Source: Rosistilla oblonga (GTDB taxonomy: Bacteria > Planctomycetota > Planctomycetia > Pirellulales > Pirellulaceae). From it: a stretch of DNA of 64,000 nt. Shown in pieces: positions 1 to 64,000 of the stretch (positions are counted from its first letter, which is position 1; every line of letters starts with the position of its first letter). Under the pieces are notes generated by a model that was not told the origin of the DNA, did no database searches, and saw nothing but the letters and a program-made list of their open reading frames with translations. A program made the position numbers and the translations under genes. Location: the NCBI RefSeq assembly GCF_007751715.1, contig NZ_CP036292.1, positions 5,091,339 through 5,155,338 on the forward strand. Direction: 5' to 3'.

Positions 1-261
1 ACCAAAGTCAACGCAGCGTCGATGCTTTCAGAAAAGTGGCAGCGTTTTGAACAACTGTCCCCGGAGGATCGCCAGATTGCGATCGCGATGGCCAGCAGCG
101 ATCCCGCCGCCGCGTTGGCAGAAAGAGGAGACGTGCCCCACGGGCGTCTGAAAAGCCGACGCGAGGCGATTCTAAAGACGCTGCAGATCGAGTCGGAGGT
201 CGAACTGATCAAGCTGTTGGTCCGATTGCAGGACAACGGCTTTGGCAACCTAGGAATCTGA
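1..261 (+). CDS. C-terminal end of a protein with a LuxR/FixJ-like helix-turn-helix (partial)
   Basis: The reading frame is open from the first base of the window, so this is the 3' end of a gene that begins outside it; an ATG at 22 lies inside the frame and need not be the start. The roughly 86 visible residues resemble a degenerate LuxR/FixJ C-terminal DNA-binding domain: LSPEDRQ near the start, then GRLKSRREAILKTLQIES followed by VELIKLLVRL, which matches the usual recognition-helix and closing-helix pattern. If so, the missing N-terminus may be a receiver or sensor domain. It converges on pstB with a 10-bp gap. Family assignment is weak because only the tail is visible. Confidence 0.6.
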   Translation, partial: TKVNAASMLSEKWQRFEQLSPEDRQIAIAMASSDPAAALAERGDVPHGRLKSRREAILKTLQIESEVELIKLLVRLQDNGFGNLGI

Positions 262-271
262 CGTCGCTGCG

Positions 272-1126
272 TTAACTGAATTCGCCGCGAATGTACTGCT
301 TGGTGTACTCTTCCTGCGGATCGGCGAACATCGCTTCGGTCTTGCTGTATTCGACCAGATAGCCGGTTCGCGCGCCTTGCGAGGTGTCGACATACATGAA
401 CGCCGTCATATCGGCGACACGCTGAGCTTGCTGCAGATTGTGCGTAACCACAGCGATGGTGTATTGCTTCTTCAGTTCAGTCATCAGTTCTTCGATCCGT
501 CGCGTGGCGATCGGATCCAACGCCGAACAAGGTTCATCCATCAACAGCACCTCGGGTTCGGTTGCGATCGCCCGAGCGATACACAGTCGTTGCTGCTGTC
601 CGCCGGACAGCGATAATCCGCTGTTCTTCAGTTTGTCCTTAACTTCATCCCACAGCGCCGCCCCACGCAGCGCCTTCTCGACACGCTCGGGCACATCCCC
701 TTTGACGCGGTTCAAACGCAGTCCAAACGCAACGTTATTGTAGATGCTCATCGCAAACGGATTGGGCTGTTGAAAGACCATCCCGATGTAGCGACGGACC
801 GCCACGGGATCGACGCTGCGATGGTAGATATCGCGGCCGCGAAAATGAACATGTCCTTCGAAGCGGAAGCCGCGGACCAGATCGTTCATCCGGTTCAGAC
901 ATCGCAGCGCGGTGCTCTTGCCGCAGCCCGAGGGGCCGATAAAAGCGGTGATCTGCCCCTGCTGGACCGGAATGTGGCTATCGCGAACAGCGCGAAACTT
1001 GCCGTAATAAAGGTTGTCGATCTTGCAATCGATCACGACATTCTCGGCAGCCCCGTTGTCGCGACCGTTGACGGCACTTCCCGCCTTCGTATTTTTCGAC
1101 GGTACCGCTGAAGTTGCTTGGACCAT
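272..1126 (-). CDS. pstB: Phosphate ABC transporter ATP-binding protein PstB
   Basis: ATPase of the high-affinity phosphate importer, acting on the cytoplasmic face of PstC/PstA. The 284-residue protein has Walker [10 protein letters not shown] (about residues 64-72), the PstB-typical [11 protein letters not shown] stretch after the Q-loop, the ABC signature LSGGQQQR and Walker B VLLMDEP followed by [15 protein letters not shown], which is diagnostic of PstB. The first 30 residues are a low-complexity extension, so the start could be somewhat internal. It is last in the minus-strand pstSCAB order, 12 bp after pstA. No phoU follows; the next gene is on the other strand. Confidence 0.97.
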
Positions 1127-1138
1127 TGGAATACCTGC

Positions 1139-2050
1139 TCAGCTTGTGACTTTGTTGCGTGATAGGATTTGCCCACCGATGTTGATCACTAACACAATCA
1201 TCACCAGCACGAGAGCGGCTGCCCAAGCGAGTTCGATTTGATTCTCGAAAGGAACGCCAGAGAAATTGAAGATCAGCACTGCCAGAGAAGCCGTCGGATC
1301 CATCAACGCCAACTCGCCATCTTGTACGATCCAGTAGTTGCTGTTGAGCGCCGTGAACAGCAGCGGAGCGGTTTCGCCAGCGGCACGCGCCACGGCCAAC
1401 ATCACTCCGGTTAACAGCCCCGGCAGCGCCGTGGGCAGAATCACTTTCCAAACGACTTGAGTTTGCGTCGCCCCCATCCCAATCGCCGCTTCTTTCATGC
1501 GGTGCGGGACCATCTTGATCGCCTCTTCCGCGGTCAGCATCACGATCGGCAGCATTAGAATCGAAAGGGCGATGCCGCCGGCGGGAGCCGAATAAGTCCC
1601 CGTGACCAAAACGACGGCCGCATAAGCGAACACGCCAGCCAAAATCGACGGGAATCCAGTCAACAACTTGGCACAGAACCGGACTGCCGATGCCGTCTTG
1701 CTGTCGCTGCCAAATTCCGCCAGGAACAGAGCGGCCAAAACGCCAAAGGGAACGCTGATCAGGACCGAGATCCCAACCATCAACAACGTCCCCACGATCG
1801 CGTTGCCAAACCCACCTCCGCTTTCAAAAGCCGAAGGAGGTGTTTCGGTCAGCAAGCTCAGACTCAACCGCTTCCCACCGCGCCAGATCAGCATGAACAG
1901 CACGGAGAACAAAGGGATGCAAGCGACAACCGTCACGACCCCGGTGAGGATGCTGAGAGCCGAACTGAAAAAGGTGCGCGGGTGACGCAGCGAGCGTTCC
2001 AAAGTTGGAAAGTCGATGCCTTCAAAGGCGTCGGTGATCTCTTGACTCAC
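1139..2050 (-). CDS. pstA: Phosphate ABC transporter permease PstA
   Basis: Inner-membrane permease subunit of the phosphate importer, 303 residues with six predicted hydrophobic segments. The ABC permease EAA loop is visible as EEAIKMVPHRMKEAAIGMGA, followed by the conserved LPTALPGLLTGVMLAVARAAGETAPLL pattern of PstA proteins. Its start overlaps the pstC stop by four bases (ATGA), so the two are probably translationally coupled. The N-terminal about 30 residues are a soluble extension before the first membrane segment. Assignment is firm from the motifs and operon position. Confidence 0.96.
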   Translation of the reverse strand: MSQEITDAFEGIDFPTLERSLRHPRTFFSSALSILTGVVTVVACIPLFSVLFMLIWRGGKRLSLSLLTETPPSAFESGGGFGNAIVGTLLMVGISVLISVPFGVLAALFLAEFGSDSKTASAVRFCAKLLTGFPSILAGVFAYAAVVLVTGTYSAPAGGIALSILMLPIVMLTAEEAIKMVPHRMKEAAIGMGATQTQVVWKVILPTALPGLLTGVMLAVARAAGETAPLLFTALNSNYWIVQDGELALMDPTASLAVLIFNFSGVPFENQIELAWAAALVLVMIVLVINIGGQILSRNKVTS

Positions 2051-3024
2051 TTCGTCGCTCCCTTCATATGCGCCGAAGCTCGTCGCATGATCGCGGCACC
2101 AAAGATGTTGACGCCCAAAGTAATCGCCATCAGCAGCAGCGCGGCGTACATCAACACCTGCTCCTCCTGTTTGCCAGCTTCGGGAAAGTTATTCGCCAGC
2201 AGCGCCGCAAGCGTGTTGGCTGGTGAGAAGAGCGAAACCGTCAACTGGTTGGAGTTTCCAACAAGCATCGCAAGCGCCATCGTCTCTCCCAGAGCGCGAC
2301 CAAAACCAAGCACCAGCGAACCGAAGATGCCAGTCGCCGAGGCGGGAATGATCACGCCAAAGATCGCTTCCCAGCGAGTCGCACCCAGGCCAAACGCAGC
2401 TTCTTTCAGCTTATGCGGGACCGAGCTGATCGCATCGCGGGAGATCGCCGAAACCGTCGGCAAGATCATGATCGCCAAGACCAGCGACGCGGGAAGCATC
2501 CCGGGACCGCTGAGCGATGTTTTGAAGAACGGAATCCATTCGAAGTGCTCGTGCACCCAATTAGCCGCCGGCCGAATCGCGGGGATCACGACATAGATTC
2601 CCCACAAACCGTAAACCACGCTGGGGATCGCAGCCAACAGTTCGACGATGTTCTTGAAGACGACTTCCAGGTACGCCGGCAGGAAGTCTTGGGTCAGGAA
2701 GATCGCGATCGAGACGCCGAAGAAGCCGGCGATCGCAAGGGCCAACAGCGAACTGTAAAGCGTCCCCCAGATTTCCGGCAGCACGCCGAACTCGCCTTTA
2801 TTGGCATCCCAAGTGGTTCCCGTGATAAACGAGAAGCCAAATTCTTGAACCGCTGGAATCGCTTTTCCACCGATCTCATACAAGATGTACAACACCAACA
2901 GAATAGTCATCCAAGAGAAGACGTGAGTCATCGCTCGGAACGCCCGGTCCCACGCAACATCCCAGGTCGTGGGAGGCGATGCGACCGAATCAATCGACTC
3001 GTTTGGCTCGATAGATGTTGCCAT
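2047..3024 (-). CDS. pstC: Phosphate ABC transporter permease PstC
   Basis: Second permease subunit, 325 residues. It shows six hydrophobic segments and the EAA-type loop (SVPHKLKEAAFGLGATRWEA), then FGSLVLGFGRALGETMALAMLVGN, the PstC signature. The periplasmic loop between the first two membrane segments contains a stretch ending in WDANKGEFGVLPEIWGTLYS, also typical of PstC. It lies between pstS (51 bp upstream) and pstA (4-bp overlap), the usual order. It forms the transmembrane pore with PstA and receives phosphate from PstS. Confidence 0.96.
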   Translation of the reverse strand: MATSIEPNESIDSVASPPTTWDVAWDRAFRAMTHVFSWMTILLVLYILYEIGGKAIPAVQEFGFSFITGTTWDANKGEFGVLPEIWGTLYSSLLALAIAGFFGVSIAIFLTQDFLPAYLEVVFKNIVELLAAIPSVVYGLWGIYVVIPAIRPAANWVHEHFEWIPFFKTSLSGPGMLPASLVLAIMILPTVSAISRDAISSVPHKLKEAAFGLGATRWEAIFGVIIPASATGIFGSLVLGFGRALGETMALAMLVGNSNQLTVSLFSPANTLAALLANNFPEAGKQEEQVLMYAALLLMAITLGVNIFGAAIMRRASAHMKGATK

Positions 3025-3075
3025 ATAGTTCGCTTACCATTTCGTAATCGTTAGGAAAGCCGGTAGATCGACCGG

Positions 3076-4137
3076 TTATTGGATCGCATCCAACGCAGCG
3101 GTTACCTTGGCGACCACGTCCTCGGGCAAAGGAACGTATCCCATCTCGTCGCTGATCTTCTGCCCGTCGGTCAAGCAATATTTGACGACAGCTTTGAGAG
3201 CTTCGGCCTGCTTGGGATCTTCGTATTTCTTGTAGCACAACAACCAGGTGTAGCTGACGATCGGGAAGGCTTGTTCGCCGGGAGGATCGGGCAACCAAGC
3301 TCGCAGATCGGCTGGCATTTCGACGTTCGACAACGCAGCTTGGCCACTCTCCAACGACGGCATGACGAAGTTGCCCGCCTTGTTTTCAAGACTCGCCATC
3401 GCCAACTTGGTCAGCTTGGCATATCCGTATTCGATGTATCCGATGGCACCAGGAGTTTGCGTGATCGTCGCGGTGACGCCGTCGTTCTTTGGCGAGGCGA
3501 CGATCTTGTCGCTGTCGGGCCACACGACCGTCTTGCCGGTACCGGGGCCGTTTGCCCAAGCTTCGCTGATCGCACTCAAGTGCTGCGTGAAGACAAACGT
3601 CGTTCCGCTGCTGTCGGCGCGTCGCACGACGGTGATATCTTCATCGGGCAGCTTCGCGCCGGGGTTGGCGTCGGCGATCAGCGGATCGGTCCAGTTGGTG
3701 ACTTTGCCCAAGAAGATTCCGGTGTACGCTTCGCGGGAAAGCTTCAGCCCTTCGACGCCGGGCAGATTGTAGGCCAGCACCACTTCGCCAGCGGTCATCG
3801 GCAGCAATTGAACGCCAGCGCCGACCGCCGCGATCTCTTCGTCGGACATCGCAGCATCGCTGGCGCCAAAGTCGACGGTGCCGTTGGTGAAGTCCTTGAT
3901 ACCGGCTCCACTCCCCTTGGCTTGGTAGTCGATTTGCACGCCGTAGTGGGCGCGGCTGTATTCCTTAAACCAGCGATCGTACAGCGGAAAAGGGAAGCTT
4001 GCTCCCGATCCGGTCAGTTTAACGTTATCCGCAGCATCGGCTCCGCCGCTCGAATCGGAGCTCCGCGACGAGCAACCGCTGAACAACAGGCAAGCGGTCA
4101 GTCCCGCCACGAAAAGGCTTGAGTTTCGCCAACGCAC
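3076..4137 (-). CDS. pstS: Phosphate-binding periplasmic lipoprotein PstS
   Basis: Substrate-binding protein of the Pst system, 353 residues, starting at GTG. The N-terminus is a lipoprotein signal peptide: a short basic region, a hydrophobic core and the lipobox LLFSGC, followed by a Ser-rich linker. The mature domain starts with LTGSGASFPFPLYDRWFKEY and later has RADSSGTTFVFTQHL, the conserved phosphate-binding segments of PstS. GAIGYIEYGYA is also typical. First gene of pstSCAB and divergent from a phosphate-porin-like gene. Regulation by phosphate limitation is likely, but a PhoB box of the classical type was not recognised. Confidence 0.96.
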   Translation of the reverse strand: MRWRNSSLFVAGLTACLLFSGCSSRSSDSSGGADAADNVKLTGSGASFPFPLYDRWFKEYSRAHYGVQIDYQAKGSGAGIKDFTNGTVDFGASDAAMSDEEIAAVGAGVQLLPMTAGEVVLAYNLPGVEGLKLSREAYTGIFLGKVTNWTDPLIADANPGAKLPDEDITVVRRADSSGTTFVFTQHLSAISEAWANGPGTGKTVVWPDSDKIVASPKNDGVTATITQTPGAIGYIEYGYAKLTKLAMASLENKAGNFVMPSLESGQAALSNVEMPADLRAWLPDPPGEQAFPIVSYTWLLCYKKYEDPKQAEALKAVVKYCLTDGQKISDEMGYVPLPEDVVAKVTAALDAIQ

Positions 4138-4535
4138 GATGATTTCCCAATGAGGAGGGGGTTAGATTGTTGAATCCGGAACCACGGTATTGGCCGCAGA
4201 AGGGACGCTCAAGTCGCAAAACGTGGCAGCCAGCCAATTTCACTGGCTCTTCACACTTCCTTAACTTCCCGCCGGAGCCGCCCGGCCGATCGATCGCGTT
4301 GTAACGGTTGCACCGGTTACAGCGAGGGGGATTGTTAAGATTCATCCGATTGAGACTGCTGCATCGGATGCACGGGGCAAACGGCGACGATGCTACCCCC
4401 AAGAACGGTCTGTCTAGGACGATATTGATTAATAGGAGAGCGATCCAACCAAGGATGGGCGGGTCACAACTCCTCTTAAACGCCCAGCCGTACCACATTG
4501 GCTATTGTTTGAAAACGAACTGGAAAGGACTCCAG
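4138..4535. promoter_or_regulatory. Divergent promoter region between pstS and the porin
   Basis: A 398-bp region between two divergent genes of the same transport process, so it should hold both promoters. It contains a 22-bp imperfect palindrome (4300-4321) described separately and a short hairpin at 4228-4248 (AGCCAG/CTGGCT arms). A clear GAAAGGA ribosome-binding site (4522-4528) precedes the porin ATG at 4536. The frame of the porin is open further upstream to 4308, but the signal peptide begins at 4536, so the upstream part is treated as leader. Confidence 0.6.
4300..4321. promoter_or_regulatory. Candidate operator, imperfect 22-bp palindrome
   Basis: TGTAAC and GTTACA arms are separated by ten bases that are themselves nearly self-complementary (GGTTGC/ACCG). 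It sits between pstS and the phosphate-type porin, about 160 bp from pstS and 215 bp from the porin start. The size and symmetry fit a dimeric regulator; no known planctomycete consensus was recognised. Seen directly in sequence; regulatory role is inference. Confidence 0.35.
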
Positions 4536-6185
4536 ATGTTCAAGGCTCAAAAACGAAGTTGGCTGCGTCGACTGCTAGGTTTGGCAGTTGCATGCCAATT
4601 TGGGGCGTCGATCGGTGTCGCTCAATTCCCGGCCGAAGATGCCGATTTGGAAGCCGCTGCATTCAGCCCCATTCTTTTGGGTAAGTCAGACGACGCGTCG
4701 ATCGCTCCCGTTGTCTACAACGAACCGGCCGCAGCCTTTCACTTGGCAGCCCCCGCTGGGGATGACTTAGGCGACTCGGTCAAAGCGGCTGACGAATCGA
4801 CAGACAAGTCAGACAACGCGGGACAGGAGAAGGATTCGCGAGACGAACTGATCGAAGATCTGACCAAACGTCTGGACGACATGGAAGAGTCGTGGGGCCA
4901 GTACCAAGGCAAGATCACCAAAGAAGCCGAAGCCAAGAAGAAGAAATCGTCCTACAAAATGGGCGGTCGTCTTCACATGGACTATTGGAACTTCATGGAT
5001 AACTCTCCTGGGATCGGATATTTCGAGCACGACGACCCAGCCAACGCGAACTACGGAACCGACCCCGAAGATCGCTTCCTGTTCCGTCGCTTGCGACTGG
5101 AAATCGAGGGGAATGTTCCCCAGAACATGGTCTTCCGGATCCAAATGGATTTCAACAATCCTTCGACTCCGGAATACAAAGACGCCTACATCGGTTGGAC
5201 GAATCTTCCGTACAACCAAGTCCTGTTGTTAGGAAACCAGAAGCGTCCGATGGGCTTGGACCACTTGAACAGCAGTCGCCACAACGTCTTCATGGAACGA
5301 CCGTTTGCAGTCGAAGCGTTCAACGAAGACGCTCGGCGGATCGGTTTGGCAATGTACGGCCACAACGATGCCGAATCGACCTTCTGGGCCTACGGCATCT
5401 ATAACCTTGAGAACACCAGCACGACCGGCCGTTTCATCGGCGACAGCATGCAAATGGGCGGTTACGGTCGCGTCGGCGGCAGCCCTTGGTACGACGAGGT
5501 CAGTGGTGGTCGCGGCTACTGGCACGTGGCGATGTCCGGTGCGGTCGCCAAACCCGATGGCGACGCCAGCGGTGCCGATTCCAACAACAACGAAGCTCGC
5601 TTCCGCACCCGCCCCGAAGCTCGCAGCGATTCGCGATGGCTCAACACCGGTCGAATCGTAGGTGCCGACTGGTTTGAAACGATCGGCTTGGAATCGATGC
5701 TGAACATCGGATCGCTGCAGATCACCAGCGAATATTTGTTCAACTGGGTCCAACGCGACGACCAGATCGCGGGATCGGGTCCCGATACCCACTTCCACGG
5801 CGGTTACATCTTCGCATCGTACTTCCTGACCGGGGAACACATTCCCTACAAACGAACCCATGGCACGATCGATCGCGTCAAGCCGTTTGAGAATTTCTTC
5901 CTGGTCGATCGCCTGTGCGGAAATCGCGGACGAAAGATGGGCATGGGAGCTCTCGCGTTGGCTCTGCGATACGACTATATCGACCTTACCGACGGCGACA
6001 TCCAAGGCGGCGTGGGGCATTCGGTCACCGGTGGCCTGAACTGGTACTGGACTGCGTATTCGAAACTGCAGACCAACCTGATCTACGGCGAGATCGACGA
6101 CCACAGCCCCGTTGGCCCCACGGGAACCGAATACACCTCGGGTGACTACGCGATCCTTGGTATGCGATTTATGCTCGATTTCTAA
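4536..6185 (+). CDS. Porin of the OprP/OprO (phosphate-selective) type
   Basis: Predicted outer-membrane beta-barrel for phosphate or other anions, 549 residues from the ATG at 4536. The signal peptide (MFKAQKRSWLRRLLGL then a hydrophobic core) ends near residue 30. Residues about 80-140 hold an acidic/basic coiled coil (DELIEDLTKRLDDMEESW) as in trimer-anchored porins. The barrel starts at KMGGRLHMDYWNF; FLFRRLRLEIEGNV, GNQKRPMGLDHLNSSRH and MERPFAVEAF are hallmarks of the porin O/P family. The C-terminus ends in Phe (LGMRFMLDF), as expected for outer-membrane insertion. Divergent from pstSCAB, which supports a phosphate role. Confidence 0.9.
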   Translation: MFKAQKRSWLRRLLGLAVACQFGASIGVAQFPAEDADLEAAAFSPILLGKSDDASIAPVVYNEPAAAFHLAAPAGDDLGDSVKAADESTDKSDNAGQEKDSRDELIEDLTKRLDDMEESWGQYQGKITKEAEAKKKKSSYKMGGRLHMDYWNFMDNSPGIGYFEHDDPANANYGTDPEDRFLFRRLRLEIEGNVPQNMVFRIQMDFNNPSTPEYKDAYIGWTNLPYNQVLLLGNQKRPMGLDHLNSSRHNVFMERPFAVEAFNEDARRIGLAMYGHNDAESTFWAYGIYNLENTSTTGRFIGDSMQMGGYGRVGGSPWYDEVSGGRGYWHVAMSGAVAKPDGDASGADSNNNEARFRTRPEARSDSRWLNTGRIVGADWFETIGLESMLNIGSLQITSEYLFNWVQRDDQIAGSGPDTHFHGGYIFASYFLTGEHIPYKRTHGTIDRVKPFENFFLVDRLCGNRGRKMGMGALALALRYDYIDLTDGDIQGGVGHSVTGGLNWYWTAYSKLQTNLIYGEIDDHSPVGPTGTEYTSGDYAILGMRFMLDF

Positions 6186-6285
6186 TCGACGCTCACATCC
6201 CAACGATTCAGATCCGAAGACTCCATTCCCAAACTACATTCTCTAAATTGATTGCCACACGGACGTGGCGATTCGGAGCGATACG

Positions 6286-6870
6286 ATGAAAAACATCCAC
6301 AAACTGATTATCGGTGCGATGCTATTCGGTGGCCTGATTACGATCCAGTTCACCGGCACCGCGCGAGCTGCCAATTGCCAATGCGGGCTGTGCGCTGACG
6401 ACTGTGCGTGCTGCACATTGAAGGTAGACAAAGTCGACGAAAAGAAGACAGCTTGGGAAGTCGAATGCAAACAAGTCTGCATTCCCAAAGTTGTCTTCCC
6501 TTGGCAAAAACGCTGTAACCCTTGTGCCAACAACGGTGCCCGCGTGCGGACCGTTCGCGTGCTGAAGAAGAAGGAATACACGTGCCCTAAACTTGAATTC
6601 ACCTGGACGCCGAAGATGATCGGCGGCTGCGGATGCTGCCGCGGCGGAAACAACTGCTGCGACGATGGCAGTTGTGGCAGCTGCGACAACGGCGGATATC
6701 TGTTGGGTGCAAACGACCTGCAACCCGCACCAACGCCATCGATACCGACACCCGCGATCGACAACGGCGTACTGCAAACGACAGCGACCGATACGATGAT
6801 CGAACGCCAAGTTCCAACGGTTCATGTCGCTCGCCCCGTTGGACTGAAGTCGCTTCAGTTGAACCGATAA
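6286..6870 (+). CDS. Cysteine-rich exported protein, function unknown
   Basis: A 194-residue protein with a signal peptide (MKNIHKLIIGAMLFGGLIT, cleavage near TARAA). The mature part has many cysteines in CxC, CxxC and CC clusters: NCQCGLCADDCACC near the N-terminus, CNPCANN in the middle and GGCGCCRGG, NNCCDDGSCGSC further on. The C-terminal third is Pro/Thr-rich and without cysteine. A GGAG ribosome-binding site sits at 6275-6278. The start at 6286 is preferred over 6265 because it begins the signal peptide. Similar Cys-rich exported proteins occur in planctomycetes; a role in cell wall cross-linking or metal binding would be inference. Same orientation as the porin, 100 bp downstream. Confidence 0.75.
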   Translation: MKNIHKLIIGAMLFGGLITIQFTGTARAANCQCGLCADDCACCTLKVDKVDEKKTAWEVECKQVCIPKVVFPWQKRCNPCANNGARVRTVRVLKKKEYTCPKLEFTWTPKMIGGCGCCRGGNNCCDDGSCGSCDNGGYLLGANDLQPAPTPSIPTPAIDNGVLQTTATDTMIERQVPTVHVARPVGLKSLQLNR

Positions 6871-6920
6871 ACAGCGACAGATCGGGGACGACGCAGGCGA
6901 GAGATCCCAACGACGCGAGT

Positions 6921-7877
6921 TTAAGGCCGGCCTGGCATCAGGTCGGCCTTCGGTGTTTCTGCAGCCAGCGTCTTGTCGGACAACAGCTTCGACAACCAAT
7001 CGCTCATCGAAAACCGCAGCGATTCCTCCTTCCGAGCGATCTGGCGATTCATCCGCTCCACCAGCTTGACCTGTTGCTTCGATATGATCTCGTCGCGCAA
7101 GATCCCTTCCAACGCGTCGCCGATCCCTTCAGCAAAATCGCCGCCGACATCGCTGATCCGGTTCACCTCGAACCGCGGCACCGCGATCTGTGCCGATTCG
7201 ATCACCGGCTTCACCACGACATCCGGCGGGATGTTGACGTAATCCAACCCAACGCCGATGCTGCCGACAATGGTGATCTCGATGTCGGCATCCGCGTCGA
7301 CGTTGAAGCTCCACAGTTGGACGCCGTAATTCCAGCGGCTGCGACGGGCGAAACAATTTAATCGCCCGGCAAGGGTCAACTGAAACGTCGCCGTTCCATC
7401 GGGCAACCAACGCAGATCGTGCAGATCGGCTTTCATATGTTGGTCGGGATCGATCAAGCGGATCTCGTACCGCGTCCACGCGCCGTGATTCACCTCGCGC
7501 CAGCGACGCTTGGTATCGATCTTCCATCCGTCGCGGCGGACCTTCACTCCCGCATAGATTCGTTTCTGATGCCCCCAGTCCTTTTCGTTCTGGTAGGTTT
7601 CGGGAATGCTGCTGCGGATCAGGTCGCCCACGATCTGACGCAGCCGCCCCGCCTCTGCATCGGGCATTCCGGCCAACGGATCGGCGTCGATTCCCGCGAC
7701 AACCGCCGTCGGTTCGATCGGCTCGACAGCTTGCGCCGGAACAACCGCCAGCGAGAGCATGCAGATCAGCAAGGCTCGAAACTCTTTACGAGTTCCGCAA
7801 CGTAGTTTTGGAGTAGCGGAGCTCCTCAAGAGTTTCGTGCCATCGATGCGTCGGCTATTCGGTTCGTTCATCCGCAT
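6921..7877 (-). CDS. Exported protein of unknown function
   Basis: A 318-residue protein with a long basic N-terminus followed by a hydrophobic core (ALLICMLSLAVVPAQA), a typical long planctomycete signal peptide. The rest is soluble, with a long central stretch containing KRIYAGVKVRRDGWKIDTKR and RWREVNHGAWTRYEIRLI, and a Lys/Arg-rich C-terminus (LVERMNRQIARKEESLRF). I do not recognise the family. Its stop lies 50 bp from the convergent Cys-rich gene, and a hairpin at 6923-6949 overlaps the end of this gene. Confidence 0.7.
   Translation of the reverse strand: MRMNEPNSRRIDGTKLLRSSATPKLRCGTRKEFRALLICMLSLAVVPAQAVEPIEPTAVVAGIDADPLAGMPDAEAGRLRQIVGDLIRSSIPETYQNEKDWGHQKRIYAGVKVRRDGWKIDTKRRWREVNHGAWTRYEIRLIDPDQHMKADLHDLRWLPDGTATFQLTLAGRLNCFARRSRWNYGVQLWSFNVDADADIEITIVGSIGVGLDYVNIPPDVVVKPVIESAQIAVPRFEVNRISDVGGDFAEGIGDALEGILRDEIISKQQVKLVERMNRQIARKEESLRFSMSDWLSKLLSDKTLAAETPKADLMPGRP
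6923..6949 (+). terminator. Hairpin at a convergent gene end
   Basis: Eleven-base arms (AAGGCCGGCCT and AGGTCGGCCTT, one mismatch) with a short loop lie between the convergent Cys-rich gene and the exported unknown gene, inside the last codons of the latter. The following bases are only moderately T-rich (CGGTGTTTC), so intrinsic termination of the plus-strand gene is possible but not certain. Confidence 0.4.
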
Positions 7878-8226
7878 CGGCTCGGTTGCGTGTCATATAA
7901 ATGCGGCACAACGACTACCGCCTCTCTACGTCGATCCATAGGCCGATATACCGCGCCACGAGTTTTCAAGTCCATGGCGAATCGCCAGCTCCCGGGCCAT
8001 CGACGCCACGGACGATTTCCCTGCAAATCAGCCGCCCCGTTAGCGTCCGGTTCTCCTGCCAACCGGACACTAACGCGTGGCAGCTGATACTCGCGTCGAA
8101 AAATTGATTTGCCCTGCGATCCACCGAGAGTAACCAGCAGCGGGACCGCGGGTCAGTTATGCTGACAATACTTCGAGCGCAGCGTATTCGCCGAACTCGA
8201 CTCCCACCTTTACGAGCGAACCAAAG
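7878..8226. other. Intergenic region between divergent genes
   Basis: 349 bp between two divergently oriented genes. Contents: one repeat-family hairpin at 8038-8075 (listed separately). No convincing small gene, tRNA or further structured RNA was seen; promoters for both flanking genes are presumably here. Confidence 0.5.
8038..8075. repeat. Intergenic hairpin repeat, CGTTAGCGTCCGGTT type
   Basis: Arms CGTTAGCGTCCGGTT and AACCGGACACTAACG pair with one mismatch around an 8-base loop. The sequence resembles an intergenic palindrome that I recall as frequent in Rhodopirellula-type genomes. One copy is seen here. It has no T tract, so it is not a standard terminator. Confidence 0.6.
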
Positions 8227-9804
8227 ATGCCAACGATCCCAACTGTTGCTCGCCCCGAGCAACACAATCTCTCCTCCACTAATCCCCTTCGCAGTCTCTG
8301 CCAACCATTTGCATGCGGGCTGATTCCAATCCTCCTATTTGCGATCACCGCGATCGCGCCGAGCGAATCGATCGCCGAAAACAACCGGATCGTCGCTGAA
8401 AACCAGCGGACCGGAACGACCGATTGGCAACTGACCCGCGTCCGGCCCAACGCCGGTAGGTATCGAACTTCGCTTGTCGAAGGCTACTGTTCGGAGCAAT
8501 CGCTTGCGGTGGGCGAGGAACTGAAAGTCTTCATCAGTTCCGATCCGGCGGTCCCCGTGAATTTGGACATCTATCGGATGGGCTACTACGGCGGCACCGG
8601 CGGCCGGCTGGTTAAAACGTTGTCCAACATCGACACGATCACGCAACCGGTTCCCGACGCGGGGAAGGACCGCGTGCGGCAGTGCAAGTGGGAACCGAGT
8701 GTCAGCTTCACGATTCCCGAGGATTGGGTCAGTGGAGTCTATCTGGGAAAACTGACCACGGTCCCCGAAGCCGACCAACCTTATTGGCAGAGCTACGTGA
8801 TCTTCATTGTGAAAGACGATCGCCCCGCCGATTTTGTCTTCCAATGTTCTGACAACACTTGGCAAGCGTATAACCGCTGGCCCGTGAACGACTCGCTGTA
8901 CACCCATCCCGACGGTCCGCAGAAGCCGGGCGTCGCGGTCAGCTTCGACCGCCCCTACGGCATGTATTGCCAGATCTTTGAACATCCGCTGTCGCTCGGT
9001 TCGGGTGAATTCCTGCTGTGGGAATTCCCGCTGTGCTTCTGGATGGAGCAACAGGGATACGACGTCACCTACGTCAGCAACAGCGACCTACTAAACCCCG
9101 GCGAGATCGACCGCTGCAAAACGTTCCTGAGCGTCGGGCACGACGAATACTGGGACACGCGGCAATACGATACCGTCGCGGCGGCGATCGATCGCGGCGT
9201 CAATGTGCTGTGGCTGAGTGCCAACAGCGTCTATATGGTCAGCCCGTTCAGCCCCAGCGAAAGCGGCCAGCCCAACCGAATCATCACTCGCACCGGCAGC
9301 TTCGGTCCGTTGCGGGAGGAGGAGACGCAGACCTACGGCAAGATCATGGGCCCGTTCGAAACGCATGGCCCCGACGAACGAAAGATCATCGGGGCGCGGA
9401 CGGTCGTTCCATTTAACGGCGGCGGCGACTGGGTTTGCACTCAGCCCAAGCACTGGATTTACGAAGGAACTCAAATGCGCCGCGGCGACCGCATCGAAGG
9501 GCTGATCGGCTGGGAGCATCACGGCGATCCCGATCTGCAGCGACCGGGACTGCAGGTCGTCGCCGAGGGGACGACCTGGGCCGGCGGCACGAATCCGGGA
9601 CACTGGACCGCGACGATCTTCCCCGGCCCGAAAGGTAACTTTGTCTTCAACGCAGCGACGATCTACTGGGCTCAAGGCCTTGCGACCCCGCCGGGACACA
9701 TCATCCCCTGGTCGCATTACAGCCGTCCGCACGGTCCCGATCGCCGCGTTCAACAGATCACTAAAAATCTGTTTGAACGCTCGCTGCAGAAGACTCAGGA
9801 CTGA
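8227..9804 (+). CDS. Exported protein related to the N,N-dimethylformamidase large subunit C-terminal domain
   Basis: A 525-residue protein with a long N-terminal signal/anchor region (core LIPILLFAITAIA, ending near ESIAEN). The body carries the conserved string of the dimethylformamidase beta-subunit-like family: LDIYRMGYYGGTGGRLV, EDWVSGVYLGKL, SFDRPYGMY, WMEQQGYDVTYVSNSDLL and FLSVGHDEYWD, then an Asn/Trp-rich end (NPGHWTATIFPGPKGNFVFNAATIYWAQGL). In the true enzyme this subunit hydrolyses N,N-dimethylformamide; for the exported stand-alone members the substrate is unknown, so no reaction is assigned. It converges with fabI, 8 bp apart. Confidence 0.8.
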   Translation: MPTIPTVARPEQHNLSSTNPLRSLCQPFACGLIPILLFAITAIAPSESIAENNRIVAENQRTGTTDWQLTRVRPNAGRYRTSLVEGYCSEQSLAVGEELKVFISSDPAVPVNLDIYRMGYYGGTGGRLVKTLSNIDTITQPVPDAGKDRVRQCKWEPSVSFTIPEDWVSGVYLGKLTTVPEADQPYWQSYVIFIVKDDRPADFVFQCSDNTWQAYNRWPVNDSLYTHPDGPQKPGVAVSFDRPYGMYCQIFEHPLSLGSGEFLLWEFPLCFWMEQQGYDVTYVSNSDLLNPGEIDRCKTFLSVGHDEYWDTRQYDTVAAAIDRGVNVLWLSANSVYMVSPFSPSESGQPNRIITRTGSFGPLREEETQTYGKIMGPFETHGPDERKIIGARTVVPFNGGGDWVCTQPKHWIYEGTQMRRGDRIEGLIGWEHHGDPDLQRPGLQVVAEGTTWAGGTNPGHWTATIFPGPKGNFVFNAATIYWAQGLATPPGHIIPWSHYSRPHGPDRRVQQITKNLFERSLQKTQD

Positions 9805-9812
9805 TCCGCCGT

Positions 9813-10616
9813 TCAGTGATCGGTCGCGCGGCGGACGACGTCTTGATCGAAATAATTGATCTCCATGCCGGCATCGACGATCAATTGCTGAGCGCAGATT
9901 CCCGACGACCGTGGGCTCAACAGGAACGCCGCGGTGTCGGCGACTTCGCTAGTCGATACCGCTTTGCCACGCGGGATCACCGATTCGGCGAATAGATACG
10001 AATCGACATAGCCCGGGATCCCCGCCGATGCGCTGGTCTTCAACAGTCCGGCCGCGACCGAATTGAATCGAACCTGCGAGAACTTGCTGAACGACTTCGT
10101 CAGAAACGCCAACGACGAAGCCAACGCAGCTTTGATCGGAGCCATGTATCCGTAGCTCTCGCTCGCCATCCGCGTCGTGCTGATTCCAATCGTGACGACG
10201 CTGGCGTCGTCGGAAAAACAGCCTCGGAGCGCGTTGCAGATCGCCACCAACGAAAAGCAGGAGATGTCGACAGCTTGCAGGAACTGAGCTCGCGTCGTTT
10301 CGTGAAACGGCTTGATCCCATCGCTGTAATCGGCGAAGGCGATCGAGTGCAGAAGGCCATCGATCGTCCAGCCGTTGTCGCTGATGTAGGCGGCCAAAGC
10401 ATCGATCTCCACCTGCTGCGAGACGTCGCAGATCACGATCTCGCGGCCCGGCAACAACTTCGCCAACGAAGCGCGGCGCTGCTCGCTACGCACCGAATAG
10501 ATCACGTTTGCCCCGACCTCTTCCAGCGTCTTGGCGACGTGATAGGCGACGCTCTTCTTGTTGGCAACGCCCATCACCAAGATGTTGCGGCCACTGAGTT
10601 TCAGAAAATCGGTCAT
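9813..10616 (-). CDS. fabI: Enoyl-ACP reductase FabI-like
   Basis: NAD(P)H-dependent enoyl-ACP reductase of type II fatty acid synthesis, 267 residues. N-terminus [21 protein letters not shown] is the FabI version of the SDR cofactor site; LLHSIAFAD matches the FabI substrate region, and the Tyr-x6-Lys pair is at Y155 and K162 (YGYMAPIK). The usual upstream tyrosine of the E. coli enzyme (Tyr146) has no obvious equivalent here ([10 protein letters not shown]). The C-terminal [18 protein letters not shown] fits FabI. It follows fabZ by 2 bp, an operon that does the last two steps of the elongation cycle. It could supply acyl chains for the FAAL-loaded polyketide line, but that is inference. 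Confidence 0.88.
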
Positions 10617-10618
10617 TC

Positions 10619-11053
10619 CTAGCCCTCCTCAGGCGTCGCAACGCTGCATGCAAAGTCCAACCGAGCCGCCAGTTTGCCGTCCAACATCACCTTGCCCGTC
10701 ATATAGAAGGCGTTGGAGAGTTGTTCGTTCAGCGTGACGTGGATCTCGACGGTGTCACCCGGACGAACCATCTTCTTGAATTTGACGTTGTCCATCCGCG
10801 TCGCCACGGGAACGACCGAACCGTCCTGCGGCGTCTGCTTGCTCAACAGGATCGCCCCGGCCTGCAAACAGCATTCGCATTGAATCACCCCCGGCACGAT
10901 CGGGTAGCCGGGAAAATGCCCCTGCACGAAAAATTCGTCGCTGTGAAAACTCTTCTTGCAAACGATCGTCTGCTCGGTCTGTTCGACGATTTCGTCCAAC
11001 AGACGCATCGGCAAGCGGTGAGGGATGGCGGCTTCAATCTTTTCAGCAGTCAT
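10619..11053 (-). CDS. fabZ: 3-hydroxyacyl-ACP dehydratase, FabZ-like
   Basis: Hot-dog-fold dehydratase, 144 residues, close to the usual FabZ length. It has the substrate-entry segment [12 protein letters not shown], the catalytic His in [12 protein letters not shown] (H46) and the catalytic Glu about 14 residues later (E60 in QCECCLQAG). It precedes fabI by 2 bp on the minus strand, so the pair is probably one transcript for the dehydration and reduction steps of fatty acid elongation. A FabA/isomerase function is less likely because the protein is short and lacks FabA features. Confidence 0.88.
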
Positions 11054-11224
11054 TGGTGGGGACTAGGGTTCGAAGGTTGGGCTCATTGGCGAATCGATCG
11101 CAAACGGTTGAAAACGCTATGCTACCGGACTGCCCAAAGCTTGTCATGCCGCTTATCTTAAACACTACCGGCCCCGCCTGACGCGGTCTTTCGACTTCTC
11201 CGACTCCTACCCGACCATCCGCCC

Positions 11225-12496
11225 ATGACCACCTACTTTGCCCGTGGCTCTGAAACCGCCGAACTCTCGACCGCCGATCTGCGAGAGGGCTTGGAAAAGC
11301 TGTTCACCGACCGCGGCCGCCCCAGCAAAGCCCTGGCGATTCCTCCCGACTACAGCCGCCTGCCCAGCCGCGCCGGCGAAATCACCTGCCTCTGCCACGA
11401 ACTGCTCGGCGACGCGATGGTCGATGTGATGCCCGCCTTGGGAACACACAAACCGATGTCGCCGGAACAGTTGGCGCACATGTTCCCCAGCCTGCCAACC
11501 GATCTGATCCGCGAACACAATTGGCGAAACGATGTCGTCACCCTGGGCGATGTCGATGCCGATTTCGTCAGCCAAGCGACCGAGGGAATTTATTCGGAGC
11601 CGTGGCCGGCGCAGGTCAACCGCCTGCTGCTTGAAGGAGGCCACGACATGATCCTCTCGATCGGGCAAGTCGTTCCGCACGAAGTGATCGGAATGGCCAA
11701 CTACAACAAGAACATCTTTGTTGGCACCGGCGGCGTGAAGGGAATCAACGAGAGCCACTTCCTGAGCGCAGCCTACGGCATGGAACGGACGATGGGACGT
11801 GCCGACACGCCGCTGCGCAAGATCCTCAATCGCGCTCAAGATCTGTTCTGCAAAGAGATGCCGCTGGTCTACATCCTGACCGTCATCGGCCAACAACCCG
11901 ATGGATCGCTGGTCACTCGCGGGCTGTACATCGGCGACGATCACGACACGTTCTTTGAGGCGGCGGAGCTGGCCCTAAAAGTCAACTTCACCGTTTTGGA
12001 ACGCGCCCCGAAAAAGATGGTCTGTTATCTCGACCCGTCCGAATTCCACAGCACCTGGATCGGCAACAAGTCGATCTACCGAACGCGACTGGCGATCGAA
12101 GACGAAGGAGAACTGATCGTCTTGGGTCCCGCCGTCCGGATGTTTGGCGAAGACGAAGCGATCGACGGGCTGATCCGCAAATACGGTTACCAACCGAGTG
12201 CCCGCGTGATGGAGTTGGTCCAACAGAACGAAGACCTTCGCAACAACCTCTCCGCCGCGGCTCACCTGATCCACGGCAGCAGCGAGAACCGCTTCAGTGT
12301 CACCTACGCTCCCGGCGAACTGTCGCAGCAGGAGATCGAAAGCGTCGGCTACAACTACGGCGACGTGAAAAGCCTGATGGAAAAGTACCCGCCGGAAAAA
12401 CTGAACGACGGCTGGCACACCGACAGCGACGGCGAAGAGTTCTACTTCATCAAGAACCCAGCCCTCGGCCTCTGGGCCTCCCCCGGCCGCGTTTAA
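11225..12496 (+). CDS. LarA-like (DUF2088) protein, nickel-pincer racemase family
   Basis: A 423-residue protein related to the lactate racemase LarA family. Supporting segments: ALAIPPDYSRLPSRAGEI near the N-terminus, MPALGTHKPMSPEQL (LarA-type His after the GT), then VTLGDVDADF, and VVPHEVIGMANYNKNIFVGTGG in the region where LarA holds its catalytic His/Lys residues. The C-terminal ENRFSVTYAPGELSQQEIE and ESVGYNYGD also fit. LarA racemises lactate with a pyridinium-dithiocarboxylate nickel cofactor; family members act on other 2-hydroxyacids. LarB/LarC/LarE are not in the window, so the substrate is unknown. Stand-alone, divergent from the fabZ-fabI pair. Confidence 0.8.
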   Translation: MTTYFARGSETAELSTADLREGLEKLFTDRGRPSKALAIPPDYSRLPSRAGEITCLCHELLGDAMVDVMPALGTHKPMSPEQLAHMFPSLPTDLIREHNWRNDVVTLGDVDADFVSQATEGIYSEPWPAQVNRLLLEGGHDMILSIGQVVPHEVIGMANYNKNIFVGTGGVKGINESHFLSAAYGMERTMGRADTPLRKILNRAQDLFCKEMPLVYILTVIGQQPDGSLVTRGLYIGDDHDTFFEAAELALKVNFTVLERAPKKMVCYLDPSEFHSTWIGNKSIYRTRLAIEDEGELIVLGPAVRMFGEDEAIDGLIRKYGYQPSARVMELVQQNEDLRNNLSAAAHLIHGSSENRFSVTYAPGELSQQEIESVGYNYGDVKSLMEKYPPEKLNDGWHTDSDGEEFYFIKNPALGLWASPGRV

Positions 12497-12598
12497 GACG
12501 TTGGAGTCAAAGGCGGCAGCCGATGGGATTTTTTGCAGTCGGTTGGCATAAAGACGTGTCGACCTATTGCCTTGTTGACTGGAGCGTCCACAGGCCTA

Positions 12599-12755
12599 GT
12601 GGCTTACACCACCGGCAATTCTTGTGTCGGCCTCCGGCCTTGGACGGTTTGAGCATGCGGGCATTAGGCCGGAGGCCGGCATATCCTCTGCCGGTGGTGT
12701 AAGCCACCGGAACCGAAACCGAGACGGAAACTAAAAGGCCGGAGGCCGACACAAG
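12599..12755. repeat. Nested inverted repeat, GGCTTACACCACCGGC / GGCCGGAGGCC family
   Basis: Two arm pairs are visible. Outer: 12599-12617 (GTGGCTTACACCACCGGCA) with 12689-12707 (its reverse complement). Inner: 12621-12641 (CTTGTGTCGGCCTCCGGCC plus TT) with a shorter partner at 12666-12680, and a complete second partner at 12735-12755 beyond the outer arm. The inner arm can therefore fold with either of two partners. It fills most of the 272-bp gap between the LarA-like gene and the convergent yfhO-like gene. No coding sequence was seen. Confidence 0.85.
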
Positions 12756-12768
12756 CCAAACTGCGATG

Positions 12769-15456
12769 TCAGGCCCCCAACCGAGCCCATCTCCAACGCC
12801 TCAAACCAGACGCAAGCAGCCACACCCCAAATCCCCAACCGAACAGCGAGATCGCTGACGCGGAGACTAGCCAGGTTGGGCGATAGCGGAATTCGACTTG
12901 CCAGTTGCCTGCAGGGAGCTCAAATCCTTGGCTGACAAAGTCGACGGGATGGCTGGTCGCTTGATGCCATATGGAGCCGCCGGTCGCGCGGTACCGGGCT
13001 GTCCAGTTCCCGTCTTGCATCTGAAAAAACTTCACGAGCATCGGACGAGAAGCCTCGACGTGGGCGAACGTTCGTTCGGGTTGGTGCGCTTCGATTTGAC
13101 ACTCGGAAGCCGCGGGAATCTGCTGCGAATCCGTGCGCAGCGAATCGCCCTCCGATTCAAGAATGCTCGCTTCCGTTGCCCCCGCCAGATAGTCGCGAAC
13201 GTGCTCGGGCCAAACCGCGACGATCTCCGACGGAGCGACGACGCGCCAATCGTCGACCAATTGGATCGGCGCCGCACCGGGGTTGCGGATCCGCGCGTCC
13301 AAGCTGACCTGCATCGGAGCTTCGGTGCTCGCCGTCGGCCCTAACTCGCGCTGAGCGACTCGCGGCTGTAGCGTCGCATCGGATCCTAACAGTTGGCACA
13401 GCCGCCTCAGACGTTCCGATGTTTGTTCGGGTGGGCTGTCGGCTAAAACTGGTCGAACCGCGTCCCAGAAGATCGGCCCGCGCCAGTGACTGATCGACGC
13501 AGCTGAATTGAGCTTGGCGATCCCCGCATCCAAATGCCAGCGCATGAACAACGATAACTGTTGCCCATGTTCGACTTGTTCGATCCGTCGATTCTGCGGA
13601 TCGGGAGTCACCGACGGACTCGCCGTTCCCCAACGCTCGGGCCAACGCAGCGCGGTCGCCAGCGAAACGACGCGCCGCAGCGGCGCTGTTGTCTGCTGCA
13701 TCTCGGCAAGCTTTAATTCGGGCGGAGCTGATGCGGTTGCGATCAAGCCGCGACCATGAAGCGTCAAGTCGACCAAGGTCAACGCGAACAGTGCTATCGG
13801 CAGCAGGGAAGAGCCGGGTGTGCAGCGTCGACAAAGAACCAAGATGATCGCGGCAAATAGGCCTGCATGCACGGCGGCCCCGAACGCTTGAAGCTGCCAC
13901 AACGAAAGGTTTAGTGGACCGAAGAATCGATCAGCTGCGGGGCGGAGATCGATGTCCAAGCTGCCGATCGGTAGAAGGCTTACCACCAGCGTTAGCGCAG
14001 AGATTCCGATCAGCACGGCCGATGCACGGATCGATCCGTCGCGCGATGTACGCGACCAGCGGTCGATCGTATGCGCTGTCAGCAGCGCGAGCCCGAGGCT
14101 GAAAAAGACGAGCCACTTCGCAGGAAAGCGGAAGTTGCTGTAGCCGGGAACAAAACTCACAAGGAACCAATACGGACCGCCCACCGCAGCGTTGCAGTCG
14201 TTCAAGATCATCGCGCCGCCGAACAGATAGGCTAGTTCGCGAACCGCCCAAACGAGCCCAAAGCCTCCTAAACTGAAGACCAGTCCGGCCAGGATCATTC
14301 CGTCCCAAATCCGCAGCGGATTTCCACCCCCTCGCTGCGATTGTCGGTTGACCAAACGACGCAGATAAATCGGCAGCCGGATCAACAGACAGATCGCCGG
14401 CAGCACGCCCAGGAACAGCGACGGCGTCCACGTCTTTCCCTCGCTGGGCAGCAATCGCGTGATCCGCGTGTTCTCGGGAAACATCTCTCCACACACGCCC
14501 GGCAACAGAGCCCCGATCCACTGCCACGGCCCAACGCTGAAATCGTAGACGTTGGCTTGATGGGTTCCGGCCGCCGGGGCTTGCCACCAAGCAGACGGCG
14601 CGGCGACATAAGGCTCAGCCGCGGTCAACTGCGCCACGCCCGGCGAAGGACAGTGCCGCCGCACACTCTGCTGCGACCACTGCCACGAAGGAATGATCTG
14701 CAGCGAAGCCGCTGCGCTGGCCAGACCGATCGCCAAACCGATCGTCATCAGACGTCGCGCCGTCCCGGTCATCAACATCGAATAGCCAAGCCGTAGGCTT
14801 CCGCTGCGCCGCGTTCGACGCCGGGCGATCCGAAGGCGACGGATCGCGCGAAACAAGACGTAGCCGACGAGGAAGACGATCACTTGAGCAGCCGACTGAA
14901 CATCGCCACCAAGGATCATCATCGCCAGCGACAACGATCCGATCGCAAAGCTGGAGTGGTTCCAACGATGAACGGCTTCGATTAAGAAGCCGACCGCCAT
15001 CGGCAACCATGCCGCACCGACCAGGAATGGCGGATTGGTGTACAAGAACAAGACGGGACCGCTGGCAGCGTAGACGATCCCGGCAAGTGCGCTGGCGGCA
15101 ACCGAACCGTGATGCCGACGAGCGATCCAAAAGACGCTGATTCCCGCCAGGATCAGGTGCAGGTAAACGTAGATCGCCAGCGATTGCGGCGTATCGAAGC
15201 CGAGATGGAAGACCGCGCGAACGGGATAGAACAACGCCGTCGTCGTCTCTCCGGCAACCGGCAGACCAAACTGGTCCAAGGGATTCCAGAGCGGGAGATC
15301 ACCAACGGAGATCCGCGCATCGATCGCTCGATAGAGCGGTTGGTAGAAATGGGAGACGTCGCGAAACGCGAGCCGTCGATCACCCGAGAGAGCTGGGTAG
15401 AGAATCGCCCCCAACGATAAGGTCAACAAGCCAAGCGGGATTAAAAACGCTTTCAC
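12769..15456 (-). CDS. Large YfhO-like membrane protein
   Basis: An 895-residue polytopic membrane protein with about a dozen hydrophobic segments in the first 600 residues and a soluble C-terminal part ending in a last membrane helix (ASAISLFGWGFGVWLLASGL). The N-terminus (DVSHFYQPLYRAIDARIS, then GDLPLWNPLDQFGLPVAGE) is the YfhO/GT-C-like signature, with an acidic pair in the first extracytoplasmic loop. FVPGYSNFRFPAKWLVFFSLGLALL is also typical of YfhO-type proteins. The family is thought to be GT-C-fold lipid-linked sugar transferases; the substrate is unknown. It follows atpC by 118 bp on the same strand but is functionally unrelated. Confidence 0.82.
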   Translation of the reverse strand: MKAFLIPLGLLTLSLGAILYPALSGDRRLAFRDVSHFYQPLYRAIDARISVGDLPLWNPLDQFGLPVAGETTTALFYPVRAVFHLGFDTPQSLAIYVYLHLILAGISVFWIARRHHGSVAASALAGIVYAASGPVLFLYTNPPFLVGAAWLPMAVGFLIEAVHRWNHSSFAIGSLSLAMMILGGDVQSAAQVIVFLVGYVLFRAIRRLRIARRRTRRSGSLRLGYSMLMTGTARRLMTIGLAIGLASAAASLQIIPSWQWSQQSVRRHCPSPGVAQLTAAEPYVAAPSAWWQAPAAGTHQANVYDFSVGPWQWIGALLPGVCGEMFPENTRITRLLPSEGKTWTPSLFLGVLPAICLLIRLPIYLRRLVNRQSQRGGGNPLRIWDGMILAGLVFSLGGFGLVWAVRELAYLFGGAMILNDCNAAVGGPYWFLVSFVPGYSNFRFPAKWLVFFSLGLALLTAHTIDRWSRTSRDGSIRASAVLIGISALTLVVSLLPIGSLDIDLRPAADRFFGPLNLSLWQLQAFGAAVHAGLFAAIILVLCRRCTPGSSLLPIALFALTLVDLTLHGRGLIATASAPPELKLAEMQQTTAPLRRVVSLATALRWPERWGTASPSVTPDPQNRRIEQVEHGQQLSLFMRWHLDAGIAKLNSAASISHWRGPIFWDAVRPVLADSPPEQTSERLRRLCQLLGSDATLQPRVAQRELGPTASTEAPMQVSLDARIRNPGAAPIQLVDDWRVVAPSEIVAVWPEHVRDYLAGATEASILESEGDSLRTDSQQIPAASECQIEAHQPERTFAHVEASRPMLVKFFQMQDGNWTARYRATGGSIWHQATSHPVDFVSQGFELPAGNWQVEFRYRPTWLVSASAISLFGWGFGVWLLASGLRRWRWARLGA

Positions 15457-15536
15457 ATGGACCCTGTTGCCGGATGCGGCGTCGGCGGTTCAGCCACAGC
15501 CGCCCGCTTCCGCCTCGATTGCATACCAGGCACGTG

Positions 15537-15560
15537 GCCCGTCGCAAAGAAGCGACGGGC
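15537..15560 (-). terminator. Hairpin downstream of atpC
   Basis: Nine-base perfect arms (GCCCGTCGC and GCGACGGGC) around a 6-base loop, 14 bp past the atpC stop and before the yfhO-like gene. There is no T tract after it on the minus strand, so it may slow or attenuate rather than terminate. It is the only strong hairpin at the operon end. Confidence 0.45.
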
Positions 15561-15574
15561 TCTAACCAAGCGAT

Positions 15575-15967
15575 TTACTTGCGCGAGATACGCATCTGAC
15601 CGCGTGCTCGCAGCGCCGACGCATCGCGGACCTGACGCTGCTCTTCGGTATTCGCAGGCAACTGCAACGCGGCTGCCAACTCTTTCTCCGCATCGGCGTA
15701 GACGATGTCGCTGACCGGCATCGCTCGACCGGTGAGGATCGAGACGACGTTGTTCTCGACTTGAGCAAACCCGCCGTCGACGAAATAGGTCTCGGTCGAC
15801 GAACCATCGGTCAGTTCAAGCTGTCCAAACCCGAGGCGTCCGATCAACGGAGCGCGTCCGGGAAGTACGCCCATCGCACCGTCGTACAATGGCAGCACCA
15901 GACTGTCGACTTCGCGATCGATCTCGGTTTTCTCTGGCGTCACTACAACGCACTTTAACTTTGCCAC
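15575..15967 (-). CDS. atpC: F1Fo ATP synthase subunit epsilon
   Basis: Central-stalk subunit of F1, 130 residues. The N-terminal beta-sandwich is recognised by KCVVVTPEKTEIDREVDSLVLPLYDGAMGVLPGRAPLIGRLGFG, split here as VVVTPEK and DGAMGVLPGRAPLIG. The C-terminal helical hairpin is short and Arg-rich. Last gene of the operon, 27 bp after atpD. The order atpA-G-D-C is canonical. Confidence 0.94.
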   Translation of the reverse strand: MAKLKCVVVTPEKTEIDREVDSLVLPLYDGAMGVLPGRAPLIGRLGFGQLELTDGSSTETYFVDGGFAQVENNVVSILTGRAMPVSDIVYADAEKELAAALQLPANTEEQRQVRDASALRARGQMRISRK

Positions 15968-15994
15968 GATCTATGCCTTTTTCCAGGTGCCGTT

Positions 15995-17467
<1,473 letters not shown>

Positions 17468-17502
17468 TTAGCGTCGGGTTGATTGTTGATGAATGAATTG
17501 GA

Positions 17503-18381
17503 TTAATTGGCCAAGGCTTCGACGCCACCGATGATTTCCATGATCTCGCCGGTAATCTGCGATTGGCGAGCACGGTTGTAGGTCATCGACAGTTGCTTGA
17601 TGATCTCGCCGGCGTTTTCGGTCGCACTTTTCATTGCCACCATACGTGCCACCTGTTCGCTTACAGCAGCGTCCAGGAAGCATTTGAACAATCGAATCTT
17701 GAAGCTCGTCGGAACGACCTCTTCCAGAATGCTTTCCGCCGATGGCAGGAATTCATAATCGGCCGACAACCCAGTCGCTTCCTCGTCGTCGAGGTCGATC
17801 GCACCAAGTGGCAACAGCGTCTCAATCACCGCTTCCTGCTTAGCGACGCTGTGGAACTTGGTGTAAACAACGTCCAAACGATCGATCTCACCCGCAGCGT
17901 AAGCCGCCAGATATTTGTTGGCGATCTGTTCGACTTCGGCAAACTTCGGCTGGTCGTCGAACTGCTGGTAGGTGTCGTTCGTCTTGATCCCGCGGAACTT
18001 AAACGCACCGATTCCACGCTTGCCGCTGACATCGATGTTCAAGTGATCCATCGATTTGCGAAGCTCTTCGATCCGTGGCAATGCGCGACGGAAGATCGAG
18101 CTATTGTAGCCGCCGCACAGGCCGCGGTTGCTGGTCAGCACCAAACAGGAAGCCGCCCGTGGATCGGGACGTGCTTCGAGCAACGGGTGTTGAACTTCCA
18201 AACCGGCCGCCGCAAGGCTGGCGACGATCTGAGTAATACGTTCGGTGTAATCGGTCGCCGCAGCGGCTCGATCCATCGCTTTGCGAAACCGCGCCGTCGC
18301 GATCAATTCCATCGTCCGCGTGATCTTGCGGATGTTGCGAATCGATTTCCGGCGTTTATCAAGTGCTCTGGCGTTGGCCAT
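17503..18381 (-). CDS. atpG: F1Fo ATP synthase subunit gamma
   Basis: Rotor shaft of F1, 292 residues. The N-terminal helix (ALDKRRKSIRNIRKITRTME) and the C-terminal helix (MKSATENAGEIIKQLSMTYN followed by RARQSQITGEIMEI) form the coiled coil inside alpha3beta3; LTSNRGLCGGYNS is the conserved Rossmann-part motif. Between atpA (127 bp upstream) and atpD (53 bp downstream). Confidence 0.97.
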   Translation of the reverse strand: MANARALDKRRKSIRNIRKITRTMELIATARFRKAMDRAAAATDYTERITQIVASLAAAGLEVQHPLLEARPDPRAASCLVLTSNRGLCGGYNSSIFRRALPRIEELRKSMDHLNIDVSGKRGIGAFKFRGIKTNDTYQQFDDQPKFAEVEQIANKYLAAYAAGEIDRLDVVYTKFHSVAKQEAVIETLLPLGAIDLDDEEATGLSADYEFLPSAESILEEVVPTSFKIRLFKCFLDAAVSEQVARMVAMKSATENAGEIIKQLSMTYNRARQSQITGEIMEIIGGVEALAN

Positions 18382-18508
18382 GGATGATTCAGGTTGTTTT
18401 AGTTCAGAACGTTAAGCGGAACGCTGAATCCGCACGGATCGGATTCAGTAAACATCGGGATGTCTGATCGGTGCCGCTTGCGATCCGCCGCCGCGATCAG
18501 AAATCCGC

Positions 18509-20023
<1,515 letters not shown>

Positions 20024-20129
20024 CCGTATATTTCCTTGTTGTACCGTGCGGTGTTTGTGAACCGCTTGCGTCTAACTTTGTATTTGTAATCACAGCGACG
20101 GAGCGTCGCTTGGACGTTATCGTGCGGCG

Positions 20130-20756
20130 TTACGATCCGTTGGCGAACGAATCGGCATTGGCGATCAATTTACTTGCGAGACCATCGCGAGCCCGCTGCG
20201 ACAGCGATTCCAATTGGCCCGCGACACTCGAATCGATCACGGTGTCGCCAATCCGAACGACCAAGCCGCCGATCAGCTGTGGGTCGACCGTTTCCTTCAA
20301 AACAACATCCTTGCCGAGCTTGTCTGCCAAGCGTTGCTGGACGCTCTGGCGCAGTTCGTCGGTCAACGGTAGCGCAGTTCGCACCTCCGCAACCACGCGT
20401 CCCATCATCTCGTTTTTCAGCTGATCCGCCGAATATCGGATCTCGTTCAGGTAGCCCAACCGACCGCGGCCAGCGACCACCTTCAAAAAGCGAAGCAACA
20501 CGGGATGCACCTTGTCACCAAGCAGGCTGTCCAAGATCCGCGACTTCTCTTCTTGGCTAACCCGTGGCGAGGCGAAAACCGAGGCCAGCGTCGGATGCTG
20601 CGACAGAACATCGTCGACCAATTGGCCCAACTGCTCGATCGCGTCATCCGTCACGCCTTCTTTCATGGCCGCGCCGATTAACGCTTGAGCATAGACACGC
20701 CCAAGTTGCAAAGCTCCGGTGTCCAGCACCGTATCATGCTTGGCAGATTCGTTCAT
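20130..20756 (-). CDS. atpH: F1Fo ATP synthase subunit delta
   Basis: Peripheral-stalk subunit linking F1 to the b dimer, 208 residues, slightly longer than E. coli delta because of a 15-residue N-terminal extension. It begins LQLGRVYAQALIGAAMKEG and its C-terminal domain has the conserved GGLVVRIGDTVIDSSVAGQL. Position between atpF and atpA is canonical. Confidence 0.95.
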   Translation of the reverse strand: MNESAKHDTVLDTGALQLGRVYAQALIGAAMKEGVTDDAIEQLGQLVDDVLSQHPTLASVFASPRVSQEEKSRILDSLLGDKVHPVLLRFLKVVAGRGRLGYLNEIRYSADQLKNEMMGRVVAEVRTALPLTDELRQSVQQRLADKLGKDVVLKETVDPQLIGGLVVRIGDTVIDSSVAGQLESLSQRARDGLASKLIANADSFANGS

Positions 20757-20897
20757 CGTTTCGCATCAATCCCGAAAGTTATGGTGACTTGTATCAGTGA
20801 CGCCGCCGGATCGACGAAATCCGGCCGACGTTTCGGTGAGACCCAAAACGGATTGTTCTGAGTCTGCAATTTAACCTAATTCTCGATCGACAAGCGA

Positions 20898-21560
20898 TCA
20901 GTTTTTGCTGGGCATATTGTCCAGCGACTTGCGAATCAAATCGGCGTGATCGCTTTCGTTCAACTCACGTCCAACCACTTGGCGGGCCAACTGCAGAGCA
21001 ATCGCCGACGAGTGACTTGCCAATTCGCCGATCGCGACGGTCTTGGCGGATTGAATTTCAGCAACCGCACGATCGCGTTGGCGATCCGCTTCGGCTTTCG
21101 CTTCGTCGATGATGCCTTGCTTGGATTGCTCCGCATCGCGACGTGCTTCGGCCAACATCGATTGCACCTGAGTCTGCGCGTCGTCCAATTTCGTTTGATA
21201 TTCGGACAACATCGCATTGGCGGTCGAACGAGCGCGTTCGGCGTCGGTCAGGTCGTCGTGAATCTTGGCTTCGCGAGCTTGCAGACCTTCGAGAATCGGA
21301 GGCCAGATAAACTTCGCCAACACCAAAAACACAACAGCAAAGATCGCCAAGTTCCAGAGCGCGGCCCCCGGATCGGCTTTCAACAAAAACGGCGTTTCCG
21401 CGTGTCCTTGTTCGTGACCGTCCGTTTCGTGATCCGACGCTGCTTCAGCCTTTGCCGCATGGTCGTCCGCCGCCTGGCAGGCAGCGGGCGCGACGATTGC
21501 CATCGCCAACGTTAGCCATAGTGCCGTCAGGCAACTCGAGCGAATTAACTTCATGAACAT
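20898..21560 (-). CDS. atpF: F1Fo ATP synthase subunit b with N-terminal signal peptide
   Basis: Peripheral-stalk subunit, 220 residues, about 60 longer than E. coli b. The extension is a cleavable-type signal sequence (MFMKLIRSSCLTALWLTLAM to a site near ACQA) followed by an acidic His/Asp/Glu-rich stretch (DDHAAKAEAASDHETDGHEQ). The real b domain starts with the membrane helix LWNLAIFAVVFLVLAKFIWP, then the long Ala/Glu-rich helix. A two-hydrophobic-segment b subunit would put the acidic stretch in the periplasm. Gene order and helix pattern make the identity firm. Confidence 0.95.
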   Translation of the reverse strand: MFMKLIRSSCLTALWLTLAMAIVAPAACQAADDHAAKAEAASDHETDGHEQGHAETPFLLKADPGAALWNLAIFAVVFLVLAKFIWPPILEGLQAREAKIHDDLTDAERARSTANAMLSEYQTKLDDAQTQVQSMLAEARRDAEQSKQGIIDEAKAEADRQRDRAVAEIQSAKTVAIGELASHSSAIALQLARQVVGRELNESDHADLIRKSLDNMPSKN

Positions 21561-21636
21561 TCACCTTGGTGGGGAACCCTAGTTCAAGCGCGCGCCGCGA
21601 GGAATCACGATCGCACGCACAAAAAAGTTCGCCGAA

Positions 21637-21882
21637 CTAATTGAGAATGTACTCAAGAATCAACGCGATCACGGTCACACCTTCGATCAGAGCACAAGCG
21701 ATCAGCATGTTTGTACCGATCCGTCCGCCCGCTTCGGGTTGACGTGCGATCGCGTCGACAGCGTTGCCGCCGATGCGTCCGATGCCAAGGCTAGCGCCCA
21801 GGATCACAAGGCCCATGCCCAATCCAGCGCCCATCTTGCCCAATTCTGACGATTGTGCCAGCAACATCATGAAGTCCAACAT
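21637..21882 (-). CDS. atpE: F1Fo ATP synthase subunit c
   Basis: Rotor-ring proteolipid, 81 residues forming two membrane helices. Helix 1 is glycine-rich (MGAGLGMGLVILGASLGIG), the polar loop is ARQPE, and helix 2 carries the ion-binding carboxylate E67 (ACALIEGVTVIAL). The residue after Glu is Gly, not Ser/Thr, and the Gln of sodium-type rings is missing from helix 1, so proton coupling is likely. Between atpB and atpF. Confidence 0.96.
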   Translation of the reverse strand: MLDFMMLLAQSSELGKMGAGLGMGLVILGASLGIGRIGGNAVDAIARQPEAGGRIGTNMLIACALIEGVTVIALILEYILN

Positions 21883-21948
21883 CTTTGGATTACTCCTAAC
21901 AATTCGTTAAGTGGAAACAGTTTCGTAATGCGAAATGCAATGGATGCC

Positions 21949-22971
21949 CTAAGCCGTCACTGGCCGAAGGTCTTGAGGTCGAATCATCTTATCTACATCC
22001 ATCTGCGATTCGTCGCTCAGCGGATTCTCTTCGTGCTCCTCGTCGTGTTCGCCGACCGCACCAGCGGAGATGAACAAGACGGTCAAGAACGTGAAGATAA
22101 ACGCCTGCAACGCACAGATGAATAATTCCAGCAACGTCAGCACCACACCGCCAAACAAGACGGCCAAGCCGACGCCATATCCCATCACCGCTCCGTTTGC
22201 AGCGGCGTCAAAGATCAAAGCAATAAACGCGGCGATCACCAAGTGACCTGCCATCATCGTCCCGAAAAGACGCATGGCAAGGACGGTGCACTTGATCATC
22301 AGCCCCATCCATTCGAGCACGAACATCATCAAGCCCATGCCGATCATCGGACTCTTCCAGTCCCAACCGACGGGGTTGAAGTGAGCCAGAAAGTGGACGA
22401 CGCCCTGCTCGCGGATACCGATCACGATGATCGCGATAAACGATGCCATCGCAAGCACCAGGTTCAACCCCAAGTTACTGGTCGCCGTGCCGCCCCAATG
22501 TTCCCAACCGGGATCATTGGTCAACAATCGCAGGATCGGCCCAAATGGGATCAGCCCAAGGATGTTGGCAAACAGAATGAAGAAGAAGATCGTCCAGACA
22601 TAGTAGATGTATTTGTCGGTCAGTCCCTTCAGGTTGGGACGGGCGACCTCATCGCGGATGAACGTGCACAGCAATTCAAACAGCTGAGCACCGCGACCGC
22701 GGGTCTGATATTTCGTCAATCCTGGTCCGACGGGGCGAACGCGTCGCGACACCCATGCGAACACCAAGATCACCAGCACAGCCGCGACGAGCGTCATCAC
22801 CATATGATTGGTAATGTAAAACTCGTAGACGCCGTTCTGGATATTCAACCAGCGATTGTCGTAATCGGGGCCACCCACCTGCCACGTAAACAGCGGCTCG
22901 GAGTGCAGCGTGTGAGGGACGACATGATCAACAGGGCCGTGCCCCGCTGCGAGCATTGAAATATTTAGCAT
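21949..22971 (-). CDS. atpB: F1Fo ATP synthase subunit a
   Basis: Stator half-channel subunit, 340 residues from the ATG at 22971. This start is preferred because AGGAGG lies 7 bp upstream; an earlier in-frame start would overlap the previous gene by about 100 bp. The essential Arg is in MRLFGTMMAGH, and the preceding helix carries LGLIPFGP and a proximal EWMGLMIK segment. A long N-terminal part with LHSEPLFTWQVGG and YITNHMVMTL, and an Asp/Glu-rich C-terminal tail (GEHDEEHEENPLSDESQ), extend it beyond the E. coli protein. Overlaps the atpI-like stop by 7 bases. Confidence 0.95.
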   Translation of the reverse strand: MLNISMLAAGHGPVDHVVPHTLHSEPLFTWQVGGPDYDNRWLNIQNGVYEFYITNHMVMTLVAAVLVILVFAWVSRRVRPVGPGLTKYQTRGRGAQLFELLCTFIRDEVARPNLKGLTDKYIYYVWTIFFFILFANILGLIPFGPILRLLTNDPGWEHWGGTATSNLGLNLVLAMASFIAIIVIGIREQGVVHFLAHFNPVGWDWKSPMIGMGLMMFVLEWMGLMIKCTVLAMRLFGTMMAGHLVIAAFIALIFDAAANGAVMGYGVGLAVLFGGVVLTLLELFICALQAFIFTFLTVLFISAGAVGEHDEEHEENPLSDESQMDVDKMIRPQDLRPVTA

Positions 22972-23387
22972 GATTGTGCCTCCTGTGTCGACGAGGTCGG
23001 GGACATCTGACGTACCAGCCAAACGACCTCTACGACCAAGAAGGTCAAGTACCAGTAAAGGATCCATCCGCCGACAACTTGCCGTTGGCCAAGCCCCGCG
23101 GAAACAAAAACAATCGCTCCGGCCATCGCCATCGCAACGCGAACCAACATTCCGGCGATGGCCCCCGCAACGATTCCATCAACGCTTGCCCGCGACATCG
23201 TCAGCGTGACAAACAGCGAGGCGATCGCGCCGGTAAAGCAGACCAATCCGCACGCGACGACAAGCGCCAGCGGCTGTTCGGTCAAGCGAGCCAAGATCAC
23301 CGACGCGGCAAACGCGATCATGCCAGCACCGACCATGACTGGAATCCCAGTCCTCGCGGCGATCGGTTGGCGTGATGAGTACGTCAT
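22965..23387 (-). CDS. Small four-helix membrane protein, ATP synthase I-like
   Basis: A 140-residue protein with four hydrophobic segments (AGMIAFAASVILARL; ALVVACGLVCFTGAIASLF; IVAGAIAGMLVRVAMAMAGA; WILYWYLTFLVVEVVWLV). It sits between the AtpZ-like gene and atpB in the place where atpI is usually found, and its size and helix count match AtpI, which helps c-ring assembly. Sequence similarity to known AtpI is not obvious by eye, so the symbol is withheld. Its stop overlaps atpB by 7 bases. Confidence 0.7.
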   Translation of the reverse strand: MTYSSRQPIAARTGIPVMVGAGMIAFAASVILARLTEQPLALVVACGLVCFTGAIASLFVTLTMSRASVDGIVAGAIAGMLVRVAMAMAGAIVFVSAGLGQRQVVGGWILYWYLTFLVVEVVWLVRQMSPTSSTQEAQSC

Positions 23388-23450
23388 GTACGGGTCGTGA
23401 TTCTTACGTTAGCCGACAGGGCTGATTTCCAAATCTTTCCAAACGCAATT

Positions 23451-23717
23451 CTATTGATTCAGCTTGTTCGCCAATCGGATGAAGTTGTACATCCCCGCGG
23501 AAAACCCGAGAATGCCCCCTATCAAAAAACCCCAAGGAGTTTGCCACATAAAATGGCTATCAATGAGGTAACCAATTGTCGCTGGAACGAACATCGCGCC
23601 GGCCAATTCGAGCCCCGCTCCTGCAAATCTCAAGTAGCTCGGCTTGTCATCGTCGGAGCCTGCCAATGTTTGCACCTCGGAGTGCCCAGCGGCACGATGT
23701 GATCCATTATTGATCAA
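23451..23717 (-). CDS. AtpZ-like (ATPase gene 1) membrane protein
   Basis: An 88-residue protein with two hydrophobic hairpin segments: FAGAGLELAGAMFVPATIGY, then a polar turn (IDSHFMWQTPWG) and FLIGGILGFSAGMYNFIRL. The GxGLELA...GYxxD...P...GG.LG pattern is that of AtpZ, the first gene of many atp operons, implicated in magnesium entry or c-ring assembly. It is the most upstream gene on this strand, 63 bp before the AtpI-like gene, so the operon promoter should lie just beyond 23717. Confidence 0.8.
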   Translation of the reverse strand: MINNGSHRAAGHSEVQTLAGSDDDKPSYLRFAGAGLELAGAMFVPATIGYLIDSHFMWQTPWGFLIGGILGFSAGMYNFIRLANKLNQ

Positions 23718-24151
23718 TGTGGGGCGAGTTTAGCCTGAAAATGATATCGCTCAACAGCAAGCGACCAAACGCCGCACCAAGCCTATCGCGAGGTCGAGTT
23801 TAGCGATTGCGCCAGATTGCCCACTTGGAGCGGAAAAAGGGAATGACTTTTTTCGGCACGCTATTCACCCTTTCAAAGCCAATTCGACGCAATAATGGCT
23901 ATCACGCCCACATTGCCAATGTTCTGCGGAAACTCGAAAAGCTAGCCCCTAGAACAGGCTCGATTCCCTTGCAATAATGGTAGCGGGCCCCAACGTCCCC
24001 TTCACCACGTGACTCCAGACCGCACTCGATGGCAGCGAGGTTCGCCGCGCGCCGCCTTCAGTTGGATTCACTTGCGTGCTGCCCGCCATGTCCAAGCCCA
24101 TTCAGATGCAATGCGATGAACCGTTGCAGCGACCAACACGGAGCTCTTAAA
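23718..24151. promoter_or_regulatory. Divergent region upstream of the atp operon
   Basis: About 430 bp between the first atp gene and the divergent DUF4912 gene. The part near 23718-23960 is AT-richer than its surroundings and is the only place for the atp operon promoter. No specific box or RNA structure was recognised. The DUF4912 frame is open back to 24029, but that stretch lacks family similarity. Confidence 0.4.
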
Positions 24152-25372
24152 TTGATCACAACCGCCGATTTGAAATCCCAGACGCGTCAAGACCTGGCAA
24201 ATATGGCTCGTGAGTTAGGAGTTCAGGGTTGGCATGGAATGCGTAAAGACCAACTGATCGAAGAGCTGCGCAAGGTCCGCCGCCGCACCCAACAAAAGGC
24301 TGCGCGGGACAAAGCGAAAGGGAAGAGCGACACCAAGGTTGCTAGCAAACAAACCTCCGCCAAGAAGTCGGCGACTTCGAAAACTGCTAGCACCAGCAAG
24401 CGGCGTCAGCAGAAGTCGGCACCTACACCCGCGGCCCCTCGCGTGACCCGCGTCGGGCGAATGATCCAGAAACACCGCGCTGAACTCGAGAAACGCAAAG
24501 ACCTCTCGGCGACAATGCTGGTCAAAGGCTCTAACGCCAAGAGCAGCAACGGGCAACCAGCGACCGACACCAAAGATCGCGTAGCCCTTTTGGTCCGCGA
24601 CTCCTTCTGGTTGCAAGCGACTTGGGATGTCCAGCGCTCGAGTGTCGAACGAGCCCGCGCGGCGCTCGCCGAACAGTGGCATGCGGCGATTCCCGTCCTG
24701 CGTTTGATTCGCGTCGCCGACACGTCCAAGACAAACGCTTCGGAACAAACCGATCGCGATATCCCCGTCCACGGCGGCGTTAACAACTGGTATATCGACA
24801 TCCTCGACCCACCGGGCCGCTATCAAGTCTTGTTGGGTTACCTGGTCGAATCGACCGACCGCTTCTTCGCGCTCTGCAAGAGCAACATCGTCGAACCGCC
24901 CGAACCTGGCGTGAGCGACCCGATCGATGCGCATTGGCAAGACATTGCCGAAGATTACGAGCGGATTTATTCGCTCAGCGGTGGCAAAGAAGACGGCGAG
25001 AACTCGGAACTCAAAGAGCTCTTCGAAGATCGGCTGCGTCGCCGAATCCGCGTCTCCAGCAGCGGAGGACTGACCAACGGAGCCGACCTTTCGCTCCGCC
25101 GTGAGCGTCGGTTCCCGTTTAAGGTCGACGCCGAACTGATTGTTTTTGGATCGACCTCTCCCGGCTCTTCGGTCACGATCGCTGGCGAACCCGTTCGCCT
25201 GCAACCCGACGGAACCTTTACCGTCCGGATGGAACTTCCCGATCGCCGACAAGTCCTTCCAGTCGTGGCCAGCTCGCCCGACGGAATGCAACAACGGACA
25301 ACCGTTGTCGCCGTCGAACGCAACACCAAGGTGATGGAGCCGATCTCGCGCGATTCCGAATGCGAAGACTGA
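24152..25372 (+). CDS. DUF4912 protein with N-terminal Rho/SAP-like domain
   Basis: A 406-residue protein from the TTG at 24152, chosen because the conserved N-terminal domain (TTADLKSQTRQDLANMAREL then GVQGWHGMRKDQLIEEL) begins there and GGAG lies 8-11 bases upstream; in-frame ATGs at 24029 and 24116 would add non-conserved residues. Next comes a Lys/Ser/Thr-rich linker of about 60 residues, then DUF4912: RDSFWLQATWDVQRSSVERA, HGGVNNWYIDILDPPGRYQV and GYLVESTDRFFALCKSN. The C-terminal part (FGSTSPGSSVTIAGEPVRLQ) is an Ig-like strand region. The SAP/Rho-N part and basic linker suggest nucleic-acid binding; cellular role unknown. Confidence 0.85.
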   Translation: MITTADLKSQTRQDLANMARELGVQGWHGMRKDQLIEELRKVRRRTQQKAARDKAKGKSDTKVASKQTSAKKSATSKTASTSKRRQQKSAPTPAAPRVTRVGRMIQKHRAELEKRKDLSATMLVKGSNAKSSNGQPATDTKDRVALLVRDSFWLQATWDVQRSSVERARAALAEQWHAAIPVLRLIRVADTSKTNASEQTDRDIPVHGGVNNWYIDILDPPGRYQVLLGYLVESTDRFFALCKSNIVEPPEPGVSDPIDAHWQDIAEDYERIYSLSGGKEDGENSELKELFEDRLRRRIRVSSSGGLTNGADLSLRRERRFPFKVDAELIVFGSTSPGSSVTIAGEPVRLQPDGTFTVRMELPDRRQVLPVVASSPDGMQQRTTVVAVERNTKVMEPISRDSECED

Positions 25373-25462
25373 TCCGTCTTCCTGTGACCAAACCGAAAAC
25401 GGAACGCAGTATCGCGAACACGTCGATTCGCGAGAACGATTCCGACGAGCTCTCATTCATGC

Positions 25463-25493
25463 AACGGTCCTGCCAAATCGCGGGACCGTTTTT
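25463..25493 (+). terminator. Intrinsic terminator after the DUF4912 gene
   Basis: Arms AACGGTCC and GGACCGTT around a 12-base loop, followed by a run of T (GTTTTTG), about 90 bp after the DUF4912 stop. It separates this gene from the ABC transporter genes that converge on it. Confidence 0.65.
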
Positions 25494-25598
25494 GCTAGAG
25501 GGGCGATCGCTTCTCTGACCACCAGATCGGCGGCGAGAACGACTGCCGCGATGAGACCGGCACCTGCACAGCCGCGGCGATCACAAGCTCAACAAAAC

Positions 25599-26297
25599 CT
25601 AGCGAGCATCTTCGCGTTCGATCAATCCATCGCGGATATGAACCACGCGATCGGCTCGCTCGGCCACTTCGGGACTGTGCGTGATGATCACCAGCGTCTT
25701 GTTCTGCTGCTGATGCAAGCGATCGAACAGATCCAAGACATCGTTCCCCGTCTTCGAATCGAGATTCCCCGTCGGTTCATCCCCTAACAGCGCGACCGGA
25801 TCGTTCGCCAGCGCGCGAGCCAGAGCGACGCGCTGCCGCTCGCCAACGGAGAGCTTCTGCGGAAAGTGATTCAGCCGATGCGACATGCCAACGGATTCCA
25901 ACAGCTCGGTCGCCAGCGACGCCCGATGACTGGGCGACCAACCTTTGACGAACATCGGAATCTGCACGTTTTCCACCGCGGTCAGCGTCGGAATCAGATG
26001 GAACGATTGAAAGACAAACCCGATCTTGTCGGATCGCAATTTGTGCAGCGGATGGATCGAAGTGATCGGCTGGCCATCGAAGTAGATCTCGCCGGTCGTC
26101 GGCGTATCCAACGCGCCTAACAAGTTCAACAGCGTGCTCTTGCCGCTGCCACTGGGCCCCATGATCACGACATATTCGCCGCGGCGGATATCCAACGAAA
26201 CGCCCCGCAGCGCCGGGACGTCGCCATCGGGATAGTTCTTCGTAACGTCTTCGGCTCGGATCAGAATCCCGCCGTCGGATGCTGCTTGCTGGTTCAT
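25599..26297 (-). CDS. ABC transporter ATP-binding protein, MacB/LolD type
   Basis: A 232-residue ATPase from the ATG at 26297; the frame is open further upstream, but homology starts here (ILIRAEDVTKNYPDGDVPAL). Walker A is GPSGSGKST, the signature is the variant LSVGERQR (usual LSGGQQQR), and Walker B is VALLGDEPTGNLDSKTG, the DEPTGNLD form that marks the MacB/LolD/FtsE exporter group. It lies 38 bp after the permease gene and is presumably co-transcribed with it. Substrate is unknown; proximity to the polyketide line allows a role in export, without direct evidence. Confidence 0.9.
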   Translation of the reverse strand: MNQQAASDGGILIRAEDVTKNYPDGDVPALRGVSLDIRRGEYVVIMGPSGSGKSTLLNLLGALDTPTTGEIYFDGQPITSIHPLHKLRSDKIGFVFQSFHLIPTLTAVENVQIPMFVKGWSPSHRASLATELLESVGMSHRLNHFPQKLSVGERQRVALARALANDPVALLGDEPTGNLDSKTGNDVLDLFDRLHQQQNKTLVIITHSPEVAERADRVVHIRDGLIEREDAR

Positions 26298-26335
26298 GCT
26301 AAACCGCCACTCTTGGTCTCTACTGGATTGATTCG

Positions 26336-27463
26336 TTACTGCCGAAGTGCGACCGTCGGCGCCAAACGCGAAGCGCTGATCGCGGGTAACAGCCCACCCA
26401 GCAAACCGACGACGGCGGCGACGGCAAACGCCTGCATCAGGATCGCCGGGCTGATCTTCCCTTGGATCAAACCGTTGACCGCTGGCATTTGAGTCAGCAG
26501 TTTGACCAACAGCGTCGCTGCGATCGTGCCGACCACACCGCCCATCAAACTCAACAGGATCGATTCGCCCAGGATCATCGAAATGATTCGGTGCCGTTCC
26601 CAACCGATAGCTTTTAAGATCCCGATCTCGGGCGTCCTTTCTTGGATCGACATGAACATCGTGTTCAGTGTCCCCAGCGATCCGATCAAGATCGCCACGG
26701 TCGACGTCAGCCAGGCCATCGCCACAGCGACTTGGATCTCCGAGAGACTCTCGACATGATCGCGCGTCGTGCGAACGCTCAGCCCCGTATCCATCTTGTG
26801 AATCGCCTCGGTGATCGATTCTTTCTGCTGATCGGTCACGCCATCCTCCAACACGATGCTGACTCCAGAGATCTGCCCCTCGCGCCCCATGATTCGCTGC
26901 AATTGAGGCAGCGAAATGATCATCGAACCGTTTTCCAGGACGTTGTCCGATTCAAAGATCGCAACAATCTCAAACGGTTCCTCCTCGACCACCTCGAGCG
27001 ACTCGCCGACCTTTTTCTCAAGCGTATCTGCCAGCGTGGTCCCTAGCATGACCTGCGGCTTTTCGCCGTTTTCGATCCGCTGGCCATCGAGCACATGGAA
27101 ATGATCGAAGACCGTTGTATCGGTCGGCAGTCCCGAGACAGGGACGACATAAAGATTCACATCGGGGAATGAGACGACGTCGGCCAGTCCGCCGACAGCT
27201 TCTTTGACGCCTTGCAAAGCGGCGATCCGCTGTGCGAGCGATTCATCCAAGGTGCTTGTTAAGCGTCGTTGGCTGCCGCTGCGGACGACGACCATATCGA
27301 TATCGACGCCCTGATAAAACTCCATGAACGTCTCTTTGAATCCGTTGGCGATACCAACCAACGAGACGACCGAACCGACGGCGATGGCGACCGCAAAGAT
27401 CGTCAGACTGCTACGCAATTTCCGCCGCAAGACATTCCTGAAGATCAAAGAACCAAATCGCAT
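26336..27463 (-). CDS. ABC transporter permease, MacB/FtsX type
   Basis: A 375-residue permease from the ATG at 27463, preceded by GGAG 8-11 bases upstream. Topology is the MacB type: one N-terminal membrane helix (LTIFAVAIAVGSVVSLVG), a periplasmic domain of about 230 residues and three C-terminal helices with the FtsX motif (QERTPEIGILKAIGWERHRI, then LGESILLSLMGGVVG). No MacA-like membrane-fusion protein is adjacent. With the downstream ATPase it forms a probable exporter or lipoprotein/lipid mover. Confidence 0.88.
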   Translation of the reverse strand: MRFGSLIFRNVLRRKLRSSLTIFAVAIAVGSVVSLVGIANGFKETFMEFYQGVDIDMVVVRSGSQRRLTSTLDESLAQRIAALQGVKEAVGGLADVVSFPDVNLYVVPVSGLPTDTTVFDHFHVLDGQRIENGEKPQVMLGTTLADTLEKKVGESLEVVEEEPFEIVAIFESDNVLENGSMIISLPQLQRIMGREGQISGVSIVLEDGVTDQQKESITEAIHKMDTGLSVRTTRDHVESLSEIQVAVAMAWLTSTVAILIGSLGTLNTMFMSIQERTPEIGILKAIGWERHRIISMILGESILLSLMGGVVGTIAATLLVKLLTQMPAVNGLIQGKISPAILMQAFAVAAVVGLLGGLLPAISASRLAPTVALRQ

Positions 27464-27609
27464 CCGAATCTCCAGAGCGTCGTGTAATCCATTCTGAACC
27501 CCTGCCGTACCGCGCCCGACTGCCGAACGCGTCGCACTTGTTCTACGACAAGCAGCGCCGACCAGCAACAACCGAACAGATGGTTACCAACGGCAAGCCG
27601 CAGAGCTCG

Positions 27610-28617
27610 CTACAGCCACCCCTGTTCGGCATACCACTGGCGAGTCTGAGCGATCCGTTGCGACAGATCGAATGCGACGCGAAAGTCGAGTTCGTTCTCA
27701 GCTCGGCTGACATCACAAAACCAGGAACCGGCCCGTGCTTCGCGCATCTTATCGATGTTCAAATAGACCCGTTTACCCGTCACGCGGCTTGCCATATCGG
27801 AACAGAATGCCACACCCGAACAGATCGTGCTAGGCACCGTAAGATGAAAAGGTTTGCGCCGTTCCAACGAGTCCGCAATCAGATTGCCTAATGTCACAAA
27901 CGAAACCGGATCGGGATCCGAGATGAAGTAGAACCCGTCGCGATCGCGATCCTCTGCGGATCTCACCCGCTTCCCCTTCTCGCTAACTCGCACCAATCCC
28001 TCGACAAGATCGTGAACATGCACGAACGAATACCGATAGTCACGGGAGATCCCAATCGCGTTGATCCCCCAACGAATCGATTCGTACATCGCCAGCAGGT
28101 TCCGATCCCAGGGACCGAAGATTCCTGGCGGTCGAACGATCGAGATCGGCAACCGATCGGCCAACTTCAACAACTCCGCTTCCGCCGCCAACTTGCTCTT
28201 GCCGTAGATCGAAACCGGATCGTCCGCATCGGTCTCGCGTCGCGGTTGATCGTTTTGACACGGCCCCGACGCCGACAGCGAAGAGACATAGATCAGTCGG
28301 CCCGGCGATTCCGCCGCGGCAATGCACTCGGCAAGCTGGCGCGTGCCGCCAACGTTCACCCGGTAGGCTCGCGACGCGTCCCGTGGTGCCACCACCGAAG
28401 CCAAGTGATAGACCTCGTCGGCCCGCTGCGCAACCGCGGCGTAGGTGTCGGTATCCAAGATATCGGAGACCAATACCTGAACGCCCGCATCGTGCAGATC
28501 GCTTTGGCTGCGCGGCGAATGGACCATCGCAACCACCTCGCGTCCGGTAGATCGCAGGGCCGCAACAAGATTGCGTCCCACAAAACCACCGGCTCCCGTA
28601 ACCAAAGCAAGGGTCAT
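27610..28617 (-). CDS. NAD-dependent epimerase/dehydratase (3-beta-HSD-like SDR)
   Basis: An extended short-chain dehydrogenase of 335 residues. Cofactor site VTGAGGFVGRNLVAAL (residues 6-21), the VYHLASVV strand, Ser in YVSSLSASG, and the catalytic Tyr-Lys pair in SIYGKSKLAAE. LPISIVRPPGIFGPWDRN is the sugar/sterol epimerase region. It is transcribed away from the polyketide genes with 389 bp between starts, so it could share their control or tailor the product, for example as a beta-hydroxy dehydrogenase. Housekeeping sugar-nucleotide metabolism is equally possible. Confidence 0.85.
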   Translation of the reverse strand: MTLALVTGAGGFVGRNLVAALRSTGREVVAMVHSPRSQSDLHDAGVQVLVSDILDTDTYAAVAQRADEVYHLASVVAPRDASRAYRVNVGGTRQLAECIAAAESPGRLIYVSSLSASGPCQNDQPRRETDADDPVSIYGKSKLAAEAELLKLADRLPISIVRPPGIFGPWDRNLLAMYESIRWGINAIGISRDYRYSFVHVHDLVEGLVRVSEKGKRVRSAEDRDRDGFYFISDPDPVSFVTLGNLIADSLERRKPFHLTVPSTICSGVAFCSDMASRVTGKRVYLNIDKMREARAGSWFCDVSRAENELDFRVAFDLSQRIAQTRQWYAEQGWL

Positions 28618-29006
28618 TAGCCCCCTCCTAGCACTTTAACAATATCAACCATAAACCGAAGAACTTCAGCGGCAACCAACGATGGCATCGGATTTGTGGT
28701 TACGCCGCAACCCGCGTCCCTTTTCCACCTTTTTGGTAGGAAAAATCGACGTCACTACGGGAATTAGCGGTCATGCTTCACCGGACCTCCCCCAGCCCCT
28801 AGCCCTTATAACCACCATCCGAGCGTGGGGAGCGAATTGCCCAGCCGCAACGGCTTCGCTATCCTCACCAGATGAGCGAGTCTGATCGGCTTCGATTTCC
28901 ATCAAAATTAACCTGACACAGTTTCCGTGCCTGCTGAAGTAAGTTGGCTTCCTTCGAGCTGTCCCCAGCGGAAACCGGAGACTGAGCAAAAGTTGGTTCC
29001 CCATTG
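28618..29006. promoter_or_regulatory. Divergent promoter region of the polyketide operon
   Basis: 389 bp between the epimerase and the first synthase gene. No obvious palindromic operator, riboswitch or small gene was found. A pyrimidine-rich tract (CCTCCCCCAGCCCC, 28787-28800) and an AT-rich stretch around 28890-28920 are the only notable compositional features. All promoters for the 17-kb operon should be here. Confidence 0.4.
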
Positions 29007-32000
29007 ATGAATGCTTCCCACCAAAGCCAAGCACGCACGTTTGCGGAGCTGTTGTCCGAACGAGCCGCGCGACATCCCGAGCGCCCAGCAATCAAGTTTC
29101 TTGCCGAGGGGACCGAGGTAACGCACCAGGTCTCTTATCAACAACTGCATGCCCGTGCTGCGGCGATTGGATCGTGGCTGTCGGATCGCGGTTTACGTGG
29201 CCGCCCGGTGCTGTTGGTCTTTCCACAAAGCATCGACTACGCCGCGGCCTTCTTCGGTTGCCTGTATGCCGGCGCAATTGCCGTTCCCGCCTATCCTCCG
29301 CGACGCAATCGCAATCTCGATCGGCTGCAAAGCATGGCCAGCGACAGCGGCGCCGATGTAATCCTGACCAACAATGAACTATTGGAATCCTTGAGCGCCT
29401 GGGTCGATGAAGACAATCCCCTTGGCCAGCGTTCTCTGCAATCGATCGATACCCTGGCCGACGACCCTCAGTTCAATCCGGCCTTCGGCGCCGATCCGCA
29501 AGCGGTTGCCTTCCTGCAATACACATCGGGATCGACCGGTGCCCCCAAGGGCGTGATCGTCACCAACCGGAATCTGATCGAAAACCAAATCATGATCACC
29601 GAGATCTTCGGGCAACGCGAAGATGAAGTGATCATGTGCGGTTGGCTGCCGATGTATCACGACATGGGGCTGATCGGCAACCTGCTGCATCCGCTCTACC
29701 TGGGCGGACATCTGGTATTAATGTCGCCCTTCACCTTCTTCCAAAAACCGCTCTGTTGGCTGCAAGCGATCTCCAATCATCGCGCCACGATCAGCGGCAG
29801 TCCGAACTTTGGCTACGACATGTGCGTCGAAGCACTCAGCCAACAAGAACGCGACAGCCTCGACCTCAGCAGTTGGAACCTGGCATTTAATGGCGCCGAA
29901 CCGGTCCGCCACGCGACGCTGCAACGGTTTATCAAAACCTTCCAACCGCACGGTTTCTCCCCCGCCGCCTTCTCGCCCTGTTTTGGGATGGCGGAAACGA
30001 CGCTGATTGTCAGCGGGACGCGGCGTCCCGATGAGGCCCAATCGATCGTTGTCGATGCAGAATCTTTGCATCAAGGAACCGTGGAACCTCCGTCCGAAAA
30101 CCCCTCGGCACCACCGTTGACGATCGTTTCGTCGGGACGTCCCGGCAGCGATTTTGACGTCCGCATCGTCGATCCCGAAACGCGCGTTGAATTGCCTGAA
30201 AAACAAACGGGCGAGGTCTGGGTTCACGGCCCCAGCGTCACCGATGGTTACTGGAACAAGCCCACCGAAACCCAGCAGACGTTCCAGGGGATCATCGCCG
30301 CAGACGCCGCGCCAGCGAAACAGTTCCTTCGCACCGGCGACCTCGGATTCCTAAGCGATGGGGAACTGTACGTCACCGGACGACTGAAAGACACGATCAT
30401 CGTTGCCGGTGCCAACCATTACCCTAGCGATATCGAAGAAACCGTCGTCGCCAGCCATTCGGCTTTGGCGATCGGTGGCGGCGTAGCCTTCTCGATCGAC
30501 CGCGACGACCGCGAACAGGTCTTTGTCGCGCAGGAACTGAAGCGTTCCCAATGGCGTTCCTATGATAAAGACGAAGTCATCTCTGCGGTCTACGGTCGCG
30601 TCTTCCAAGACCATGGGCTCGCGCTCGCTGGCATCGTGCTGTTGCGTCCGGGGTCGATTCCCAAGACGACCAGCGGAAAACTACAGCGTCGCCTAACTGC
30701 CAAGATGTTTGTCGACGGCGACCTGAAGTCGTTGGTCGATTGGTCGCGCGACGATGCGATGACGCATCCGCACGCCAACGAATCGGAACCAGCACACGCC
30801 GAAGCGGCTCCGACGAACGAAGTTTCATCCGCCGCCCCCCCTTCGTCCGAATCGAGCGAACGACAAGACCAACTTGCCGAACTGCAAGCCTGGATGACGT
30901 CGCAACTGGCGACGCTGTTGCAGATCGCCCCTGGATCGATCTCCGCCAACGAACCGCTGGCATTATATGGACTCACTTCCGTTGCAGCCGTTCGCCTGGC
31001 CGGAATGCTGTCGCAACATGTCGGGCAACCGATCGACCCTACGTTGGCTTACAATTTCCCAACGATCGATTCGATCTGTCGGCACCTGGTGCTCGGCGAA
31101 TCAGCCCGCAGTTTGCCAAGCCGCGATGTTTCGTCTGATCCTTCGGTTTCGAATGACGACCCCATTGCGATCATCGGCATGGCATGCCGTTTTCCCGGAG
31201 CGGCATCGATCGACGAATTCTGGGACCTGTTGACCTCCGGTGGCTGCGCGATCCAGTCGGCGCGTGACGGGCAACCGACGTCCCCCAGTGGTTCGGTCAA
31301 CCCATCGGTGCCGACAGCGGCAGGTTACATCGATGCGGTCGACCAATTTGATCCCGCCTTCTTTTCGATCAGTCCGCGTGAAGCGGATGAGATGGACCCG
31401 CGGCAACGACTTGCGATGGAGGTCAGTTGGCGAGCGATCGAACACGCCAACATCGATCCACGCCGTCTGGCTGGTTCCAAGACCGGCGTCTTCTTCGGGG
31501 CCAGCGGGAACGATTACGAACGCCTGTGCAGCGCGGCGGGGCATCCGACCGGTGGGCATTCGGCGACCGGAGTCTCCCACGCGATCATCGCGAACCGAAT
31601 TAGTTACTTCTTGGATCTCCAAGGGCCCAGTTTCTCGGTCGACACCGCCTGTTCGTCGTCGTTAGTCGCGGTGCATCAAGCGGCTGAAGCGATCCGCGGC
31701 GGGCAGTGCGACACGGCGATCGCCGGCGGAGTTAATCTGATTCTCGATCCGTCGGTCACCAACGCGTTCCACGAAGCGGGGATGCTGTCGCCGACCGGTC
31801 AATGCAAGACCTTTGCCGCCGGAGCCAATGGTTTTGTCCGCGGTGAAGGCTGCGGAGTCGTCGTATTAAAACGACTCTCCCAAGCGGTGGCCGACCGCGA
31901 CAACGTGCTGTGTGTTCTGCGGGGATCGGCGATCAACCAAGACGGCCGTAGCAACGGCCTGACCGCTCCCAGCGGCCTTGCGCAACAGCAGGTCGTTCGC

Positions 32001-35000
32001 AGCGCATTGGCTAACGGCAACGTAGAGCCTGCGGAGGTTCAATACGTCGAAGCGCATGGCACCGGCACCGAGCTAGGCGATCCGATCGAGATCGGAGCTC
32101 TGACCGCTGTCTTTGGCGACCGCCCAAAGCCATTGTTGGTCGGGTCGGTCAAGACCAACATCGGTCACCTGGAAGCTGCCGCGGGAATCGCGGGCGTGAT
32201 CAAAACCGCATTGGCGATCCGGCACCAAATCATCCCACCGCACCTTGGCTTCGATGCCCCAAGTCCTCATATCGATTGGACTCAGCCGATCGAAGTTGCC
32301 CCCTCCGGAGCGATCTGGAATTGTGACGAAGGCCAGTTGCACCGTGCGGGAGTCAGCAGTTTTGGGTTCGGTGGCACCAACGCTCACCTGATCCTCGAGG
32401 CACCCGCATCGTCGTCGCCCGCTGGATCCGAGGCCGACGACTCAACCGCGGAACGATCGAACTTCCATCTGGTTAAATTTTCCGCCAAGAGCGACGAAGC
32501 GCTCGACGCATTGGTCGCCACGTTTATGGAGAGCGCCCCAACCGCAGAGCTCTCCGCCATCGCGGCATCGGCCAACTTGGGCCGGACCGATTTCCCACAT
32601 CGCTTGGTCGTGATTGCTTCGTCGACCGACGACCTCTGCCAGTGCCTTGGCAATCCCGACAACACATCGCGGGTTTTGCGAAGCCGCAGCGATTCACAGC
32701 GTCCTTCGGCCGAACAGGTGCGTCAATCGTTGCAGCAAGCGATTGCCAGCACGGCCACGCTCGACGACCTGCGGCAACTGGGGCAACACTACGTCGACGG
32801 CGCCGCGATCGATTGGCGTCAGGTCCACCCGAACGCCTCCCGACGGATCGACCTTCCCGGCCATCCGATGCTACGCCATCGCTGCTGGTTCCGAACGCAG
32901 CCGGCTGCTGACGCGGGGCATCCGCTTTCCGCCGACCTATCCTGCGAGCTTCCGTTGCTGGGGAACCGTTTCGATTTGGCGGGAGAGGCGATCGTTTTCG
33001 AGGCCGATCTTTCCACGGTCGATCTGTTGCACGATCATCGGCTGCGTGGTGAGATCATCTTCCCCACGACCGGTTACGTTGAACAAGCGCTCTCGGCGGC
33101 CCGAATCGCTAGCGGCAGCGCGGCTTGGGAAATCGAAGCTTTGCAAATCGCGCGACCGCTGGTGATTTCAGACGCGCGTCGCTGCCGAATTCAGATCCTT
33201 TTGGATCCGCAAGACAACGGGTACCATTGCCGCGTGCAACATCGCAGCGACAGCGGTTGGCAGCAGGTGGCGTCGTGTCAGATCGTCTCCAGCACGCCGC
33301 TGCTAACAACGCCACCGGCATGCGAACTCGCTTCGCCAGTACAGTGTTCCAGTGCGGATCACTACGCCCGCTGTGAAGCGTTAGGTTTGCAATACGGACC
33401 AGCGTTTCGTGGACTGATCGAAATTCAGTCCGATGCCGAGGTGGCGGTTGGTCGCGTCGCGTTGCCCCTTGGCACCGACGCTTTATCCTCCGCGGTGATC
33501 CATCCCGCCTTGTTGGACGCCTGCCTTCAAACCTTGGCGGTGCTGATCCCCGAAGAACTGGAGGGATTGTGGCTTCCCGTGGGTTTGCAGCGTTTTCGGT
33601 TCCTATCGGCAACGCCTTGCCGGGGCGAGCTCTCGGTCCGCAGCACACTCCGTTTCGACCAAGCGACCGCGTCGCTGATGGGCGATGTTTGGCTGTTGGA
33701 TTCCCACGATCATGTGATTGCAGTTGTCGAAGGCTTGCGATTGGAAAACGGCCAGCCCGTCGCACCGGTCTCGCGATACGAAGAAGCTTGGCTGCCAAAG
33801 ATTCGCCAGCACGAAGCGACGGCGCCGCCCGAGGTCACCGCCGTGGAGATCACTGCGGAGGTCTTGGCCAACCGCGGCGAACTGCTTGCCAAAACCGGAT
33901 TTGTCGATTCGATAGAGGCCCGGCAAATGTTGGACGCGTCCTGCCAACGCTGGGTGATCCAATGCTTGGTCAGCCTGATGGGACCGCTTCCCGCGGGCAA
34001 GACGCTGGTGCGCGATGACCTCCTAGTGCAATTGGGTTTGCTGCCCGAGAAGCATCGATCGTTCGAACGAATGCTGGAGATGTTAGTCGAAGACGGTCTG
34101 TTGGCCCGCGTCGAAAGCGGCTGGCAAACACGCGTTGCCTTGGAACCGGCCGAGGGCATTCCCACTCTCGAGGTTCAAGCGACACCGTTGACTGCGGCAG
34201 TGGCGTCGGAATGGGCCCTGTTGCAGCGTTGCGGTAGCCAGTTGGCGGAAGTGCTTGTCGGCGAGGTCGACCCGTTGGATCTGTTGTTCCCCAGGCAAGG
34301 CGTGACGGCGGCAGATGTTTATAAGACGTCGCCGGGGGCTCGCACGATCAACGCGATGTTGGGGCAAGCGATCGAAGCCATCGTCGCCGAATTGCCCGAC
34401 GGACGTGGGCTCCGCGTGTTAGAGATCGGTGGCGGGACCGGCGGCACCACTCACAATGTGATACGCAGTCTGCCGGCGGGTCGTTTCCATTACACGTTTA
34501 CCGATATCGGTGCCAGTTTCCTTGCCGCGGCGCGGCAAACCTTTGCCAGTTGTGACGCGATCGATTTCAGAACGCTCGATATCGAACAGGCTCCCGAATC
34601 GCAGGGTTTCGATCCGGGCAGCTTTGATTTGGTGATCGCCGCCAACGTTTTGCACGCCACGCGCGATCTGAACCAGACCGTCGCCAACGCCCGTTCGTTG
34701 TTATCCGCCGGCGGCCAATTGCTGCTGCTGGAAGGTACTCGTCGCTGCCGCTGGATGGATCTGACGTTCGGATTAACCGATGGTTGGTGGCGGTTCGACG
34801 ACACGATCCGCTGCGACTACCCAATGGCCAGCGAATCGGCTTGGCAAACCGTGTTGACGGAAAACCAATTCGACAGCACGACGATCGTCAGTCCGCTGCC
34901 GGACGATGATTCCCGCGCGGTCAACACCGCCGAAAACGTCCTGATCGTGGCGACCGCCGATCGCGTGAAATCGAATCCGACTCGTGACCATTGGACGATC

Positions 35001-37775
35001 GTTACCGACCGGATCTCGCGTTGCCAACGCCTCGGCAAGCGTTTGGTCAATGAAGGGTGTACGTTTGAATTGGTCGATGCGACCGCCGACGATTTCGCCG
35101 CTGACGTCCGCAGTGCGATGACCCATTATCCCGGCACGCAGCACATCGCGTTTGTCGCAAGTCGGTCCCATGGTGACACCAGCGAACATGCACGAACCGC
35201 GTCTTTGCGGTTTCTGCAAACGGTGCAAGAAATTTTGTCTAAGGCAACGGGGCCCATCGAATTGGCGTTGATCACGTCCGATGCCGCGACCGATCCGACC
35301 GCGTCGGCGCTGAAAGGAATGCTTCGCTCGATCGCGTTGGAACAGCCCGATTGGCGTGTTCGTTCGATCGATGCGGCCGGCAACAACGATAGATTCTCGC
35401 GACAGGTAGCCGCTGAAATGTTGAGCGGCGATGCCGAGCCTGAGGTCTCGCTTGCGACCGATCGCCGTGTCCGCCGACTGTTGCTGGCCCAAGCCGATCT
35501 GGTCGCCGACAGCGGACGCGTGTTGCGAGTCGCCGCGCGAGGCACGCTGGAAGGTGTTCGTTTGGAATCGGTCAAGCGGCGCGAACCGGGACGCCGCGAA
35601 GTCGAAATCGCCGTGCTGGCCAGCGGATTGAACTATCGGGACGTTTTGTTGGCGATGGGAATGTACCCTGGCGAAGCGCCGTTGGGAGCCGAATGCGTCG
35701 GACGCATTACGCGCCTGGGCCGCGACGTGCAATCGCATCAAGTGGGTGATCTGGTGATCGCCCTTGGCGAAGAGACGTTCGCCGACTATGTCACCGTTTC
35801 GGCGGCGCGGATCACCGAATTGCCCAAGGGGCTCGGATATGCAGAGGCCGCGACGGTTCCGGTCGCTTTCTTGACTGCGTCGTTCGCCTTGGAGACGCTC
35901 GGCAATTTGCAGCCTGGCCAACGCGTGCTGATCCATTCGGCCACGGGCGGCGTCGGTTTGGCGGCGATCCAAATCGCGAGAGCTTTGGGGGCGGAGATCT
36001 TTGCGACCGCAAGCACCAGCAAACACGCGGTCTTGCGTGAGCTGGGGATCTCACGTGTCTTCGATTCGCGATCGCCCGGCTTTGCCACCGCGATCGCCGC
36101 TGCGACTCAGGGGCACGGTGTCGATCTGATCCTCGATACGCTGCCCGAATCGATGTTCCAAGAGAATCTCGATTCGCTGGCCGATGGGGGCGTCTACATC
36201 GACATCACCAAACCGACCACCGACCGCGGCAGCAACTCACGTTTTGGCGCTCGGGAATCGACAACGACCTATCACTTGCTGGACCTGGTTCAAATCCTGC
36301 AGCAAGAACCAAGCACGGCGATCCGGCGGCTTCGCGCCGTCCTGGCTCGGTTTGCCGATGGCAGTTACCAGCCGCTGCCGATGGAAACGTTCCGATTGTC
36401 GCACGCCGTGGATGCGATGCGGCAGATGCAGCTGGCCCGTCAGATCGGCAAGCTGGTCGTCGTCGCCGACGATGCGCCGCGACTGGCGTCGCGCGGGGCA
36501 CTCGATTTTCAAGAGCTCTCGATTCGCAAAGACGCCGCGTACGTGATCGCCGGTGGCCTGGGCGACTTGGGCCTGATGACTGCCGAATATTTGTCGCAGC
36601 GTGGGGCGGGCTTGATTGCCTTGGTCCAACGCAGTCGGCCGACCGCGGCGCAGCAGGCGGTGATCGGGCGGATCGAGAATGCGGGATCTCAAGTCCTAGT
36701 ATGTGAGGCGGATGTCGCCGACGGCGATCAAGTGGCGTCGTCCCTGCGGCGCGTTCGCGGCGAAGGGTTTCCGATCGCCGGGGTCATCCATTCGGCGGGT
36801 ATGTTGCGCGATGCATTTGTGGAAAATCAAAGCATTGAATCGTTTGCACAGGTATTCGATGTGAAAGCGGCGGGCGCGTGGCACCTGCACCAACTGACAC
36901 TCGACGATCCAATAGATCTGTTTGTTGTCTATTCATCGCTGGCGTCGGTGATCGGCGCCCCCGGGCAAGCCAACCACGCTGCGGCCAACGCCTTTTTGGA
37001 TGGCCTAGTTCGGCAGCGGATGGCTGCCGGATTGCCCGCGACCGACTTGAACTGGGGACCGTGGGGCACGATCGGCGAAGCGGCGCGCCGCGGTGCCGAC
37101 ACCCGCACCGACATGCAAGGCGTGGGCGTGATCCAACCGGCTGCCGGAGCGCTGACGATGCAGCGGATGTTGCAACGTAAATCAGCGATCGCTGCGATCG
37201 CGCAAATTAGTGGCGACGCGTTGCCGGATCGTTTGAAATCGCATCCTCTGTTGGAACAACTGCTGAACGAATCCGTGGCGGTTGCCGAGACGGAAGGTCG
37301 GATCGTCGACGAATTCCACAGGACCGAGGAATCCCAGCGGCCGGCGTTGATGTTGGATCATGTCCGGAAAACGCTGGCAGAAATCCTGGGAATGTCCGAT
37401 TCGTCGCGAATTTCCGCATCGACAGTGATGACAGATATTGGGCTCGATTCGTTAACGGCGCTCGAATTGCGAGATTCCCTACAAACCGACTTGGCAGCCG
37501 CGCTACCTGCATCATTGGTCTATGACTATCCATCGGTGCGGGAGTTGTCCAATTTCTTGCTGTCGGCCATAACGACGTCGGGAAAATGTGCCGATGATAG
37601 CAAACAGGAAGCTATGGGTGCCGTTAATGATCGGGCAAACCTTGCGTCGGGCCGCGATACGCAATCCGAAGAAGCCGCTGAGACACAACGTTCCGCGTCG
37701 GTGGTCAGCGTCTCCAACTCCATCGAAGCTTCATTAGAACAATTGAACGCAGAACTGAATCACTGGGAATCATGA
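29007..37775 (+). CDS. FAAL-loaded reducing polyketide synthase without AT (FAAL-ACP-KS-DH-MT-ER-KR-ACP)
   Basis: 2,922 residues from ATG 29007. Domains: fatty acyl-AMP ligase 1-560 (YTSGSTGAPKGV, TISGSPNFGYDMC, FSPCFGMAETTLIVSG); ACP about 625-700 with GLTS (Ser658); ketosynthase 715-1135 with Cys882 (DTACSSS), EAHGTGTELGDPIE and KTNIGHLEAAAG; dehydratase 1310-1590 with His1344 (DHRLRGEIIFP) and Asp in HPALLDACLQ; C-methyltransferase about 1700-2000 (VLEIGGGTGGTT); enoylreductase 2170-2490 (SATGGVGLAAIQIA); ketoreductase 2510-2720, where the expected Tyr before AAANAFLD is His2657; second ACP 2785-2855 (GLDS, Ser2815); then a helical tail. No acyltransferase lies between KS and DH. It loads a fatty acid and makes an alpha-methylated, reduced extension. 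Overlaps the next gene by ATGA. Confidence 0.93.
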   Translation: MNASHQSQARTFAELLSERAARHPERPAIKFLAEGTEVTHQVSYQQLHARAAAIGSWLSDRGLRGRPVLLVFPQSIDYAAAFFGCLYAGAIAVPAYPPRRNRNLDRLQSMASDSGADVILTNNELLESLSAWVDEDNPLGQRSLQSIDTLADDPQFNPAFGADPQAVAFLQYTSGSTGAPKGVIVTNRNLIENQIMITEIFGQREDEVIMCGWLPMYHDMGLIGNLLHPLYLGGHLVLMSPFTFFQKPLCWLQAISNHRATISGSPNFGYDMCVEALSQQERDSLDLSSWNLAFNGAEPVRHATLQRFIKTFQPHGFSPAAFSPCFGMAETTLIVSGTRRPDEAQSIVVDAESLHQGTVEPPSENPSAPPLTIVSSGRPGSDFDVRIVDPETRVELPEKQTGEVWVHGPSVTDGYWNKPTETQQTFQGIIAADAAPAKQFLRTGDLGFLSDGELYVTGRLKDTIIVAGANHYPSDIEETVVASHSALAIGGGVAFSIDRDDREQVFVAQELKRSQWRSYDKDEVISAVYGRVFQDHGLALAGIVLLRPGSIPKTTSGKLQRRLTAKMFVDGDLKSLVDWSRDDAMTHPHANESEPAHAEAAPTNEVSSAAPPSSESSERQDQLAELQAWMTSQLATLLQIAPGSISANEPLALYGLTSVAAVRLAGMLSQHVGQPIDPTLAYNFPTIDSICRHLVLGESARSLPSRDVSSDPSVSNDDPIAIIGMACRFPGAASIDEFWDLLTSGGCAIQSARDGQPTSPSGSVNPSVPTAAGYIDAVDQFDPAFFSISPREADEMDPRQRLAMEVSWRAIEHANIDPRRLAGSKTGVFFGASGNDYERLCSAAGHPTGGHSATGVSHAIIANRISYFLDLQGPSFSVDTACSSSLVAVHQAAEAIRGGQCDTAIAGGVNLILDPSVTNAFHEAGMLSPTGQCKTFAAGANGFVRGEGCGVVVLKRLSQAVADRDNVLCVLRGSAINQDGRSNGLTAPSGLAQQQVVRSALANGNVEPAEVQYVEAHGTGTELGDPIEIGALTAVFGDRPKPLLVGSVKTNIGHLEAAAGIAGVIKTALAIRHQIIPPHLGFDAPSPHIDWTQPIEVAPSGAIWNCDEGQLHRAGVSSFGFGGTNAHLILEAPASSSPAGSEADDSTAERSNFHLVKFSAKSDEALDALVATFMESAPTAELSAIAASANLGRTDFPHRLVVIASSTDDLCQCLGNPDNTSRVLRSRSDSQRPSAEQVRQSLQQAIASTATLDDLRQLGQHYVDGAAIDWRQVHPNASRRIDLPGHPMLRHRCWFRTQPAADAGHPLSADLSCELPLLGNRFDLAGEAIVFEADLSTVDLLHDHRLRGEIIFPTTGYVEQALSAARIASGSAAWEIEALQIARPLVISDARRCRIQILLDPQDNGYHCRVQHRSDSGWQQVASCQIVSSTPLLTTPPACELASPVQCSSADHYARCEALGLQYGPAFRGLIEIQSDAEVAVGRVALPLGTDALSSAVIHPALLDACLQTLAVLIPEELEGLWLPVGLQRFRFLSATPCRGELSVRSTLRFDQATASLMGDVWLLDSHDHVIAVVEGLRLENGQPVAPVSRYEEAWLPKIRQHEATAPPEVTAVEITAEVLANRGELLAKTGFVDSIEARQMLDASCQRWVIQCLVSLMGPLPAGKTLVRDDLLVQLGLLPEKHRSFERMLEMLVEDGLLARVESGWQTRVALEPAEGIPTLEVQATPLTAAVASEWALLQRCGSQLAEVLVGEVDPLDLLFPRQGVTAADVYKTSPGARTINAMLGQAIEAIVAELPDGRGLRVLEIGGGTGGTTHNVIRSLPAGRFHYTFTDIGASFLAAARQTFASCDAIDFRTLDIEQAPESQGFDPGSFDLVIAANVLHATRDLNQTVANARSLLSAGGQLLLLEGTRRCRWMDLTFGLTDGWWRFDDTIRCDYPMASESAWQTVLTENQFDSTTIVSPLPDDDSRAVNTAENVLIVATADRVKSNPTRDHWTIVTDRISRCQRLGKRLVNEGCTFELVDATADDFAADVRSAMTHYPGTQHIAFVASRSHGDTSEHARTASLRFLQTVQEILSKATGPIELALITSDAATDPTASALKGMLRSIALEQPDWRVRSIDAAGNNDRFSRQVAAEMLSGDAEPEVSLATDRRVRRLLLAQADLVADSGRVLRVAARGTLEGVRLESVKRREPGRREVEIAVLASGLNYRDVLLAMGMYPGEAPLGAECVGRITRLGRDVQSHQVGDLVIALGEETFADYVTVSAARITELPKGLGYAEAATVPVAFLTASFALETLGNLQPGQRVLIHSATGGVGLAAIQIARALGAEIFATASTSKHAVLRELGISRVFDSRSPGFATAIAAATQGHGVDLILDTLPESMFQENLDSLADGGVYIDITKPTTDRGSNSRFGARESTTTYHLLDLVQILQQEPSTAIRRLRAVLARFADGSYQPLPMETFRLSHAVDAMRQMQLARQIGKLVVVADDAPRLASRGALDFQELSIRKDAAYVIAGGLGDLGLMTAEYLSQRGAGLIALVQRSRPTAAQQAVIGRIENAGSQVLVCEADVADGDQVASSLRRVRGEGFPIAGVIHSAGMLRDAFVENQSIESFAQVFDVKAAGAWHLHQLTLDDPIDLFVVYSSLASVIGAPGQANHAAANAFLDGLVRQRMAAGLPATDLNWGPWGTIGEAARRGADTRTDMQGVGVIQPAAGALTMQRMLQRKSAIAAIAQISGDALPDRLKSHPLLEQLLNESVAVAETEGRIVDEFHRTEESQRPALMLDHVRKTLAEILGMSDSSRISASTVMTDIGLDSLTALELRDSLQTDLAAALPASLVYDYPSVRELSNFLLSAITTSGKCADDSKQEAMGAVNDRANLASGRDTQSEEAAETQRSASVVSVSNSIEASLEQLNAELNHWES

Positions 37776-40700
37776 CCGACTCGCTCCGCTTTTCGACCGA
37801 ACAACAAGTTGTCGACGCCTTGACCAAGGCGTCCCAATTGTTGGCCGATGCGCGTCGCAAGCGGGACGAACCGATTGCGGTGATCGGAATGGGATGCCGG
37901 TTCCCCGGAGCGGTCGATCTGGACGCGTTCTGGAAATTGTTACACGACGGGGAGTGCGCGATCGGTCGTGTGCCTAGCGATCGTTGGGATGCCGCGGCGT
38001 TCACGTCGCCACAGCCCAAGGTGCCTGGCAAGATGATCACCGATCGGGCCGGTTTCATTGACGAGGTCGATCAATTTGATTCGCGATTTTTCGAGATCAC
38101 CCGCCGCGAAGCGAGTTCGCTGGACCCGCAACAGCGACTGCTGTTAGAGACCGCTTGGCGAACGCTGGAACATGCCGGTGTTCCCCTCGAAAGTACCGCC
38201 GGCGGCCGACATGGGGTCTTTGTCGGGATCTGCAGCAGCGACTATTTGGCTTTGCTGAATAAGACTCACCAGTCGGCGATCGACGCCTATCGCGGAACGG
38301 GCAACGCCCACGGAACCGCCGCGGGCCGATTGAGCTACTTTATGAAGTGGCAGGGGCCCAGCGTCGCGATCGATACCGCCTGTTCATCATCGCTTGTCGC
38401 GTTGCACCACGCCATCGGCAGCCTCCGTGGCGAGGAGTGTGAGATGGCGTTGGTTGCGGGGGTGAATCTGATCCTGACGCCGGACTTGAGTATCAATCTG
38501 TCGCAAGCGGGCATGCTGTCGCCGCAAGGACTTTGCCAAGCGTTCGCCGCATCGGCCAACGGCTTTGTCCGTGGCGAAGGCTGTGGCGCGGTGCTGCTGA
38601 AACGACTCGGCGACGCGATCCGAGATGGCGATCGCATCGTTTGCTGCCTGAGCGGATCGGCCGTCAATCAAGACGGACGCAGCAATGGCCTGACCGCTCC
38701 CAACGGAATCGCCCAGCAGGACGTGATCCGCGCCGCGTTGCAACGCAGTCGCCTGAAGCCCGATGCGATCGACTACATCGAGGCCCATGGAACCGGCACA
38801 CCGCTGGGAGACCCCATCGAAATGCGGGCGTTGGGCGAGGTCTTCGGCCAACGAACCCGCCCCTTGCTGGTCGGATCGGTGAAGACGAACATCGGCCACT
38901 TGGAAGGAGCCGCTGGCGTCGCCGGATTGATCAAGACCTGTCTGTCGCTGCAACACCAAACGTTGCCACGACACCTGCACTTTGATCAGCCGAGCGAGCA
39001 CATCGATTGGTCGTTGCCGATCCAAGTCACCGATCAACGCCGCCCCTGGCAGCCGGCAGCGACGTCGAATGACGACAGTCCCCTGCGGCGGGCTGGGATC
39101 AGCAGCTTTGGGTTTGGCGGTACCAACGCGCATGTGATCGTCGAAGAGTATCTCGCGACCGAATCGATGCTCCCCGCCGCTTCACAGCAAGGTCCGACGA
39201 TCATCAAACTGTCGGCGAAAACCGAAACCGCTTTGGAACGTTTGATCGATCTCTATGCGAGCGGGCTTCCCGATGCAGCCCTCTCGCAGATCGCGGCGAC
39301 CGCCAACTTGGGACGCGACGACTTTCCGTTCCGCCGCTTCGTGGTCGCTCGCAACCGTGAAGAACTGCTCGCGGGCCTTCGCGGCCACGGATCGATCGCG
39401 GATCCCAACGATCCGTCTTTCGCCGACCTGATGCAGATCGGAAAGCGATACGTCGCGGGCGAAGCGATCGATTGGTCGGCGATCACCCCGGGCCGACGCG
39501 ATCAAATGGTCGCGCTGCCAGGACATCCCTTCAATCGTCAACGCTGCTGGCTGCCGCAAAACAATGCAGTCGCTGCGGTCAATCCCATCGCCAGCGCGTC
39601 GCTCGCCAGCCGCCCCCGCGCCGAGCACCCGTTGCTGGGCAACCAATTGGACCTGGCGGGCAAGTCGATAATTTTTGAGAGCGATCTCGCTAAGGTCGAT
39701 TACCTGGACGATCACCGCTTGCGGGGCGAAGCGATCTTCCCGGCGACTGGTTACGTCGAACAAGGGCTTGCCGCAGCCAAGCGTTTGGCTGGGCGAACGC
39801 TTAGCGTTCGCGAGCTGCAATTGCACCGCCCGCTCGTGATCGACAAGGACGCCTGCCGAGTGCAGATCGTGATGGAGCCCGACTTCAACGGCGGATACCG
39901 CTGCAGCATTCAACATCGCGGTGCCAGCCAGTGGCTTGAACACGCCTCGATGCACTTGCGCGAATCCGATCAAAACGAATTGCAGGTCGCCAGCTGGAAC
40001 GAGATCGGTCCGAAGGAGAACTGCGAAGATCATATCGCCGTCGACGAACACTATGCAGCGATGGATGCGATGGGCATCCAATATGGTTCGGCGTTTCGTG
40101 GACTGCGTTGTCTGAGCACCCGCGGCGCGGCTGCCTATGGCCTGGTTCAACTGCCCGCCTCCGCGGGCGATCCGGCGCACTACTGCGTCCACCCGGCGCT
40201 GTTGGACTCTGCATTGCAGATCCTGGCAACCTTGGTCCCAACAGTTCAGCGGGCGATGTGGTTGCCGGTGTCGATCGATCGCGTTGATTTTGCCAATCTC
40301 GACGTCTCGCCCGATAACGTGTATGTCGGTGGGCGATTGTTGCGCGACCAAACGACCGATCAATGGATCGGCGATATCCAGATCTGCGATCAAACGCAAA
40401 CCGTCATCGGAAATATCCGCGGCTTGCGACTGCAGCGACTGGCGGCTCCGCAGTCTCAATCGAGTCGAACCCCGTCGAGCAATTCAGCCTCGACGGCATC
40501 GATCGGCAAGCCGTCGGATTACGCCGACGGTGCCGCTTACGAAGCCAAGTTGTTGGATTTCGCGCAACAAAAGGTCGCCGAAATCGCGGAGATTGAATTG
40601 CATGAAGTTCTCCTAGATTCCCCGCTGACGTCGCTGGGACTCGATTCCATCATGGCGATCGAATTGCAGGACGTGCTTGAAAAAGAATTAGACATCCACG

Positions 40701-40834
40701 TCTCGATGGATCTGTTCTTGAAGGATCTGAGCCTGCGAGCCCTGCTGCACGAAGTGCTTTCCACGAGCCAATCAGGCGACGCACATCACGCGAGCTCGTC
40801 CTCCGACGACGCATGGGTTGAGGGGGCGTTATGA
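37772..40834 (+). CDS. Polyketide synthase module without AT or KR (KS-DH-ACP)
   Basis: 1,020 residues. An N-terminal helix of about 30 residues (QQVVDALTKASQLLADARRK) probably docks to the previous ACP. Ketosynthase 33-460 has Cys204 (DTACSSSLVAL), EAHGTGTPLGDPIE and KTNIGHLEGAAG. A 150-residue linker follows with no GxSxG acyltransferase motif. Dehydratase about 605-885 has His648 (DHRLRGEAIFP) and the Asp of VHPALLDSALQ. The ACP is near 925-1000 with GLDSIMAIEL (Ser959). There is no ketoreductase, so the dehydratase lacks an in-module hydroxyl substrate. Coupled to both neighbours by ATGA overlaps. It adds one unit after the first synthase and hands over to the NRPS. Confidence 0.92.
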   Translation: MTDSLRFSTEQQVVDALTKASQLLADARRKRDEPIAVIGMGCRFPGAVDLDAFWKLLHDGECAIGRVPSDRWDAAAFTSPQPKVPGKMITDRAGFIDEVDQFDSRFFEITRREASSLDPQQRLLLETAWRTLEHAGVPLESTAGGRHGVFVGICSSDYLALLNKTHQSAIDAYRGTGNAHGTAAGRLSYFMKWQGPSVAIDTACSSSLVALHHAIGSLRGEECEMALVAGVNLILTPDLSINLSQAGMLSPQGLCQAFAASANGFVRGEGCGAVLLKRLGDAIRDGDRIVCCLSGSAVNQDGRSNGLTAPNGIAQQDVIRAALQRSRLKPDAIDYIEAHGTGTPLGDPIEMRALGEVFGQRTRPLLVGSVKTNIGHLEGAAGVAGLIKTCLSLQHQTLPRHLHFDQPSEHIDWSLPIQVTDQRRPWQPAATSNDDSPLRRAGISSFGFGGTNAHVIVEEYLATESMLPAASQQGPTIIKLSAKTETALERLIDLYASGLPDAALSQIAATANLGRDDFPFRRFVVARNREELLAGLRGHGSIADPNDPSFADLMQIGKRYVAGEAIDWSAITPGRRDQMVALPGHPFNRQRCWLPQNNAVAAVNPIASASLASRPRAEHPLLGNQLDLAGKSIIFESDLAKVDYLDDHRLRGEAIFPATGYVEQGLAAAKRLAGRTLSVRELQLHRPLVIDKDACRVQIVMEPDFNGGYRCSIQHRGASQWLEHASMHLRESDQNELQVASWNEIGPKENCEDHIAVDEHYAAMDAMGIQYGSAFRGLRCLSTRGAAAYGLVQLPASAGDPAHYCVHPALLDSALQILATLVPTVQRAMWLPVSIDRVDFANLDVSPDNVYVGGRLLRDQTTDQWIGDIQICDQTQTVIGNIRGLRLQRLAAPQSQSSRTPSSNSASTASIGKPSDYADGAAYEAKLLDFAQQKVAEIAEIELHEVLLDSPLTSLGLDSIMAIELQDVLEKELDIHVSMDLFLKDLSLRALLHEVLSTSQSGDAHHASSSSDDAWVEGAL

Positions 40835-43800
40835 TTTCGATTGATCCCGTTGTCGGCAACCTGGTCGCAGACCTGCGCCAGCGTGGCGTGAAGCTGTGGA
40901 ATGACGGAGGCTTGCTCCGTTTCAGCGCCTCAAAAAGTGCGCTCTCGCCAGCGCTGATGCTGCAGATGCGAAAGCATAAAGCCGCAATTTTGGATTTGCT
41001 GCAGCAAGAATCTCCCGTCGAAGCCGACGACCAGCAAACCGGTCCGGTTTCCCTGGGGCAGGAATCGCTGTGGTTGCTGCACAAGCAATTCCCCGACAGT
41101 CCCGCCTATAACACGGCGGCTACGCTGCGATTTTTAGCCCCCGTCGATGTCGGCGCGCTCCGCGCCGCGTTTCAGAAACTGATCGCACGTCACGAACCGC
41201 TGCGAACCACCTTTGCCGCCGCAGGGCAGGATGTTCAGGCCATCGTGCATTCGAGCGCGACGCTTGATTTCCAGCAGGTTGGCGTCGCGAATATCGCCGA
41301 CGACGCGGCACTGCATCAATGCGTACGATCCGAATACTTGCATCCGTTTCGCCTCGACCAAAGTCCGCTGATGCGAGTCCGATTGTTTACGCGATCGGCC
41401 AACGATCAGATCCTTTTAATCGTCGTCCACCATATCGTTTTCGACGCCTGGTCGTTGTGGGTGATGCAAGATGAACTGAAGCAGTTGTATGCCAGTGAAG
41501 TCGCTGGCACAGATTGTTTGTTGCCTACGTTGCCGGCCAAATACAGCGACTTTGTCCGCTGGCAACGCGAGTTTCCCGAGACCGCTGCGGGCAACAAACA
41601 ATGGGATTACTGGAAACAGCAATTGGCGGGCGATCCGGTGCCTGCGGAACTGTTGTGGGACCGACCACGCCCGCGTCGCAGTGCAGCGCAGGGAGCGACG
41701 TTGCATTTCCCGATCGACAATCAATTATCGGCTGGCCTGCGACAGTTGGGGCGAGAGAACAACGCGACTCCACTGGCCACGGGGCTGGCGGTTTTTCAAA
41801 CGCTGCTGTTTCGGCTGACTCACGTCGAGGACGCGGTCGTGGGGATGACAACCGCCGGGCGTTCCACACGTGAATACGGCAACGCGATCGGCTATTTCGT
41901 CAACACGCTGCCGATCCGCGGACGAATTCAGGGACAGCTGAAATTCGCGGAAGTTCTGGCGTCGGCGATGCAAACGACTGTCGAAGCGCGGCAATCGCAA
42001 GACTTTCCCTTTGCACTCCTTGTCCAGCGTCTGCAACCGGTCCGCGATTTGTCGGCACCGCCACTGTGCCGTGTCGTGTTTGGGCTGCAGAAGCCGATGG
42101 CCGGCGATGACGTGGCGGGCTTGTTGGCTGGTAGCGACCAGGCCGTCGAGTGGGGTGACACCCGCGTTGCCTGCTATCCGATGGATCAACAGGAAGGTCA
42201 GTTCGATCTGGTGCTGGAACTCTACCAGACACCCGACGGCTACACCGGCGTGTTGAAGTACGACGAAAACCTGCTGCAGCCGGCATCGGCGCAGCGATTC
42301 GCCAACCGCTTCGTCCATCTGTTGCGTCAGGTTGTCGCGGATCCCAATCGAGCGATCGATGATTATTCGATCGTTCCCAACGACGAACAATCGGAATTGA
42401 TGCAGTTGTCGGTCGCACCCGCGATCGACGATCCACAACACCTTCGCTACGACCGCTGGTTTGAAGAACAAGCTGCCGCGACGCCGGGCAAGCTGGCCGC
42501 GGTCTTCGGCTCGACCCAGCTGACCTATGCCGAACTAGACGCCCAGGCGAATCGCGTCGCTCGGCTGCTGCAGCAACACGGCGCAACGGTCGACAGCCAC
42601 GTGATCGTCGCTGGCAATCGCACGATTGAAGCCCCGATCATGATGTTGGCCTGTTTCAAAATCGGCGCCGCCTATGTGCCGATGGCGCCAGCGACACCCG
42701 AGGTCCGCGCTTGCCAAATCGTCAGCGACTGCAACCCAGCGATCGTCGTCGCCGAAGCCAAGTTAGCCGCATCGCTTGCCGAAGCCTTGCCGCAGCGGTG
42801 CGTGCTCGATGCGTCGACGCTGTTGGAATCAGCCAAAAATTTGGACGCTACACCGATCGACGTATCGTTTGACGAAGCGACAACGGCTTACATGATCTGC
42901 ACCTCGGGATCGACCGGAACGCCCAAAGGGATCGCCGTCTCACATGCCGCTCTCTGTCGTCACACCGCCAGCATGCGTGAGGTCTTTGACACGACGGCCG
43001 ACGATCGCATGTACCAGTTCAGCGACCTGACCTTTGATCCGTCGATCGAACAGATGGTTGTCCCATGGTCGGTTGGCGGAACCGTTGTTTTTCGCGACGA
43101 CAACTTGCCGTCGGTCGAAGCGTTTTGGCAGACGATGCTGGATCAAAAGATCACGATCGCTAACCTGCCTCCCAAGTATTTCGAAGAGTGCAGTCGAGCG
43201 ATCCCGTTTGGCGATGCCTGGCCGCGAAGCCTGCGGTTGATGATCGTTGGCGGCGACGTCTTCCCACGCGATGTGGCTAGCGACTGGATCGATCGCGGCG
43301 TCCGACTGCTCAACGCCTACGGTCCCACCGAGACCGTGATCACCGCGACGACCTGCGATGTGACAGCCGACTGGGCCCGCCAGAGATTACCGATTGGCAA
43401 ACCGAAGCCCGGCTCGACAGCTTTCGTATTGGATCGGCAGCATAGACCAATGCCGATCGGTGTCGCGGGTGAACTCTTTTTGGGCGGGCCAATGCTGGCC
43501 GACGGATACGTCAATCTGCCCGAAGAGACGGCCCAGCGGTTTGTCGAAATCGAAGTCGCGGGGGTGTCTCGGCGGCTGTATCGATCGGGCGATCTGACGC
43601 GTTGGAACGCCGAGGGTCAGTTGGAGTTTTTGGGCCGCATCGATCGCCAAGTGAAGATCCGCGGTTTCCGGATCGAGCTGGGGGATATCGAAGCGGCGTT
43701 GGGATCCCATCCGGGCGTCAGCGCTGGGATCGTGAAGGCGTTTGAAGATGCTGGCGATACGTATCTGGCGGCGTTCCTGACAACCGAACCCACCGACGAT

Positions 43801-44250
43801 GTGAGCGTCGAATCGATTACGTCACATCTTAAGGGGCGTCTGCCGATTTACATGGTTCCGCAGCGGGTCGTGATCCTGGATCAATTGCCCCTGTTGGCCA
43901 GTGGCAAGATCGATGTGAACCGACTGCACGCCGATCCTCCGTCGGCCGCCGCGATGCAGCGAGAATATGTCGCGCCGCGAACCGAGGTCGAAACTATCAT
44001 GGCCGATGTTTGGGCGAGCGTCTTGAATTTGGAACGGGTTGGAATCGACGACGACTTCTACGACCTCGGCGGCGGATCGCTGCAAGCGCTTCGCATCGTA
44101 TCGGAATTGGCAGCTCAAGACCTTGTTTCGCACAGCGACGACGACAGCGCTCCGTTAAGCCCACAGATGCTGTTTCAGTACACGACGATTTCAGAACTTT
44201 CACCCCACCTGGGGTTAGCGAGTAAAGAGACTGATGTTAATGAAGAATAA
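40831..44250 (+). CDS. Single-module NRPS with TubC-like docking domain (C-A-T)
   Basis: 1,139 residues. Residues 1-60 (DLRQRGVKLWNDGGLLRF, LMLQMRKHKAAILDLL) match the TubC N-terminal docking domain that receives a PKS carrier. Condensation domain 70-490 has the HHxxxD motif (VVHHIVFDAW, His200). Adenylation 525-1000 has CTSGSTGTPKG, NAYGPTET, YRSGDLTRW, the GRIDRQVKIRGFRIE core and the terminal Lys in ASGKIDVNRL. Specificity residues read by hand are D-P-E-N-I-G-A-I-T-K; Asp736 indicates an alpha-amino acid. Carrier domain Ser1083 (DLGGGSLQ). There is no epimerase, thioesterase or reductase at the end. It condenses the polyketide acyl chain with an amino acid. Confidence 0.93.
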   Translation: MISIDPVVGNLVADLRQRGVKLWNDGGLLRFSASKSALSPALMLQMRKHKAAILDLLQQESPVEADDQQTGPVSLGQESLWLLHKQFPDSPAYNTAATLRFLAPVDVGALRAAFQKLIARHEPLRTTFAAAGQDVQAIVHSSATLDFQQVGVANIADDAALHQCVRSEYLHPFRLDQSPLMRVRLFTRSANDQILLIVVHHIVFDAWSLWVMQDELKQLYASEVAGTDCLLPTLPAKYSDFVRWQREFPETAAGNKQWDYWKQQLAGDPVPAELLWDRPRPRRSAAQGATLHFPIDNQLSAGLRQLGRENNATPLATGLAVFQTLLFRLTHVEDAVVGMTTAGRSTREYGNAIGYFVNTLPIRGRIQGQLKFAEVLASAMQTTVEARQSQDFPFALLVQRLQPVRDLSAPPLCRVVFGLQKPMAGDDVAGLLAGSDQAVEWGDTRVACYPMDQQEGQFDLVLELYQTPDGYTGVLKYDENLLQPASAQRFANRFVHLLRQVVADPNRAIDDYSIVPNDEQSELMQLSVAPAIDDPQHLRYDRWFEEQAAATPGKLAAVFGSTQLTYAELDAQANRVARLLQQHGATVDSHVIVAGNRTIEAPIMMLACFKIGAAYVPMAPATPEVRACQIVSDCNPAIVVAEAKLAASLAEALPQRCVLDASTLLESAKNLDATPIDVSFDEATTAYMICTSGSTGTPKGIAVSHAALCRHTASMREVFDTTADDRMYQFSDLTFDPSIEQMVVPWSVGGTVVFRDDNLPSVEAFWQTMLDQKITIANLPPKYFEECSRAIPFGDAWPRSLRLMIVGGDVFPRDVASDWIDRGVRLLNAYGPTETVITATTCDVTADWARQRLPIGKPKPGSTAFVLDRQHRPMPIGVAGELFLGGPMLADGYVNLPEETAQRFVEIEVAGVSRRLYRSGDLTRWNAEGQLEFLGRIDRQVKIRGFRIELGDIEAALGSHPGVSAGIVKAFEDAGDTYLAAFLTTEPTDDVSVESITSHLKGRLPIYMVPQRVVILDQLPLLASGKIDVNRLHADPPSAAAMQREYVAPRTEVETIMADVWASVLNLERVGIDDDFYDLGGGSLQALRIVSELAAQDLVSHSDDDSAPLSPQMLFQYTTISELSPHLGLASKETDVNEE

Positions 44251-46249
44251 CGATACCATGCTGCGTTCCGTCATTGAGAGCATTGGTGTTTACCTGCCTT
44301 CAAACGAAGTCACGACCGACGAGATTGTGAAGGGCTGCGAGCGGAAGGTTCGCGTGCCGTTAGCGAAATTGACCGGCATTCGCTCGCGCCGCCGCGCTGG
44401 AGTCGATGAATTTTCGATCGATCTGGCAGAGAAAGCTGTCGGCGATTGCCTGGACCATTCGTCGCTGGCGGCCGACCAAGTCGACGCGATCGTCTGCACC
44501 AACATCTCGCGCTGGGACGACAAAAATTCGGTCACCTTTGAACCGGCAACCAGCGTCCGACTGAAGTCGATGCTCGGGCTGGACAACGCCATCGCAATCG
44601 ACATCTCCAACGCTTGCGCGGGGATGTGGACCGGCGTCTATATGGTCGACGCACTGATTCGCAGCGGTGCGATCCGCAGCGGGATGGTCGTCAGCGGCGA
44701 ATACATCACACACCTGATCGATACCGCGCAGAAGGAGATCGTCGACTTCATGGATCCGCAACTGGCGTCGCTGACGTTGGGGGACGCGGGTGTCGCGTTG
44801 ACCTTGACCGCCGCTGGTTCGGCGGGCAGCGGGTTTCACGATTTGGACATGTACACGCTCAGCAAATACAGCCAGTTTTGTGTCGCCAAGCCAACCGATA
44901 AGCCTCACGGCGGCGCGGCGATGTACACCGACGCGATCAAAGTTACCGAATCGGTGGTGCCTCACGCAGCGCGGCACGCCAAAGACATCCTGGATCGGAA
45001 TGAATGGGGGTTTGATGCCGTTGGCCATGTAATCCCACATCAAACCAGTAAGCTCACGATGCAAGAAGGGATGCGGGAAATCAAGCGTCTGTTTGACTAC
45101 GATCTTTCGCAATGCCTAATCAACAACTTGGAACAACGTGGCAACACGTCCAGCAACGCCCACTTCCTGGCTTTGCACGACGCGATGCGGCGGCGCGAGG
45201 TGAAAGGGGGCGATTCGATCATCTTCTGCATTTCGGGATCGGGGCAAACGACGGGGACCGCACTTTATGTGTGCGATGATTTGCCCGAACGGATCAACGC
45301 CGAAGACGCCAAAAGCGGCAAGCCACGGCGCGAGGTCGCGTCGAACGAATCAGCCTTGATGCCGATCCAATTGCAAGTCGAATCGATCGGCGTCGCGTAT
45401 CCGCCAACGCGTGAGTCGGCTGATACGCTGACCATGCTGCAACAGGCCGGCGAGCAGTGCCTGGAACAATCCAGTTGTGAAAAACAGGACATCGATATCC
45501 TGATCGCCGCCTGCACCTACCGAACCGAATTTGTCATGGAACCGGCGATCGCGGCGCTGCTAGCTGGGCGGATGGAGATCAACTTCGATCGCGAACCCGA
45601 TGCCGCCGACAAGACGTTTGCCTTCGATGTAATCAACGGTGAAGTGGGGATGATGAAGTCGCTATTCCTGGCTTCGGAGTTTATTCGCGCCGGACGTGGT
45701 CAGAAGGTGATGGTGGTCGGTTCGGAAGTCGACAACAACGCAGCGGATCGCCCCGAGCAATCGCTGGACGTTTCGCCGATGGCATCGGCGATGATCGTGC
45801 AAGAATCGGTCGATGCGACTAACGGATTCCTGTCGTTCCATTTCCAAGACTTCACGCAGTTCAAGGACCTCCGAAAAACAGAAGTCAACTGGAACGAACG
45901 AGGGCAAGCTTGTTTGCACTGCACCGACCAACCCGATGCGTTGCATGCGGCGTATCTGGAATGCATCGAGACAACGGTCGCGAATTTCTTAAAAAACAAC
46001 GAGCTTTCGCTCGATGACATCGCCCGCATCGTTCCCTCCCCGATCTCCAGCGTCTTTGTCGCCGACGTTGCGGCGCGGTTGCAATTCCCCGCCGATAAAA
46101 CGCTCGACATCTCCGACGCCAACGGTTCGCTGATGTCTTCAGCGATCCCGGTCGGGGTGAAGAACCTCGATGCCGCCCCCGGCGAGATGGTGCTCTTTAT
46201 TAGCGTCAGCCCCGGTATCCAGATCGGATGTGCCCTCTACATTGCGTAG
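44234..46249 (+). CDS. Tandem KAS III (FabH-like) protein, second half catalytically dead
   Basis: 671 residues made of two FabH-like thiolase-fold halves. The first (1-365) has the full triad: Cys128 (DISNACAGMWTG), His269 (IPHQTS) and Asn304 (RGNTSSNAHF). The second (375-671) keeps the fold, but the Cys position is in NGEVG (about 468-469), the His motif is PSPIS and only the DANGSLMSS loop remains. This recalls PqsC/PqsB, where one partner lacks the nucleophile, here fused in one chain. It overlaps the NRPS end by 17 bp. With no thioesterase in the line, it may offload or condense the final acyl-aminoacyl thioester. Starts at 44240 or 44258 are also possible. Confidence 0.88.
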   Translation: MLMKNNDTMLRSVIESIGVYLPSNEVTTDEIVKGCERKVRVPLAKLTGIRSRRRAGVDEFSIDLAEKAVGDCLDHSSLAADQVDAIVCTNISRWDDKNSVTFEPATSVRLKSMLGLDNAIAIDISNACAGMWTGVYMVDALIRSGAIRSGMVVSGEYITHLIDTAQKEIVDFMDPQLASLTLGDAGVALTLTAAGSAGSGFHDLDMYTLSKYSQFCVAKPTDKPHGGAAMYTDAIKVTESVVPHAARHAKDILDRNEWGFDAVGHVIPHQTSKLTMQEGMREIKRLFDYDLSQCLINNLEQRGNTSSNAHFLALHDAMRRREVKGGDSIIFCISGSGQTTGTALYVCDDLPERINAEDAKSGKPRREVASNESALMPIQLQVESIGVAYPPTRESADTLTMLQQAGEQCLEQSSCEKQDIDILIAACTYRTEFVMEPAIAALLAGRMEINFDREPDAADKTFAFDVINGEVGMMKSLFLASEFIRAGRGQKVMVVGSEVDNNAADRPEQSLDVSPMASAMIVQESVDATNGFLSFHFQDFTQFKDLRKTEVNWNERGQACLHCTDQPDALHAAYLECIETTVANFLKNNELSLDDIARIVPSPISSVFVADVAARLQFPADKTLDISDANGSLMSSAIPVGVKNLDAAPGEMVLFISVSPGIQIGCALYIA

Positions 46250-46253
46250 CGGA

Positions 46254-47312
46254 CTACTCGATTTCGCACTCATTTGATCCGCATTTGGCGCAGACCGACG
46301 CCGGCTTGTTTCGCGCTTGAGTGATTTCGATCTGCAAGCGATTCCCATCGCCGGCCGACAACAGCCGCTGCTGCATCGCTTCGGCCGATTGCTGGTCGGG
46401 GCAAAACGCGAAAATCGTCGGTCCCCACGAACTCTGGCCGATGCCTTGGCATCCCGCATCGCGAAGCGTTGCGACAAGAGCTTCCAACTGCGGACCGTTG
46501 TAGGCTCCGCCCTGCACCGGAGCGAACAACATCCCCGAGGTGTGGTTGTATCGGGAGACCGATTCGCAAAACGCATCAAAATCGTGAGCGATGATCGCCG
46601 GCAGGATCTCGTCGTTCATGATCGCCAACAGCGCATCGCGTTCGGCTGGGGCGGCGGCGGCCAATTGAGCGAAGTGCGCCTGCTCCACGCCGCCATGAAC
46701 GTGCGCTTTGAACTGGCGAGGCCGAACCAACAAGATCCGCCAGTGGCTCGGAAACGGCTGCGTCGCCGAGAGCCTTCCCAGCGTCTGTCCCTCGGGGATT
46801 CCCGATTCAACGACTAACCCGCCGTGCGCAAAACCATGCACTCCGATCGCCGAGCGTCTACCGCGAGCTGCGATCTCCGCCGCCAGTTGTTCCAACGAGA
46901 TCGGCATTTGAAACAGCGTCGTCAACGCGGTGGCGACCGCTAGATTGATCTGAGTTCCCGAGCCCAAACCGGCGTGCGCGTCGGACGACTGCAGTAATTG
47001 CAGATCGCATGGTGGTAGGGCGGTCAAGCCAAAATGGTCGACAAACCGCTGGGCGACTTCTCGACACCGCGATTCGAACTCACCGGCAAATCGAAACCGA
47101 TCCGAACGGACAGCGCGGACGTGAACGCTAGGTCGGCGAATCATCAGCCCGCAACCGCCATAACAAACGCGATCGACAGGCTGAGTCGATAACAGCCCAA
47201 AATGCAACCGGCTGCCCGTGACAACATCCACCCGCTGGCAAGCGACCGGATGGGTGGGCAGGTGCGACGCGCAAGTTGCTTCGGAGCTGGGATCATTGGC
47301 TGACATGCCCAC
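46254..47312 (-). CDS. Beta-ribofuranosylaminobenzene 5'-phosphate synthase-like (GHMP fold)
   Basis: A 352-residue GHMP-kinase-fold protein: RVDVVTGSRLHFGLLST at the start, YGGCGLMIRRP, the glycine-rich loop SSDAHAGLGSGTQINLAVA and the C-terminal GIGQSSWGPTIFAFC. This pattern is that of beta-RFAP synthase, which makes the first committed intermediate of tetrahydromethanopterin. Planctomycetes are known to use this C1 carrier. The C-terminal CAKCGSNEC adds a small zinc-ribbon-like tail. It converges with the KAS III gene, only 4 bp between stops, so it ends the polyketide operon. Confidence 0.85.
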   Translation of the reverse strand: MGMSANDPSSEATCASHLPTHPVACQRVDVVTGSRLHFGLLSTQPVDRVCYGGCGLMIRRPSVHVRAVRSDRFRFAGEFESRCREVAQRFVDHFGLTALPPCDLQLLQSSDAHAGLGSGTQINLAVATALTTLFQMPISLEQLAAEIAARGRRSAIGVHGFAHGGLVVESGIPEGQTLGRLSATQPFPSHWRILLVRPRQFKAHVHGGVEQAHFAQLAAAAPAERDALLAIMNDEILPAIIAHDFDAFCESVSRYNHTSGMLFAPVQGGAYNGPQLEALVATLRDAGCQGIGQSSWGPTIFAFCPDQQSAEAMQQRLLSAGDGNRLQIEITQARNKPASVCAKCGSNECEIE

Positions 47313-47393
47313 AGTTTAAAGTCTCCGCATGTCCCAAAGCTACCCTAGCCAATGGCGAGAGGAACGATTCCCCCAGGTCTCTGCCGATCGATC

Positions 47394-47747
47394 TCACCAC
47401 TGCACAGGAAACCGATGCGATCCCGATTCCAGCTGCGGCAATACGGTATGCCGGACGACAGCCTTCAACGGCAGCGGAGCGTACAGATGCGGGAAAAGAT
47501 CGCCGCCGCGCGAGACCTCCCACCGCAACGCTTCGCCGAGCGAATCGGTGGCCACCTCGGCCAGGCTCAAGTCTCCCTGCCCGGCAAAATGCTTGGCGAC
47601 CGTCTCTTCCACCTGATGCTCGGCGGAGAAGTGGATAAATCCATCGGCAAGATCGATCGGTGCCCCAAGAAACTGGCCGTCGTTTTGGAAGGCTTGCCAC
47701 TGCGCCGGCGTCAGAATTTTGTAGATCAATGGATGTGGATCGTTCAT
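47394..47747 (-). CDS. DUF952 family protein
   Basis: A 117-residue protein of the DUF952 family: IYKILTPAQWQAFQNDGQF, LADGFIHFSAEHQVEETVA, then LRWEVSRGGDLFPHLYAPL. These Trp/His motifs are strongly conserved in the family. The reaction is unknown; the fold has been likened to ADP-ribosyl-type or small-molecule-binding proteins, without proof. It is 3 bp downstream of the amidohydrolase stop, same strand, so likely co-transcribed. Confidence 0.85.
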   Translation of the reverse strand: MNDPHPLIYKILTPAQWQAFQNDGQFLGAPIDLADGFIHFSAEHQVEETVAKHFAGQGDLSLAEVATDSLGEALRWEVSRGGDLFPHLYAPLPLKAVVRHTVLPQLESGSHRFPVQW

Positions 47748-47750
47748 CGC

Positions 47751-48989
47751 TTAAAGTTCTCCAAGAAGATTAGTTGGCTGTGCGTCCAGCAGCGTCTCCC
47801 ACAGCGAAGCCTCTGTCCGCGCGGCAGTTTTTAATACGAATAATTGGCCATTGGATCCGGACTGCAAGCGACCATAGTTCGGCCGGCCCAACGCGTCAGC
47901 TCCCTGCAGCGTCGCCATCGCAACGACGTCACGCGGATCGAGATCCTGCCGATGCAGCAGGAGATGGCGGACCTCGTTCCACAGATCGAGATCGGGATTC
48001 GACGCTCGCGAATCGGTTCCCAGAGCGACTCGCACACCGGCGGCCATCAAGTCGGCTACGGGATGTGGTGCATGATCGAAGAAGGCGTGGGTGCGCGGGC
48101 AATAGACGACCGACAACCGCTGGCGATGGCTGGCGATCGATTGGATCTCGTCGGCCGAGAGGTAGTTCCCGTGGACCAGCAGCCCACGCGGAGCGGTTGC
48201 GACGCGTTGGATCATCTGGTCGATTGAGATCGCCAGCGGATACTGTTCCAGTCCGGGCAGCCCCAGCGATTCGAAGGTCTCCCGCAGCGGACCGTCTCCG
48301 CTTTCGATAAACCTTCGCTCTTCGAGCGATTCGGCCAGATGAATCGCCAACGGAATCGAGTGGTTTCGAGCCCTGTCAATGCACGATTCCAATAGCGCCG
48401 GTGGGACGGAATAAGGAGCGTGCGGGCTGATTCCAAATTCGATCCGGTCGTTCCCACCATCAGCGATTTGAGTGTCGGCCCAGTCGAGCATTTCCTTGGA
48501 CCGGCCGGGCGAAAGCCCCAGCACTTCGCAGAAGCCGACGATCCGCAGGTCGCTGCCGCTGGCGAGGCTTTGCTGCGCAGCGACCGCTTCAAAAGGCCAC
48601 GGCTTCGTTGCGATCTCTCCCAATAGCGCCGTGCCGCCACGGACGACTTCGTCGATCCCCTTGAGTATCGCCGCCGTCCGCTGGTCCTGCGTCAATTGCT
48701 GTTGCCGCCGCGCGCGGACGACTTCGGGCAACCAATCGGCGATCGACATCCCCGCGGTCCCGATCGGCGCTGCCAAGTCGGAGAACTCCAGGTGCGTGTG
48801 CGCGTTGACAAGTCCCGGCAGGATCGCGGCATCGCCGAGGTCGATCAAATCGGTTTGGCCTTGATAGGGTTCAACCGCCGCGACGCGCCCCTCGACGATC
48901 GAGATCACGCCATCGTGGACGACGGGAGAGCAGAGAGGTACGATCCAGCGAGCGCGATATTTTTTTGAGGTCGTGTGGCTTGATGTCAT
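47751..48989 (-). CDS. Amidohydrolase of the TrzA/AtzA (aminohydrolase) type
   Basis: A 412-residue metal-dependent hydrolase from the ATG at 48989; the longer frame upstream has no family similarity. Metal ligands: His64 and His66 (NAHTHLEF), a His in IHLAES, a His in VHGNYLS and the Asp of LGTDSRASN. ISPHAPYSVPP is the substrate-side motif. The N-terminal beta-sandwich is present (RARWIVPLCSPVVHDG). Family members deaminate or dehalogenate purine-like rings, including aminodeoxyfutalosine in the menaquinone route; the substrate here is not determined. Divergent from a DNA glycosylase with only 8 bp between starts. Confidence 0.85.
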   Translation of the reverse strand: MTSSHTTSKKYRARWIVPLCSPVVHDGVISIVEGRVAAVEPYQGQTDLIDLGDAAILPGLVNAHTHLEFSDLAAPIGTAGMSIADWLPEVVRARRQQQLTQDQRTAAILKGIDEVVRGGTALLGEIATKPWPFEAVAAQQSLASGSDLRIVGFCEVLGLSPGRSKEMLDWADTQIADGGNDRIEFGISPHAPYSVPPALLESCIDRARNHSIPLAIHLAESLEERRFIESGDGPLRETFESLGLPGLEQYPLAISIDQMIQRVATAPRGLLVHGNYLSADEIQSIASHRQRLSVVYCPRTHAFFDHAPHPVADLMAAGVRVALGTDSRASNPDLDLWNEVRHLLLHRQDLDPRDVVAMATLQGADALGRPNYGRLQSGSNGQLFVLKTAARTEASLWETLLDAQPTNLLGEL

Positions 48990-48997
48990 GGCAAGAA

Positions 48998-49657
48998 ATG
49001 GGATTTGAAAAACAAACGACAAAGTGGCCGCGGCCGCTGGCCGAATCATTCTACCGCCGCCCGACCGCAATCGTCGCGAGGTCGTTGATCGGAAAGACGC
49101 TGTTGCATCGCAGCGACGATCGAATCGTTGGCGGTGTGATCGTGGAAACCGAAGCTTATCTGGCCGATGGCGATCCCGCCTGCCACGCAGCTCGCGGGAT
49201 GACGCCACGCAACGCGACGATGTTTGGGCCGCCAGGGCGACTGTACGTCTACACGATCCACGCCAAGTATTGCCTGAATGCAGTGACACAGCGAGCGGGC
49301 GTCGGCAGCGCGGTTCTAATTCGAGCGATCCAACCGCGTTGGGGCGTGCCGCAGATGCAACAGCGGCGCGGCCAGCAAGCGACCGATCGACTGTGTCGCG
49401 GCCCGTCGATGTTGTGCCAAGCGTTGGCGATCGACTTGCAACACGATGGCGTCTGCCTGACCGAAGACTCTTCGATCTGGATCGGCCGCGCCGTGGAGCG
49501 GATCGCAACCGAGAGGATCATCGCCGTCCCGCGGATCGGGATCTCGCAAGCGAAGGACCTGCCGCTGCGTTTCCTGTTGCAAGACAGCCCGTTTGTCAGC
49601 GGCCCCAAATACTGGCACCGCACCGGCGCTCGATCCCAATCGCCAACAAAGGGTTAG
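48998..49657 (+). CDS. 3-methyladenine DNA glycosylase (AAG/MPG family)
   Basis: A 219-residue base-excision enzyme that removes alkylated purines. Diagnostic stretch: LIGKTLLHR, then VIVETEAYLADGDPACHAAR (catalytic Glu in VETEAY), GMTPRNATMFGPPGRLYVYT, and LCRGPSMLCQALAIDLQHDG near the C-terminal half, with GISQAKDLPLRF at the end. Start chosen at 48998 to limit overlap with the divergent amidohydrolase; ATG 48983 or 48965 are possible. Residues after KYWHRT are variable. Confidence 0.87.
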   Translation: MGFEKQTTKWPRPLAESFYRRPTAIVARSLIGKTLLHRSDDRIVGGVIVETEAYLADGDPACHAARGMTPRNATMFGPPGRLYVYTIHAKYCLNAVTQRAGVGSAVLIRAIQPRWGVPQMQQRRGQQATDRLCRGPSMLCQALAIDLQHDGVCLTEDSSIWIGRAVERIATERIIAVPRIGISQAKDLPLRFLLQDSPFVSGPKYWHRTGARSQSPTKG

Positions 49658-49953
49658 CCATTCGCAACTCAGCAAATCTCAGCCCCCACGCATTTCGACG
49701 ACGAGTTCCCCCCGAAGCCTGCGACAGGACAATTTGTACGGCATCTGCGCCGAGCAGCGTTGGTCGCCTTTCGCTCCGCGAAAGCGCGGGGCGCAACGCA
49801 CTTTCGCGGAGCGAAAGGCGACAATCGGACTCATTCTAGCCCCCCAACCTCGTTTCGTTTATTTCGAACATTGCATTTACTGCGAATGCGATCTAAAGTG
49901 AACTAGAGGAACAATTTAAGAAGAACGAGGCTGCAACGCTTTGGGAGCCTAAC
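49658..49953. other. Intergenic region with hairpin repeat
   Basis: About 300 bp between the glycosylase and the first toxin-antitoxin pair. Its main content is the hairpin repeat at 49763-49822. The last 90 bp are AT-rich and probably hold the promoter of the antitoxin-toxin pair. No other gene or RNA was seen. Confidence 0.5.
49763..49822. repeat. Hairpin repeat GTCGCCTTTCGCTCCGCGAAAG, copy 1
   Basis: Near-perfect 22-base arms (49763-49784 and 49801-49822) around a GC-rich loop. A second copy with about two base differences lies at 51086-51147. The pair flanks the excisionase-like/PIN gene pair. Copies of this type are, from memory, scattered through planctomycete genomes. Confidence 0.85.
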
Positions 49954-50400
49954 ATGAGTGTGCTTGATGAAACGTTTGTCCCATCGGAAACCGATATCGC
50001 AAACGCAAAAGAGTTTAGCCGTGCGGTGGCCCGCGACATCGACCCCACCTCGGTCATAACGATCCAATCAACCGGAGACGGCCGGTCGATCGAGGTGCCC
50101 AAAAACGTATTCGATGTTTTGGTGAAAACCCTTGCGATCATGGCGGAAGGAAAGGCGTTCTCCTTGATCCCGGTCGACAAGGAATTAACCACTCAACAGG
50201 CGGCGGATATCTTGAACGTTTCACGCCCCTTCCTGAGCAAGGTGCTCGACTTGGGCGAGATTCCGCATCGTAAGGTCGGTAGAAATCGCCGGGTCAAATT
50301 CTGCGATCTGATCGAATACAAAAAGAAGCAGGAACAGTCGAGCAAAGCGGCATTGCAGTCTCTGGCCGATGAAGCACAGGAACTTGGCATGGGGTACTAG
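49954..50400 (+). CDS. Excisionase-type HTH protein, probable antitoxin
   Basis: A 148-residue protein. Residues 60-115 form a MerR/excisionase-type winged helix: KELTTQQAADILNVSRPFLS followed by KVLDLGEIPHRKVGRNRRVK, the HTH_17 pattern. The N-terminal 55 residues (SVLDETFVPSETDIANAKEF) are likely the toxin-binding part. It is 3 bp upstream of a PIN-domain gene, and this pairing is typical of type II toxin-antitoxin loci in which the HTH protein represses the operon. Confidence 0.82.
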   Translation: MSVLDETFVPSETDIANAKEFSRAVARDIDPTSVITIQSTGDGRSIEVPKNVFDVLVKTLAIMAEGKAFSLIPVDKELTTQQAADILNVSRPFLSKVLDLGEIPHRKVGRNRRVKFCDLIEYKKKQEQSSKAALQSLADEAQELGMGY

Positions 50401-50403
50401 ATT

Positions 50404-50973
50404 TTGTCTGGATTCACTTCGGTGTTGGATGCCTGCGTCTTGTACCCGGCTCCACTTCGCGATTTGCTACTCAGCCTCGCAGCGTCGGGGATATATCGCG
50501 CGAAGTGGTCGCAGAAAATTCACGATGAATGGACGCACAATCTGCTGCTGAAACGCCCCGACCTGGATGCCGAAAGATTACGACGAACGTGCGTGCAAAT
50601 GAATCTGGCAGTTCCCGACAGTTTGGTGACGGAATACGAAGCCTTAATCGATTCGCTCCACCTCAAAGATCCCGATGACCGGCATGTTCTTGCCGTTGCG
50701 ATCCGCTGCAACGCCGATTCGATCGTCACCTTCAACCAGAAGGATTTTGATGAGGCGGAGCTAAAGAAATATGGTTTGTATACGGAGCACCCAGACGAAT
50801 TCATTTCTAACATGCTCGAAGTCTACGCCCCCAACGTCCTTGCCGCAGTCCGCGAAATGCGCGCTCGCCTGAAGAACCCACCAGTCGAAGTGGCGGGATT
50901 TCTAGAAACACTCCGGCGCCAAGGCTTGCCACAAACCGTGCATATATTGTCTCGATACGCAAGCTCGCTTTAG
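50404..50973 (+). CDS. PIN-domain protein, probable VapC-like toxin
   Basis: A 189-residue protein starting at TTG 50404. The PIN fold is recognised by the first Asp in SVLDACVLYPAPLRDLLL, Glu in IHDEWTHNLL, the pair DPDDRHVLAVAIRC and the strand ADSIVTFNQKDF. These acidic residues would bind Mg2+ for RNA cleavage. The C-terminal 60 residues extend past the minimal PIN domain. Partner is the HTH protein immediately upstream; a free toxin without it would be unusual. Confidence 0.85.
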   Translation: MSGFTSVLDACVLYPAPLRDLLLSLAASGIYRAKWSQKIHDEWTHNLLLKRPDLDAERLRRTCVQMNLAVPDSLVTEYEALIDSLHLKDPDDRHVLAVAIRCNADSIVTFNQKDFDEAELKKYGLYTEHPDEFISNMLEVYAPNVLAAVREMRARLKNPPVEVAGFLETLRRQGLPQTVHILSRYASSL

Positions 50974-51085
50974 CACAACGTTATCAAGTCACCACACACG
51001 TCCATCTCCTTCTGTCGACCTATGATGTCGAGGAACAGCAAGTTCACCAAAGCGTGTGACGGGATAATCCACGCAGGTCAGTGTT

Positions 51086-51147
51086 GGTCGCCTTTCGTTC
51101 CGCGAAAGTGCGGGGGCGCTACGCACTTTCGCGGAGCGAAAGGCGAC
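51086..51147. repeat. Hairpin repeat GTCGCCTTTCG type, copy 2
   Basis: Arms GGTCGCCTTTCGTTCCGCG (continuing to 51112) and its complement ending at 51147, with one mismatch against copy 1 in the left arm. Together with 49763-49822 it brackets the toxin-antitoxin pair. Confidence 0.85.
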
Positions 51148-51190
51148 CATCGGACAGTGCGGCTTGGCAGTGGCAGGGGGAACGGGGCGC

Positions 51191-52450
51191 TTATTTTGCG
51201 GCGATGCAATAGAGGCGGCGGTCGCTGCGGATCAGGAGCATTCCGGGAGCGGTGGTCGGTGAGGAGCGGAAGATCTCGTCGCTGCCCGAACCGACTCGAT
51301 TGCGACTGACGATCTCCATCTTGCGGCCGATCTTCAAGACGTTCACCTCCCCCGTATCGCTGAGCATGTAGACCAATCCGCCAGCGAGAATCGGGGAACC
51401 CGAATAATTTCCTCCCAACCGTTGCTTGAACAATACGGTCCCATCGTGTGCGTCGTATCCGGTGACGACGCCCGCCATTCCAACTGCGACCAGCGTATCA
51501 CCAACGAGAATCGGCGATGGGAGATCGCGTCCGCCGCGGCGAGGCGTATGCCACGCCATATGCGTTTCGGTGACATCCCCTCTGCCGCCCGAGCGGACTG
51601 CGTAAACGTCTCCCGCTTTTCCATTGACCACGTAAACCAGCCCGTTGCCCACGACAGGCATCGGCGTGCCGCGACCGTTGAACCCGCGACAGTTCCACAG
51701 TGGTTGGCCGGTTTGGGGATTGTAGGCATTGATTCCAAATTCACCGTTCAGCAGCAGTTCGGCCCCTTCGGGCGTGACCGACAGCAGCGGCGTACTCCAA
51801 CCACCTCGAGGCGTATCGGCTCGCGGTTGCCGCCAGCGATCCTGCCCCGTCTGTTTGTCGACGGCTACAAGATAAGAGGCTCCCTGCGCATCGCAATTCT
51901 GAACGATGGTATCGCCGACAAAGATCGGCGAAGCACCAATTCCCCAAACGCCCGGAAAGCTGCCCAGTTCGCGCGACCAGAGCGGTTTGCCGTTCATGTC
52001 CAAGCAATGCAGACCGCCCGGACCAAAGAAGGCGGCGACGCAGGTGCCGTCGGTGGCACAACTAGGCGAGCCCCAGTTGTTCATCTTGTGAATCTGTTCC
52101 CCCGCACCAAGCGCGACGGGCGTGTCCCACAGCAGCTTCCCCGAACGGCGATCGACACACATCACATGTCGCTCGACCGCGCTGCCTTTCTGGACCGCAC
52201 CGGTCAAGAAAATCTTGTCGTCCCACATCACGGGAGACGAATGGCCGAGAACGGGCAAATCGGTCTGCCACAGGATCGAACTGGCATCCCACTGGACCGG
52301 AACGTTGGCATCGGGACTGTGCCCGTCGCCGGTGGGGCCACGGAATTCGCTCCATTGGCGATCCGCAGACCGATCGGCAGCCGATCCAAGGGAGCTCAGG
52401 AACAGGCAACTGCTGAGAACCAGCAATGCAAGACAGCGGATATTTTTCAT
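51191..52450 (-). CDS. Exported PQQ-like beta-propeller protein
   Basis: A 419-residue exported protein from the ATG at 52450, with CAGGAG 7-12 bases upstream. Signal peptide [20 protein letters not shown], cleavage near GSAAD. The mature part is a beta-propeller of PQQ/BamB-type blades, each with an AxDxxTGxxLW-like end (here [47 protein letters not shown]). The N-terminal [20 protein letters not shown] is frequent in planctomycete propeller proteins. No catalytic residues are evident, so a binding or scaffold role is likeliest. Confidence 0.87.
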
Positions 52451-52659
52451 CGATGACTCCTGAATGGATGTCGGGCAGGCGTAGCAAAGGGCTTCCAGTA
52501 TACAAATTTCAGGGCGAACGAAAGGGACGCCCGCCCCCATGGCCGGCCTCGCCCGTTGATCCGCGTCGGTCGATCCATCACAATACCTGCAAACCGACGG
52601 TTCAAATCGTTTGGCCCCCCAACTTATTAGTTAACAAGATTTCTTTCAGGAGCAGATGC

Positions 52660-53664
52660 ATGGCCCGACCAGTCACTCTTTTCACAGGCCAATGGGCCGA
52701 CCTTGGCATTCAAGACCTGGCTCGCATGTGCAGCGAGTTCGGATACGACGGCATCGAACTTGCCTGCTGGGGCGACCACTTCGAAGTCGACCGCGCCAAC
52801 GCCGAGGACGACTACTGTGCGAAGAAACGCGAATTGCTGGACAGCCACGGCCTGCAATGCTTGGCGATCAGCGCTCACTTGGTCGGCCAAGCCGTTTGCG
52901 ACATCATCGACCAACGCCACCAATTGATCCTGCCCAGCTATGTCTGGGGCGATGGCGATCCAGCCGGCGTCAACGAACGCGCGATCGAAGAACTGAAGCA
53001 GACCGCGCGGGCGGCGCAGAAGATGGGCGTCAGCGTCGTCAACGGATTCACCGGATCGAGCATCTGGCATCTGCTGTATTCGTTCCCTCCCGTGTCGGCT
53101 CAAATGATCGACGACGGTTTTAAGCTGTTCGCCGATCGCTTCAATCCGATCCTGGACGTCTTCGCCGAGTGTGGTGTTAAGTTTGCATTGGAGGTTCATC
53201 CGACCGAGATCGCATTCGACATCCACACCGCTCAGCGAGCCCTCGAAGCGTTGGATCACCGTCCCGAGTTCGGATTCAATTTCGATCCGAGCCACTTGAT
53301 CTGGCAGGGCATGGATCCTGAAAAGTTCATCCGCGCGTTCCCCGACCGGATCTACCACGTTCACGTCAAAGACGCGATCGTCAAGCTGGACGGCACATCG
53401 GGCATCCTGTCGAGCCACATCAACTTTGGCGATCATCGTCGCGGTTGGGATTTCCGATCGCCAGGTCGCGGCGGCGTCAACTTCGAAGAGATCATCCGCG
53501 CGTTGAACGACATCGATTACCAAGGACCGCTGTCGATCGAATGGGAAGACAGCGGCATGGAACGCTGCTTCGGAGCGACCGAAGCTTGCAAGTTCACCAA
53601 AGAGTTGGACTTTGCTCCCAGCGGACGCGCGTTCGATCAAGCGTTTGAAGACGGCAACGCGTAG
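52660..53664 (+). CDS. Sugar phosphate isomerase/epimerase (xylose isomerase-like TIM barrel)
   Basis: A 334-residue TIM barrel from ATG 52660, preceded by AGGAG at 52648-52652. Metal/substrate ligands fall in [11 protein letters not shown] (Glu), [13 protein letters not shown] (Asp/His), [10 protein letters not shown] (His) and [10 protein letters not shown] (Glu). Family members isomerise or epimerise sugars, inosose or hydroxypyruvate, so no substrate is given. It ends with a 28-bp overlap into a convergent small gene. Confidence 0.87.
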
Positions 53665-54005
53665 CCCTCGGGTAACACGCCCTCTTCACAGCGCTGTCCA
53701 CCGGGGCAGCGCATCAGATAGCTGACCGATAACAACTGAACCCCCGCGATCAACGCGGGGTGCAGGCTGGCGACAAAGTCGACGCAGGCGGTCAGCGCCG
53801 GCAGCGACCGATTGTCCGGCGTCACCGCAGCGGTCTCGGCAAGCAGAGATCGATTCCAATAAGCGGTGTTCTCCCAGCCCCGATTCGTGCGACGCCAACC
53901 GTCGGCGACCACGCGATACGAATCTTCTCGCGCCATCGGCAACTGAGGTCCCGACGCTTCGGTCGGATGGCCGATCGCTAAGAGCAAGAAGATGAGGAAG
54001 GTCAT
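53637..54005 (-). CDS. Small exported protein, function unknown
   Basis: 122 residues from ATG 54005, beginning with a signal peptide ([19 protein letters not shown]). The mature part contains [19 protein letters not shown] and a C-terminal Cys pair ([10 protein letters not shown]). The frame overlaps the isomerase end by 28 bp on the opposite strand, which is unusual but possible. No known family was recognised; the consistent signal peptide and Trp-rich motif argue for a real gene. Confidence 0.5.
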
Positions 54006-54333
54006 TTCGGGATGCGAGGGTTGGAAGGGAGGGGAATGACGCATGGCTGAAGAAGCAGCCAGCGTGCCAACGCCGCCTCAACCTAATCCCCTTCGAAATG
54101 CAACCGGTTGCAGTGCAACGACTTACCGCATCCGGGCAGCTTGCCACGCCATCGCGGTCGTTGCATTCTGGCAACACTCTGCGGTCCACCTTGGTGCCGA
54201 AAAAGCAACGATGATGCGTTGGATCAACACCGCAAAGGTCGCCCGGCAATCGCGGTTCCATTGATTGGTGCGGGGGGCAAATTCTGGTAGGCTTGACGAT
54301 CGCATTGCTGACAACTTCAACGAGGAATGAACG
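54006..54333. other. Gene-poor stretch before the PfkB gene
   Basis: About 330 bp upstream of the kinase. Several short frames run through it, none with a recognised motif or good codon pattern. GAGG at 54323-54326 is the likely ribosome-binding site for the next gene. Confidence 0.4.
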
Positions 54334-55239
54334 ATTAAGACCTCTCATCCCGAACGCCGACCTCTGATCGTTGGCGAAGTGCTGTTTGATAACTTTCCCG
54401 ATGGCCAGTCAATCTTGGGCGGGGCTCCGTTCAACGTGGCTTGGAATCTGCAAGGCTTTGGAATGGAGCCGGAGTTTGTCTCGGCGATCGGCGACGACGA
54501 TGCGGGACGGCGGATTACCGAGCGGATGCAAGCGTGGCAGATGTCGACCACTGGGATGCAAACCAACGAGCACCCGACCGGCGAAGTTCAGGTGCAGTTT
54601 CAAGATGGCCAACCGTCGTATGAGATCGTCCCGGACCGGGCGTTCGATTTCTTGAAGATGCCCGAGTTTCCTGTCACCTCGTCCGGGTTTGCCCTGTTGT
54701 ATCTCGGCAGCTTGGCCAGCCGGAATGCCGTCAGCCGCGACACGATCCGGCAGATCATCGCCGAAAGCGACCTGCCGCGGTTTGTCGACATCAACATCCG
54801 CCAGCCATGGTTCGAGAAGAAGTGGCTGCACACGCTGCTGCACGGAGCGCATTGGGTCAAGTTGAGCGATGAAGAGCTTTCGGAATTAACCGACACGCCC
54901 TGCAAGACCGCCGACGAAATCCGTGCGGGCGCGCAGCGTTTGGGTGTCGAATATGGCGGGGAGAACTTCTTTGTCACCTGCGGCTCGCGCGGCGCCTACG
55001 CTATCACCGGCGGTGAATTGATCGTCGCCGACGCCCCCACTCCCAATCCGATGCGTGACACCGTTGGTGCGGGAGACGCCTTTGCCGCGACGACCATTTA
55101 CGGTCTATTGAGCGGATGGGATTTGCAACGCACAATCCGTACCGCAACGCGTTTCGCATCGCGTGTCTGTGGGCTCACTGGGGCAACCTCCGACGATGCG
55201 ACCCTGTACCAATCGGTGAACGATGGACTGGCTACTTGA
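54334..55239 (+). CDS. PfkB-family carbohydrate kinase (fructokinase-like)
   Basis: Sugar kinase of the ribokinase fold, 301 residues if translation starts at ATT 54334. The GGAPFNVAWNLQGFG and DTVGAGDAFAATTIYGLL motifs (catalytic Asp in GAGD) are diagnostic. The first strand PLIVGEVLFDNFPDG is encoded before the only standard start (GTG 54379), which would cut off its beginning; an ATT start with GAGG about 7 bases upstream would restore it. An ATG at 54327 is in another frame and stops after three codons, so a frameshift is the alternative. The gene overlaps the ceramidase-like gene by 17 bp. Confidence 0.82.
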   Translation: MKTSHPERRPLIVGEVLFDNFPDGQSILGGAPFNVAWNLQGFGMEPEFVSAIGDDDAGRRITERMQAWQMSTTGMQTNEHPTGEVQVQFQDGQPSYEIVPDRAFDFLKMPEFPVTSSGFALLYLGSLASRNAVSRDTIRQIIAESDLPRFVDINIRQPWFEKKWLHTLLHGAHWVKLSDEELSELTDTPCKTADEIRAGAQRLGVEYGGENFFVTCGSRGAYAITGGELIVADAPTPNPMRDTVGAGDAFAATTIYGLLSGWDLQRTIRTATRFASRVCGLTGATSDDATLYQSVNDGLAT

Positions 55240-55897
55240 ACCCGCCCGGATGCAGTTTTGTGAACGGACGCTCGACGGACCGATCAAACATCCGGCCGAC
55301 ACGTGGACCAACATCGGTCCGCTGGTCGCCGGCATCTTTATCCTGATCTACGCCAACCGCCCGTTGGAACGACTGCTGGGAGTCGCCGCGATCTGGACCG
55401 GCCTCGCGTCGGGCTACTTCCACGCATCCAACACGATCCTTGGCGAGACCTTGGATCTCAGCGGGATGTTCATGTTCATCTTGAGCATCGCCGCGCTGCA
55501 ACAACACCGCAGCGATCCCAATCGGCCGGGGCAACGGCTGCTGATCGCGATCGTTCTGGTCGGCTCGCTTATCCTGACCGTTCTCTCTTCGTTTTCGACA
55601 GCCTTTGCCAGCCCGATGTTTGCCGTGATCGTGGTGATCGTGGTCGCTCGCGGCCTGTACGACAGCATGCTCACCCGCTGGGCCTACGCGATGGTGATCA
55701 CGTTTCTGATCGCCTGGGGCTTCTGGTGGTTGGACTTTATGCACATCGTCTGCCATCCCGACAACCACATCCTGACCGGCCATGGACTCTGGCATCTGCT
55801 CAACGGTGTCGTCTTCTGGTGTGCCTTCCGACACTACCAAAGCACGATGCCAGATCCAGCGACCGAATTAGCGGAAGATCGGCAGCAAGGCGATTAG
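55223..55897 (+). CDS. Alkaline ceramidase-like membrane protein
   Basis: A 224-residue membrane protein with seven hydrophobic segments. Zinc-type His/Asp residues are in ASGYFHASNT and GHGLWHLLNG, with the WTNIGPLVAG and DWLLEPARMQFCE N-terminal pattern, as in the alkaline ceramidase (CREST) family. In eukaryotes these hydrolyse ceramide; a bacterial lipid amide substrate is possible but unproven. Co-transcription with the kinase is likely from the 17-bp overlap. Confidence 0.75.
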   Translation: MDWLLEPARMQFCERTLDGPIKHPADTWTNIGPLVAGIFILIYANRPLERLLGVAAIWTGLASGYFHASNTILGETLDLSGMFMFILSIAALQQHRSDPNRPGQRLLIAIVLVGSLILTVLSSFSTAFASPMFAVIVVIVVARGLYDSMLTRWAYAMVITFLIAWGFWWLDFMHIVCHPDNHILTGHGLWHLLNGVVFWCAFRHYQSTMPDPATELAEDRQQGD

Positions 55898-55901
55898 CTC
55901 A

Positions 55902-56762
55902 TCAGTCGATTTCTGCAGCCAATTCGATCAGTGCCTGAGCCAACCGCGGGTCGGGCCCTAGTCGATCGACCGCAATCCAGCGTCGATCCCCATGCCGATC
56001 CGCAGCCGCATCGATCATCTGCACTACGCGTTGGTTCAGATCGCCCTGAAACAGCAGGTGCGGCTGGACCACGATCGTATCGATCTCGGGAAGCTGAGCG
56101 ACTTCGTCCAACACCGAAGCGAGATCGGGCCGTGCCATCGCCACAAACCCTGTGCGAACAACTGCCGGCCGCAGCGATTGACCACGCAATTCGCTGAAGC
56201 GATACATCTCTGCCGTTGCGCCGTCGTCCAGACTGCCGCGGCCGACCATCACCAGCGCCGTCCGCGCCAGATCGACTCCGCCCGCTGCATCGATCGCCTG
56301 CTGAGCTCGGATCGCCGACAGCTCCAACAATTTGGGATGGCACTGCAACGGCGGCGTCTGCACAAACGGCAGCCCACGCCTCCCGCCGATTGCCGCATCG
56401 CAAGCCGCCTGCAACTCCTCGGGGATGTCCCGCTTGGCGTGCCCCGCAGCGAACAAGAGCAACGGCACCGCATAGATGCCGTCGACATTTGATGCGACCA
56501 TCCGCTGCCACGCCTCGCCGATCGTCGGCTGCTGCAGCTCCAAGAAACAGGCTTCGACAGGTGCCGGAGCGAGCAGTTGCCCCAGCACCGCTCCCAGCTG
56601 TAAGAACTCCTTCGTCCCGTCGAGGTCCCGCGTTCCATGGCCTATCAACAGATACCCCGGCCGCGTGCAAGCTTGCATCGCGGCGGGTGAGGCATCATGA
56701 GAGACCTGTCGATGCGGGTCCGAGGATTCCGGCGTTTTCAATGTCTTGCCCTTTCGCGGCAA
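55902..56762 (-). CDS. CbiX-type sirohydrochlorin cobaltochelatase-like protein
   Basis: A 286-residue protein with two related chelatase halves. The first has LLIGHGTRDLDGTKEF (metal His) and LLFAAGHAKRDIPEEL (second metal His); the second has the remnant VMVGRGSLDDGATAEM and QPHLLFQGDLN. This is the layout of long CbiX proteins that insert Co2+ into sirohydrochlorin. The first 35 residues are a variable extension, so an internal start is possible. It converges with the ceramidase-like gene, 4 bp apart. No other cobalamin gene is in the window. Confidence 0.85.
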   Translation of the reverse strand: MPRKGKTLKTPESSDPHRQVSHDASPAAMQACTRPGYLLIGHGTRDLDGTKEFLQLGAVLGQLLAPAPVEACFLELQQPTIGEAWQRMVASNVDGIYAVPLLLFAAGHAKRDIPEELQAACDAAIGGRRGLPFVQTPPLQCHPKLLELSAIRAQQAIDAAGGVDLARTALVMVGRGSLDDGATAEMYRFSELRGQSLRPAVVRTGFVAMARPDLASVLDEVAQLPEIDTIVVQPHLLFQGDLNQRVVQMIDAAADRHGDRRWIAVDRLGPDPRLAQALIELAAEID

Positions 56763-56800
56763 TGCGGGGATGAAGAGCGAAAGGGCGGAAAACGAACCGA

Positions 56801-57526
56801 CTATTCGCCCATCAGTTTGCTGACGCTCGGCTCGATCGATTCAGCCCAAATCGTGTAGCCCTGTTCGCTCAAGTGTAGCAGGTCGGGCATGATCTCCTTG
56901 GAAAGCGTACCGTCATCGGCGAGGAATTTGTCACCGATATCCAAGAAGAAAATGTTCTTGTTGTCAGCCAGCTTAGCGACGGTCGCGTTGCTGGTTTCGT
57001 TCGCTTGACGCTTCACATCGGCTGGCGTCGCACCGCGGGGGAAGGTCGCCAGCAACAGGATCTTCGTTTCGGGAGTCTTCTCACGCAATTGGTGAATGAT
57101 CGCAGTGACGCCTTCGGCGATCTCTTCGGGCTTGTTGCGGCCGGAGTTGTTGGTGCCGATCATGACAACCGCCAACTTGGGCGAGATCCCTTCCAAGTTG
57201 CCATTGTCCAACCGCCACATGACGTGCTGCGTGCGATCGCCTCCGATGCCCAGATTGACAGCGTTTCGATCGCCGTAGAAGTCGGCCCAGACCTTCTTGC
57301 CGCGGCCTTCCCAGCCTTGAGTGATCGAGTCGCCGATGAAGACGAGGTCGACGTTCCCCTTGGCAACGCGAGCGTTCATCGATTCGTGACGCTTCACCCA
57401 ATTCCCGCTGCGCGGCACGGGAGTGATCGCATCGTGCTTGGTTGCGGTGGCTTGAGCGCTCGCTACCGAAGTCAGCATCGCAGCGATCAGGAAACAGGAA
57501 ACGGAGGTCATTCTTCGCAAGGACAT
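56801..57526 (-). CDS. Exported SGNH/GDSL-type hydrolase
   Basis: A 241-residue esterase/lipase-like protein with signal peptide (MSLRRMTSVSCFLIAAMLTS, cleavage after VASAQ). SGNH blocks: I FIGDSITQGWEG, II LGIGGDRTQH, III VMIGTNNSG, V PDLLHLSEQGY, giving Ser-Gly-Asn-His with the Asp two residues before the His region. The pattern is that of PAF-acetylhydrolase-like GDSL proteins that deacetylate sugars or lipids. Start chosen at 57526; ATG 57568 adds a Pro-rich stretch. Confidence 0.87.
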   Translation of the reverse strand: MSLRRMTSVSCFLIAAMLTSVASAQATATKHDAITPVPRSGNWVKRHESMNARVAKGNVDLVFIGDSITQGWEGRGKKVWADFYGDRNAVNLGIGGDRTQHVMWRLDNGNLEGISPKLAVVMIGTNNSGRNKPEEIAEGVTAIIHQLREKTPETKILLLATFPRGATPADVKRQANETSNATVAKLADNKNIFFLDIGDKFLADDGTLSKEIMPDLLHLSEQGYTIWAESIEPSVSKLMGE

Positions 57527-58189
57527 GTTGGTTGGATCCGAGGTTTCGGGGGGAGGGGTAGGGGTCATAAAACGCCCATTTTAGTCGCTCGCGAGGGGCC
57601 GTGGAATCGAGTCCCCAAAAACGAACAGCTCACCGCCGCGACAACGTTCAGTTGCTATGCACGTCGTATCGATCCCCACGGCACAAGGAAGCTCGGCGGA
57701 CGCAGCGCACCAATACAAACGCCATGCCGGACAGTATTGAGTTTGACCATTTGATGCGTTCCGTCTGCTAAGCACGTCCCAATGTATTATTCAGTGAAAC
57801 CGCAAGCACTTCGGGCCGCGCAGGCATTAGAACGCGGGGCGATGCCCACGCGGTTAAACGCAATACCGTTCAACGAAGGAGCCTCGGACCGTGGAAAGAA
57901 TTAGCGTCGGGACGTAGTGGACGAGGTTACGAGTCCCAGCGATTTGGTCTGATGCAAAAGGACTCGTAGCCTCGTCCACTACGCTTCGTTGAACGGTATT
58001 GCGGTTAAAAGAACAGACTCGTTGTTGGCTGCTTAGCGATACGAAGCATCCAGCTGTGTTGTCGACCAAGCAGCAGCCTTCTTTGCGAACGATGGAAAAC
58101 TTGGGTAACTCCGAGGCGAGACGCCAGCCTGCCCGAGAGCACCTAAAAATCGGATAGAATGGGAGCCGAGTTTTCTGTTGAGAGTTCCT
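57527..58189. other. Intergenic region with nested inverted-repeat element
   Basis: About 660 bp. Besides the inverted-repeat element at 57860-58002, no gene, tRNA or other RNA was recognised. The base composition shifts to lower GC towards the next gene. Confidence 0.5.
57860..58002. repeat. Nested inverted-repeat element (MITE-like)
   Basis: Outer arms 57860-57878 (GCAATACCGTTCAACGAAG) and 57984-58002 are perfect complements. Inner arms 57913-57936 (starts CGTAGTGGACGAGG) and 57960-57983 match with one or two differences. Total 143 bp with the ends as the outer arms; it resembles a non-autonomous mobile element, but target-site duplications were not evident. Confidence 0.75.
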
Positions 58190-60589
58190 ATGCGAAGGCG
58201 GATTATGAAGAGTTTTCAAACGGACTGCGGTGGGTGGACTTGGCTGGCGGTGGTGATGCTGGCAGCAATGTGCTCGCTTCCAGCCCGACATGCTCTGGCT
58301 GATACGCCTTTTCGTGTGCACACGCTCAGTTCTGACAGCGAGTTTAGTGCGGCCACGACGATTGACATCGATGGCGACGGCCGACTGGACGTGGTGTCGG
58401 GGGCATTTTGGTATCAAGCTCCCAATTGGGATAAGCACACGCTGCGTGACGTGGCGATGATCCGAGGCCGCTTTGACGACTATTCCAACTTGGCCATGGA
58501 TGTCGACGGCGACGATGACTTGGATATCATCAGCGTCAATTACCGTAGCAAGAGCCTGTACTGGTGCCGCAATCCAGGTCCGGCGGCTATGCAAGAGAAC
58601 CCGGATTTGCGTTGGGAACAGATTGAGATCGATCGACCAGGCAGTAGCGAGACGGGGCGGTTAGTCGATATCGACGGTGATGGGCACCTAGACATTTTGC
58701 CCAGCGGAACCACCTTTGCCGCTTGGTATCGCCTGCAGCCCGCCTCACAATCTGAATCGCAGACAGCCGCTGAAGATGTTAGGTGGCAGCGTTATGACTT
58801 GCCTACCGAGCTGATCGGGCACGGCGTGGGGGCGGGCGATATAAATGGTGACGGCCGCATCGACGTCGTGGGACCCGGCGGCTGGGCCCTGGCTCCGCCC
58901 GATCCGCTCACTGGCCGCTGGCGGTGGCAGCCCGAATTTAGCCTCGCCCAAGACTGCGGCTTGCCCATCTTAGTGCACGATGTCGATGCGGATGGCGACG
59001 CGGATCTGATCTGGTCCCGAGGGCACAATTACGGAGTCTACTGGACGGAGCAAGTTGGAGAGTCAGAATCTTCGTTGCAGGTTATGCCCGGGGTTGAACT
59101 GGCTGAACTGGAGCCGCTGATCAGTAGCCGCAAATGGATTACGCATGCAATTGATACGAGCTGGTCGTGTGCGCACACGCTGATACTGGCGGACATCGAC
59201 GGCGATGGAAAAGATGACTTGGTGGCTGGCAAGCGGTTCCAAGGTCATGACGGGAAGGATCCAGGCGAGAATGATCCATTGCAAATCGCGTGGTATCGCT
59301 TTGATAGTAACTCCCGAACTTGGCAAAAACAGATTGCGAGCGTCGCCGCAGACGTTGGAATTGACTTGGATTCCGTCTGTGCGGATATCGACGGGGATGG
59401 TGACGTCGACATCCTGGCGCCCAGTCGCATTGGCCTGCATTGGTTAGAAAATTTGAGAGTTGGGCAGGGCTCGGCGGCCAAATTGCTGCAAGACAACGCG
59501 GCGCAAGTAGCCAATCCGCCGAGTGGCGAAATCTCGAAGCGGGATGCGAGCCCGACTGCGTTCAACGCAGCGAGCCAGACTCCGGAAGGGACGTTTGATT
59601 TGTTGCGGATCGATGCAGCCGATGGAGAAGTGAAGCGGGCTGAGACGCCTATCGCATTTGGGCCACGCCGTCAGCAGATTATTGCGGCGTTTGAATCGAT
59701 CGCCGGACCGTTGCCCGGACCTCACCACCGCCGGGACTTGGATGTGCACATCTCCAGCGTGGAAAAGACGGATAAATACTGGAGGATCAAACTTTCATTC
59801 GCCAGCGACGATGTGAGTCGCGTACCGGCGTATCTCCTTGTTCCTATGCATATTAATGAGCGGATGCCAGCGATGCTCTGCCTGCATCCCACGCATGCGG
59901 AACTTGGCAAGTCACAGATCTGTGGCCAGGGAGGGCAGCCGAGTATGTTCTATGCGCATGAATTGGCCGAACGTGGGTTCGTGTGCCTGGCGCCGGATTA
60001 TCCAAGTTTCGGCGAATACGAATTTGATTTCCAAGCCCATCGTGACTTGTATCCAAGCGGTACGATCAAAGCGGTGTGGGACAACGTGCGAGGTCTCGAC
60101 TTTCTTGAGAGCTTGCCGTGCGTGGAACGCGATAAGATCGGCGTGATTGGGCATTCCCTGGGTGGACACAACGCATTATTCACGGCGGCTCTCGATGGCC
60201 GTGTGCGGGCGGTCGTAACCAGTTGTGGCTTCACCGCTTTGGAGGACTACCGTGGCGGCGATTTAAGTGGTTGGACGAGCGATCGATACATGCCAGCCAT
60301 CGCAGGCTTTCAGAATGCTACTGAGCTACCCTTCGATTTCGCTGAGCTCCTGGCCACCATTGTGCCACGCCCATTGTTCGTTTCGGCCCCGTTGAGAGAC
60401 GACAATTTTGATGTCGCAGGCGTACGCAAGTGCGAGGCGAGTTTAAAACCGGTCGTCGAACTGTATAGTCAAATTGAAAAGCCGGGCGATGTGCATTTCG
60501 TCTATCCGGAGGCCGGGCATGACTTTCCCCAAGCGGTGCGTGAAGAGGCGTATCAATGGCTCCGCGATGAGATGCGCGGCAAAGACTAA
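58190..60589 (+). CDS. Exported VCBS/FG-GAP repeat protein fused to an alpha/beta hydrolase
   Basis: 799 residues from ATG 58190 (TTG 58178 and ATG 58205 also possible). Signal peptide core WTWLAVVMLAAMCSLPA, ending near ALA. Residues 50-420 hold seven calcium-binding VCBS/FG-GAP repeats of the form D-D-G-D-x-D (DIDGDGRLDVVSG, DVDGDDDLDIISV, DINGDGRIDVVGP, DIDGDGDVDILAP and others), a beta-propeller. After a linker, residues about 500-799 form an alpha/beta hydrolase of the acetyl-xylan esterase/dienelactone type: nucleophile in GVIGHSLGGHNAL, His in YPEAGHDFP. Substrate unknown. Codon use and lower GC differ from neighbours. Confidence 0.85.
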   Translation: MRRRIMKSFQTDCGGWTWLAVVMLAAMCSLPARHALADTPFRVHTLSSDSEFSAATTIDIDGDGRLDVVSGAFWYQAPNWDKHTLRDVAMIRGRFDDYSNLAMDVDGDDDLDIISVNYRSKSLYWCRNPGPAAMQENPDLRWEQIEIDRPGSSETGRLVDIDGDGHLDILPSGTTFAAWYRLQPASQSESQTAAEDVRWQRYDLPTELIGHGVGAGDINGDGRIDVVGPGGWALAPPDPLTGRWRWQPEFSLAQDCGLPILVHDVDADGDADLIWSRGHNYGVYWTEQVGESESSLQVMPGVELAELEPLISSRKWITHAIDTSWSCAHTLILADIDGDGKDDLVAGKRFQGHDGKDPGENDPLQIAWYRFDSNSRTWQKQIASVAADVGIDLDSVCADIDGDGDVDILAPSRIGLHWLENLRVGQGSAAKLLQDNAAQVANPPSGEISKRDASPTAFNAASQTPEGTFDLLRIDAADGEVKRAETPIAFGPRRQQIIAAFESIAGPLPGPHHRRDLDVHISSVEKTDKYWRIKLSFASDDVSRVPAYLLVPMHINERMPAMLCLHPTHAELGKSQICGQGGQPSMFYAHELAERGFVCLAPDYPSFGEYEFDFQAHRDLYPSGTIKAVWDNVRGLDFLESLPCVERDKIGVIGHSLGGHNALFTAALDGRVRAVVTSCGFTALEDYRGGDLSGWTSDRYMPAIAGFQNATELPFDFAELLATIVPRPLFVSAPLRDDNFDVAGVRKCEASLKPVVELYSQIEKPGDVHFVYPEAGHDFPQAVREEAYQWLRDEMRGKD

Positions 60590-61097
60590 GTCAAGCAAAG
60601 CCGATCGCGACAGGGCACTCTTTGGATCTGCACTCGCCAGAGTGCAGTACCTGCTAAGGAGCAGCAGTGGTTGCGGGGGCAGCTCGGCTTGCCCCGTGCT
60701 GAACATCGAGTGATGTTACGGTCAGAACAACTCCACCAACACGGCAGGAACGACCTCTAGCCGGTCTTCATCGCCTCGGGTTGCGCTCGGCTCGCCAGCG
60801 CTCGATGCCGTACAACGGCGAACTCGCGGGCGATCAAGAAGAGCCTGTCCCCAAACTGCACTCCCACTTCTGCCCTGCAAATCGACGAACGGCATAAGCT
60901 TCGGCTTAGACCATGGCCTTTCTCTTCATGTGCCCCACAACCACGGGAAATACTGAAAAACACAATCCAATCGTGGGCATCCAGAACCCTGCAGCAGATT
61001 TGGTTTTGATTGACTTTCTGCCCCGAATAAGTCACTATGAAATCGGGCACATGGTGATTTAAGCAGAACCGTGCAGCCCGCTTCGGAGGAATAAGAC
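60590..61097. other. Gene-poor stretch
   Basis: 508 bp with no convincing coding frame. A minus-strand frame at 60757-61128 lacks recognisable motifs and overlaps the next antitoxin. A small hairpin (CTGCACTC/GAGTGCAG, 60628-60647) follows the hydrolase gene but has no T tract. The last 40 bp probably hold the toxin-antitoxin promoter; AGGAG lies close to the antitoxin start. Confidence 0.45.
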
Positions 61098-61358
61098 ATG
61101 ACACTGAACATACCAAGCGAATACGCACACGTTCTCGACGAAGCCGTTGCCAGTGGTGCGTTTGCGTCTACCGACGAAGCCATTCGCCATGCGCTCAGCC
61201 TTCTCGCTGCGGAGCACCATATCGTTGACGGTGAACCGCCAACGGAAGACGATGAACAATGGGCGGCTCGATTTGAAGCATGGGCGGAGAGTCATACTCC
61301 GTCGAAACACTTTGTCGATTGCAGCCGCGATTCGATCTACGATGGTCGTGACAAGTGA
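61098..61358 (+). CDS. ParD/ribbon-helix-helix-like antitoxin
   Basis: An 86-residue protein with the short N-terminal pattern MTLNIPSEYAHVLDEAVASG and FASTDEAIRHALSLLAAE of ribbon-helix-helix antitoxins; the acidic C-terminus (GEPPTEDDEQWAARFEAWAE) would wrap the toxin. Its stop overlaps the toxin start (GTGA). It probably represses its own operon. Confidence 0.8.
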   Translation: MTLNIPSEYAHVLDEAVASGAFASTDEAIRHALSLLAAEHHIVDGEPPTEDDEQWAARFEAWAESHTPSKHFVDCSRDSIYDGRDK

Positions 61359-61804
61359 GAAGCCTGATCGATACGAGTATTGTCGTTCGCACTTCTCAAC
61401 CAACTTCAGACGCATTCCGGTTGGCCGTTGACGCAGTCAAACGGCTTCGCCCCAACGGTTTCCGGGGCTGCTTGGTTCCACAAGTCTTCTATGAGTATTG
61501 GGCCGTTGTCACGCGTCCCATCAACGTCAATGGCCTTGGATTCACTGCAGAGCAAGCGGCATTGGAACTGGCCCAGCTCACGTCCATGTTCGACTTCGTT
61601 CGTGACGAGAGAGCGATATTCGAACATTGGCAACGACTGGTTACGAGCTACAAGGTTTTAGGGAAGAACTCTCACGACGCGCGTTTAGTCGCCGCGATGT
61701 TACGGCATGGGATCACGCATATCCTGACGCTGAATCCAAAAGATTTCGCCCGATTCACGTCGATTAAGATCATGACACCTTCAGACCTTGTTACAAACAG
61801 CTAA
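61355..61804 (+). CDS. PIN-domain toxin, VapC-like
   Basis: 149 residues from GTG 61355. PIN residues: Asp in RSLIDTSIVVRTSQP, Glu in VPQVFYEYWAVVTRP, Asp in KNSHDARLVAAML and the closing ITHILTLNPKDFARF. The set Asp-Glu-Asp-Asp fits a Mg2+-dependent RNase toxin. Coupled to the antitoxin by a 4-bp overlap. Different in sequence from the PIN protein at 50404. Confidence 0.87.
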   Translation: MRSLIDTSIVVRTSQPTSDAFRLAVDAVKRLRPNGFRGCLVPQVFYEYWAVVTRPINVNGLGFTAEQAALELAQLTSMFDFVRDERAIFEHWQRLVTSYKVLGKNSHDARLVAAMLRHGITHILTLNPKDFARFTSIKIMTPSDLVTNS

Positions 61805-62203
61805 GTCGAATTAGCCCGATGGTGTCTGGCGGAAGCTAAAACTCGAGTCTGCTCTCGATCGAACGACTCGCAACGGTCTCGAGTTGGACTTCACGATGAA
61901 CCAACAAACTGAGACGCTGGTGCAAAGACTTCTCGCCAGGACCCCAGTGGTCTGGAAGTTGTTCAACGCAGTACACGGCAGCCGACGATGAAAGCTTGGA
62001 TCACTGAAACCCTTCAGCCGATTGTGCACTGAATTATCAACACCGTTGGGGCTCGCTAACGCGGAGCATTCGACGGCAGAAGAGATTCGTTACAGGCATC
62101 CATCAAGAGCGCAAACTGCGATATCAATTCAGATTGAAGGGCAATTACATCGAGTCGCCATTTGACCTGCCTGTATAGCCATCCGAACCAAAAGTCGCCC
62201 CGC
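61805..62203. other. Gene-poor stretch downstream of the VapC-like gene
   Basis: About 400 bp between the toxin gene and the convergent SMR exporter. A widely spaced inverted repeat (AACTCGAG at 61840-61847, CTCGAGTT at 61878-61885) is the only structure noticed. No coding frame with a motif; it may hold decayed sequence. Confidence 0.4.
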
Positions 62204-62521
62204 TCAGTACGCGGTGAGTTTCAATCCGATAATGGACACCATCAATAGGATGAGAAAAAAGATACGGCCGGCGTTCACGGGCTCGCCCAGAAAGGTCATG
62301 CCTAAGACAATTGCGCCGAAAGTGCCGATGCCAACCCAAACGGCGTAGGCTGTCCCAATCGGAAGGGTTCGAGCTGCAAGAGCAAGCAGATACATACTTG
62401 CCATGATGCCAGCGATGGTCAGAACGCTAGGAACGAGCTTGGTGAAGCCCTCGGTGTATTTCAGGCCAATCGCCCAGCCCGCTTCCAAGAGACCTGCAAT
62501 AACGAGAATAACCCATGGCAT
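62204..62521 (-). CDS. gdx: SMR-family guanidinium exporter (Gdx/SugE type)
   Basis: Small multidrug resistance protein, 105 residues, four membrane helices. MPWVILVIAGLLEAGWAIGLKY carries the conserved Glu13; TEGFTKLVPSVLTIAG, LPIGTAYAVWVGIGTFGA and the C-terminal GLKLTAY are the Gdx/SugE rather than EmrE form. Gdx proteins export guanidinium in exchange for protons. AAGGAG lies 7 bp before the ATG, and the leader matches a guanidine-III riboswitch, which strongly supports the function. Confidence 0.92.
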   Translation of the reverse strand: MPWVILVIAGLLEAGWAIGLKYTEGFTKLVPSVLTIAGIMASMYLLALAARTLPIGTAYAVWVGIGTFGAIVLGMTFLGEPVNAGRIFFLILLMVSIIGLKLTAY

Positions 62522-62541
62522 GACAACGCTCCTTTTAGGGT

Positions 62542-62584
62542 GCGCGTCGTCTTATCTTAACCGGGTACGTCGCTCATCGTCCGG
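62542..62584 (-). promoter_or_regulatory. Guanidine-III (ykkC-III) riboswitch-like leader
   Basis: Read on the minus strand, the leader runs CCGGACGATGAGCGACG then TACCCGGTTAAGATAAGACG and ACGCGC, about 20 bases before the ribosome-binding site of gdx. From memory this aligns almost base for base with the ykkC-III class: CCGGACGA, the GCGxCGTACCCGG segment, the AAGACG strand and the closing CGCGC, which forms the pseudoknot. The class binds guanidinium and switches translation on. Position directly before a Gdx gene is what the class predicts. Confidence 0.88.
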
Positions 62585-62873
62585 GCCTGAATGGCAATTA
62601 CGATAGTAGATTGTTGGACCGACAGGTCCCATTGTCAAGGCAGATGCTCAGGACGTCGGCGCGTCTCGGCTTCCTGGGCTTCACCGCATTTGCGGCGATG
62701 TGCCTCTGCCGGCAACAACGTTTTGTTTTAGCGTGCCACCGGACTTACCAAAACTCTTTGGTTGCCGAGGCTAGGCTCAAACCACCGTACAGTTTCCAGA
62801 GCAACTTGCGATGTAGGATCTTCTTGCACAAGCGACTCGCGTTCTAGTCGCCCCATCGCAAGCATACCGATAG
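62585..62873. other. Gene-poor stretch
   Basis: About 290 bp upstream of the riboswitch. It contains short frames (one at 62611-62847 on the plus strand) without motifs. It must hold the promoter of the gdx transcript. No other feature was recognised. Confidence 0.4.
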
Positions 62874-62879
62874 ACTCCC

Positions 62880-62924
62880 CGAAAAAAGAACAGCTCGCCA
62901 ACGCGAAGTGCGTTGGCGAGCTGT
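62880..62924 (-). terminator. Strong intrinsic terminator of the DUF4332 gene
   Basis: A perfect 15-bp stem (ACAGCTCGCCAACGC with its complement, 62890-62904 and 62910-62924) around a 5-base loop, followed on the minus strand by TCTTTTTTC. It lies 40 bp after the stop of the last gene. Confidence 0.93.
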
Positions 62925-62964
62925 GACGTTATTCAATTCGAAGCGGCGGAGACCGCGAGAAAAC

Positions 62965-64000
62965 CTACGCGGCGACCACTTGGTCGCGTTGGCCGGCCCA
63001 GGTGATCCAGTCGGTGACTTCGGCTAGGTCGGGAGCGGGAGCTCCGCGGAGGATGCGTTTTCCTTCGCTGCTGTGAGCGATCGGCGTGACTTCGTCCAAC
63101 AACCATTTCGGATTGCATTGACTCAATTGCTTCGCGCTGGTGATCTCCGCAGCAACCAACAACTGGGCGTCGTGGCCACGTAGCATCGGCGAAGTGCACA
63201 TCAGCTTCGATTGCAATTGCCATTGGCGAACCGTTTCGGCTGTGATCCGGCGGTGGTTCAATTTGTCCGCGACAAACGCGGGATCGGCATCCAACAGATC
63301 GGCAACCGTATAGACACCCGCTTTCTCCAATCGCTTCGCCATCGAAGGCCCGATCGAAGGAGCGTCGACGACATCGCTCTCGTTGCTCAAGTAATACCGC
63401 AGAGTCCGCGACTTGCTATCGCCATCGATCGGCACTGTCGAACGCTCCGATCGCTCGCCGCGACTGGTGCGTGTGACGCGTGTCCGCGTCGACCGTTGGC
63501 TTCGCCCGTTGGACGAACCTTCGCGGTCGCTCGATCCGTTGCTGGATCGGGATGACGAACGGCTGCTCGAACGAGAAGACGAATTGCTGCTTCCCGATCC
63601 GTTTCGCGAACTCGAACGCTTGGTGCTGCGGACGACACGATTGCCTTCGTGGTCGTATTCGTATTCGACTTCCAGATCGGCGATTCCATCGCCATCGTAG
63701 TCGTAGGTCTCGCGGTAGCTGTTCACCGAACCGGTACGCTGACGAACCGATTCGTGGTCGTACGGATTGGGGAACGAAGAGTGATCACTCGACAGTGGAC
63801 GGCTGGTGCTTTCGCCGCTTTGCCCATCTCGCGACGAGGTGCGACGACGGCGAGTGACGCGAGTCGTGCGACCACCGCGCGACTCATCGGATCGTTCACC
63901 GCTGCGGCTGCGAGTCGATGTGCGCGTGGTTCGTGTCGATTGGCGATCGCCATCGCGATGACCTCGCAGAACAGCTCGGCTGGCCGAAGCGATCCAAGTC
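62965..64000 (-). CDS. DUF4332 protein with Ser/Arg-rich region (partial, N-terminus outside the window)
   Basis: The frame is open to the right edge, so only the last about 345 residues are visible and the start is missing; a GTG at 63726 is internal. From the N-terminal side: a long Arg/Ser/Thr-rich low-complexity region (RTTRTSTRSRSGERSDESRG, RRRRTSSRDG), a calcium-loop-like acidic segment (YDYDGDGIADLEVEYEYDHE), a second Ser/Arg tract (RSSSRSSSRSSNGSSDREG), then the DUF4332 helix-hairpin-helix domain (DAPSIGPSMAKRLEKAGVYT and VADLLDADPAFVADKL). HhH domains of this type are thought to bind DNA or act as adaptors. Ends before the strong terminator. Confidence 0.85.
   Translation of the reverse strand, partial: TWIASASRAVLRGHRDGDRQSTRTTRTSTRSRSGERSDESRGGRTTRVTRRRRTSSRDGQSGESTSRPLSSDHSSFPNPYDHESVRQRTGSVNSYRETYDYDGDGIADLEVEYEYDHEGNRVVRSTKRSSSRNGSGSSNSSSRSSSRSSSRSSNGSSDREGSSNGRSQRSTRTRVTRTSRGERSERSTVPIDGDSKSRTLRYYLSNESDVVDAPSIGPSMAKRLEKAGVYTVADLLDADPAFVADKLNHRRITAETVRQWQLQSKLMCTSPMLRGHDAQLLVAAEITSAKQLSQCNPKWLLDEVTPIAHSSEGKRILRGAPAPDLAEVTDWITWAGQRDQVVAA

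Follow-up and report, generated by a model that had tools for sequence, protein, structure and literature searches.

The 64,000-nucleotide stretch of Rosistilla oblonga DNA analysed here (the window) contains an operon of four genes, P1 to P4, at positions 29007-46249, which was confirmed by its ORFs and by a Pfam scan of the four proteins (threshold E<=0.01; Table 1). The domain orders are FAAL-ACP-KS-DH-cMT-ER-KR-ACP, KS-DH-ACP, TubC-C-A-PCP and a tandem KAS III, and successive genes overlap by 4, 4 and 17 bp in the ORF map, bearing out the coupled FAAL-PKS-PKS-NRPS-KAS III operon, with its overlaps, of the initial annotation. Domain E-values ranged from about 1e-8 to 1e-90, which excludes chance for the operon domains. 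All the features of a FAAL-primed PKS-NRPS hybrid (FAAL-ACP loading, KS modules and a C-A-PCP module) were found in the operon by Pfam, and the same operon was present in G552 and G553, the two further genomes examined from the genus.

Table 1. Features of the operon and of its flank, in window coordinates.
Feature	Position	Strand	Evidence
LolD/MacB-type ABC ATPase	25599..26603	-	Pfam, NCBIfam, synteny
MacB/FtsX-type permease, candidate exporter	26336..27571	-	Pfam, NCBIfam, synteny
Extended SDR, epimerase/3-beta-HSD kind; divergent neighbour, candidate reductase	27610..28617	-	Pfam, NCBIfam, synteny
P1, 2922 aa from ATG: FAAL-ACP-KS-(AT-less linker)-DH-cMT-ER-KR-ACP	29007..37775	+	Pfam, NCBIfam
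FAAL loading domain, aa 10-588 of P1	29034..30770	+	PF00501 2.8e-70
P1 loading ACP, aa 630-694	30894..31088	+	PF00550
P1 module 1 KS, aa 718-1082	31158..32252	+	PF00109 7.8e-88, PF02801 8e-44
P1 AT position: KS-AT linker and post-AT linker retained, AT body missing	32259..32951	+	PF16197, PF22621
P1 module 1 DH	32952..33746	+	PF21089, PF14765
P1 C-methyltransferase core	34404..34727	+	PF08242 1e-19
P1 ER	35529..36461	+	PF00107, PF13602; TIGR02824 stretch 2175-2485, below cut-off
P1 KR	36534..37067	+	PF08659 6.3e-56
P1 module 1 ACP	37356..37517	+	PF23297 stretch 2784-2837
P2, 1020 aa: KS-(AT-less linker)-DH-ACP, without KR	37772..40834	+	Pfam
P3, 1139 aa: TubC docking-C-A-PCP	40831..44250	+	Pfam
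P4, 671 aa: two KAS III halves, LstA-like and LstB-like, in one chain	44234..46249	+	Pfam, NCBIfam, alignments, tree, model
Cys128, predicted nucleophile of P4 first half	44615..44617	+	30/30 synthase-linked loci
His269 of P4 first half	45038..45040	+	30/30 synthase-linked loci
Asn304 of P4 first half	45143..45145	+	30/30 synthase-linked loci
Glu436 of P4 second half, aligned with LstB Glu60	45539..45541	+	30/30 synthase-linked loci

The P1 frame is also opened by a TTG codon at 29004. NCBIfam FAAL models matched its loading domain below their cut-offs, and two PF00550 stretches were counted in this protein. By motif reading, a His was found in the NHAAANAFLD motif of the P1 KR, and likewise in loci L107 and L110-L113. 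The L110 protein matching P2 has an identical domain set.

No acyltransferase is encoded in cis, as the initial annotation had stated: the AT profile PF00698 had no match in either synthase, P1 or P2. Six PF00698 matches were found genome-wide, none of them in or near the operon. Six KS domains (PF00109) lie in ORFs longer than 1000 aa in this genome; each of the four outside the operon shares its ORF with an AT, whereas the two in the operon do not. The two ATs encoded in ORFs that contain no KS, those of FabD and of an AT-DH-PPTase protein, map elsewhere in the genome. The operon is similar to trans-AT (AT-less) type I PKSs in that its KS modules contain no AT, but differs from them in that both AT linkers remain, AT-bearing relatives exist and the discrete AT gene expected in such a cluster is lacking.

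The absence of the AT in the operon is a derived state, since an AT is present in 16 of the 17 visible module 1 regions outside the genus. Most relatives retain it in module 1; one Mycobacterium line lacks an AT, while another has one. In the g315 genomes an AT is found only in module 1, and in the window's genus in neither module, a natural series within the family that makes the transition from cis-AT to AT-less synthases testable. When the AT-bearing module 1 of L110-L113 was aligned with the corresponding region of P1, both linkers were present and the AT body was absent in P1. However, module 1 of the window is closer to its own module 2 than to module 1 of L110, which bears an AT, in the KS (55% vs 51% identity), the DH (40% vs 27%), the KS-AT linker (44% vs 21%) and the post-AT linker (48% vs 29%), which does not favour a simple excision of the AT in place. 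In the trees, both DHs of the genus grouped together (0.97), and the module 1 KSs grouped weakly with module 2 (0.79). These identities and trees link module 1 to module 2, suggesting that AT excision is no more likely than replacement of module 1 by a copy of an AT-less module.

The usual route of chain release from an assembly line is through a thioesterase, a reductase or a cyclising condensation domain. Thioesterase and thioester-reductase models had no match in any of the P1-P4 proteins, and no thioesterase or reductase model matched the synthases of the relatives scanned with Pfam. Alignment of P4 revealed the residues Cys128, His269 and Asn304 in its first half, and Glu436 without a Cys at the Cys position in its second half. 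The same pattern (Cys, His and Asn in the first half; Glu, but another residue in place of the Cys, in the second) was found in 30 of 30 tandems when the tally was made on the synthase-linked loci alone; a wider second-half tally of 78 rows includes the Cys-bearing rows L044, L079 and L084, of which L079 is a mis-assigned first half. In the available text of PMC12141560, LstAB from Streptomyces toxytricini joins two acyl thioesters by a non-decarboxylative Claisen condensation resulting in beta-keto acids, with the LstA triad C128/H271/N305 and an LstB partner that is inactive as the E60A variant. Translation of the S. toxytricini DNA (L079) placed LstB residue 60 in the shared EPA motif, as its Glu, and OleA Glu117 is likewise followed by Pro in the accessible part of PMC7064751. 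P4 and LstAB have in common a Cys-His-Asn subunit with a Cys-less, Glu-bearing partner, as well as the sequence group; LstA and LstB, however, are separate proteins whose substrates are CoA esters (PMC12141560), whereas P4 is a single chain that belongs to a FAAL-PKS-NRPS line. By residues and phylogeny, P4 is most likely an LstA- and LstB-like pair fused in one chain that would act as a head-to-head Claisen release enzyme.

This line is not unique to the locus, as relatives were found in Planctomycetota, Bacteroidota, Chloroflexota and Mycobacterium. In 30 loci from four phyla such a KAS III tandem adjoins FAAL, PKS and/or NRPS domains, and in 13 of them it is fused, within a single ORF, behind the last carrier domain (PCP or ACP), the place normally taken by a thioesterase. 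Pfam-checked examples are C-A-PCP-KAS-KAS in L033 (Thermosporothrix, 6566-12046), L037 and L039, FAAL-ACP-C-A-PCP-KAS-KAS in L114, FAAL-ACP-KAS-KAS in L115, and a line of 3932 aa including the fused tandem in L116. The initial annotation had listed any standard release domain as missing, which is borne out, but the resemblance to LstAB and the fusions indicate that a release step is probably present in the form of the tandem. Its remark that the combination is not recognised as a described planctomycete pathway holds for the open-access library searched, in which no matching planctomycete pathway or similar system was found.

The 29 synthase-linked tandems included in the KAS III tree formed one clade (SH-aLRT 99), nested with LstA-type rows in a 57-row group (SH-aLRT 98) apart from FabH-like rows; the tree was built by a quick method, and the OleA-like rows are long branches of unsure placement. 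The nocardiolactone pair of Nocardia brasiliensis (NltAB) is a close system alongside LstAB. An AlphaFold2 model of the P4 tandem had a pLDDT of 87.6 and a pTM of 0.92. The nearest solved structures were FabH both by phmmer, with OleA absent among the matches at 1e-10, and by Foldseek, with the first X. campestris OleA at rank 37; therefore, the fold does not separate FabH from OleA chemistry. The proximity to FabH, and the fact that P4 is a separate protein in the window, would be consistent with a KAS III acting at the start, which would supply a special primer by FabH-like condensation while a thioesterase encoded at another site released the product. This seems very unlikely and was rejected as the main reading on position and residues: the primer is already loaded by the FAAL and ACP, the fused tandems sit behind the last carrier domain, and the FabH-like KAS III L011, L022 and L142, read by eye, lack the Glu-Pro motif. 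The genome encodes a separate KAS III (L144) with an OleA-like motif, a point against the release role proposed for P4.

Other KAS III proteins are known to act on assembly-line chains. According to the available text of PMC12186527, the KAS III-like AfcL of the AFC-BC11 pathway unloads a peptidyl carrier in a FAAL pathway, and the P4 pair could similarly serve as an acyltransferase that moves a finished N-acyl amino acid to an O, N or S nucleophile, like AfcL or ChlB3. We assign this a low probability: in the same text AfcL and ChlB3 have a Cys-His-Asp triad, in contrast to the Asn and partner Glu of all the tandems, and AfcL is a discrete protein forming a C-N bond, unlike P4. The tandems included in the tree group with LstA, and the Asp/Asn difference is a pointer rather than a proof. 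CorB and MxnB are not known to be fused to a Cys-less half. These KAS III homologues of corallopyronin and myxopyronin biosynthesis resemble the proposed release enzyme in fusing two assembly-line chains, but differ in forming a pyrone from two polyketide chains (PMC12304814, available part).

The OleA/oleABCD head-to-head hydrocarbon pathway is similar in the Glu-Pro motif and in the proposed reaction. A further similarity is that homologues of OleB, OleC and OleD lie beside the tandem, on its contig, in 6 of 9 loci from Bacteroidota; no further KAS III match was detected in those stretches at E<=1e-6. P4 differs from OleA, a homodimer without an assembly line in the accessible text of PMC7064751. 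No OleC or OleD was found beside the operon in the window, a difference from LstAB, and the matches in its own genome (E<=1e-20) are far off, at C1:4558024 and C1:1930761. OleC is present in 227 of 241 family genomes and lies here two genes from an MCH cyclohydrolase gene; these OleC/OleD genes of the own genome were dropped as support, and given this ubiquity and distance they are uninformative for this operon. The tandem-bearing Thermosporothrix G625 and Sphingobacteriales MAG G632 had no OleC or OleD match at 1e-20, and two Mycobacterium genomes with the tandem had only distant matches (28-34% identity).

The divergent SDR gene is adjacent to the operon in all eight family genomes whose flank was examined, and in one of 16 further loci searched. 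Among the same eight genomes, the MacB/FtsX-type permease is near the operon in six and the LolD/MacB-type ATPase in seven, at the other end in the four g315 genomes. An OleD assignment of the SDR was not supported by NCBIfam (scores of 74 and 58 bits vs cut-offs of 580); a hopanoid-associated epimerase model scored 103, below its cut-off.

We consider it reasonably probable that the operon encodes a fatty-acid-primed PKS-NRPS line released by C-C bond formation through the tandem KAS III, and we infer its chemical steps, second substrate and final product as follows. The FAAL would adenylate a fatty acid and load it onto the first ACP; module 1 would extend the chain, methylate the alpha carbon and reduce it; module 2, which lacks a KR, would probably add one more extension; and the C-A-PCP module would attach a single amino acid to the resulting chain. 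Since there is no AT in cis, malonyl units would have to come in trans, from FabD, the AT-DH-PPTase protein or the AT of another synthase. The N-acyl-aminoacyl chain would then be transferred onto Cys128, a carrier-bound aminoacyl thioester being the putative substrate of the tandem. Glu436 in the Cys-less half would deprotonate a second acyl thioester, the role proposed for LstB Glu60 towards LstA, and this thioester would attack the Cys128-bound chain in a non-decarboxylative Claisen condensation, freeing a two-chain alpha-alkyl-beta-keto-gamma-acylamido acid. This acid could be decarboxylated or reduced, with the divergent SDR as candidate reductase, and the product perhaps exported by the MacB-like transporter.

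The initial annotation expected an alpha-methylated acyl chain with a single amino acid as its cap. Because the tandem resembles LstAB, the product is probably more than this, namely an N-acyl aminoacyl chain linked at its aminoacyl carbon, through a C-C bond, to another acyl chain, an unusual two-chain lipid. If so, a covalently attached LstAB-type pair ending FAAL-PKS-NRPS lines would be a new type of chain release, linking the making of peptide-polyketides to the chemistry of two-chain lipids, beta-lactones or olefins, and module-by-module prediction would have missed such skeletons in four phyla. By chemical reasoning, the same Claisen step would yield a beta-keto-gamma-amido thioester poised to cyclise, and no hydrolase domain was found in P1-P4 by Pfam; the amide N could then attack the new thioester to give an N-acyl 3-alkyl tetramic acid (pyrrolidinedione) and no free beta-keto acid. 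This outcome is improbable, as the LstAB products in the available text of PMC12141560 are beta-keto acids, and the OleB-OleC-OleD proteins encoded next to the Bacteroidota tandems act on free acids or beta-lactones in known pathways.

The P3 A-domain specificity residues, read off by motif with the usual position rule, are D-P-E-N-M-V-A-I-T, which fit no code known to us. Judged by reference codes, the A domains of L033 and L036 are presumably serine-like and those of seven other relatives (L035, L037, L045, L046, L103, L114 and L117) presumably glycine-like; in this comparison, row L115 is a FAAL with no A domain and row L109 duplicates L029. A tentative and rather unlikely extension of the two-chain proposal is that these lines make ceramide-like lipids with no need of serine palmitoyltransferase: the NRPS would hold an N-acyl amino acid, to whose carboxyl carbon the fused KAS III pair would add a fatty acyl chain. 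After loss of CO2, serine would then give a 3-keto-dihydroceramide skeleton and glycine its 1-deoxymethyl analogue, and reduction, e.g. by the neighbouring SDR, a sphingoid alcohol; this would be a new class of assembly-line termination. N-acyl tyrosines are known planctomycete products, and the operon could in principle make such stieleriacine-like compounds. We regard this as extremely unlikely and rejected the route: PKS, FAAL, ketoacyl and FabH are absent from the main text of the stieleriacine biosynthesis paper, and that chemistry does not need a tandem KAS III.

The family search detected a P4-type gene in 15 of 241 genomes. In a sample of the phylum, 17 of 392 genomes had a match at 1e-20, nearly all to single KAS III proteins with 25-33% identity, and G192 was the only one with a KAS III pair; the gene thus looks rarer in the phylum sample than in the family.

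The operon contains four overlapping genes, whose products (P1-P4) are listed in the table together with related features. No AT, thioesterase or reductase was matched by Pfam in P1-P4 (E<=0.01), in agreement with the initial annotation, which had described the line as lacking acyltransferases and a standard release domain. Among the NCBIfam matches considered (the best 25 of 159 for P1 and the best 25 of 98 for P3), only the amino-acid adenylation domain of P3 passed its cut-off. The R. oblonga genome, a single contig of 7,250,512 bases (99.85% complete), showed six matches to PF00698 (AT), none of them within the operon; six KS were found in ORFs longer than 1000 aa, and all four outside the operon share their ORF with an AT.

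Features of the operon, its surroundings and related loci (domains from Pfam; P1-P4 at E<=0.01)
Feature	Location	Strand	Length	Content
Extended SDR	27610-28617			Divergent from the operon
Operon	29007-46249			P1-P4
P1				FAAL-ACP-KS-DH-cMT-ER-KR-ACP
P2				KS-DH-ACP
P3				TubC-C-A-PCP
P4				Two KAS III halves
GHMP protein	46254-47312	minus		Beta-RFAP synthase-like (below NCBIfam cut-offs), convergent to operon
Amidohydrolase	47751-49508			Aminofutalosine-deaminase-like, next after GHMP protein
Fused protein	L114		2531 aa	FAAL-ACP-C-A-PCP-KAS-KAS
Fused protein	L115:838-5901	minus	1687 aa	FAAL-ACP-KAS-KAS; ~225 residues without Pfam match between ACP and KAS III pair
Fused protein	L116		3932 aa	FAAL-ACP-KS-AT-cMT-ACP-C-A-PCP-KAS-KAS
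Fused proteins	L033, L037, L039			C-A-PCP-KAS-KAS
Mycobacterium sp. GA-2829 synthase	L039:2173-6696			FAAL-ACP-KS-ACP; AT missing, both AT linkers kept
FabD, own genome	C1:421640		332 aa	AT in ORF without KS
AT-DH-PPTase protein, own genome	C1:4305973-4309389 = L147:6971-10390	minus (in L147)	1139 aa	AT (54 bits), no KS
Stand-alone KAS III, own genome	L144:1402-2523	minus		Motif DFLEPATA; far from OleC and OleD
OleC-like ligase, own genome	L120:8022-9683 (G000:C1:4558024)	minus		Close to ATP-grasp and MCH cyclohydrolase genes
Conserved protein	L034:8506-9963		~485 aa	No Pfam match; beside Bacteroidota OleBCD; homologues in L032, L045, L123, L124, L125

A search of 392 genomes of the phylum with P4 gave matches in 17 at 1e-20, nearly all to one half only (25-33% identity), and besides the window the pair was found only in G192, as two genes. 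A profile built from P4 and the first gene of the G192 pair, used in a single scan of genome contigs, retrieved 67 loci. Two of these belong to Streptomyces toxytricini (L079) and to Nocardia brasiliensis (L060), both listed in PMC7064751 as carriers of oleACD clusters making beta-lactones. As outlined in sections of PMC12141560, S. toxytricini LstA pairs with LstB in a heterodimer, and this enzyme condenses two molecules of acyl-CoA into a beta-keto acid with an alpha branch; LstA has residues C128/H271/N305, and the E60A mutant of LstB is inactive. The first half of P4 has C128, H269 and N304, and Glu436 of P4 lies in the same EPA motif as LstB residue 60 (frame read in L079, counted by eye). 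The G192 locus (L055, from a MAG labelled Phycisphaera mikurensis) has an LstD homologue adjoining its KAS III pair, and similar synthase-free pairs are also present in Acidobacteriota, Myxococcota and Aminicenantes, among other groups.

FAAL, KS, C, A or PCP domains like those of the window adjoin the tandem in 16 of the 67 loci (L029-L041, L043, L045, L046): two from Planctomycetota, nine from Bacteroidota, three from Chloroflexota and two from Mycobacterium. This count leaves out several Streptomyces loci whose adenylation domain lies at a distance of some kilobases, an arrangement also seen in the lipstatin cluster. Within the family Pirellulaceae, P4-like proteins were found in 15 of 241 genomes (1e-30), and FAAL and/or A-PCP adjoin the tandem in all 14 carriers besides the window. 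With G608, the same 5132-base contig as L029, counted once, the contig scan (16), the family search (13) and the window give 30 synthase-linked loci. E103, C128, H269, N304 and E436 are kept in all 30, while the second half carries Ser (11), Ala (10), Gly (5) or Glu (4), and never Cys, at the corresponding Cys position. Across all 81 aligned first halves, Cys was present in 80 (Ser in one), His in 78 (three gaps) and Asn in 79 (two gaps); the aligned second halves had Glu in 78/78 and Cys in three rows, one of which (L079) is a mis-assigned first half.

In 13 of the 30 loci (L033, L035, L036, L037, L039, L041, L103, L114-L119) the tandem and the last carrier domain are encoded in a single ORF, with Pfam architectures determined for six of them. 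The tandem is fused behind the last carrier domain and therefore occupies the usual position of a thioesterase. No description of a fused LstAB-type pair terminating a PKS-NRPS line was found in the open-access papers searched, which is weak evidence of absence. Head-to-head fusion of two chains is known for few synthases, including CorB and MxnB (portions of PMC12304814), and AfcL is treated in passages of PMC12186527.

When 65 first halves were placed in a quick maximum-likelihood tree, the 29 synthase-linked tandems included (all but L108, which duplicates the window at 99%) formed one clade (SH-aLRT 99), nested in a group of 57 rows (SH-aLRT 98) that also holds Actinomycetota LstA-type rows and pairs with no synthase nearby. 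Six FabH-like rows fell apart from this group, and L144 and L009, termed OleA by motif, branched outside it on long branches. The L144 enzyme is probably the OleA of the R. oblonga genome. An AlphaFold2 model of the tandem from a 17-sequence alignment (pLDDT 87.6, pTM 0.92) matched KAS III enzymes in Foldseek, FabH first and X. campestris OleA from rank 37, a ranking that does not decide the chemistry of the modelled tandem.

The tandem is proposed to perform an LstAB-type Claisen coupling between the carrier-bound N-acyl aminoacyl chain and a second acyl thioester, which would be followed by decarboxylation or reduction. Specificity residues of the A domains, extracted by motif, showed patterns that we take to be glycine-like in seven loci (L035, L037, L045, L046, L103, L114, L117) and serine-like in two (L033, L036). 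Other patterns were found in L116, L118, L039 and L041, and D-P-E-N-(M/L)-(V/L)-A-(I/V)-T is common to the window, its genus, L029 and another group, g315. On the boldest interpretation, with serine or glycine as the amino acid, we infer that the coupled and decarboxylated product would be connected as in a keto-ceramide or the corresponding deoxymethyl compound.

Outside the genus of the window, 17 loci show the module 1 KS and its downstream region (L030, L031, L033, L034, L037-L041, L043, L045, L046, L110-L113, L116; L032 is cut within the KS and was left out). The module 1 AT was matched in 16 of them, only partially in L040, and was not found in L039 by domain mapping and Pfam; within the genus it is absent in all three genomes. 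Module 2 has no AT in any of the seven loci that contain it (window, L107, L108, L110-L113; Pfam for the window and L110, domain mapping for the remainder). Pre- and post-AT linkers flank the gap in the window (alignment) and in L039 (by eye). Judging from domain identities, an AT-less copy may have taken the place of module 1 in the window, as opposed to the AT having been excised where it stood, and a separate AT loss in L039 is pointed to by its relative L041 (Mycobacterium sp. ACS1612), which retains the AT.

Two of the AT matches in the R. oblonga genome lie in ORFs without KS, FabD and the AT-DH-PPTase protein. The latter was found in eight of 241 family genomes (1e-60): the three with AT-less operons (G000, G552, G553; 96-97% identical) and five without a P4-like protein (G454, G455, G457, G458, G584). 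The remaining 12 genomes that carry the operon gave no match to it. The protein may be part of a different lipid synthase, as genomes lacking the operon encode it too. Its occurrence matches the AT-less genus, making the AT-DH-PPTase protein the better candidate trans AT, to be weighed beside FabD.

The Bacteroidota clusters additionally encode a luciferase-like monooxygenase, a P450 and a PPTase. OleB, OleC and OleD homologues, named by Pfam family and similarity to LstC and LstD, share a contig with the tandem in six of the nine Bacteroidota loci, either within the locus (L032, L040, L045) or in adjoining stretches (L123 for L031, L122 for L034, L124 for L046), whose contigs are of the same length as those of the respective loci. 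They lie on a different contig (L125) in the L030 genome, OleC and OleD had no match at 1e-20 in that of L043, and L038 was outside this follow-up. No KAS III besides the tandem was matched at 1e-6 in the Bacteroidota OleBCD stretches, and a role of the tandem as their OleA fits this arrangement.

Neither OleC nor OleD neighbours the operon in the window. An OleC-like ligase is present in 227 of 241 family genomes, so nearly all members of the family may have an ole-type pathway whose genes are scattered. The divergent SDR belongs to the same Pfam families as LstD, and NCBIfam does not name it as OleD. It accompanies the operon in all eight family genomes in which it was looked for (window, G552, G553, G535, G543, G544, G545, G551); among 16 additional loci searched at 1e-10, the only match was in L116, which is G551 again. 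A permease is found near the operon in six of these eight genomes (not G543 or G551) and an ABC ATPase in seven (not G551); an ATPase of the same kind (42-45%) lies near both Mycobacterium loci.
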